Positions 1-64,000 of a DNA stretch of 64,000 bases are shown here, piece after piece. The notes under the pieces were generated by a model, which saw nothing but the letters and a program-made list of their open reading frames with translations, searched no databases and was not told the origin of the DNA. Made by a program: the position numbers and the translations under genes. Origin of the DNA: Ophiura sarsii (taxonomy: Eukaryota > Echinodermata > Ophiuroidea > Amphilepidida > Ophiuridae); assembly GCA_035610835.1 (NCBI GenBank), contig CM069457.1:43999319-44063318 (forward strand). The letters are read 5' to 3'. Each line of letters opens with the position of its first letter. The stretch's first letter is position 1.

Positions 1-220
1 TTTGTTTATGCCATTGACACTTTGTATACACTACAATTGTAATAGAATAGGCCTATGTCAAATACTTTCATCATTTACATTTTCATTACTTTTATTATAT
101 ACATTTTTTTTTGCTATGTATGCCCACATAGTATATCATCAATCACGACAGTATGTGGATATCTTTACACGTATTCATATAATTGTCAACGTTTATAATA
201 TTACTCAAATTATAATTAGA

Positions 221-376
221 GAATAAAGGTATTGTTTTTAGACCGTACCCGTGTTATATTCTCTGACATAAATGCGGACGATAGTATTATTTTAAGTAGA
301 ACAACGACGCCGCAGTTCAACGCATTTATGTCAGACAATATAACACGGGTACGGTCTAAAAACAATTCCTTTATTC
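221..376. repeat. Long hairpin: 56-bp inverted repeat
   Basis: Arms at 221-276 and 321-376 are reverse complements with two mismatches by eye, separated by a 44-bp loop. The right-arm sequence recurs at about 826-876, before the gap. It looks like the terminal or foldback part of a mobile element. No protein is encoded. Confidence 0.85.
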
Positions 377-378
377 TC

Positions 379-725
379 ATTCTTAAACAATCATACTTTA
401 GACATATCAAAGAAATAAGTACATTTTATTGTCCACATTTGACAACTTTTACCCCTGCTAGGATCGAATAACCCACAAAAATTCCATTCAATCACATGCG
501 ATGAGTAAACCATGCGTAAGCGTCGTGGCGCCGGCATAAACGCATGAAAAGCGCTAAAGACGCACTGCAGAAGTGCGCGTTATGGAACAAACCACGCATT
601 GTGAAGATCGGGCGCACTGTTAAAACGTAAGCCCCACCTCCCTGTGTTAAGTTGTCTCATCTAGATGTCGCCGATTTCTCTGAGAACCAATGAGATTGCT
701 TAAACTTTCTTAGCTGTTTAAGAAT
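379..725 (-). repeat. Dispersed MITE-like repeat, copy 1
   Basis: About 347 bp bounded by short imperfect inverted ends (ATTCTTAAAC at the left, GTTTAAGAAT at the right). The whole unit recurs in opposite orientation at 38645-38998 in an intron of gene B. The interior is locally GC-rich and holds an inverted CCAAT motif near 690. Coding potential is not apparent. Confidence 0.75.
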
Positions 726-825
726 TTTAAATAATAGTGGCACAAACAGGACTGGTTACGTATACATTTGAAAATGGCGTCGTTGTAACCTGTTCCACTT
801 AATATAAAACTATCGCCCAATTTTT

Positions 826-1007
826 GTCAGACAATATAACACGGGTACGGTATAAAAACAATATCTTTATTCTCATTCTTAAAAGTCATACTTTATACAT
901 TTATAATCAAAATTGAAACTTTAATTACCCACACTTGTCAACTTTTACACGTTGGTATCGAATAACCCCAAAACATTCCATCCAATCCCGTGCGGTGAGT
1001 ACGCCAT
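826..1007 (-). repeat. Truncated third copy of the same repeat, cut by the gap
   Basis: The sequence matches the 5' half of the 321-500 stretch with scattered differences, then runs into the N block. The same flank, ending in the palindrome arm, precedes copies 1 and 3. Confidence 0.65.
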
Positions 1008-1107
1008 NNNNNNNNNNNNNNNNNNNNNNNNNNNNNNNNNNNNNNNNNNNNNNNNNNNNNNNNNNNNNNNNNNNNNNNNNNNNNNNNNNNNNNNNNNNNN
1101 NNNNNNN
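1008..1107. other. Assembly gap (100 Ns)
   Basis: Exactly 100 N bases, the usual placeholder for a gap of unknown length. It interrupts the third copy of a dispersed repeat. The missing 5' exons of gene A could lie here or left of the window. Confidence 0.99.
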
Positions 1108-2220
1108 TACAGATGAAAGATTGAAAAGGGGTATATATGAACCGCAATTGTTGACGTTTTCACGAAAATGACGTTATCACACGGTCAACATTTTGGCACC
1201 CCTTCCTAAATTGTTTGTACAGCCGAAATAATATACGTACCAATTTATAAAGCTGTATCAAAAATGTCACGATAAGGCCTTAAATCTAGTTACCGTAACA
1301 GACTACACGATGCATGCATAGAGAGAGATACACTTTCATTTTCAATTATGAGTGTACCATCAATTTTTTTAGAAATGAGAGCTTAGAGCATTTTAAATGA
1401 GCATATTGAGGGAATGTAATGAATGAATCAATTGAAAGTTTGACATGTTTATGCTCAATATATCCCTTTTTGAATAACGAAATTGTTGCTAAGTTGTACA
1501 TACTACTCTGGACACCACCCCTACTATGTATATTTACTGGGTTAAAGGCATAGTGTGCGATCTTTCCCATGGGACGATCTCTATCCTTTATTATTTTTTT
1601 TTTTAAATGTCCTTGCACATTTACATATCATAAATCATAAATATATTCTGAGTTACAGATGGATACAATTCCATTAATCCAATATCATGGTTTAAAGAGG
1701 TTGCAAATAGATTGTCCTCATAGGATAGGAATCATATTGTCAGGCACATAAACACTATAAACATGTGATTTGATTCGATATTAAACATATTTGGCATGAT
1801 CACAGTATTTTTTGTTACATTTTATTTTCATAAACAAGATATAGGGCGACCCATTAAAAATATCTCATACTATGCCTTTAACTTTTCCAATTCTGACAAC
1901 CTCTCTGAGGCACTTCGGAACTGCTGATATGTCCCAACTAAGCAGATTCGTCTGTATTTGTATAGAATAGTGAGCTGTATTAGCAAAGAGTAACAAATAT
2001 CGATTTTGAGATATAACCAAACTAATTGAATAGTTTTCTTCTGTTGTTTAGAAAAACTTTGCTCATAACTTTGGAAGTGTTTATTTATGATGGGTGTTTC
2101 TGCCGAATATAGCCTTTTAAATATCCTCTACAGACAAGTATAACACTATTTGTGATTTGACTCGATTTCAAACATATTTGGGGTGATCATATCATATTAG
2201 TTACACGATTGGTTTTGCAG
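1108..2220 (+). other. Intron or upstream flank of gene A
   Basis: No exon was found. About 1745-1830 is a diverged copy of the intron end at 2135-2220 that precedes the first visible exon, including the run around AAACATATTTGG, but no FN3 coding follows it. It may be the remnant of a duplicated acceptor region whose exon was lost. Confidence 0.5.
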
Positions 2221-17185
<14,965 letters not shown>

Positions 17186-20100
17186 CTGATGACATAGCGA
17201 TGGTAGAAAGGGCCTGGTACAAACGATAGGTTCTGGCATCTTGAGAATCGGTTTAACTATAGAAACAAAACATAGTAGAGCCCTCTTCGAAAATAAGATG
17301 ATTAATATGTACAAGAATAGATGGATTATTTGTTTTTAAAAAGAAGAATCGTATAAACTGTTTGCTTCTATTTGAGCAAGCGCCTAATTCTTGTTTGTAA
17401 TATGAAAGCGAACATTTATATATACGGTTAGTAGGTTTATAGTTCATTTGACTTGTTTTGTTCAGTGGTAATTGTTTAAATTTTAACAACGTGTATTTGG
17501 TGAATTCCGCGCCAACATACGAAATATATGACTTTCACTTGTCTGCTTAAATAATTTCACTAGATGTACAACGATGATATGAATTAAACCGGACAGTATA
17601 AAAATGAGGCATCAAGCAGTGGAAACATGTTTTTTGTGGGTTTGAAGGAAACATTTTTTTTGGTTGGTTTGAATGCCTTTTAGTGTAAAGATGAACGTTC
17701 AAAGTATGGCAAAGTATGGTCGTCTGAGTAAAACTCGTCAAGATTCTAGCATATTAATATGTATTAATAAACAGTGTTGATATAAACTTGACGTAAGAGT
17801 TCCTGGGTCACAGAACGAAAAAACCACCAATAATTCCCAATGTTGTGGAATAGCTCATACACTTTTGCTCTCTGTAATATATGTACCAGTATTCAGAATA
17901 CAAAGAAAAATCACATTGGAGAGTTACATGTTTTTCTCGGTGTATGGAACCATGATATGGATTTTTTCTTCAGAAGGACTCATCCTACCGCATATATATA
18001 TCCTAACCTTTCATTATAGTCATATCGTGACATGTTTTGAAAATAAATCATACCAATACCTTTACGAATTGTAAACATAATATGAGTAGGCCTATACCTA
18101 CATGTATATGTAAACATAACGTAACTATTTGGAAAAGCTATTTTCGGAGACCATGGTATGATAGGGATGTGTTAAATTGGTCACTGTTGATAAACAAATT
18201 ATAAGCTTAATACTAATTGAATGTTTTCCTCGTGGTGGTCGAGAAATGAAGAAAAGAGTTCCTCGACCGTAAATTGAACCAAGCAACTCCCGATCCCAGA
18301 ACGTGTTACAATACCAACGCTAAGGTTTCTCTTAATAATATTTGTTTTCATTTTAGGAGGGGGGGGCGTATTTTACACAAATGTCAAACGTTTAGTTAAA
18401 TGTAATTATAGAATTGTAAAAAGTGCTCTAAGGGATGACACATAATTAGTTAAAGAGTCACATTAATCTGATTTCTAGCTATTGTTTATTGTTATAAAAA
18501 CCAACATGTTAATGGCTGAACGACTTTAATTGTATTCACATTTTTTGTCTCGTCATGAAAAATAGAAGAGTTTATGAATTTGTTGCACATTTGTCAAATA
18601 ATTTACATTAGTGTAGAGTATATATAATAAGTGTTATAAATGTAAATGATAAAACATCATTGTTTTGTATATACATGTATGATATGTATTATCTTAATCT
18701 ATAACAATACTAGATTTTATGTTGTGTATTGAACTAAGGCCTTTACAACTTTAACGCCTGTGGCATGTAATATACTGAACCAAAGACATATATTTATACT
18801 AGACAAAAGGGCCCTACAAAATAATATATATTAAACCTAGGGACCTAGATTATTGATTTATCTTTAATCTTTACTTTAGGTTAAAAAGCCGAGGTCTTTA
18901 GGTCTCATTCAGATTTGAGTTAAGTCTTAAAGGGACACTGACAGATACGAATGGGATTGGGCCCTCACTTGTTCTGGAAATCAATTTTGTGTGGACCTAC
19001 ATAACACTTTGGCAACAACCCCTGAAACGTTTAATAAAAACTCGCCGTCTATCATGTAACATTTTACGATTTGGTAATTTCGATATTGATCACATATAGA
19101 AATTATCAGCATCACTCACCCGGTAATTAGCTTCAACCGAATTTCAATATAGCGCCATAATATTCAACCTTTTCCTATAAATCATTGCACTTCAGTGTTC
19201 CTACTTACCTTATCTATTGACAAAAACTCCTTTGTTCTAACTTTCATTTTTCTCGGCAATCTCTCAATGCCTCTTTAAATCATAATAGTTGTATAGGTCG
19301 TATGTCTTAGTCTTCAAAGTCCTAGGTCTTGGTGTTTTTGTTTGTCTGACATTTAAACAGACTTTTGTCATTTTTTAAGATGTTATCATGGTTTTGATGT
19401 ATTTTATATATAATGTTATACACAGGACATGTAAGATACCTTAGTTCCATTACGTTAAGAAGTCGTAGTGTAAGATTTATAGATCCATACAGAGTGACTA
19501 GGACTTAAATTAAAATGATCAACATATGCAACCATTATCAAAACATAGAATACAAGCTATGGTGTAACATATGTAACTAAATATTTGACCGCGTCACAAC
19601 GCTGTTGTTTTTCCTTGTTAGAAGTAAAAGCAGATTCATAATTGAATACCAGAGATGAGTAATACTTGGCTCTCATAAACATAATAAAGCAGTACTGGTC
19701 CGATTAATAGTTCTACAGTTCAGTTCAGTGTTCATATTAATTCAAAACGTTATAATCATTATACTGGTATAGCAGAGATGAGTTATATTCAATTGATTCT
19801 CATAAACATGATAAAGCAGTACAGGTCCGCTTAACAAAATTGTTCTGCAGGTTCAGTTCAGTTTGCACGTGGATTCAAAGTTTGTAATTATAAACACACT
19901 CTTATCTTACCAAACTTATTCTGCGTCCTGGTTCCGTGTGCAGACTGAAAAATTATACATTTTAATGAAATAACATACTCTTACCACAACCGTTGATTTG
20001 AAAAACTCAAAATTAATGTGGAGGAGGTCATAAACATAATGCGATATATCTGTTTTCGCAATAAACAAGCAAGGAAGAAATCAGTGAACAAGGGTCCAAG

Positions 20101-20259
20101 TTTTTCGGACTCACCATCTAATAATGTTTTAAACTACAATTGGAATACATGTACACGGAGAAAGCGTTATTGATACTGGAATCGGAATAAAGGTATGGAT
20201 TTAGATTCTGCAAAATAAGAACATTGCGGCTTTGCCACGTTGTCCAACTTCAGCTATAG
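17186..20259 (+). other. Gene A 3' UTR and downstream sequence
   Basis: No further gene was seen. The stretch is collinear with 57069-61100 downstream of gene B and clearly similar throughout. An AATAAA at 17766-17771, conserved at 58564-58569 in B, is a candidate polyadenylation signal. The empty target site of the B-specific hAT MITE is at 17721-17728. Confidence 0.7.
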
Positions 20260-20499
20260 TTTTATTATCATTATTATTCATGGTATAGTTTATTGTCATC
20301 GCAGCCAGCCGGCTGAATTGGCACACTATTACAAATTACAAAAATACATTAAGAATGCAAGATATACAATAATAGATTTTAAAAACAATGATATCATAAA
20401 AGCAAACACCCACCCTTGCCACAACATACACTCCACATTAAAGACCACAATTACCCCCACACCCCCACACACACCTCACACCACATACACACTATCCCC

Positions 20500-20822
20500 T
20501 CCCTCCCCAAAAGAAATTGCACATAACACACGGTACAATGTACGTGACCACCAAACTCACACAATACATACCCCCACCCGCACCCCACACGCACCCTACA
20601 CACACACCCCATACACACCCCCCTCCCTCCCCCAAAAGATATTGCACATAAAACATGGTACATTTACGTGACCACCTGACTGACACCATACATACCCCAC
20701 CCGCACACCCCCCCCCCCCCCCCCCCCCCTCACACACTCCCCCACACACACCACATACACACCCTCCCTCCCCCAAAAGATATTGCACATAAAACATGGT
20801 ACATTTACATGATTAATTAGTG
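20500..20822 (-). repeat. Tandem repeat in the LINE 3' region with C-rich spacers
   Basis: Three units begin CCCTCCCTCCCC near 20500, 20625 and 20762. Each is followed by AAAAGA(A/T)ATTGCACATAA and a conserved ~55-bp stretch, then CACAC/CCCC spacers including a C run at 20707-20729. The period is about 125-137 bp. Reading frames across it are simple-sequence artefacts. Confidence 0.8.
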
Positions 20823-20902
20823 GTCATTGGTCAAGTTATTATTCCACAGCTTGACAAGGTATGGGATTGGACTGTTGGCATGTCTTTTGGTACTCACTTT
20901 AG

Positions 20903-22055
20903 GAATTGTGAGGTGATTGCCATTGCGCAACATACGACCAGTTACGACCTCTCTTTGGCTGGGTAACAACATATTAAAAGTACTTGAACGCATAAGATTC
21001 TTGGCAAAAATAAAACAAATATGATCCCGCCTAGGTCTGAGTTGTTGAATATTACATGATAAAATAGCATTTTGGTACGAATCATATTTATAGCCTAAAA
21101 TAATTGTTCACGCTCTTTTTTGGATACGTTCAAGCATTACATGCTGCCGCTCAGTGAGACCAGGATGCCAAGCCGGCACGGCGTATTCAAGGAGAGGACG
21201 CACATAACCAATGTAGATGGTGATAAGATCCTCGGTGGACAGCCCGAAACGCTTGAGAGTAGTGAGCATAAACAATCGGCCACTAGCACGCTTGATCATA
21301 TCGCTGACCTGGATATCCCATTTTAAGTCACTAGATATTTTGATACCAAGGATCTTAACCACATCGGTACATTGTAAATCCTTGCCACATAATTGAATTG
21401 GGACAGGCTCCTTGGGGTTCTTGGTAAAATTGATATCCATAGACATGCATTTAGATGGATTTAACAACATATTGCTATCAGCAGCCCATTGACTGAACTT
21501 GTCTATGTCGCTTTGAATTGTGCTGCATTTATTTACATATGTATTCTCAATAATTGTAAGATCATCCACATACTTTAAGGAAAGTTTGTCATCATCAATG
21601 TTGATGGCAGCATCATTTACCACTGCTAAAAAAGTAGCTGGCCCTGTAAGTGTGCCTTGTGGAACCCCACCTTTTAATTGCTCCCAATCGGACAGCTTAT
21701 CGCGATATCTGACACATTGTAATCTTTGAGACAGAAAGTTGCAAATCCATGGTATGATAGAAGGCCTAGCACCCATGTTCAACAATTTGGGGGTCGCAAC
21801 ATTGTGGTCAACTCGATCAAAAGCTTTGCTGAAGTCAGTAATGACTAGGCGTGTGAGACTTTTTGACTTATCTGCGTGCTTATATATTTTGTCAAGCAGC
21901 TTGACCAGATAGTGAGTGGTTGAACGGCCTTTTCGATTACCGAATTGGTTGTCATCAATGTTGGGATCAATATCTTTCATAAGCCATCCGATCGCAAAGG
22001 ACTCAGCAACTTTTGCAAAATGATCAGTTAGAGACACAGGCCGGAGCTTATTCCA
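20903..22055 (-). pseudogene. LINE reverse transcriptase fragment (Jockey/CR1-like)
   Basis: Minus-strand frame starting inside RPVSLTDHFAK. It shows ITDFSKAFDRVDH (RT motif A), GVPQGTLTGP (motif B) and a catalytic box changed to YVDD in LKYVDDLTII. The frame is open down to 21109, has one in-frame TGA at 21106-21108, then continues (TIILGYKYDSYQ...) to a stop near 20903. The endonuclease and first half of the RT are absent because of 5' truncation. It is a dead copy. Clade assignment is by general resemblance only. Confidence 0.85.
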
Positions 22056-22070
22056 AACAGCAGGGGAAGA

Positions 22071-22503
22071 TATAGTCGCACGTGTGATGGTTGTACTAAT
22101 GTACCACTATAGCCAATTTGATGTCAAGTGGAATATGCTTCAATTATTGAAAAATTCATATTAATTTTTGTAATGTAACACTGGTATTTTACGATACAAT
22201 TTCATTCTATGAACTTATGTAAACAAAGGTTATAACATTTCATTCATCACAATACTTAAACTTGATTGAAAATGTGATAAACCTTTGGTCCATATATTTT
22301 GTATATAGACAGTAATAAGTGTTGTTTTGTATATAAATATTGTTGTCGTTATGTGGTGTAGCGGTACCTGCTAATGATTACGAACATTTCCTTTTTTCTT
22401 CAAAACGCAGTGCCACACATCCTGCAGCGTATATTTGATTCATCCCAGCTAAGCTGACCACCAGGTTTTGTATGCCTAAATATCAGAGAAGTCATGTCGT
22501 ACG
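22071..22503 (+). other. Downstream segment shared with gene B side
   Basis: Matches 61105-61523 with few differences. No coding sequence was recognised. It resumes the A/B collinearity after the LINE insertion. Confidence 0.7.
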
Positions 22504-24635
22504 ACATTTAGAAGGAGATCCAATATGGTCAATTTTGACCCCTAATGTAATGCGCCTGATCTAAAAACACTCCTTACTACGCATTGTGTCATGCATGCTC
22601 ACAGTAATGGATAGCTGACTGACAAGTGACTTTCCCGCTCCCCCAAGATTGCAGTGGTACTACTTCCCTCAACATAACAGATATTTATCCTCATTCCTTC
22701 CCCATCTTTGTCATCATGTGGCAGATAGCACTTTACCGGTTTGAGGTCGCCACTATTCAGCCCAACCTTTTTCGCAGACTCACTGTTGCCGGTTATTGCT
22801 GTCTAGGGAACACACCAATAAATAGGTCTCGCGACATGCTATCGATGAAAGTTGAGTACGACAATAGTTCCTATTTGGCGGAAACTGGGTGAATTGAGGT
22901 CAATTTTAATTTCACGGACCGATTTACACATGCGGTAATATCCAGACCGGTGATCGAATTTAGGTAGGCATATCACTACGTTGTTATGCGGAGGCTTATA
23001 TAAACAACTAAAATGCGCGGTAATTGTCCCTTCAGATATATTGTAGATTACCCTTGTGAGTAAAACATATCAAAATGTCATTGAACCAAACGCACAAATA
23101 TAGAAACTAGATCCATTTAAGTAAGCCTTTTCTAACATGTAAGTCTATGGAGAATGTCTTGGTTGCGTGCTCCCTGTCAGAGTTCACATTTTCGGCAGCA
23201 TTCTTGCCACCCGTCCTTGTGTCACTACCCTCGCATATTTCACTGTCATTTGCAATTTTCCTGACAACATCATCTGCATATAAGAGTTCGTATACGTATT
23301 TAGAGGGTGTGCAACATATCACCCAGAGGCATTATTTTAAATCCCAGATGGCCGTCATTACCTTAAATTTTCATTAAAATGGTCATATCTCTGTAATTAT
23401 TTCTTATTGAGATATAATTTTGGGCGCTATACTTTGATTTTCAAGTCTGATGAATCTACTAGAGTGGTTATTGGTGTGATTTGATCATTCCATTATCATA
23501 TAAATCCAATATGGCCACTCTATAATCAATTTGGCCGCCGAACTCAGGAATGTGGGAATAAATCTCTAATAATGTTTGAAAACAACATATTTGTAGGCGT
23601 AATATCCAGGTGGTCAATTATGAGGAATCTACTGAAGTGTTTACTGATGTGACTTCATACACTGCATCACCAACAAAAATCCAATATGGCCTCAAAAATC
23701 ATTAAATGGGCAATGAACGGTTGTACATGTATATACCAGCATAAGTAAAAGCATAAGAATCTACTCTAGGATTAGCAATGAGATTTGACCATTACATAAC
23801 CACCAGATACCAACATTACCCACATTTATCATCACTTTGTCATATCTTGTTATCATTGTTTTACGGTGTTCGTAATAAAGACACAATTTTTGGTTCTATA
23901 CTTTGAACGCCCTATCTACTGGAAAGGTTACTATATTATATTGAAATTACGAGGTGATCATAAAATACCCCCAAGAGTAACAAATATTGGGTTATTCATC
24001 ATCAACGAGACTGTTTGCATACGACATAATGGTGATGCGCCCTAATTGGATCACACTGAAATTGTTAATTTAAACAGCAGCGGCTATAAATAACAAGCTA
24101 GAGTATCTAAAGGTTGAGGACTGTGACACTGGAACTACTTTCCTTGTGTCTTTCTCTCTTCTCTGATCATATCTGTGATCTCTTCTTTGCTGCAAAGGTG
24201 ATATCAACTCGTATTGACTGCCTTCAGACCCTGCGGCATTTGATGATTTCTTGTTCCAAGGGTGTCCAAGTTGATGTCAGCAGGTTTCGTGTCACGCTTC
24301 ACAGACATCATTGTATAGCGAAAAGTGGAGCACCCGTTTGGTCTGGATCACTCTCCAAGCTCCCTATACGATATCCTCAGGGGAAGGCATGGCCAAGCTA
24401 AGTATTAGATTTATATGGTAACTACACAATCAAATAACATCACTTATACCTTTCAGTAGATCCCTCTTATCTAAACACCATATCAGTTCAGGCAGTTAGG
24501 CAGATTGTACTAATGATGACTATATTGTTTAAAATGGGTCATATTAACTCGTATTAGGCATAACAAGCCACATTTTACTTTAAGGTATATCCCCAACTGT
24601 TGGAATTCACCTGCACTATTCATGTTGCTATTCAA

Positions 24636-24746
24636 CATATCGTCAGCCTGCTTCGATAATTGCCTAACTCACTTTTCATACTTTTGTTGTTTTCTAAGAA
24701 CTAGAAAAAAATAGTTAGGCAATTATCGAAGCAGGCTGACGATATG
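24636..24746. repeat. Perfect 34-bp inverted repeat (hairpin 1)
   Basis: Arms 24636-24669 and 24713-24746 are exact reverse complements, with a 43-bp AT-rich loop. Confidence 0.92.
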
Positions 24747-24776
24747 AAGAGCTGTGTTGCAAAAGGGCCTACACAT

Positions 24777-24957
24777 CCACTTCTACCTGTTACTCATTTT
24801 GCATTATTGAATGGATGGCTATATTCACGATGTGGAATGTAGCTTGTATTGTTGGTGCCTCAATTGGCGTGCATGGATGCACTAATCCAAGTCATGAAGA
24901 CAGCCATACAATATTTTGATTAATTAATAATGCAAAATGAGTAACAAGTAGGAGTGG
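24777..24957. repeat. 32-bp inverted repeat (hairpin 2)
   Basis: Arms 24777-24808 and 24926-24957 are reverse complements with two mismatches. Weaker pairing seems to continue inward around ATGGCTAT and its counterpart AGCCATAC. It begins 30 bp after hairpin 1. Confidence 0.85.
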
Positions 24958-26324
24958 TCTGTAATCCCTCATGCAAAAAAAAACACCCCTATATAAAATT
25001 AATTATCCTCACATTGTGCACTCCCTCAAGGGCAGTGAGCTTGCCATATATGGTAGTCATGACCTTACACTATATAACCTTGATGCAGGTATAAATACTT
25101 ATCATTAGGTTTTTTAGTTAGGACTATTTTTACCAATTTTCGAAATTTGCTCTAAACTTGAATAAACCTAACCTGAGATATTGTACTAAACACTTCAATC
25201 CATTTAGTGATATGCTCAGATTTTGCAACCTTTGAGTGAACAATGTGATGAAAAGACTGAGAATTTAAATATGGGTATTTAAGAAATGGAAAAGCTTGTT
25301 TAATTTCTAAATCCATCAATATTTGTCAATCAAATTGGGTATACATGTTATACCGTATATCTATTACCGATCATTCTTATGATGGGAAAAAAATTGTCGG
25401 ACATTGCTCATTTGCATATTAATCACTTGAATAGATAATTAGCTAATTTGCATATGTAATGAGCTTATGAAACTAAATTATAGTTTAAAATATTGGGTAT
25501 CATACAGTTATCCAGTATACCATGTTTGATTGCAATACACCATTCACATCTGGATTTTAACATTTACGCATATTAATTAGCTGGACTTAGTCACTTTTTT
25601 GATTGCGGTCAGTAAAACTGGTCAAAATGACCAATTTCACTAGGTTATTTTAGCTTAATGCAATATAATTTTACCATATTTTTTAATTTAACATGGTATA
25701 GGCCTATAGATATTCAATTGTTAAGAAATATGTGTAAATGGTGTTTTGAATGTTACATTATTAACAAATTGAGCTCTCTAAATCCTGATAAATTCTACTT
25801 TTGGGCATTTTTACTGTTTTTGGCAGGTTTTCGGCCATTTTCGGAGTATTTCAAAACACCGTAACACAAGAATGCATTGACCGATTGTCATAATTATTTT
25901 TGGAAAATAATTATTTCGTTGCAAACTTTCATTTGAATCCAAGTTTGTACATGTCTCAATTATTTGAATGTTATGTGTGCTATGTCTACTATTAATCATC
26001 ATTAGTGTCAAGTTATTGAATAAGATGTATGTTCGCCCGAGTGTACCCTGATGTACTGCGTAGATCGTACAGCATACCTTTTACAATATGTACATGTAGT
26101 CTAAGGGAAACATCAAACAGTTTAAACTCTATTATTACATGAGGTACATCTTATTTTTATGAAGTAACAACGTTGCTTAATCATCATATGGGGTGGTGGT
26201 GTAGACTATACAATAATATATACAATAATAGTTATATTATAACTATAATGTATTTTTATATGTATTGCTATATCAATGTTATTTAACCAGTTATGAATGA
26301 ATGAATGAGCCGAGTCTGAATGGT

Positions 26325-26385
26325 AGGGGGGTGGGGGGGGGGGGGGGGGGGTGGGGGGGGGGTGGGGGTGGGGGGGGGGGTGTGT
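26325..26385 (+). repeat. Poly-G tract with T interruptions, then (TG)n
   Basis: Long G runs interrupted by single T residues, ending in TGTGTGTG. It could form G-quadruplex-like structure on the plus strand. Assembly length is likely unreliable here. Confidence 0.9.
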
Positions 26386-26900
26386 GTGAATGTTTGGTTG
26401 TTTTAGTGGTATTCGGTGAGTGTGAAGATTGGGTTCATGTAATTAATTTTAGTAGATTATATTGTTTCCTTTAATTATTGTATTTTTATATGTAAAATTG
26501 TTGTAATTCAGTTACTTTGTATTTGCTGCAAGAACAGTTCTTAATAAACCTTTTATGAATGAATGAATGAATGAATAATTAATAATTGAACGAATAACAC
26601 GCACGAAGCAAAAATATGATCGCGCCCGAAATTATCACGCTTATGGTTGCGCGCGCTTCAAGCAATGTACGCGATACGCTGCTTCAGTGTGTTTTTAAGT
26701 ATATACATCCGACAGGCTAGTAGAACATTTAATGTAGAAACGGACACCTCGATAACAAAGGGGCATCATGTTAAATATTCTCACTATTTTGTGGATTGTG
26801 TGTGTGTGTGGGGGGGGGGGGGGGGGTGCGTGTGTTACAATCAAAGCTGGACTATACAGGGACCAAAATAAAGAATAGTCTGCTTCAATTTAATTGAAAG

Positions 26901-27400
26901 GCAAATCAACTTATATGTTTGCACATAATCACAGCAGTGTATACTATGACACACTAGTGTAAAGTTGCCCACATCCAATGTTTCGTCACAGATCTATCGA
27001 GTAAAACACAAGGTTCGTCTTGGGGCTTTTTTTTTAAATGACAAATTTTAAGTCAAGCAATTTGGTTTTGATTGCTTTGTTGTTGATTGAGTTCCAATTG
27101 TATAGTGAAGACTTTTATAGTTCTAGTTTAAAGGTCCTTGTTTCAGTTTCTGATTGTGTTTCCTGTGGCGGAAATGCGTGTTGAATGTGGAGACTATTAT
27201 AGAATGCTAATTGGTGTTTGAATAATATTAACGATTCACTTTTTCACATCATTATTTGCGATTGTATCAAAAGGAAGGGCGTATTTGTCTCATTACACCT
27301 ACAAAATTTTAGACATGCACTGAACTATCCCCACGCTGTATAGCACACATGAAGAAAGCGTAGGTCTACTATTTTATGACCAATTTTGAGGTGATATAAT
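26901..27400 (+). other. Downstream segment shared with gene B side
   Basis: Collinear with 61524-61985, including the run around GAAGACTATTATAGAA. No coding sequence was recognised. Beyond it the two sides diverge: a CAA tract here, a 600-bp tandem repeat on the B side. Confidence 0.7.
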
Positions 27401-27539
27401 TGACGTCTGGTCTTTTAAAATTCACTTAAATCAAAGTTTGGTATTAGGCCTGTATCCACATCAATGTAAAATAGAAAACACCATGCGAGAAAAATCGAGT
27501 CAAGATCTACTCAACAACAACGATAGCGATAAAAAACCT

Positions 27540-27547
27540 AAAAAACC

Positions 27548-27620
<73 letters not shown>

Positions 27621-28063
27621 TTAACATTAACATTAACGTTAACGTTAACGTCAACGTCAACGTCAACGTCAACATCAATATCAACATCAACATCAAGAAC
27701 ATCATCAACACCGTCAAGAGCAGCAACACTAACAACAGCAACGACAGCATCATCATCATCAACATCAACATCAACAGCAGCAACATCAACTACAGCAACA
27801 CTAACAACAGTAACAACAACAGCAGCAGCAACAAAAGCAACAGCAATAACAGCACTATCAACAGTAACAACATCAACAACAACATCAAGAGTAACAGCAG
27901 GAGCACCAACAGCTACAGCACCATAAACAGCAACCGCTACATAAAAAAGCAAAAGAAGCATCAACAGCAGCACCATCAACGGTAACAGCAACAGCAGCAG
28001 CAGCAACAACAACAACAGCAGCAGTAACAGTTACAACAGCAACAAAAGAAACAACAACTACAA

Positions 28064-28098
<35 letters not shown>

Positions 28099-28105
28099 GC
28101 AACAG

Positions 28106-28143
<38 letters not shown>

Positions 28144-28200
28144 TCAGCAACAACAACATTTAAACAACATCAGCAGCAGCAGCAACAACAGCAACAATAC
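27540..28200. repeat. Long degenerate CAA/CAG/CAT triplet tract
   Basis: A purer CAA block at 27546-27620 is followed by (ATTAAC)n and (GTCAAC)n hexamers, then 500 bp of mixed CAA, CAG and CAT triplets. Every reading frame is low complexity, so it is not annotated as coding. Confidence 0.93.
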
Positions 28201-28539
28201 GACATTTTGCGTGACAATGAGTAAAATCAACATCACGTTGTTGATTTAAACAAGTCATAATAAAGGATTGGCAACGAATATGGTCACGCGTTATGAACTC
28301 GCCTCCCAATAGGGGGTGCTGGTACACTTTTTAGCTTCATGCTGTCATATTGCTTAAATATTTGTAAGACCACAAAAGCTATCTCAACAAATTTTGTATC
28401 ATTTAAAAGCCCCAATAACATGCTATCTGCCTGCAAAATGACATTGATATATCTAATACCGAAGGGGAGATACAGCTGTCTGAATTTTGGGAACCAGGGG
28501 TGCCGCCTGTACAAACTCAATGGGGATAATCCCATGCTT

Positions 28540-28770
28540 TGTTCTTTTTACTTTTACTTGGTGGCCTTACAATGGGGTCATTGCTATGCCTGTCAACTTG
28601 TAAAGCCATAAAGTACAACAGTACAAATAAGGTAAATAGCTGCTTCATTTTTCAAACTAATTTATTCTCAGGGTTCTTACGCCGCTTGGTTGAAACATAG
28701 AAAAGATGAATAATAAAAGGGAAAGCTATTTACCGTGTGAAACACATTCACTGGACTGGTGTGTATTTCA
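28540..28770 (+). other. Last piece of the A/B duplicated unit
   Basis: Matches about 63145-63362 (both contain GGTGGCCTTACAATGGGGTC and CATTCACTGGACTGGTGTGT). Similarity stops just after TGTGTATTT in both copies, which marks the right-hand breakpoint of the duplication. Confidence 0.7.
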
Positions 28771-28807
28771 TCTAATATATAGAACCTGTTATTGACAGAA
28801 CTATGTA

Positions 28808-29552
28808 CAGGGTGTCTCAAAAGTTTCGAAACCATTTTAAAAATGTGTATAATTTATCTCTTAAAATAAATCACATACCAAATTGCAAATATATTTGGAA
28901 AGAGAAAACTTGTAGAATCATTTCGGTCCCAAACATAACTCCTTTTTGAGGCTCCAAAATATAAAACACACGCTGAATATAAGTCACTGTAATCACATGC
29001 ATCATGCTCCTCACATTCCATGTATGTGGATTTTGTTCATAATAAGGATTATATCAATCTGAAATTAAAAAGAATCATTGTAAAGACACTTTTTATCTTC
29101 CCAACCTCTCTCCGTTTGACGCATGCTTGACTTCATTCAGCTCATTATACTACGATTTTATATGAAAGTACATATGAAAAGGTTAAACGATATTTGATGT
29201 TATAGGAGACTCTCTGATCGAGGCATGATTTTTGTAACTTATCAACAATAACAAAAATGAATATCTTAATATTATGTTATAAATGTTATGATTAAGAAAA
29301 TAAAAGCACGAGTGCTCCATGCACTGTGGAAACGTAAAAAAAGAAATGTAAAAAAAAAATGAAAGTACAGTTTTACAGCTAAGGAAAATTTCGTCTATAC
29401 TTTGGCATAACATATAGTTGTTATTGTAAGTTTGCTACCAACATAATTCTACAAGTCTTCTCTATCCAATTATATGCTTATTTTTATACTTCGAATTATT
29501 TAACCGGGGATATACAGTTTTGAAAAGGTTTCGACACTTTTGGGACACCCTG
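28808..29552. mobile_element. Mariner-type MITE with ~26-bp terminal inverted repeats
   Basis: 745 bp. The left end CAGGGTGTCTCAAAAG and the complement of the right end CAGGGTGTCCCAAAAG match for about 26 bp with two differences, and TA precedes the left end. No transposase is encoded. A block near 29297-29350 recurs at about 41745-41800. It is 170 bp upstream of the gene B start codon. Confidence 0.85.
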
Positions 29553-29723
29553 TCCCACCAGAATCGGAACATATCATTCAACTTTGAACTCTCGGGCTCT
29601 TACTGGTAGTATTGCCAAAACGTACTTCCGATATGAGGGCCTATACTTTCGGATAAGACGAGTTCAATTATAATGTTCCTGATTGTGAGTGCTGCTGGCT
29701 GTACTTTTCAGTGTAAATGAAAG

Positions 29724-29793
29724 ATGTCACCTACATTGATATACTTCCTTGTATTAGCATTTCTTATGCTAAACTATGCCGTAAATGCATCAG
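29724..29793 (+). CDS. Gene B exon 1: signal peptide
   Basis: ATG at 29724; 70 bp, ending at phase 1 before GTAAGG. It encodes MSPTLIYFLVLAFLMLNYAV then NAS: a hydrophobic core and small residues at the end, a typical secretory signal. An earlier ATG at 29717 is in another frame and gives no signal peptide. Linking this exon to the FN3 exons rests on phase and on the absence of a better start. Confidence 0.68.
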
Positions 29794-32700
29794 GTAAGGG
29801 AGTAAAAGCCACATTTACATTGTACGAAAAATGAAATATGAATGATATAACTCTCTTTATAATACTAAAAGAGTCGGGATTTTTTAAAGATCCAGATTGT
29901 CTAAAATTATTTCAAACTGAAAGCGAATACTAATAATACAAAGACTCGGACAAACTGAAGTAAAGTGAATATTGCTTCAATTAAGCTAAATAGCATAATC
30001 AAATTGTTCGGCTGAGCACAAGGATTCCGAAAACGTATAGTTTGCCCATTTCCAATGTTTGGTTAACGAATTACCAGGTCAAACGTAAAAAAGGTAGTTG
30101 ACCTTTGCATATCGGGTCAAAATTTAAACTTGCTCCGCTTTAAAAAAAAAAATATCTCAAATTGTTCGTCTGATTGCGAGGATTCTAGAAATGATAGTCT
30201 GTACCATCTAGAGTGTCTGTGGTACCTTATAAAGAGGTCAAAAGGTCAGGTTCCATATAGGTCAATACATTGACCTTTTGACCCACATAATATATTCCCA
30301 GTGGTAAAAAAACACAATTTCTGGAATCCTTGTGATCATACAAACAATATGGTAGTAGGGTCTAGAATGGCAATTCCTTGACCATTCTGTGGCTAGTAAG
30401 GTTTGACGATTGATTTGACATCTATGAACCATAAAGAAAAAGATAAGCTTTAATGCCCCTCGCAAAAGTCCCGGGTTTTTTCGCTAGAATGGCCGCCATA
30501 CAGGAGCCATACAGGAGGTCCGAAAATTCAAATGACTTCAATTAAGCTAAGAAGCCTACCAAATTGTTCGCCTGAGCACAAGGATTCCGAAAAGTATAGT
30601 TTGCCCTACTTCCGATGTTTGGGTAACGAGTTATGGGGTCAATTGGGCATATTGCCCCCACCCCCCCCCCCCACCCCCACTTGATGCATATGTGTACATT
30701 TCAGGAAATATTAACACTATTCCTGTGAATAATTGGGCGAAATCTGATCACAATCCGACATTTCGTTTGAAAGATATAGCCAAAAGACTGATTTCAGATG
30801 GTGAATTTAGCATTTCGCTAAGACAATCAAGGAAAAAAAGGTTGGCACACTTTGTCCCAATTAAGGAAAAAAGTGCCCGTCTCCCCCGAGGAAATGTTGA
30901 TCCAAACCGCATGTCATCAGAAGCTTTGGCAGCTCTCTCAACATTGATTGATGGGGAGAAGGACGAGAGGGAGGGGAAGACCTCTGCGTGCTATTAAAGA
31001 GTGCTATGTCCCAAGTCGGTTCTCTATTGTGAGCACAGGGATAGTTGTATTAAATTGTATCAAGTGTGCCAACTATTATTTTCCTTGATTGTAGGAATAC
31101 ACCGGCAAAGGAGTATCGGAAATACTTGGTAAATGGTACCAGCACTTCAGAGGGATACTGCTCTTAGAAATCCCTTACAACATAATTATTCAAAGGACAA
31201 CATTTTTAGTTTCATTTTTGTTCCTCAGTTCCTTTTAGTTGCCCACCCCAACGTTTCAAGACGATGGATATATCAAATGTTAGAATCGTTTTGACGCTCG
31301 TAATCAATATTTCTGTAAAAGTAGCACAACGTTTATTTTTGGGTAGCTTTGATAAACTACTGGGTATATTATCTCAGGATTGACAAAATCAAATAAGATG
31401 AAATGAACGGCATTTAAAAGCAAGGTGTTTCTTCTCTCCGTGTGTATAAAAAATATTACATCAAACTTTAGAACTTCATGGTAAACAAGATGCGCAAACA
31501 TGTGCACCTTTTTTTAGGGACACCCTGCATAGTATATAGCTTAGAGTCATTTATCACAAATTAGTTAGACACTTGACACTTGTAACAAAACAAAACACAC
31601 ATACCAGGGTTGTTGTTGGTAATGTATTGGATAATCTATGGTACTGAGAAGGTATGATGGAGCTTTCAGTAAAAACAGTCAGTTGACCAATCATCACACT
31701 TTAACATCACCCTTTAACGTTCATGAAAATCGTTATGTTAATAATAAACTCGTGATAACGCCTCACAGCTCCGAATTACAGGTTTCATGAGCCAATACAT
31801 AAGTCATGGGGTAAGTTAGTGACATTTTAAATCACATTGTGTGTTCCTATTTACACATTTGACTTATAATTGCAGGGTCAAAACATTTAGTTAAAGGCTA
31901 AGGGTCATCACATATTCAATATTTATTGAACAAAACGATTTCGATCGTTGTCTTATTATTGAATTATGAAAATGGCGGTGTTTTCGGCACTTGGTTGTGT
32001 GTATTATTTTAGGATTAGTTATGACTCATTTTATGTCACTATTGTTTCCATACATATGCTACACATTCATCCAATAAATGAAGCAACAATTGATTATTTT
32101 CAAATGATCATTATGATACATTAATGTTGTGTTGTTTCAATACACAGCGCAATGTGCACCTTCCAATCTGATAACCACTCCAGTTTTATCAACACAACTG
32201 ACTATTTTATGGAGGTGTTATGACCGAGATGCTGATGATGAGGTAAAGGTGGGTTATCGACTAGCCCACCTAGGACATTGTGATACAGGGCTTGGTAGAG
32301 GTGTGGATCCACCATTTAACTATCAGTTTACAGAGTGGGGTACTTGGAATCGTCAAGATGACGGTGATCCAGACACTCTTGATACTTATCAACACTCTGC
32401 CACATTGACTGACCTGTTTCCATACTCCTCATATCGCGTGTATGTGCGAGTCAGACAATCAAATGGTGCAGGTGGTTATAACTATGCAAACTCTAAGTTG
32501 ATATATCAGGATACAAATAAAGCAGGTGAGCCAGTGATTATGCAAATTCCTGTCTATTTTAATTTACATAATGTTATGTGCGTTTGGAATCAATAACGGC
32601 AACTATTTTATGGATGGTAATGATTCAGACAGACAGCTGCAACCGGATAAGAAATAATAAAGAAATAAGGTCGTGTATTACAATACTAGTGTGTATAGGT

Positions 32701-35700
32701 TACGTAGCACAAAAAGGCCCTGACCAGGCGCTTTGATGTTGGCTAATCCAAAATTAATACTCGATACGAAAAATCTGAGATATACATTTCATGAGCACAT
32801 TTCTTCTCCGTAGATGGATACCTCATTCATAAAAATCGAGTGGACATTATTGACGTTATGATTGTTTAATTGACCACCACTATCATAACAATTTTTGAAC
32901 TAAAGGTGGGTTTCAATGCGATATCCTTGCTTTAGTGTATGATTACGCATTGAAAATGTATGTGCCGACTCCCTGTCGATGCCTGTTTAATTCCCATTCA
33001 TCCCCATACCTGACTGGGTGAGATAACACACAGTGGACAATGCATCTATGATGCAAATCAATGATATCCCATAGAAACCCAATTCTAGTGCAACTTTGTT
33101 GTCGTTACTTATGGTTATCGGAAACTTATGCAGAACGTATTAAGAACACGTTGAGTACGTCGAGAAATTGTGAACATGCTTAATAATTTTTTGCGGGCTC
33201 GACGTGTTCCAAAATTTTACAGCGTATCACAGCGAGCTCTTTAACGTAAACGACGTATCGCCAACTTACCCCTAACTTATATCAGCGTACACCAACGTAC
33301 CCAACGTATTTTCCGATATTTCGCTTACGTTGGCATTATACGTTTAAGCGATACGCCATGGTGTAACAGTTAAAACATGTCAATTAATTGACCAACGTTA
33401 AATAATATCAATTATTTGGTCGGTTTCTCTATCTCCACACAGCACCAGGAACATTGGGTTCTGAGAATATAGCGTATACACCATTTGCAAACCAACTGTA
33501 TTTTAATTGGACAATACCTTGTGGCAGCAGGAATGGTTGGATAACTGATTATCAGTATATCCTGAGAGATGTTAACAACAATGTAATCACGGGACCTACT
33601 ACAATACAAAACCCCTATCGTTATATTACTAGTCTCAGCTGTGACACTACCTACAGGTTCTATGTTGCTGGGATCAATAGTGAAGGAACAGGACCATACA
33701 GTGAATACAAGACAGCAACAACTTCATGCTGTACCACCAGAGGTAATTTATTTAATCACATTTATTTTTGGTTTTGAGATAAGACGAAATTAGCAAGCAC
33801 CCCATTGGTATCATGAATACATAGTCCTAAAACAGGTAAAGTATATGCTTATATATTTCAAATTATATACCGCATACATAATCAAGCTATGCCTTCAATT
33901 TCAATATGACGTCATGAAAAACAAATTTGCCCGGGCATAGTCTTTTTTGATGACGTCACACACCATGGTTCACGTTTTCACGAACACCCTGTATATATTT
34001 ACGCCGTGCTTGACAGCTGGCCTTTGACTTTTCGCATTTATTCGTCTGCTGCGTAAAGTTTTGTTTAAACATTTTACATGATCAGTTTCGTGTTGTTGTA
34101 CCGTTTTAAGAAATGGCTAAAAAGCAAATAGCTCTGGTTGCGCTTGTTGACGAACAAGGCATCAAAGATATCATAGATTCAGCTAGCCTCAATGCAAAGT
34201 GTCCAGTGAAATACGCTGTTAGAATTGCTATCCCTCTATCACTAGCAGTTTAGCGGTAAGAATATACAGTGACAAACCTTCCGAATTCGGAAATCGATAT
34301 TTTTGTCCGATTCTACTTTGTCCTTAGGCAACAGAACAATGAAGGTGTGGTCTCGTGTACCTTCATTTCATGAAACTCTGGTTGGCCTAAGGTGAATAAG
34401 TATATAGGAAATGTTCTTTTATAACCAATCAAATGACAACAATCTATATACTAGTATTTGGTATATAAATCAAATATCGACTGCTTTCATTCGGGTCACG
34501 GTTCAAGTTATAGGACCGCAGTGATCTCGAAACTATACTATGCCCCTCTGCTAACGCCTCGGGCATAGTCTGGTTTTCGAGATCACCTTGGGCCTATAAT
34601 TTGAACCATGCCCCTCATTGTAGTCAATATTTGTATACTATAGCACCGATGCAAAAATATTAAATTTTAAAAGAATATCTTCTCTTTAAATTGAGATATT
34701 ACATGATTGACTAATAATTTTAGATCTACGTGTCCAAAAAAAACCTTAGTACAGTTTTCATTTAAGCAACAACAAAAATGTTTTTTTGTATAAGCATGAC
34801 TTGTTGTGATTAGCTGAAATTATATAAACTAGTTGTGTGTAAATGTAATCTTAAAACAAATCCCAAGATATGAGATGTTCATGTATGAAAATGTGGATAA
34901 GATATAAAATGATTTGAACAAATAGGGTCTAAAAAAAAACACTTTTCTTCTTTTGTGTACTGGTTGTCCCTAAAGAAATGGTGCACGTGTTTAACCAACT
35001 CGTTGACCATGAAATTCTACGATTTGGTGAACGATGTTAATACATACGAAAAGACTAAACACCTGGCTTTCAGATGCCGTTTATTTATGATTTGGTCATG
35101 TCAATCGTGATATATACCTAGATTATCAAAGCTACCCAAATTTGACGTTGTGCCACTTTTACAGAAATAATGATTTTAAGCGTCAACACGATACTAACAT
35201 TGGTCTATCAATGGACATCAATCCGTCTTGAAACAATTTTTTTTTATAAATAAAAGGACTGAAGAACAAATATGAATCAATTAACTAAAATATATATGAC
35301 AATGCCCCCCCCCTCCCCCCCCCCCCCCCCCCCCACCCACCGGGATTGATGTCCATGAACATTGAAGGTTTCGTCTCTGTTGATTAAATATGTAATCACA
35401 ACATTAATATTCAGACACATATGAGATAATATTCTGGCATAGGCTAGTTAAAACGGTTTAATGATCTGAAAAGTTATTGCCAGATAAAACTCTATAATAA
35501 TAGTGCACGTTTTTTTTCTTCAAAATAATATTCTTAACCGATATCATATCCAAACAACAGAAGAATCAAAGATTCCCAAAGTTTAAAATTGCAAATTAAT
35601 TGGCTGCTGAATGTTCTTGTTGCAAAAAGTCCTTACTTGCACATGCATTGAGTTGTTGATCTTCTGTTTGAACACAAACCATGTCTTTTGTAATGTCTTA

Positions 35701-38700
35701 TGTCATCAAAGCTTTATGGACCTCTCCCTTCAACATGTCCTCCTCACGTGCATTGCACTTATCCGCTCGTGTTCTCATTGCCTGGACAGCGTTCATTGGA
35801 TCTCTGCTCCGTCTCAGTGCTCTGACTTCATACATGATTCTCCTTTCAAGTTCTTTGCTGGCGGTGTAAGGTACACTTTACTCTTAATGTAACCCCACAA
35901 GTAAAAGTCCAAAGGTGTCCAGTCCGGTGAACGCGCTGGCCACTCTCTATTGTGACCAATGCCACGAAACAGTGTTTGGAGACGATCGTGAACTATCCGA
36001 GACTGATGACACGGTGCACCATCCTGAAACCACCAAACTCTAGTGATAGATCCATTGTTATTCTGCTGATAGCGGACATTTAGTAGAGTCATTAATCTTG
36101 GATTCCGTAACCAATTTCTTGATACCTTAGTTTCTTAGTGAATTTGTCAACTAGAACCATTTTAAAAGAAAATGAGCTCCCATGCACCTCTCAAAATAAA
36201 AGTGACGGGAACGTTCTTTTATAGCGCAAATTCCAAAATGGCCGCCATACAGGTGCCCACAAATTAAAATGGTGTTAATTAAGCTAAAAAGCACACCAAA
36301 TTGCTCGGCTGAGCACAATGATTCCGAAAAAGTATAGTTTGCTCTACTTCCGATGTTTGGTTAACGAATTATCGGGTAAAACGTAAAAAAGGTCATTGAC
36401 CTTTGCATATCGGGTCAAAATTTAAACTTGCTCCGATTTTGAATGATCACAAGGATTCCAGAAATAGGGGTTTTTTACCACCGGGAATATTTTGTGTAGG
36501 TCAAAAGGTCTACTGACCTATATAGAATCTGACCTTTTGACCCCTTTATAAGGTACAACAGACACTCTAGGTGGTAAAACATCGGAAGTAGGGCAAAATA
36601 TGCTTTTTCGAAATCCTTGTGCTAAGCCTAACAATTTGGTATACTTTTTAGCTTAATTAAAGCTATTTGAATTTTCGGGCCCCTGTATGGCGGCCATTTT
36701 GGAATTTGCGCTATATAAGAACGTTTCCGTCACTTTTGAGTGGTGCATTGGAGCTCATTTTCTTTTAAAATGGTTCTAGTTGACAAATTTACTAAGAAAC
36801 TAAGGTATCAAGAAATTGGTCACGGAATCCAAGATAATGACTCTACTAATTGGCCAAAAGCTGAGGAACAATGAGGTTATAGATCATATCTAGATACCTC
36901 TGGCCATTCATTTTCTCGCGAATGATGATAGGACTAATGATAGACCCATTTTCCATGAGTCCTATCCAGACTACTAGCTTCTCTCTTCTGAAAGAGCGGT
37001 CATACACAAAGCCCTGTGGCGGGTTACCTCTGGGGGCATATGATCTCACATTCTGAGTTTGGACTCTGGCATCCAACGGGAATACTGCTTCGTCACCAAC
37101 AAGGACATCAGATATAAATCTGGGTTGAGCATTGAATGCGCCTCGGTAAATCGGCAGGGAGCAGAGCGTGTCTTTCTTCCATCGTATATGGATGCCATAC
37201 TAGACCCAACCTCATTTCTACGAGCAGATATTGTTGGATCCTCTGAAGTGCACGCCGCACGTCATCAATGTGTTGCTGTGTCCTGCCACTTCTTAGTCTT
37301 CCAGAGTGTTCTTTATTCATATTGGTGCTTGTACCATTTACCAAGTATTTCCGATACTCCTTTGCAGGTGTGTTCCTAGATGGCACGCGAGTGTTTGGGA
37401 AATGAATGGCAAACCCTCTGAGGACTTCAGCTGGGCTTCTTGTTTCATGATATTTTAATACCATGAACACCCTCTCGTCTAATGTAAATTGAGGCCACAC
37501 CCCCGCCATATGGACGTCTGTCTTGTTTTAAAAATGTAGGCCTAATGCACATGTTGTGAAAACTCTTCATTCAAAAGGACTGGTTCGATTCATGTAACAA
37601 ACATCTTTACATTCAGTTCTGCTTGGCGACACAGACACTCATTTTATTGAAGGGTTCAACAAAAGAAAGTATACCACTTTTTTATGTCATTTTGAGTAAC
37701 ATTGCGTAACACTGGTGAAGGGCAATCTTACAAGTGGAAGTCTTAACTAGGAGTACACCTTTAAACCTGTAAAGTGGCACAACATCGATTTGGGTAGCTT
37801 TAGTTAATTGGCCATATCTCACGATCAACAAGACCAAATTAGGAATAATTTAGATACCTTTTTCGAACCATTGTGTTTGAGCTCCGTAGCTTTCGAGGTC
37901 ATCACGACCCCTTCATTCAGCGTAGTGTTTACTTCCCTCCGTTTGTCACATGACCACCTTTTGGGACCAAATTATATTAAATAAACGGTATCTGAAAGAC
38001 ATGTGTTTGGTCTTTTCATATATTAACATCGTACACTAAATCTTAGAATTTCATGGTCAACATGTTGGTTAAACACGTGCACCCTTTTTTAGAGACACCC
38101 GGTATATATGAGAGATGTGTTTGGAATGTATTTTTACATGTATTTTCAGCACCTGATAGGGTCACCAATCTCCAACAGGGTAGAATAACAGCGACATCCA
38201 TTCAAGTGATTTGGATGGAACCCACGTTTAAAGGATGTCCTATCATTGACAGTTATGAGGTGACAGGCACAGGTGTAAGTCGTTTGAGTGGATGTCCTAC
38301 TCTGTTTAGCCACACTTTTTCACGACAAACATCTACATCATTGTCATATACAAGAACACCAGCCAGACCATACTTTACATACACAATAAGTGTTAACTCA
38401 GTGGGTGGACCCGTACTACCAATTATGGTGTCCACTGAGCAATCAGGTGAGCCGAATTGTGTTTAGAGATTATCTCGTTATGCAAACTTACCAAAACATT
38501 TTAATAACTGAGATGGAATTGATTTGAGTGTGACACGGGAATAATCTTCGCGTGAAACATGAAAATACTCCATTTAACATTATCATTAATTATTTATATC
38601 ATTTAACATTCTGCATAAATGAGTATGAATACTATATATAAACTATTCTTAAACAGCTAAGAAAGTTTAAGCAATCTCATTGGTTCTCAGAGAAATCGGC

Positions 38701-41700
38701 GACATCTAGATGAGACAATAGAACACGGGGAGGTGGGGTTTACGTTTTAACAGCGCGCCTGACCTTTACAATGCGTGGTTTGCTCCATAACGCGCACTTC
38801 TGCAGTGTGTCTTTAGCGCTTTTCCTGCGTTTATGCCGGCGCTGCGACGCTTACGCATGGTTTACTCATCGCATGTGATTGGATGGTATGTGTGTGGGCT
38901 ATTCGATCCTAGCAGGGGTAAAAGTTGTCAAATGTGGACAATAAAATGTAATGTACTTATTTCTTTGATAAATGTCTAAAGTATGATTGTTTAAGAATTA
39001 GAATAAAGGTACATCATTTTTCCGGATCGCGGCCGACTCGACGTGATTCTTGATTTATACTCACCTATGACCTAGCGAGTGACGACACGCTTTTAATATT
39101 ACGGAGGACTAATCACGTCAGAATTTTACATTAAACTATAGGTAGTAACACTTGGCATATGCGCCAATTCATTTTGTTAGGGGACGATGCTGATTAATGT
39201 GGATATTTACCTCGCTAGTTGCTATTCTGGTGTTATTCGCCAGTTATGCTCTAAGAATTACATCGTTAGTAAGTTATGCTACAGTTAGAGCATAACTACT
39301 AGAGAGGTTAGCATACCTCCCTATTAAGTTACTCGTCATTGGTGCACTCGGCCGATGATTTTTCTTTCTGTTTTGCCTTGCTACATTTTAAACTTGCCAA
39401 GACAATTCAAGTTTGCTAGCAACAGCTGACTTCTGTAACTTGAATCCACCCATGGATGCTTTTATACTAAACATGATCTCAAAATGATTGACACCCGTTT
39501 GCCTCTGTAATGGATTTCTCATAGTCCATTATGATACCCTTTCATCATCACTAAGTTAGTTTGGCTCAAAAGAAATGCACCATAAATGTTCTAAAATGGT
39601 TGTTGGTGGCTTTCTTTGATATCCATGCTGAGAATAATTAACTCTTACAGGGAATCCTAGACAGATTATTTCATGAACATTAAATTATTCAAGAGCAACA
39701 TTGTGTTTCTAGGTTGAATGGTTCGGCCGATATGGTCCCACACCACCAAATAAGTACCCTATTGCTTTGTGTGGTTTAGAGGTCAAGTTCGTGTTAATTT
39801 GTCTCACCTTAAAGAGCTAACTGGTTCATTCAAATCATTGTTTTTGTTGAAGATCAAGATGTCTTCTGCTTAAAAACAATCCCTTTTGTGGGGGTTAACC
39901 GGCATTTCCCCCCGCTACAGGCCAATGATATCTATCTTAGGTACGATAGGTTGGCTGCCTATATTCTAAGATCCGGGATTTTTTTGGCTCTAAATTGGTG
40001 GAAACAGTGACATCATGTAAAATAATAACATTCATGAAAAAGCTAGAGATTTCGGACCTAATATGGAAGAAATAACCTACAAATGCCAAATTATGAAACA
40101 TTAAGGTACATTTACAGCAACTTTTACCTTTTCTAGGATGTTAAATTTAGACTTATGGTGGGGTCTTTCTTGATTTCAAACACTGCCGGATTTTGCCAGA
40201 ACGCAAAATATGATTTGGTGGTGTGCACTCATATGAAAATCTAGATATACAAGTGTCAGTCTTCTTGGAATTATAATGTTGAAGGCATACCATAATAATA
40301 CAATAATCACTGTTTTGGATTTCAGGGCATAAAGTTAGTCAAAAAAGACACAGAAATTATAGAATTTCATCAATTCCAAGATGGCTTCCAGCAGCCATCT
40401 TGGATTTCATGCTGAATTATAAAAATTATAAACTATCCACCGTAATAGATTCATAGGCATAATTAACATACACATATCATTATATCAATCATTTCTCCAG
40501 GTTTATGTCTAGAAGTCATAACATTTTCTACATTTCAAAAGCGGCCATTTTGGATATTGCTGTATTCCAGCTGTCTGCAGTTGCGAGGGGAATAGGAGCT
40601 AATTTTGTTTCTAAATACCCTATAGTATCAAAACCCACCCTTAACCTATCTTTGCTTTCCCTGGATCACTGAATATGACCCTACTAATGGTTATGAGCAA
40701 CAGCTTCATTGAGGGCGTTTAATCTGGCAACGCTGTTGTTTAAATACAATCAAATCATGTCCAACTTAATGCTGAATTGATACAAATATCATTTGAATGC
40801 ATATCAATCCTTATCAGAATTTTCTATGAAAGTAAATCCTGAAAATCCCTATTTTTCACAATGAATTAAATGTCAATAAACCGAAAAAGTGCAAAGTTCC
40901 TGGCAACACTGCTCTCCGGTACAACAATTACCTAAACTTTTTTTTCTTGAAACATGTAGACCAACATCCTATCTATTGACCCTTAACAGGCTAATTTAAA
41001 AAAAGCACCACTTTAGGGGTTATGTCATTTTTATAACCTTCACTTTTTGCAAAATTAAAATTAATCAAAACACCCCTATTCTACAAAATGGTTTAACCCA
41101 CATTGAAAAATTGAAAGTTAATGTTGACATCATTTTTGGAAAGGACAAGGATGGCTACTTCACTGTATAAAAGAAGGGGACTGTAATGCATGTTCTTCAT
41201 ACAGAAATATGACCTAATACTTACGCTTTTTAAAGTTGTGAAATGGGTAAAATAGTGAAAATTGGGTAATTTCATATATTGGCCGTTGCCATGGCAACCA
41301 AAGGTATATTTGTAATTTTTTCACCAAATATACATGTTGACCAAAGGTCTAAACATGTGCAAAGTATAAAGGAAATTGATATTTTAAAGTCTGCCACCAC
41401 TTCTTTGATTTTTACACACAAGGTCTCTTAAGTACATACCCAAATAACATTACAGTACTTTTAATATTTTTGGAGAAAAATTTGTTTTAGTAAAATGTGC
41501 TCTCATCCCCTAATTCCCCCTTAATACTTTGTCGACAACACAACGATAACTTACAAGCTTCCAGGGGGAGAAATACTTTTCGTCCTTGTTTGTAAAACGA
41601 ATTATGTACACAGAAGATTTTCAAAACAATAAGTAATATAAAAATCGTTTAAGATAGTAAGAATATATTGTTCGAAGTATATGGACTACATAATATAATT

Positions 41701-44700
41701 ATTATTAATACGTTACTATGTATAAATGACAAGAGTTAATTAAGATAAAAGCACGAGTGCTCTATGCACTATGGAAAAGGAAAGAAGAAAAAAAGAATGG
41801 TAATTTATAAAGCGACGATATCCGCCGCAAGCGACGCTCGTGGCGCTTCTAGTTAGAACTCGTATAGGCTGTAGGATTTCTGCAATAACAACCAAAATAA
41901 CATAACAAAGCATATCTCTCTATTCTCAGAATGTACACCCAATCCTTTTAAATTAGTTTGTATTGAATAACTTGCTTGCTTAATTTATATTTACCTGTTT
42001 CATGGTGTGCAACAATGGATTATCCAATGTCAAAGTCGGACTTTATCATAACCCAATTTCATTGCAGCACTGTATTTAAGATATAATCGTATATTAATAC
42101 TTGATAGAGCTTATAGTTATTATTGCATAGATTGCTATTTATTTAGTAAAATTAATGTTGATTCTGTATCATCATTCCAGCACCTGACACAGCTCCTGCA
42201 AACATCCAGTTAACTTCCAGCTCTAGTTCCAGCCTAACTGTATCTTGGGATGAAATTCCTTGCGGTAGTAGAAATGGTATCATCACTGGTTATCCATACC
42301 AAATCTTACAAGATGGCACTGTCATCACCGATGATGATACTACTACCACATCCACAACAGTGATCATCCAATATTTGACACCAAACACAGAATATGTCTT
42401 CAAAGTCGCAGCTCAGACTATTGGTGGTGTTGGACCCATGTCATCTGGATATAGCTTCCAAACAGAAACAGTCAGTACGTATTGATCCACAATGTTTAAA
42501 ACTAAGCATTTTTAGGTAAATTAGGTTGATATCATTTTGTTCTTCATCTGCTTTGCAGTCGATAATTGTACGAGCCTAGTGAGTGAATGGTAATAAATGA
42601 ATCAAGTTCGACATTTCAATATATGCTTAAAGGCGAGCTACCATCCTAAGTTTCTAGTCACATCAAGGTCTCTTGGGGATTTGACAAGGTTACAATTTCT
42701 CCATGCTAACTTAGTACTAACTGTCTGTCAACAAAAGTGAACAGATGTATGACCAGTTTGTCCGTAATGAACTGCCAAAGTGGTAGGCCAGCTTTAACAA
42801 TGTCCATGCGGATATTTACCACACAAACAGATTTGCAATTTTGTTTTCTTCTTCAATTTTCAAATTTATCTCAGGAATTACTGAACTAATTATAGGCATG
42901 TTCGTATTTATTTCAATGCATTTCTTACGGTGATTCCAAATCTGATAATGAAATTCAATAATTTTGAAATTGTTGTCACATTTGTAAACATTTTGAATGT
43001 CGTCTGCAGCAGACTGGACAGTGTTGATGTATTGATGAGTTGATGATCTATTTTTGAATAATCTAGACCGTTGCAAAACAAATTGTCAAAGTTAACTTGT
43101 TTTGTATATCAACTTCAGACGACACTATAACACCAACTGTGATTTAATTCGATTTCAAACATATTTGGGATGATCACATCATTATTTGTTACATGCTTGG
43201 TTTTGCAGGTGTCAATCCCCCAACTTCAATATCATCAGATACTATTCTTAGCACAAGTATAAATTTCTCGTGGAATGAGGCCTCATGCTCAGACCCGTGT
43301 CCAGGAGGTATCACAAGCTACTCATGGAGACTACTGCAGTCTGGAGTACAGATCCTTAGTGACACAACAGATGAGAGGTCAGTGACTATCCATGAGTTGA
43401 TGCCATGTACTGAGTATGAATTCAGTGTAGCAGGAGTATCTGCTGATGGGATAGGGAGTTACAGTGAAGGAGAGATAGAAACTACTGCAGGGGAAGGTAT
43501 ATTTGTATAGATTATCTTCGTTACTATACGGTATAGTTATATAATTATACATGCTTTTGCTATTTCAATTTAAGACTGTGCATACTATCGCAATGAGAAT
43601 TCTCTTAAGGTCAAGCTATGATATCAGCTTAAGTATACGGTATGCCTACGAGTTGAGCTTACTTAAAATGGTAAATAATGGAATGCTTGTATCTTTTTTC
43701 TTTCAAGTAGGCCTATGCACTTTGGATGAGTCTTCTATACACTTACTGCAGCAGGTGGTTGTCATTTTCGCCTTTACCTGCTAGCTCCAATATCAAAATT
43801 AACATGGATATGATTTATTTGTTTACATCTGACCAATTTGACCAGAGTTTTTTCAAGGTTCTATGGAATATTTTCTTATTGTTTTTTCAACAACCTGCAT
43901 GGTTGGTTGGTTCGGTCCTGTCATGACTGACAGCTCGTGACCTTACAGATACTACGCCACAAATAACGATTTTCAGCAAAGGAGTAACAATCACGGAGCG
44001 GGTGTCCAGTAATCAATTGTATTTGGTCAATCCACCGGGAACGAGGTCTGCCTCTCTTGCGCTTCCCTTCAATCATGCCTTGCATGATCATCTTCTCCAG
44101 GTTATTACCCTTGCGACGTGAGATATGGCCGAAGTAGCTCAGCATTTGGGTGTTGATAGCATGAACCCCTATTTCTTCAATAATACTGGCATTCGTCCTT
44201 CTCATTGTTCATACGATACGAAGCATACGCCTCCAACACCACATCTCGAAAGCAGCTATTCTGTTTTTGTCAGCTTTGGTTAGGGTCCACGTCTCACACG
44301 CATACATGGCAATTGGAAATACAAGGGCTTGGACAAGCCTGGTTTTTGTTGCTCTGGTTATTCCTCTGTCAGCCCAGATCTTACTTAGGTTGATCATTGC
44401 TGATCTAGCCATTGCTAAACGGTGTCTAATCTCTTGGCTGCAACCACCCTCTTTGGTGATTAGGGATCCAAGAAAGTTGAATTTTGAGACCAATTCCACC
44501 TCATTACCATCAATTATGAGAGGCTCTCCAACACCATCTGTGCCTATGGACATGATCTTGGTCTTGCTGACATTTAGACGTAGGCCAAGCTGCTCACTCT
44601 CCACCTTAACTTTCTTCAGGAGTTCCGCCATCTCTTCCATGTTTGTTGCAAACAGGGTGGTGTCATCGGCATAACGTAGATTGTGTATTTGGTATCCATC

Positions 44701-47700
44701 TACTGACAGCCCCCCTGGCCAATCATCCAATGCACGTCTCATTATAGACTCTGCATAAAGGTTGAAGAGTGCTGGTGAAAGCATGCACCCTTGACGTACT
44801 CCCTGACCTAGAGCAAACCAGTCACTATTTCCTTTCTCAGTGCGAACACAGGCAGCTTGACCATCATACAGATTGCGAATTAGGTGGACGAGGTGGTAAG
44901 GGATTCCCATTTCTTGCAGTGCTGTCCACAATGCCGAATACCTCACACAATCAAAGGCCTTAGCGTAGTCTATGAAGCACATGAAGACCTCCCTCTGGTA
45001 TTCAAAACATGTGTCCATTATGTGACGTACATTGGCTATCTGATCTCTTGTGCCGCGGCCTTTCCGGAAACCGGCTTGCTCAGCAGGAAGTTCACGTTCA
45101 AGATGAGGTCTAAGACGTTCGTTGATGATGTGCAGCAGGATTTTGCTTGCATGTGATATCAGAGCGATGGTACGATGATTTTTACATTCGCTAGCATCCC
45201 CTTTCTTTGGAAGTGTTAGGAAAACTGATCTCTTCCAATCCTCTGGCCATACTCTTGACTTCCACACAGTATTGCACAGCTTTTGCATAATAACTGCTAC
45301 AGAATCATCAGCTTGCTTCAGGAGCTCACTTGGAATATCGTCTAGACCAGGTGCCTTTTGACTTTTAAACTTCATGATGGCTTCCTGGACCTCTGATAGA
45401 AGAATATCAGGCTCATCATCACCTAGTGGAGGCGGGGGAGACTCCTGTGAGCCATTTGTCTCTTCTTGGGACGCATACAGATTTTCACAGTAGCTTTTTC
45501 AACGATCCTTGATTTCTTCACTCTCAGTTAAGACCTTTCCTTGCTCGTCCTTGATGATAGCCAATCTAGTTGTCGTTTTTGAGATGATGTTTTTTATGCA
45601 TCTAAAGAGCTCTCAGCTGTTTTTGTGAAAACTGTGATCCTCAAGTTCTTGGCATTGCTGTTGGATATGCTTATTTTTTCTCTCCTAGAACTCAATTGAA
45701 CCTCACTTGAAAGTCTTCTGTATAGGTTACTGCATTGCAGACCAGCTTCCTTCAATTGGCGTCTTTCATCTGCTAAGTTGATGGTTTCATGTGACAGCCA
45801 TTATGTGGTCTTTCTCTTATGTTTCTTAGGAACATGTTTTTGGTTGCGCTGAGAATAGAGTTTTTGATATCCAGCCAGAGTTCATCAGGAGTTGTTTCCT
45901 CGTCTCTTACCATCAGTTCTTGAAACAGATTTCTGGTCTCCACTCTGTATTTGTCATCAAGATGCTGCAAATCAAATCTGCAGGATTTTGGAGCACCTTT
46001 GGTCATCTTCAACTTGATTCGAAAATCAGCAATCAGAAGTTGATGGCCACTACCTATATCTGCCCCTGGCAGGGTGTTCGCTATCTTGATAGAAGACTTC
46101 CACCTACTGCTAATGAGGATGTAGTCAATCTGGTTTCTTGTGAGGCCGTTTGGAGATATCCAAGTGTACTTCCGTCTCGGGTGTTGTTGGAAAATTGTGT
46201 TTGTAATAGTGAGTCTGTTTGCTACACAGAAATCCACGAGTGTACTACCTCTTTCGTTTCTGCTTCCCAAGCCATGCGGGCCCAAGGCCATGGTTTCGTC
46301 TTCACTTTGGATGCCTTCTCCGACTTTTGCGCTGAAATCACCTGTTATCATGATGATATCTCTCTTCGAAATACCATCAAAGGGTTTCCTGCAGTTGGCT
46401 GTAAAAACATTCCAGATCTTCATCAGAGGCAGCGGAGGTCGGTGCATATACTTGAATGACTGAGAGGTTATTAGGCCGAGCTTGGAATCTGATGGAGATG
46501 ATCCTGTCACTGACTGGGTTGTAGCCCAAGACGAACTTTGATATGATTTTACTGGTGATGAAAGCTACACCTTTGCTCCTTGCATAGATGAGTGTAATAT
46601 TTATTTTCATTTGACGAAAAAAAAGTTGTTTAAATATTAGAATTTAAGCAGTGTAATATTTTTATTTGTGTCCATGATAATGTCAGGGATAGCATTAATT
46701 GGTGAACACTTGTTCTTCTAATCACTTCCCGGATGTTTCACTAGTCCCTCCGATGTATGGCATGCCAAGGGTTTTTCCATTGCATGGAGTACATGGCATT
46801 GATGGTATAAAGCTGATCACTCTCTTTTGGAGGGGGAGGGGGACAAGGATGTTCAGTTTTGTTTCATAGCCGTGGAGATGTTACGGCGTACATGTACACA
46901 CACAGGCAGGTGCAGGAGACCAAATTGGAAACTATATAATTAAATGGACGGAATGCCCAGTGTCCATTGCATCTAGCAACCAACCTCACGTAGTGTAAAA
47001 TGCGGCTCGTCCACAACCAGTGTTGGCAAAACGAGACAAAGGCAATAGGTGTTTTTTTAAATGTCCATATGCAACTAAGTCGTCCTGATGACCCCTTTTC
47101 AAGAATTCGACAATATTATGTATATAGTTATACGCAAGGCTGTTTTTTACAAATAGTTTCTCGCACTCCACTATCCAACCCTTTCCCAAAATGATTGTGT
47201 TGTTTAATAGCTCATTTTGTGTTTAGTATATTTTTTATTTAAATGCATGTATATGCTGAAGGTTTGAATTACATTACCTAGTTGTTCAGATGTCATGTCT
47301 GGGTATTGTTTTCAAGTCTCTCCGGAAGCTTCTGATATTGAGGATAACAACAAGTCTGTCAATGATTGTCATGATTGTGTGAAAATCTGTTGTCAGTTTG
47401 CATTCCATTTGTTTTCCTTTCAGCACCCTACTTCATTTGAATGCCAGTGTGCTTCTGTATTTGCCTTATGCTTCTTTGTGTTTAGGGCAATGTGTTGATT
47501 AATGATATGGGCTTAGTTAAGGTATAGGTATTGTGCAGATATTGTATACTTCTTTTGCTTTTGTCGCTCGGAGTATTTTCACTATTATTTAGTCAAATGT
47601 ATCTGTCTGTTTGTTTTGCAGCACCTGGTATGGTTGCAGACCTAGAAATATTTCGTGGAACCAGAACCTCAATCAGCATTGGATGGAATGCTCCATCCAG

Positions 47701-50700
47701 CTCCTGTGCACCAACCAGTTATGCCATAGAATACAGACTGACTAATCGAGACCAATGTGAACCAATCGTAGATGGACCACGGATGTCAGGTGGTACAGCC
47801 TCTGCAGCTACATTCCCATCAAAAACCATCACTGATCTGCTTCCGTACTCAATGTATGAGGTGTATGTGTATGCTGTTAATAGTTATGGACAAGGACCTG
47901 AAGCATCAGTGACAACAATGACCTTTGCAGATAGTAAGTGTCTGGTCTGTTTATATACCGTTGAGTTGATAATCATAACAAGGCATGCAACGAAGGCCTG
48001 AAGTATCGGAACTTCTCTATCTTATCATCTACTAATGACAGTTTGGCGGATTCAAATGTCATAAACTTAAATGCAATTGTTGGCCAAATATAGGTGATTA
48101 CAATTAGGCCTATTTCTAAACTTTTTTTAGGGTTTGTAGCCTAATACACATAATACAGCGATAAGTATGAGTAGTTAATACTGATGGAAAACTAACTTTA
48201 TGTTGCAATCACAACCCGTGGTCTTCTGAGGACCAAAAATAGGGTGTATCAAAACTCTTTGAGCATGGATTTAATCCTTTTTAAAACTACTGAACCATGA
48301 CCAATTTTATTTCTTTGTAAAGTACAACTATAATTTAAAGTTAAAATCCTGAAAAGATTAGGAAAATCCATCATCGATTTAGGAAAGTGTGGCCAATTAT
48401 GTAAGTCAGCCTATTTTGTTATATGTACAATGGTAATTCATACAGTAAATGTGGTAGTGTAACGCGACAGGGCTAATTTTAATTAGCCTTCAAATTATTT
48501 ACCTTTTACAAAGGGAAATAATTTGTATTCTTATATTGCTAAATTATTAATATTCCTATCATGCTTATGGCAGAAATTAAAGTTGACTTATAAGTCAATG
48601 TCTTTCTCTGTCAATTATTGGATTGTGCTTTCCTATTACAACTTTCCTACATGCTGAGGTTTTTTATGAGAACACTGAGCAACATTGAACATTGCACAGA
48701 CATATCCAAGCATCAAATCTGTGGATTAGGCCTATGTAGCTATTACTGATTTGTGCCTCTGACGTCACTCGTCTAGCTGTACATAAAATCCACAACAGCA
48801 CAATGAAGTCAGCTGTCAACAGGACATTTTACTATTCTGCTCGTGGGCTATGGAATGCCCTGCGCCATCCATTCGTTATGCCAGAACGGTTTCTAGCTTT
48901 AAGAAGGGTCTGAAATCGCACCTCTTCCCCAAGTAGTTCATCGCATGTATCAGTCAGGTCCCTTTGTTATGTTTTCAAGTTCTTTAATATATTTTGTGTA
49001 TATTTTTCATCCATTTTGATATGTTCTGCCATCTTTAGCGCTGTGATATTTATGAAATGGCGCTCTATAAAAAGCCTATTGTATGTATGTATATATGTAG
49101 GCCTATGCCAGAAATAAGAGGAATACCAAACTAATTTTTGCTATTGTTATTGGCAGATGATTTACAATGTTTATGAATGCCAAGTATTGAAATGTAAGCC
49201 ATGTCATTTTCTGGTTTGTATGTGTAAATCCCATTGCACAGACTAGTAAATGACATTGTTTAAGTAAATTATGCTAGCGGTCTTATCTTTCATTGGATTA
49301 ATCACATTGTTTAAGGATTTTGACCTTATTAGTTGTACATTACAATGAAATTTAATTGGTTCATTTGTTGTAATAAGGATTAAATCCAGCCTGAGAGTTC
49401 TAATTGTTTGATACACCCTGTTTTCTTACTTTTCTCGAATTAGTGAATGACATTTTCTTACATTTATCATCATTCTTTCAGTACCCTCTGCAGCTCCTGA
49501 TAATGTTATAGTCACATCTACTAGTCGTAATAGTCTAAGTTTCTCCTGGGATGAGGTTCCATGTGGAAGCAGACACGGTGTCATACATAACTACCAGTAC
49601 CAGCTTCAGTATAATGATGGTAGTGGAACTACAGGAACTACAGCACTGGGCGACACATCAGACAGAATGGTAACCATCATGGATGGTCTGTCAGCTTGTA
49701 CAACCTATAGATTTCAAGTCAGAGCTCGTAACTCCCAGGGTGTCACCTCTAATTCATGGAGTGATTACATTGAAGCTGTAACAGCAGGTGCAGGTGGGTG
49801 TTGTATTATCACCATTGGTTTAAAAATAAATCAATAAAGGAAGACGTCTAGTTTCCAAAACGTCCTAGTTAGTACTCATTATAGACTAAGACATGATTTA
49901 ATCGTTATCATATACTGTGTGCTTTAACATGTTCAATGCAATCTTTTCCATTGTGCTTTCGTATCAAGTGTCATTTGGGATTATAACAATTCATTATTCC
50001 TCTAGGATGGGTTGTTGAAACTTGTGTATGATTTTTTTTAAATACATTTTGACAGTTGACGCTTTGACCGTAGCACCCCAATCTGCTACTGAGTTGGCTG
50101 TATCCTGGACAGTCCCATCACAGTCATGTACTACCAATACAGAGTATACTGTTGAATATCGTCTTAAAAATAAAGACCAATGCATGGAGTTGGGGAATGG
50201 TCAGACACAATATAGAACTGTTTCAGGAACAAGTTCTGCACTAACAGGTCTGTTGCCATTTTCGACATATGAAGTTTCAGTGAGAGTTGGAATGAGTGTT
50301 GCAACAGAATTGGCTGATACGCATGGCTCTAGTAAGTATTATTCATGCACTTTTGAAATCAAGTTGCAAACTAGTCGCAGAGTGGGAAGCTAAAATATAA
50401 GGAATTGATTGAAAATTGGTAAAATTGGTGTTCTGCTTTTTGCCAATGATGGCTTTTGAGGAGAAAAAATAGTGCCATGATAAGTTCCTTTTCCATTTCC
50501 CAAATCAAGAAAGGGATGGCAAAATTGTATTCTAAATAAACATGTCATTATTCAGTTTCCAATTATATTTCCCGAAACAAATGAATGAAAAGACAATGCT
50601 CAACATATACAACTTTACTATGGATGATGTCACAGCAGTCATCTGGAAAGAATTTGTTAGCTTTAGGCAAACGTCGACAAAGCAGCTTGTCACACTCGTT

Positions 50701-53700
50701 CGGATCATGCTTCAGTCATTAATTTCCTATCTCATTTATTTTGCAGGACCCACTGGTTTTCCTCGAAACATTCGTGCAATGAGTACCACTAATAGCAGTA
50801 TCACATATTCCTGGACCGAACCTATGTGTGGCGAAAGGAATGGTATCATAGATAAATATACCTACACATTCTTAAAGACTGGAAGCTCTTCTGATCTGCA
50901 ACATAACAACGTGTTCACATCAGATACAACGGTAGAATTCAGTGATCTTGAGCCATACACGGAGTACTCTTTTATTATCTCAGCTAACACAGATGATGGT
51001 GTTGGACCCCAGGCTTCGTTCAAACATCGTACGCTTGACGGAGGTATGACTTAGTATGACTGAATCATAAAAGAAGAAACCTGTTTTGTAATAATAATGA
51101 CTATCCTTCACATAGATATTTATGTTAACTCTTTAAAGCTTAAAGCTTAAATCTTTGGTGCGCTAAGGGGTCATTCAAGAAGGCGTCCAACATGGCTGCC
51201 AAAATTGCGTTCATCAACCAAAATGTATGGTGAAAGTATATAGTTTTTATAGTGGGATGTATGTATTAGTTCATATCCAGAATAGTGACAACAGTTTATC
51301 GTGTCGCATCTTCCAAATCGCTTTGATCTCGATCCTTTTATATAAGATGCATTTTAACTCTAAGATGTGATGATGATCAATGTGTGTCACTTGTTAGGGG
51401 TGGCACATTTAAATAGGATAGTTCAAATTCATGCATGTTGGCGTAATGCTACTGGATGAGTTTTTACAAAGCTTTGAAGTCCATATTATGTGTTCTTAAC
51501 GCACGAAAACCAATAGATATAAACGATGCCAATGTCGTCATCATGTTTGGTTTATTCTGGTTCCGATGTTAAATGGAGGAACGATCAGCCTGTTTCTTTT
51601 TCGATACTTTATTTAAACTCTAAGCAGAAATGATGATTGTGTCACTTGTTATCATTGGATGAGTTGCTTAAAAACTTTGAAATCCATTATATCGTAGCAA
51701 ACCAATAGCATCTAAACGATGCCGATATCGTCGTGATTGGACCATTGCGGGGCATCTGATGTTAACACTTTCCACGCGGCTATTAGTAATGCATTTCTTA
51801 TGGTGATTCCAATTTTTTTAATGAAATCCAATAAGTATGACATTTTTGAAGCATTTTGTGAAATTTTGGAATGTCGTTTGCAGATGCCTGCCGCATGGAA
51901 AGTGTTAAAGGGAATAGATCCAAATCAGGAACCGATCCACCAATTATTTATGAATTGACTATAATTCCATAATTTCACATTCCACACATTCTATAAGTGA
52001 ACAATTATTAACTTTTCATTTTGCAATTATGTGGGTACATCGATATGAGTAAACTATAATAATATGGATTAATTTCCCGGAAACCTCTTTATTCCAATGA
52101 TTCTTGAGTTCGAAGATATTAGAGGAGGGGACTAAACTTAAGGCTTACTAGATAATGAATCCTAGTTCTTCTGATTTATCATAATTAGCTAAATTGGTTT
52201 AGCCCCCGGGCCGTTCCAGAAGTCTCGGGTTGATCCTGGATGCTAAGTTAGGTGTTTGTACTGACTATATTATAATTAATGATGTTTGAAGTTTAAATTT
52301 CCATTGCATTTACTTTTAAACCTATTGAAATCGTTATTGATATCATTTTCTTCTATCACACAGTTCCATTTGCTCCAACTAGTGTAACTTTAGAGACAGG
52401 CACAAAAGAAGGATCGATTGACATAGAGTGGGAAATACCAGATGTAACCAATGGCGTTATTACACACTACCGTATTCGTTACTGGAAATCGGGCGAAAAC
52501 GCTGTGGAAATAATTCTGGCTGCTGACGCCATGGAAATAGGAATGTTTACATTACCTGGACTTCAAGTGAATTCCACTTATAACATTCAAGTAAGTGTAC
52601 TTACAGTTTCTGCAAATATATTTTACGAGACTGGCGAGACCTACACCACCCCATCCCAGCTTATCCCTTTATCCTGAACATTTGCCAATATAATTGCCCA
52701 ACTTTTGAGTAACTAGAATTGTTCAACTGTTGGTGAAAATATATTATCCAACGGTACTGTTGGGCAAATTTTACTCAACAGTTGAGCGGTTGCATACTTG
52801 AACAACGTTGTGTAAAATGTTGAGTAAATATGTAAGCAACCTTTTTGCAGTGTATGAATGCCGTTAACCGTCTAAGTTTGCTATGTGCTACCCACTGACC
52901 AATCAAGTGATTGCTGAGGGCCAATGACGCGCGCGTAGTGTACAGATGTAGGCATTCACACACCCATTTTCATTCCATCTGAAGTGCCAACGTCAACTCA
53001 GAGCTCATGAGCGCAGCTTATACATGTTATACCGGCCTTATTTTTGTGGGGCTTTCGTAAGTCTCGTTATAACAGGTGTATGATCTTCAATATTGACCTT
53101 GTCTATGTTTACCAATATTTCTTTACCTAAGGTTCAAGCCCAGACAAGTGCCGGTAAGGGGCCATGGGGAGATGTGGAAACTCTGTTTGTCCCACCAGGT
53201 ATGGTTACAATGTAGGCATAAACACCGATACAAGTCATAATACTGATCATTACAGAGACGGCGGGGTAGAGACTATAAATGAATATATTATGATAATACA
53301 ATTGACATACCCCTGACGCATTTGACCAGCTGTATTTTGCCCTATCAATATGTTAACTATTGTATTGACAAATCATGAAGTCCTATAAATGTCACAAAAT
53401 GACAAGGCTGCACCAGCTCTCATTCGAATTGAATATTCCGCCGAAACAGCTCGTGCATTTAATTCAGCTCCGATACTGTTGCAGTGTGCATAATCATAAC
53501 AAGTATGACAGTTTGAACTGCCTAATCTGTCATATAGGCCTATAGGCCTATTTATCAAACTTAATACATTACAATCTTTTATAACAAATATCCTCAAAGG
53601 GCTATCAATCATGTTCCTCTCGAATGAGTCTGGAATATGTTGTTTGCGGTATTTATATACACATTTTGTTATGTTATACCTGTTTAACAGTGTGAACCAA

Positions 53701-56182
53701 ACATTAAAATTCACATGGAATGATTTTGACTAATACACGTGACATACTAATGAAATAGTTGGTATAAGAGATCACATTATTCCACTATTCTGACTAGATC
53801 CTTGCTATTGCTTAATCACAGTCAATATCAGGAGTTTTACCTGTTTTAACAAAAAAACACGAAAACATTATTAAAGAGGGGAGCCATCAAAGTGAGGAGA
53901 ACTGAATACGCATTTACAGACAGTTAATCATTTTCATATTTAAATGAGATTGAAACCTGGGAGTTCCAAACACACAGTACAATATAGTGCATATTATAAT
54001 CAATAATAAGTGGATACATTTCAGCACTGAAATATTCCCTTTTTATTTTCACGAATTTGAGTATTTGGCTGGATATAAGATGTATCAAAGATCAGAAATA
54101 AGATTTGTTTAATGATGACTTTGACTTATTATGACATTACTGCACTGTGCCTCATTTACTCATGTTGGGTCACAAATATACCAATACCTTTTGAAATAGT
54201 GTCATTTCAGCAGATACCATACAATCTGGTGACAATGCGATTTGCCAAAATCAATAGGCACCCGCATCCTGTACCCCATGTGACTTGTATATCCAAATAT
54301 TTCAAGAAAGTTCAACATTACAAGTTTGCTATTCTTAATCATGCCAATGTGTCACTTTCTGTCATGCAGTTGTATCACCAAGAAGTAGTACTGGTTTGAT
54401 CGCCGGTATTATAATAGCAGTCATACTGGTCATCATCATCGTGATCGCTATCATTGTAGTATACAGGTAGGTTATACATTACCTTTTTAAAAATGAATGT
54501 TGTCAAGGCTTTGAATGGATAATTTTACTTCCGATAACCCATACAAAACGACAGCCGGCTTGCGATCTTAGATTTTGCTATTTGTTTCTCATCCAATAAC
54601 AGTCAGTCGCTAGGTCACTCACATATCGTTAACCTCGGATCTCTTTTTACGCCACTGCCAGAAAATATCCACCATACAACTTTGGCACACTCGGTAATCA
54701 TTGGATTCTCAACGTTCAAGTGCAAGTGTACGTGATCGTGTAGGTGCATCGCAATTGCTATATGAAAAGTATAGTTCCAAAATGAGCTAACTCACCATTT
54801 GTGTCGAAATTGAGTTAGGTTCAGAAAATGAAAGAGAGTTACAAAACACATCTTTTAAACTTTGTTCAACATCTGTAGCATAGCATGTTCGGGTCTAAAG
54901 GTATGGCCCTTAGTAATTTCCGGACATTTGAATATAATTCCCTATTATTTAAGCTAAAAACCGTGGAAATATGATTGTTTAATTATGGTAAAAAATTAAT
55001 AGAAATACTAGTATCCTTAATCAAATGCAATCAAGAAAACGCAAAATATATCGGATTATTGTTTCGAAAATTGCACACGAATAAAATTATTGTTATTTCC
55101 AAAAAAATGTGTCAAATTGTCCAAATTATCAGTTTTCTCAAGAAATAAAAAAAAAATCTTAATTAAAAAAGTTGCAGAGGTATTTGAATGCGGTTTTCTG
55201 TTTTCAATGTAATTTGATATTGTCTTTCAGGAGTACATTATTTGGAAATAAAGATTGTTTGGTAATTTTTTTTGTTAAAAAGACGTTAGCTTTTCTACTA
55301 TTTCACTCTGAGTGAGTTAGCTCCTTTCGGAAACAAACTCTTCATAATGTTGATACAAACTTCCCCTATGTTGATGCTATTTAGAGCTGTTATGAGATTA
55401 TTTGTAAACAAAACATGTATTTTACTCCAATAATTAGGAAGTTTGCGATTTTTTTTTGTTTAACAGGAGAGATATAACTTTTGAGGATATCCATTTTTGT
55501 TTTGATTGATTTCAAAGCAGCAATTTGAATCCGCATTGTTGACCCAAATAGTCAACACATGTCGAGTTTCCTTCATATAATTATTTGCGCCCTGCGTCTG
55601 TTTCACGGTGATATCGTAATTCCCGAGTCACCAAGAATGTAACGCTCTCTAAAGCTCAGTGGTACAGCGCGAACTTTTAAAGCCAGAGAGACACGTACAT
55701 TACGGTTCAATCCCAGCAGTAGTGATTTTTTGAAATATAATTTCTTGAATTTAACCTGCTGTAGATGTTAGAATTGTGCGTATGGGTTATATTCTTAGTC
55801 AAATCAGCCAGTAGTTATATCATGTTGATGAGCATTTTGTCTTTATGTTATATATTTGTATTCGTGGTCAGAAAAAAAGAATTGCTCTAGTAAAGACCTA
55901 TTATTAACTTTGTACGTAATTATATGTAAGACCAATTTATGGCAGGAAACATTATTTCCGAACACTATGACTCGTATAATTGTGTTACGTGTTGTATTTA
56001 CTGTATATTTTGAAGGTATTCTGCCTAAATGAACCATGGCCATTTTCCCTTTTTTCTCAGCCTTAACTTCATCTGATACTATGATAACAGCAATAATACT
56101 AATGACAACAAAAAAGAAAAGAAAAAAAGAAACAACAGCAACAACAAGCACACGTCAACAACAACAACAACAAGCACACGTC

Positions 56183-56274
<92 letters not shown>

Positions 56275-56304
56275 AAACAAAAACAAAAACAAAAACAAAA
56301 ACAA

Positions 56305-56344
<40 letters not shown>

Positions 56345-57068
56345 AACGAAAACAACAGCAGCGGCAACAACAACGACGGCAACAAGACATAATCTAATAA
56401 ATTCTTGAGACGTCATAATTCACAGTATTACAATAGTATAGTGGTAGCCTCCAAATAATGAAAGCATCTATTAGTTCTATCAAAGTTCGGATCATCCCTT
56501 TTGATTGACAATTCAGAAGATAAACTACTGAGACTCGTCATAATTAGGCGATTGCGTTTAATTTTATTTTTGAAAAAAAAATAGGCTTTCTTTTTTAATT
56601 AAACAAGTTGATGTACTTCTATTGCTGTCGCAACATTATAAAAGTATTACATCTTTAAAAAAATAACGTTTATCACGATTTGAATTTAAACACTGTGTTA
56701 CCTACCACGATCTTATTGCACACAGACGGAGAAAAGCCTCAATGAAGGAAACGCCGAATGATACACCAAAAGACGAGAACGAAATCTACGATGAAATTGA
56801 TGCCAAGAAGGAGATGATGGCAAAACAACAGCAACAACCACAACGCTTACAAACTGCGGATACAGGATATGAAGTCAACATAGCTATGGAGGCTAAGATG
56901 TCACCTCGAGCTCAAAGTGATGGATCAGCTTATGAAGATGTCAATATCAAAGAGGAAGCCGAGTATCAAGGTCTTGATTTAGACACGGTGAATGAAGAGC
57001 AGACCTACCAGGACTTGAAAGGGAATACAGCTACTGACACAAGCGCCCCTCAGTACGCGAATGTTTAA
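29724..57068 (+). CDS. Gene B: FN3-repeat single-pass receptor with multi-tyrosine tail (complete)
   Basis: Join of 29724-29793, 32148-32525, 33443-33742, 38150-38446, 42181-42474, 43209-43496, 47622-47933, 49482-49793, 50056-50331, 50747-51043, 52364-52590, 53132-53198, 54370-54466 and 56726-57068: 3558 bases, 1185 residues plus stop. Signal peptide 1-23; ten FN3 domains at about 24-149, 150-249, 250-348, 349-446, 447-542, 543-646, 647-750, 751-842, 843-941 and 942-1039; transmembrane about 1047-1069; tail to 1185. One-exon FN3 domains are all phase 1-1, the arrangement that lets modules be shuffled. Two cysteine-bearing subtypes alternate loosely (YRL-x-DQC and CGSRNG), and the last domain is canonical. 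No Ig, EGF, kinase or phosphatase domain was seen. By family logic this is a cell-surface receptor with extracellular FN3 rods signalling through phosphotyrosine; ligand and family are unknown. Confidence 0.87.
29975..30650. mobile_element. Foldback element, degenerate copy in gene B intron 1
   Basis: The sequence shares many blocks with the foldback element at 36081-36848: the run around TTGTTCGGCTGAGCACAAGG, TTTGCATATCGGGTCAAAA, and GGCCGCCATACAGG. The end is repeated in inverse relation. Exact ends are unclear. Confidence 0.65.
30705..30997 (+). CDS. Unassigned open exon, possible secreted peptide precursor
   Basis: A C-rich pyrimidine tract and TTTCAG precede 30705. The frame is open from there to TAA at 30995-30997, 96 residues, and enters at phase 1, the phase left by the signal-peptide exon. 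Joined, they would give a ~120-residue secreted basic protein containing an SRKKR dibasic site. Composition is not low complexity. I do not recognise the protein. It could instead be a fragment of a mobile element, since transposon debris lies on both sides. Confidence 0.3.
31086..31529 (+). mobile_element. Fragment of the same Tc1/mariner family as 34960-38102
   Basis: 31090-31140 matches, in opposite orientation, the N-terminal part of the transposase near 37340-37380 (TPAKEYRKYLVNGTS). 31240-31529 matches the terminal inverted repeat and ends AGGGACACCCTGCA followed by TA. It is an internally deleted relic in gene B intron 1. Confidence 0.7.
32148..32525 (+). CDS. Gene B exon 2: FN3 domain 1
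   Basis: Acceptor AATACACAG and donor GTGAGC; phase 1-1, 378 bp, the longest FN3 exon here. It reads QCAPSNLITTPVLSTQLTIL, then WRCYDRDADDEVKVGYRLAHLGHCD. The GYRL-x4-HC pattern relates it to the YRL-DQC subtype. An acidic, glycine-rich insertion (TEWGTWNRQDDGDPDT) lies between strands C and E. YRVYVRVRQSNGAGG ends the domain. It has no A counterpart in the window. Confidence 0.85.
33443..33742 (+). CDS. Gene B exon 3: FN3 domain 2
   Basis: Acceptor TCCACACAG and donor GTAATT; phase 1-1, 300 bp. It has LYFNWTIPCGSRNGWITDYQY, a second cysteine in LSCDTTYRFYVAGINSEGTGPYS, and ends TTSCCTTR with a vicinal cysteine pair not seen in the other domains. Confidence 0.87.
34499..34609. repeat. Hairpin repeat in gene B intron
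   Basis: Nested inverted pairs: GGTTCAAGTTATAGG with CCTATAATTTGAACC, and GTGATCTCGAAA with TTTCGAGATCAC, plus GCATAGT words inside. It looks like a small foldback MITE. Confidence 0.7.
35304..35336. repeat. Poly-C tract
   Basis: A C run with rare T and A interruptions inside the mariner-type element. Length is probably unstable and poorly assembled. Confidence 0.85.
35698..37509 (-). pseudogene. IS630/Tc1/mariner transposase, broken
   Basis: Starts at the ATG complementary to 37507-37509. The N-terminal part (MAGVWPQFTLDERVFMVLKY, FPNTRVPSRNTP) resembles the DUF4817-type DNA-binding region seen before DDE transposases. The core gives VWIGLMENGSIISPI and the DDE pieces WWFQDGAPCH and SPDWTPLDFYLWGY, with 37 residues between the aspartates of FQDG and PLD. 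Frame shifts occur near 37090 and near 35840, and the foldback element interrupts after LLAN. Without the insertion the coding length is about 350 residues, normal for the group. The frame ends at the stop complementary to 35698-35700. Confidence 0.85.
36081..36848. mobile_element. Foldback element nested in the transposase
   Basis: 768 bp with ~290-bp terminal inverted repeats starting TAGTAGAGTC. A 3-bp target duplication ATT lies at 36078-36080 and 36849-36851. Removing the element with one ATT leaves the transposase frame continuous across the site, which confirms the ends. Three-base duplications are usual for PIF/Harbinger-like elements, but no protein is present to classify it. Confidence 0.88.
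38150..38446 (+). CDS. Gene B exon 4: FN3 domain 3
   Basis: Acceptor TATTTTCAG and donor GTGAGC; phase 1-1, 297 bp. It begins PDRVTNLQQGRITATSIQVIW and has FKGCPIIDSYEVTG and a second cysteine in SGCPTLFSHTF. It diverges from both main subtypes, with a PYFTYTISVNSVGGP end. Confidence 0.86.
38645..38998 (+). repeat. Dispersed MITE-like repeat, copy 2
   Basis: 354 bp, the inverse-orientation copy of 379-725, with the same short inverted ends (ATTCTTAAAC and GTTTAAGAAT). It holds a CTCATTGGTTCTC (inverted CCAAT) word and a GATTGGATGG word. Confidence 0.75.
39000..42180 (+). other. Gene B intron 4, right part: no gene seen
   Basis: AT-rich intron. It contains AAGATGGC/GCCATCTTGG words near 40378-40405, a perfect X-box palindrome at 41285-41298 and a fragment of the 28808-29552 MITE near 41745-41800. 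No FN3-like or other coding stretch was found. Confidence 0.6.
41285..41298. promoter_or_regulatory. Perfect X-box (RFX-type) palindrome
   Basis: GTTGCCATGGCAAC matches the RFX consensus of two half-sites with a 2-bp spacer on both strands. RFX sites control ciliary genes in animals. Here it is intronic, so function is unproven and chance or repeat origin is possible. Confidence 0.35.
42181..42474 (+). CDS. Gene B exon 5: FN3 domain 4
   Basis: Acceptor ATCATTCCAG and donor GTACGT; phase 1-1, 294 bp, open throughout. It reads PDTAPANIQLTSSSSSLTVS, WDEIPCGSRNGIITGYPYQIL, then YVFKVAAQTIGGVGPMS. It is the CGSRNG subtype, closest in style to exons 3 and 8. Confidence 0.87.
43209..43496 (+). CDS. 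Gene B exon 6: FN3 domain 5
   Basis: Acceptor GGTTTTGCAG and donor GTATAT; phase 1-1, 288 bp. PTSISSDTILSTSINFSW, CSDPCPGGITSYSWRLLQ and YEFSVAGVSADGIGSYS. It is the direct partner of gene A 2221-2508. The flanking intron is also similar from about 43118, which marks the left edge of visible A/B homology. Confidence 0.9.
44209..45500 (-). pseudogene. LINE reverse transcriptase, largely intact
   Basis: The frame is open from about 45500 (YCENLYASQEETNG) through KFKSQKAPGLDDIPSE, MCFIDYAKAFDCVRY (motif A), GQGVRQGCMLSPALFN (motif B), the catalytic LRYADDTTLFA (motif C, YADD) and FNFLGSLITKEGG, ending near MWCWRRMLRIV. A stop replaces an expected W codon just upstream (about 45500). A frameshift near 44207 separates the last ~90 residues (43921-44205). 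Confidence 0.9.
45773..46610 (-). pseudogene. LINE endonuclease region, frameshifted
   Basis: Two overlapping minus-strand frames: 46610-46377 (IISKFVLGYNPVSDRIISIRF, SVIQVYAPTSAASD) and 46510-45773 (MITGDFSAKVGE, TWISPNGLTRNQIDYILIS, GSGHQLLIADFR). The GDFSAKVG, NQIDYIL and GSGHQLL blocks are the conserved metal and catalytic regions of APE-type endonucleases, with S and Q in place of the usual N and D/H residues. The frame shift near 46400 inactivates it. Confidence 0.82.
47622..47933 (+). CDS. Gene B exon 7: FN3 domain 6
   Basis: Acceptor TTTTGCAG and donor GTAAGT; phase 1-1, 312 bp. ISIGWNAPSSSCAPTSYAIE, YRLTNRDQCEPIVDGPRMSG and YEVYVYAVNSYGQGPEAS. Partner of gene A 4103-4417. Confidence 0.9.
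48760..49100 (+). mobile_element. LINE 3' end (L2/CR1-like C-terminus and tail)
   Basis: The sense strand reads SAVNRTFYYSARGLWNALRH, then after a frame shift SFKKGLKSHLFPK and a stop, the usual C-terminal signature of L2/CR1/Jockey-type reverse transcriptases. A short 3' UTR ends GGCGCTCTATAAAAAGCCTA and then a GTAT repeat. Confidence 0.72.
49482..49793 (+). CDS. Gene B exon 8: FN3 domain 7
   Basis: Acceptor CTTTCAG and donor GTGGGT; phase 1-1, 312 bp. PSAAPDNVIVTSTSRNSLSF, WDEVPCGSRHGVIHNYQYQL, a glycine/threonine-rich loop and LSACTTYRFQVRARNSQGV. Partner of gene A 6208-6507, with four extra codons in the loop. Confidence 0.88.
50056..50331 (+). CDS. Gene B exon 9: FN3 domain 8
   Basis: Acceptor TTTTGACAG and donor GTAAGT; phase 1-1, 276 bp. 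LAVSWTVPSQSCTTNTEYTV, YRLKNKDQCMELGNG and YEVSVRVGMSVATE. Partner of gene A 6923-7198. Confidence 0.9.
50747..51043 (+). CDS. Gene B exon 10: FN3 domain 9
   Basis: Acceptor TATTTTGCAG and donor GTATGA; phase 1-1, 297 bp. ITYSWTEPMCGERNGIIDKY and YSFIISANTDDGVGPQA. Near-identical to gene A 7904-8200, the best conserved extracellular exon of the pair. Confidence 0.9.
52364..52590 (+). CDS. Gene B exon 11: FN3 domain 10, first part
   Basis: Acceptor ATCACACAG and donor GTAAGT; phase 1 in, phase 0 out, 227 bp. VPFAPTSVTLETGTKEGSID, WEIPDVTNGVITHYRIRYWK and NSTYNIQ at the split. Three codons present in A (T-E-S region) are missing. Confidence 0.88.
52690..52855. mobile_element. End fragment of the 13519-14869 transposon family
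   Basis: Matches 14695-14869, including repeated TTGAGTAA words and the terminal AAGCAACCTTTTTGCAGTG. The other end is not nearby. It is in a different intron from the A copy, so it is an independent insertion. Confidence 0.75.
53132..53198 (+). CDS. Gene B exon 12: FN3 domain 10, last strand
   Basis: Acceptor TTACCTAAG and donor GTATGG; phase 0 in, phase 1 out, 67 bp. It encodes VQAQTSAGKGPWGDVETLFV and PP. Partner of gene A 11726-11807, which extends five codons further. Confidence 0.87.
54370..54466 (+). CDS. Gene B exon 13: transmembrane segment
   Basis: Acceptor CATGCAG and donor GTAGGT; phase 1 in, phase 2 out, 97 bp. VSPRSSTGLIAG then an isoleucine/valine-rich helix (IIIAVILVIIIVIAIIVVY). 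Only one copy is present here, unlike gene A. Confidence 0.92.
55640..55722 (+). repeat. Degenerate tRNA-like sequence
   Basis: It shows AGCTCAGTGGTACAGC (box A-like) and GGTTCAATCCC (box B-like), but the arms do not pair cleanly and the spacing is long. Probably a decayed tRNA-derived repeat, not a tRNA gene. Confidence 0.35.
56130..56395. repeat. (CAA)n microsatellite with CAAAAA block
   Basis: CAA triplets with a (CAAAAA)n insert near 56272-56310. It is the positional equivalent of the gene A tract at 16199-16513, so a CAA tract was in this last intron before the duplication. Confidence 0.94.
56726..57068 (+). CDS. Gene B exon 14: cytoplasmic tail and stop
   Basis: Acceptor TGCACACAG; phase 2 in; TAA at 57066-57068. 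It begins RRKASMKE. The same six tyrosine motifs as gene A occur: IYDEI, GYEVN, AYEDV, EYQGL, TYQDL and the terminal QYANV. AYEDV and EYQGL are seven residues apart. Differences from A cluster in the glutamine-rich linker and after GYEVN, so the tyrosine motifs appear constrained. Confidence 0.92.
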
Positions 57069-57196
57069 CTGATGACATAGCGATGGTAGAAAGGGTCCGG
57101 TACAAACAGTAGATTCTGACGTCTCTGGTTTGAAAATCGGTTTAACTATAGAAACAAATCATAGTAGAGCCCTCTTCGAAAATAAGATGATTAATA

Positions 57197-57877
57197 CACT
57201 CGTCAATAGAAGTTCCTTGCCACTTAAATTAAATTAATATTTAATAGAATATATATAATTATATATAAAAATTCAGAGGTATAGACCTTCCGGAATATTA
57301 TCGCTATATCCAATATCCAATCTTTCGCCTGATGATTGGACAAAATGACCGTATGGGATTGTCCATGAAACTCAGAGTAGCGATAATATTTCGGAAGGTC
57401 TATACCTCTGAATTTGTATAAGCTCTACCGTTAACGGTATTGAGCACTTTGTTCAATGGCTAGTCTAACCAGAAACGGTTGTCAATACATATAATTATAT
57501 ATATATATATATATATAATTGTATATCATAATAAGCAGAAAGTAATCCTCTAACAGCTTAACATGGAATTTAGACATAATAACTCATGCATGGCAGATCC
57601 CATTCACTTGACAATGGCAAGAAGATTGCACGAAATTGGATAATCCCTCCATTCAAATGACTGTAAATGCTAATTTCTTGCAATTTCCTTTTACGCACCT
57701 TACCATTGCTTAATGAATGTGCTCAGCCATGCATGAATGCGTACATCTTAATGTCATACAGACATGATAGAGAATTATTGTCTGCTTATTTTGACATGCA
57801 ATTGTTTAATTTATATTAAATATTTATGTGAAATATTTGAACTTCAATGAGTGGCAAGGAACTTCTTTTGACGAGTG
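57197..57877. mobile_element. TA-flanked MITE with ~28-bp terminal inverted repeats
   Basis: 681 bp. CACTCGTCAATAGAAGTTCC at the left matches the complement of the right end for about 28 bp with one difference. TA flanks both ends (57195-57196 and 57878-57879). The gene A sequence near 17305-17315 keeps an empty TA site. The size and TA target fit a Tc1/mariner-derived MITE. It carries an inner hairpin (57268-57415). Confidence 0.88.
57268..57415. repeat. Hairpin inside the MITE
   Basis: Arms of about 37 bp (57268-57304 and 57378-57414) around AGGTATAGACCTTCCGGAAT and its complement, with one or two mismatches. It may be a second element nested in the first. Confidence 0.8.
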
Positions 57878-58298
57878 TATGTCCAAGAATAATTGGATTG
57901 ATTTTTAAAAAAAAGAAGGATCATAAACACTGTTTGCTTCAATTTGAGCAAGCGCCTAATCCCTGTAATATGAGAGCGAATATTTATAATACGGTTGGTA
58001 GGTTTATAGTTCATTTGACTTGTTTTGTTCAGTGGTAATTGTTTAAATAGTAACAACATGTATTTGGTGAATTCCGCGCCAACATACGAAATATATGACT
58101 TTCACTTTTTCGCTTAAAAATAAATTTAGTAGATGTACAACTATGTTTATGAATTAAACCGGACAGTATAAAAATGAGGCATCAAGCAGTGGAAACATTT
58201 TTTTTGTGGGTTTGAAGGAAACATGTTTGTTGGTTGGTTTGAATGCCTTTTAGTGTAAAGATGAACGTTTAAAGTATGGCAAAGTATGGTCGTCTGAG

Positions 58299-58518
58299 CA
58301 GTGGTGTAGCTAGGTTATTCATATTGGGAGGGGGGTTAAGAAATGAAAATGAACCGACAAGACTTTTGTGAGTGAAGAAATGCGCGCGTACCGCGCGATA
58401 TTTTTCGATTTTACACCTATTTTTGGCACGATCGAGGTACATGTTGGCTCTAAAGAAACTTGTAGCAAAGAATTTTGTATTTTGAGGACAAATTTTGGGG
58501 CATCTAGCGACGCCACTG
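58299..58518. mobile_element. hAT-type MITE, 220 bp
   Basis: A perfect 8-bp target duplication CGTCTGAG lies at 58291-58298 and 58519-58526. Inverted ends are CAGTGGTGTAGCTAG and the complement of CTAGCGACGCCACTG. The gene A copy at 17721-17728 has one CGTCTGAG and no insert, so this arrived after the gene duplication. Ends resemble those of 5893-6125. Confidence 0.93.
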
Positions 58519-59074
58519 CGTCTGAGTAAAACTCATCAAGATTCTAGCATATTAATATGTATTAATAAACAGTGTCGATATAAACTTGTAGCAAGAGTTC
58601 CCGGGTCAAAGAACGAAACCGCCAATAATTCCCAATGTTGTGGAATATAACTCTTACACTTATGCTTTCTGTAATATATAAGGACTCATCCTAACGCATA
58701 TCTATCCTAACCTTTCATTATAGTCATATCGTGACATGTTTTGAATATAAATCATACCATTCTGTCTTTAAGTGTAATACCTAAAACTATAACACCCTTT
58801 AAGACATAGTAGAGACCCAAGAACGATAAAACTTATGCCTTAGAACTGTAAAAGTGTACCTATAATAACACGAAACTAAGAGTAAGACCTATACGAATTG
58901 TAAAGATAATATAAGTATACATATAATATGTTAAAGCATAACTATAACTATTTTGAAAGTCTATTTTCGGAGACCATGGTATAATAGGGATGTATTGAAT
59001 TGGTCACTGTTGATAAACCAATCATAAGCATGATGCTGATTGAATGTTTTCCTCGTGGTGGTCGGGAAATGAAC

Positions 59075-59626
59075 AAAATAATTTCCTCGGCCGAACGACT
59101 TTAATGGTATGCACATTTTTTGTATCGTCATTAAAAATAAAAGAGTATATGAATTTTGTTGCACGTTTGTCAAATGATTTACATTAGTGTAGAGTATAAT
59201 AAGTGTTATAAATGTAAATGACAAAACATCATTGTTTTGTATATATGATATGTATTATCTTAATCTATGACGATACTAGATTCTATGTTGTATATTGAAC
59301 TAAGACCTTTAAAACTTTAACGCCTATGGCATGTAATATACTGAACCAAAAAAATAATTTCCTCGGCCGAACGACTTTAATGGTATGCACATTTTTTGTA
59401 TCGTCATTAAAAATAAAAGAGTATATGAATTTTGTTGCACGTTTGTCAAATGATTTACATTAGTGTAGAGTATAATAAGTGTTATAAATGTAAATGACAA
59501 AACATCATTGTTTTGTATATATGATATGTATTATCTTAATCTATGACGATACTAGATTCTATGTTGTATATTGAACTAAGACCTTTAAAACTTTAACGCC
59601 TATGGCATGTAATATACTGAACCAAA
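59075..59626 (+). repeat. Apparently identical 276-bp tandem duplication
   Basis: Units 59075-59350 and 59351-59626 look identical by eye. The A side has one copy (about 18520-18790). It is either very recent or an assembly artefact. Confidence 0.92.
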
Positions 59627-61100
59627 GACACACCTAGACATAATAAGGGCTATACAAAATAAAAGATATTACACCTAGGGACCTAGATTATTGACTTATC
59701 TTCAGTTTTAACTTTAGGCTAAAAAAGCCTGAGGTGTTTAGATCTCAGATTTGAGTAAAGTGGCACTGACAGAATTGACGAATGGGATTGTGCCCTCACT
59801 TGTTCTGGAAATCAATGGTGTGTGCACCTACGTAACGCTTTGGCATATACTAACAACCCCTGAAACCGTTTAACTTAACTCGCCGTCTATCATGTAACAT
59901 TTTACGATTTGGTAATTTCGATATTGATCACATATAGAAATTATCAGCATCACTCTACCGGTAATTTGCTTCAACCGAATTTCAATATAGCGCCATAATA
60001 TTCAACCATTTCCTATAAATCAATGCACTTCATCAGTGTTCCCACTTACCGTATATATTGAGAGAAAAATCCTTTGTTCTAACTTTCATTTTTCTCGGCA
60101 ATCTCTCAATGCCCCTTTAAATCATTATAGTTGTATAGGTCGTATGTCTAGGTCATGGTGTTTTTGTTTGTCTGACATTTAAACAGACTTTTGTTATTTT
60201 GTTAAGATGTTATCATGGTTTTGATATATTTTATATATAATGTTATAAACAGGACATGTAAGATACCATATGTCCATTACGTTAATGAGTCGTAGTGTAA
60301 GATTTATAGATCTGTACAGGGTGAGTTAGAGTGACTTGAACCCAAATTAAAACGATCAAAATATGCAAGCATTATCAAAACATAGAATAACATCTATGGT
60401 GTAACAGATGTAACTTTAGATGTGTTCTCGTCACAACGCTGTTATTTTTTCCTCGTTAGAAGTAAAAATAGATTCATACTTGAATACCAGAGATGAGTAA
60501 TACTTGGCACTCATAAACATAATGAAGCAGTACTTGTCCGATTAATAGTTCGACAGTTCAGTTAAGTGTTCATGTAAATTAAAAAACGTTGTCATTCTAA
60601 ACAAACTAATATAGCAGAGATGAGTTATATTGAATTGATTCTCATAAACATGATAAAGCAGTTATACTGGTCCGCTTAACAACATTTTTCTGCAGCTCAG
60701 TTTAGCTAGCACGTGGATTCAAAGTTGGTAAATATAAGCACACTTTACCAAACTAATTATCCGTCCTGGTTCCGTGTGCAGACTGAAAAATTATACATTT
60801 TAATGAAATAACATACTCTCACCATAACCATTGATTTGAAAAACTCAAAATTAATGTGGAGGAGGTCATAAACATATGCGATATACCTAACTGTTTTCGC
60901 AATATACATGCTAGGAAGAAATCAGTGAACAAGGGTCCAAATCATTCGGACTCACCATGTACTAATGTTTTGAACTACAATTGGAATAAATGTACACAGA
61001 GAAAGCGTTATTGATACTGGAATCGGAATAAAGGTATGGATTTATAGATTCTGCAAAATAAGAACATTACGGCTTTGCCACGTTGTCCAACTTCAGATTA

Positions 61101-61985
61101 TAGTTGTCGCACGTGTGATGGTTGTAATGATGTACCAGTATAGCCAATTTGATGTCAAGTGGAATGTAGCTTCAATTATTGGAAAATTCATATTATTTTT
61201 TGTAATGTAACACTGGTATTTTACGATACAATTTCATTCTATGAACTTATGTAAACAAAGGTTATAACATTTCATTCATCACAATACTTAAACTTGATTG
61301 AAAATGTGATAAACTTTCGGTCCATATATTTTGTATATAGACAGTAATAAGTGTTGTTTGTATATAAATATTTTTGTCGCTATGTGGTGTAGCGGTCCCT
61401 GCTAATGATTACGAACATTTCCTTTTTTCTTCAAAACATCCTTCAGCGGTTTTTTTGCTTCATCACAGCTAAGCTGACCACCAGTTTTTGTATGCCTACA
61501 TATCAGAGAATTCATGTTGTACGGCAAATCAACTTGTATGTTTGCAAATAATCACTATAGTGTATACTATGACACATTAGTGTATAGTTTGCCAACATCC
61601 GATGTTTCGTCACAGATCTATCAGGTAAAACGCAAGGTTCGTCTTGGGGATTTTTATTTTTTAAGTGACAATATTTAAGTCAAGCAATTTGGTTTTGATT
61701 GCTTTGTTGTTGATCGAGTTCCAATTGAATAGTGAATACTTTGATAGTTTAAAGTCATTGTTTCAGTTTCCAATTGTCCTTCCTGAGGCGGAAATGCGTG
61801 TGGACTGTGAAGACTATTATAGAAGGCTAATTGGGGTTTGAATAATATTAACGATTCACTTTTTCACATCATTATTTGCGATTGTATTAAAAGGAAGGGC
61901 GTATTTGTCTGATTACATCCACAACATTTCCCCACATGCTGTATAGCACACATGAAAAAAGCGTAGGTCTACTATTTTATGACCA
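61101..61985 (+). other. Downstream segments shared with gene A side
   Basis: 61105-61523 matches 22071-22503 and 61524-61985 matches 26901-27400 without the 4.4-kb block. No gene recognised. Confidence 0.7.
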
Positions 61986-62009
61986 AATTTGGGGTGGTAT
62001 TGGGGTCAC

Positions 62010-63110
62010 AGGTCACAGGGGGGTCACTAGGGGTCAAAACGTGATTTCCCCTTAAAACGCATTTCCAATTTAAATGAAATGACCTAGGATCGTCAAAATC
62101 GGTCAACATATTCCTTATGATCGTACGCATTTATATTAGTTCGGTTTTTACAATCAACAAATATTTGGGGTCACTAAGGGTCAAAATGTTGATTTTCTTA
62201 CCATTTCACTTATAATGCTTCTTGTCTCAAAGGAAATGGCTGATGTATGTCAGAATTGGTCAAAAGATTCCTTAGGACCATGCACATACAGCGATCTCAG
62301 CGATTAAAATTGATGTGTCATGCGGGGTCACTAGAGGTTATTGACCTATACAAGGGTTAAACGTGAGATATGCTCCGATTTGGACCGGACTTGTTTCATC
62401 CTTTTAGATTTGATGAGACAAGAAAAAAATTCAATAATGATTTTGAGGTCAAAGGTCAGGAACAGGTCAGTAGAGGTCATTGAACTTTCTTGCAGACCCA
62501 TATACAAAATGCTTCTTCTCCTACAGTTTACATGCTACAATCACCAGACTTGGTCAGTAGGACCCTCTACCAGACCTTCATTACAGAATCTCACAGTTTG
62601 AGGTCAAAGGTCATAGGGGGTCACTAGGGGCCAAAACGTGATTTTCACCTAAAACGCCCTTGCAATTGAGTAAAATGACCTAGGATCGTCAACATCGGTT
62701 AACATATTCCTTATGATCGTACGCATATACGATAGTTAGGTTTTTAAAATCAAAACATATTTGGGGTCACTAGGGGTCAACATGTTGATTTGCTTACCAT
62801 ATCACTTAAAATGCTTCTTGTCTCAGAGGAAATGGCTGATGAATGTCAGAATTAATTAAAATATTCCTTGGGTCCATGCACATACAGCGATTTAAGCGTT
62901 TAAAATTGGCGTGTGGTATGGGGTCAAGAGGGGTCATTGAACTTTACATGGGTAAAACTCAAGACATGCTTCAAATTAGATCGGACCTGTTCTATCTTGT
63001 TTGGTTCGATAAGGCAAGAAAAAAAGCCAAGCATCATAACCAGGTCAAAGGTCAAGAAGAGGTCACTATGGATCAATATCTCATAAAACTCAAGGTGCCC
63101 TAGTCTCAGA
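62010..63110 (+). repeat. ~596-bp tandem repeat, two units, rich in AGGTCA words
   Basis: CTAGGGG(T/C)CAAAACGTGATTT starts near 62028 and again near 62624. The units stay similar through AAATGGCTGATG and CATACAGCGAT. Each contains many GGTCA or GGTCACTAGGGGTCA words. Three perfect AGGTCAAAGGTCA direct repeats occur at 62446-62458, 62601-62613 and 63042-63054. No coding sequence was recognised. Confidence 0.85.
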
Positions 63111-63139
63111 CCAGAACTAGATCTAGTTTCCTTTGTACA

Positions 63140-63365
63140 CCATGGATGGTACTTTTACTTGGTGGCCTTACAATGGGGTCGTTGCTATGCCTGTCAACTT
63201 GTCAAGCCATGAGTACAACAGTACAAATAAGGGAAATTGCTGCTTCATTTTGCAAACGAATTTATTCTCAGGGTTCTTACGCCGCCTGGTTGAAACATAA
63301 AAAAAGATGAATAATAAAAGGGAAAGCTATTTACTGTGTCAAACACATTCACTGGACTGGTGTGT
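63140..63365 (+). other. Right end of the duplicated unit, gene B copy
   Basis: Matches 28540-28770. Similarity ends near 63362 after TGTGTATTT. Confidence 0.7.
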
Positions 63366-63568
63366 ATTTAGAGTTCTAAAGGGCTGGGTAGGTTGTGTAA
63401 TTGAATTAAGCTTTACACTGACCATGGGAATGATCATTGGTGTATTCGTACTTTTAGCACATTTTAGAGTCCTGGAATCCAGGCTGCACACACAGTTTGC
63501 TTCATAAAACGGAAATAATAGACAGTGATCAATGTAGTTTTGTTTTTGCAATTCCAAAACGGACACTT

Positions 63569-63658
63569 TTTTTCACTTTCTATACCAATGTGATTTCTAG
63601 TTTTCACTTTCTATACCTATGTGATAACTAGTTTTCACCTTCTATACCAATGTGATAT
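63569..63658 (+). repeat. Three-copy 31-bp minisatellite
   Basis: Units start CACTTTCTATACC at 63574 and 63605 and CACCTTCTATACC at 63636, with the shared remainder ATGTGAT and a CTAGTTTT spacer. Confidence 0.85.
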
Positions 63659-63747
63659 TGTTACACGTTTCTGAAAACAAATCCAACTATATATTAGATG
63701 GAAACTAGCTCGACCTCTAAGAAATATAGATATAACGCCTCCAATGG

Positions 63748-63970
63748 TTATTAAGGAGCTTTCGATTTGGACGACGGACGCTTAAGGTGACACCTCGAGT
63801 CATGTGCGCATGCGTCGACTTAGCAATCCGTCGGTCGTCCAATTTCTGTCTTCGGCTGATTATTAGGGAGCTTTCGATTTGCACGATGGATGAATCTAGG
63901 AAGGTTGAATGACACTTTGCGTCATATGCGCATGCGTCAATGTTGTCATCCGTTGGTCCTCTAAATGCTA
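63748..63970. repeat. Two tandem palindromic units with TGCGCATGCG core
   Basis: GAGCTTTCGATTTG starts near 63755 and 63870. Each unit contains a TGCGCATGCGTC word and ends in an inverted version of its start (GGACGACGGACG with CGTCGGTCGTCC in the first). TGCGCATGCG is close to an NRF1 binding site. It looks like a MITE duplicated in tandem, or a CpG-bearing promoter-like patch. Confidence 0.65.
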
Positions 63971-64000
63971 CAACACGAAAAGAGACTACCAACCGTCGTG

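Follow-up and report, generated by a model that had tools for sequence, protein, structure and literature searches.

To our knowledge, clusters of receptors with diversifying outer domains and a constant tyrosine-docking tail are known mainly from immunoglobulin (Ig) and lectin folds, and the self/non-self recognition receptors of echinoderms are largely unidentified. In vertebrates, ITAM/ITIM receptors such as KIR and LILR form clusters with fast-evolving ectodomains, gene conversion and conserved tyrosine tails. The tails of Alr receptors also carry tyrosine motifs. In Hydractinia, the allorecognition complex contains 41 Alr genes, as stated in the passages of PMC11999971 that deal with it. 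The ITAM consensus YxxL/I-x6-8-YxxL/I was used as defined in the corresponding passage of PMC12058738. For brittle stars, turnover among immune-related families is described in the genome paper of Amphiura filiformis, the main text of which does not contain the term 'fibronectin' (PMC11310086). Among the matches listed in open-access full texts, a receptor family combining FN3 units with a tyrosine tail was undescribed.

Here, a family of this layout was analyzed in the brittle star Ophiura sarsii. It shares with KIR and LILR the clustering, the fast change of the ectodomain, probable gene conversion and the conserved tyrosine tails, but KIR and LILR are built on Ig domains and classical ITIM/ITAM motifs. 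Like Hydractinia Alr, it would represent a clustered multigene set of recognition receptors. Alr, however, is cnidarian, with an Ig-superfamily ectodomain and an established self/non-self role (PMC11999971), whereas the role of the present family is proposed from sequence data. Among invertebrates, the oyster receptor CgIgIT2 likewise spans the membrane once and signals through a tyrosine motif, but carries five Ig domains and a classic ITAM (PMC11999971).

The window, a stretch of 64,000 nucleotides (C17:43999319-44063318) of a genome that was searched as a whole (1.57 Gb, 748 contigs), contains gene B at 29724-57068 on the plus strand. Its 14 exons were joined from reading frames and splice sites (Table 1). 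The exon borders have AG acceptors and GT donors with matching phases, exon 1 opens with ATG, and a single frame of 1185 residues runs to a TAA stop at 57066-57068. The predicted protein begins with a signal peptide, which is followed by ten FN3 units, a single transmembrane helix and a tail of 114 residues. Nine FN3 units are phase-1 single-exon units and one is split across two exons. On the full protein, Pfam fn3 matched nine separate stretches (327.5 bits). When the frames of nine FN3 exons were scanned singly (exon 9 lay outside this set), eight exceeded the 25-bit cut-off and exon 4 remained below it with 21.9 bits. The ten FN3 domains counted in the first-pass annotation are therefore nine clear units and a weak one. 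Splice model and Pfam scan agree with the remainder of that outline, namely an enzyme-free protein of 1185 residues with one transmembrane helix and a tail of ~114 residues bearing six tyrosine motifs.

Other families that passed their own cut-offs are FN3-like or Ig-like beta-sandwich folds (Pur_ac_phosph_N, DSCAM FN3, Interfer-bind and similar). Interfer-bind reached 35.1 bits against a cut-off of 21 bits, yet no single stretch passed alone, and fn3 leads. Type I cytokine receptors have a cytokine-receptor homology module with WSXWS. No catalytic domain was detected by the Pfam scan in the full 1185 residues, and comparison of the phosphatase domains of two receptor phosphatases with the window gave nothing significant (best E 0.39). 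The transmembrane helix contains no charged residues, which suggests that the tail probably signals by itself rather than via an adaptor.

Table 1. Positions of gene B and gene A exons and of a shared tract in the window.
Feature	Position	Strand	Basis or remark
Gene B exon 1: signal peptide	29724..29793	+	ATG frame, GT donor
Gene B exon 2: FN3 #1, carries an insert and evolves fast	32148..32525	+	fn3 29.8 bits; M2a vs M1a LRT 113.7
Gene B exon 3: FN3 #2	33443..33742	+	fn3
Gene B exon 4: FN3 #3, weak	38150..38446	+	21.9 bits
Gene B exon 5: FN3 #4	42181..42474	+	fn3
Gene B exon 6: FN3 #5	43209..43496	+	fn3; site test in 6 copies without positive selection
Gene B exon 7: FN3 #6, fast-evolving, recently exchanged	47622..47933	+	fn3, site tests, tract sharing
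Gene B exon 8: FN3 #7, positive selection possible	49482..49793	+	site test
Gene B exon 9: FN3 #8	50056..50331	+	splice model; aligned to exon 7 at 33% identity
Gene B exon 10: FN3 #9, conserved, control unit	50747..51043	+	fn3, comparisons
Gene B exon 11: FN3 #10, first part	52364..52590	+	fn3, splice model
Gene B exon 12: FN3 #10, second part	53132..53198	+	splice model
Gene B exon 13: juxtamembrane and transmembrane helix	54370..54466	+	splice model
Gene B exon 14: six-tyrosine tail and stop	56726..57068	+	splice model, genome matches
Shared tract around exon 7 (97% identity to two paralogues)	46581..49428	+	locus comparison
Gene A exon 6	2221..2508	+	85% identity to gene B
Gene A exon 7 (FN3 #6)	4103..4417	+	60% identity to gene B
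Gene A exon 8	6208..6507	+	71-74% to gene B
Gene A exon 9	6923..7198	+	88% to gene B
Gene A exon 10	7904..8200	+	93% to gene B
Gene A exon 11	10207..10442	+	79-83% to gene B
Gene A exon 12	11726..11807	+	gene B donor position lost; next in-phase GT taken by eye
Gene A exon 13 (transmembrane)	15134..15230	+	comparison with gene B
Gene A exon 14 (tail), six tyrosines all present	16855..17185	+	84-87% identity to gene B

The gene B intron that follows exon 3 contains transposase-like fragments, mariner-like by eye, which are spread over several frames at 35814-37527 (minus strand); one of them carries a DUF4817 helix-turn-helix. The intron preceding exon 7 holds a retrotransposon fragment at 44212-46564 (minus strand), non-LTR-like by eye, with an RVT_1 reverse transcriptase match of 136.7 bits at 44212-45498.

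Relatives of the protein were sought in a whole-protein database search in which the best 7985 candidates by shared words were scored. Among the matches listed, the nearest proteins came from the brittle star A. filiformis (P0004, P0005 and P0007; 34-44% identical), and P0005 combines FN3 with HYR and EGF. P0004, an 'uncharacterized protein' of 980 aa, resembles gene B in its FN3 region (44% over 493 residues) and has a homologous tail (39% over 98 residues) with the motifs YDEID, GYEVN, YEDV and YQGL; it differs by a HYR match and by four YQGL repeats in the tail. Among the database proteins found, this was the nearest one with a homologous tail. P0004 itself was not found in the O. sarsii genome, where the best match to its tail was about 50%. 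BSL78_01432 of the sea cucumber Apostichopus japonicus (P0001) likewise has, judged by its sequence, an FN3 ectodomain, an apparent transmembrane helix and a multi-tyrosine tail, but the tail has no significant similarity to that of gene B and FN3 identity is only 23-30%. A protein search with the tail alone returned nothing at E<=10 among 253 candidates; since it also missed P0004, other species may well have such tails despite this blank result. The gene B family is probably ophiuroid-specific.

The ectodomain, which the first-pass annotation had set apart from those of Ig- or lectin-based ITAM/ITIM receptors, does have a known counterpart: it is 34% identical over 441 residues of FN3 to P0007, an A. 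filiformis receptor tyrosine phosphatase named mu-like. P0007 contains two phosphatase stretches; in the gene B family these are absent, and a docking tail is found in their place. PDB sequence matches of the ectodomain were led by PTPRF and PTPRD, and the FN3 units match LAR-type phosphatases, contactins and DSCAM in sequence. Elsewhere on C17, for example at ~6.5-7.3, 12.7-12.8 and 32.6 Mb, phosphatase exons lie near FN3 exons that are ~31-44% identical to exon 7. This proximity and the FN3 likeness to P0007 suggest that the gene B family and receptor phosphatases are of common descent.

When the genome was searched with the tail exon, 72 matches at 56 distinct loci were obtained, 51 of these loci on C17 and the others on C9 (two), C6, C14 and C16 (one each). 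Thirty loci are each covered by one unbroken match of 97 residues or more. The larger groups on C17 are located at 26.0-27.8 (14 loci), 31.5-32.2 (12), 33.9-34.9 (6) and 44.0-44.8 Mb (13). With exon 2, which encodes the N-terminal FN3 unit, 68 rows were obtained, of which 61 were free of stops, a few being partial. At C17:44.0-44.9 Mb, the anchor exons 2, 7, 10 and 14 are arranged alike and on the same strand in seven genes, next to which incomplete sets were also seen. Gene B is hence an intact member of a large, clustered family of single-pass receptors with some 60 related loci, and the many FN3-plus-tail copies without a phosphatase domain that had been anticipated do exist. Other dense, high-scoring arrays of FN3 exons were seen at G000:C19:10.12-10.25 Mb, C5:20.0 and 47.05 Mb, and C6:31.8 Mb.

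A tandem paralogue, gene A, lies within the window at 2221-17185 and comprises exons 6-14. No further exons of this gene were found in the 10 kb upstream of the window. An assembly gap (a run of 100 N at 1008-1107) is situated upstream of its exon 6, where the 5' half is missing. In both genes an (AAC)n array occupies the same site, ~340 bases before the tail exon (16200-16512 and 56131-56385).

The six tyrosines of the gene B tail are located at positions 1093 (YDEI), 1120 (YEVN), 1141 (YEDV), 1152 (YQGL), 1166 (YQDL) and 1182 (YANV). Five of them have L, I or V at +3 (binomial 7e-5; 4/100,000 shuffled tails). Thirty tail loci were fetched from the 56; 25 were open over at least 100 codons and ran to their own stop, and the five that were interrupted earlier by stops were omitted from the tail set. 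All six tyrosines were kept in 25/25 intact tails, with nearly fixed neighbouring residues. Mean dS was 0.287 and mean dN 0.088 in 299 pairs of these copies (mean dN/mean dS 0.31), and a one-ratio codon model gave an omega of 0.35, with all six tyrosines in the conserved class. The tail tyrosine motifs are under purifying selection.

An ITIM is described by the pattern [SIVL]xYxx[ILV], and such a site, SAYEDV, occurs in all 25 intact tails. The tail had been called ITAM-like in the first-pass annotation, but an ITAM in the strict sense was not confirmed: the consensus is absent from every one of the 25, although 24 comply when V is permitted. Gene B misses it since the first half is YEDV and the following pair is spaced by 10 residues. 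YxN was present in 20/25. In the absence of a strict ITAM and with one ITIM-type site, an inhibitory or dual-sign output of the tail appears no less likely than pure activation.

Divergence differs markedly between the FN3 units. In 36 pairs from nine genes, FN3 #6 had a dS of 0.271 and a dN of 0.230, and FN3 #9 a dS of 0.250 and a dN of 0.079; the tails of six of these genes (15 pairs) gave 0.226 and 0.082, respectively. Pairs with dN>dS made up 209/820 for FN3 #1 and 34/190 for FN3 #6, and none of 231 for FN3 #9 and of 300 for the tail, the pairs not being mutually independent. Within the same genes, amino-acid replacements thus accumulate faster in particular FN3 units than in others. Between genes A and B only, omega was 0.61 in exon 7 and 0.25-0.50 in the other exons. 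For FN3 #6, all 30 fetched loci provided 302 pairs at dS 0.05-1, with a ratio of 0.68.

Codon site models (M1a vs M2a) were fitted with purpose-written code on a fixed FastTree topology and not with PAML. FN3 #1 (41 copies, the window copy and the 40 top-ranked of 67 other rows) gave an LRT of 113.7, with omega 2.8 at 13% of sites. FN3 #6 gave 30.6, with omega 2.5 at 15% of sites, in 20 of the 30 fetched loci (the ten lowest-ranked were omitted; the best 150 of 462 candidates had been scored). The LRT was 23.9 for FN3 #7 (12 copies), and 0.0 each for FN3 #5 (6 copies) and FN3 #9 (22 copies of at least 72% identity; best 150 of 708 candidates scored). The copies of exons 8 and 6 were those found inside other loci, with partial or very divergent ones omitted. 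In the tail (25 copies) the nominal LRT of 7.9 (p 0.019) concerned one linker site and lay within the range of single-tree simulations.

The site tests were calibrated by null data sets simulated without positive selection on the FN3 #6 tree, 24 on a single tree and 24 in which the copies had their second halves reshuffled so as to imitate gross recombination. The maximum LRT was 8.95 in the single-tree sets, with 2/24 above 5.99, and 28.2 in the recombined sets, with 9/24 above this nominal threshold. Recombination therefore inflates the tests. The LRT of FN3 #1 is far outside the simulated nulls. That of FN3 #6 was reached by 0/48 sets and clears the worst case by a narrow margin, whereas that of FN3 #7 was matched by 1/24 recombined sets and is not safe; FN3 #7 is perhaps a third positively selected unit. 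The M0 mean omega of FN3 #1 and #6 was 0.67-0.69. Each unit is therefore under constraint or neutral over most of its length, and part of the replacement excess in the variable exons may reflect relaxed constraint. In a predicted model of FN3 #6 (mean pLDDT 73.7), strands A and B contain 5/7 sites with a posterior >0.8 (p 4e-4). Two positions, 18 and 20, are in alternation with Trp 21, which is conserved, and therefore probably face outward.

Comparison of gene B with single paralogues gave different distances for different parts. With the genes at 44.58 and 44.72 Mb, dS was 0.01 in exon 2, 0.61-0.64 in exon 7 and 0.23-0.24 in the tail. With the genes at 44.19 and 44.55 Mb, gene B shares the 97% identical tract around exon 7 (2.7-2.9 kb, a lower bound as the identity runs to the ends of the fetched loci), while dS was 0.19-0.23 in exon 10 and 0.33-0.36 in the tail. 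Gene B is a mosaic of parts common to different paralogues, and the tracts in common contain variable FN3 units. Gene conversion or unequal exchange would be the simplest cause.

A second tail type was found at C17:14.28 and 14.46 Mb, 3' of FN3 #9-like exons, where a similar transmembrane exon (E 0.17-0.21), preceded in one of the two cases by exons 11 and 12, leads on to an open frame of another kind. This frame consists of two or three tandem cassettes with VYENP, VYEDL and EYQGL. From their order we infer that the transmembrane and cassette exons are spliced together. The second tail had 26 matches in the genome, mostly on C17 and also on C1, C9 and C18. At C1:83.80, C9:61.41 and C17:31.40, 31.83 and 53.59 Mb it follows, on the same strand and ~6-13 kb downstream, FN3 #9 exons that are 80-86% identical to that of gene B. 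Closely similar membrane-proximal units thus occur with either tail, an arrangement that may correspond, by analogy, to that of paired receptors.

The features by which a diversifying immune-type family was to be recognized were all found: paralogues in clusters, an excess of dN over dS in units of the ectodomain, and conservation of the tail. Constant tails with fast-changing, swapped outer parts are the pattern expected of receptors for changing targets, such as microbes or non-self cells. As to an immune or an adhesion role, the pattern of selection and exchange favours the recognition of a changing target. We consider it likely, with a probability of roughly 0.65, that the gene B family comprises lineage-specific, FN3-based recognition receptors of immune type, with an ectodomain related to receptor phosphatases and with docking tails. 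Of the signalling adhesion or immune receptor family named in the first-pass annotation, the enzyme-free character and the many members are supported, whereas a strict ITAM and an ectodomain without known counterpart are not. In the proposed mechanism, the variable FN3 units (#1, #6 and perhaps #7) would bind a changing ligand on microbial, allogeneic or rival-cell surfaces, and binding would cluster the receptors. Src-family kinases could then phosphorylate the tail tyrosines, with SHP-type phosphatases or Syk-type kinases docking through SH2 domains on paired YxxPhi sites and Grb2-type adaptors on YxN sites.

Other roles can be weighed against the same data. A family of receptors on the surface of eggs or sperm, shaped by sexual conflict and signalling at fertilisation through the tyrosine tails, would fit the fast replacement change, the clustering and the tract sharing between copies, since reproductive proteins typically show fast replacement change and tract sharing. 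Some 60 loci with strictly conserved docking tails of two types would be unusual for gamete or species recognition, which we regard as unlikely. To a similar degree we doubt a function in cell adhesion or neural identity, in which clustered members would confer differing adhesive identities and dock SH2 adaptors on their tails. Clustered, diverse adhesion families exist, and the resemblance of the FN3 units to LAR-type phosphatases, contactins and DSCAM speaks for this function; such families are usually under purifying selection, whereas the variable units of the gene B family include many pairs with dN above dS, and some of the copies are interrupted.

Five of the six tail motifs also fit YxxPhi and could serve as AP-2 sorting signals of endocytic or scavenger receptors instead of SH2 sites. 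One YxxPhi is enough for AP-2, and the retention of six tyrosines with nearly fixed neighbours in 25/25 tails makes this reading quite improbable. Splicing of the same genes to phosphatase exons, by which gene B would be a truncated receptor tyrosine phosphatase, draws on the ectodomain likeness to P0007 and on the phosphatase exons near related FN3 exons elsewhere on C17. It is very improbable, as the window is free of phosphatase exons, none was present at C17:44.0-44.8 Mb among the matches listed (best 150 of 362 candidates scored), and 25 of the 30 tail exons end in their own stop.

A more far-reaching version of the immune-type recognition reading can be put forward tentatively, at somewhat below even odds. 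The family would then constitute a non-self recognition complex of brittle stars built on FN3 in place of Ig or lectin folds, with ~60 clustered receptors, ligand-facing FN3 cassettes diversified and swapped by gene conversion, and closely similar ectodomain units joined to two interchangeable tails as paired activating and inhibitory forms, derived from a receptor-phosphatase ectodomain. An FN3-based form of the diversifying receptor-cluster design in an echinoderm would have arisen independently, it would provide candidate loci for echinoderm self/non-self recognition, and receptor-phosphatase ectodomains would have been re-used to feed SH2 signalling. The coordinates of the variable exons, the conserved exons and the two tail types permit direct tests of expression, polymorphism and binding.

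Two repeats were also noticed in the 3' part of the window. Directly 3' of gene B, a near-perfect inverted repeat is visible by eye at 57270-57420. Further downstream, a unit of 276 bases is present in two tandem copies of 100% identity (59075-59626), which are either very recent or an assembly artefact.
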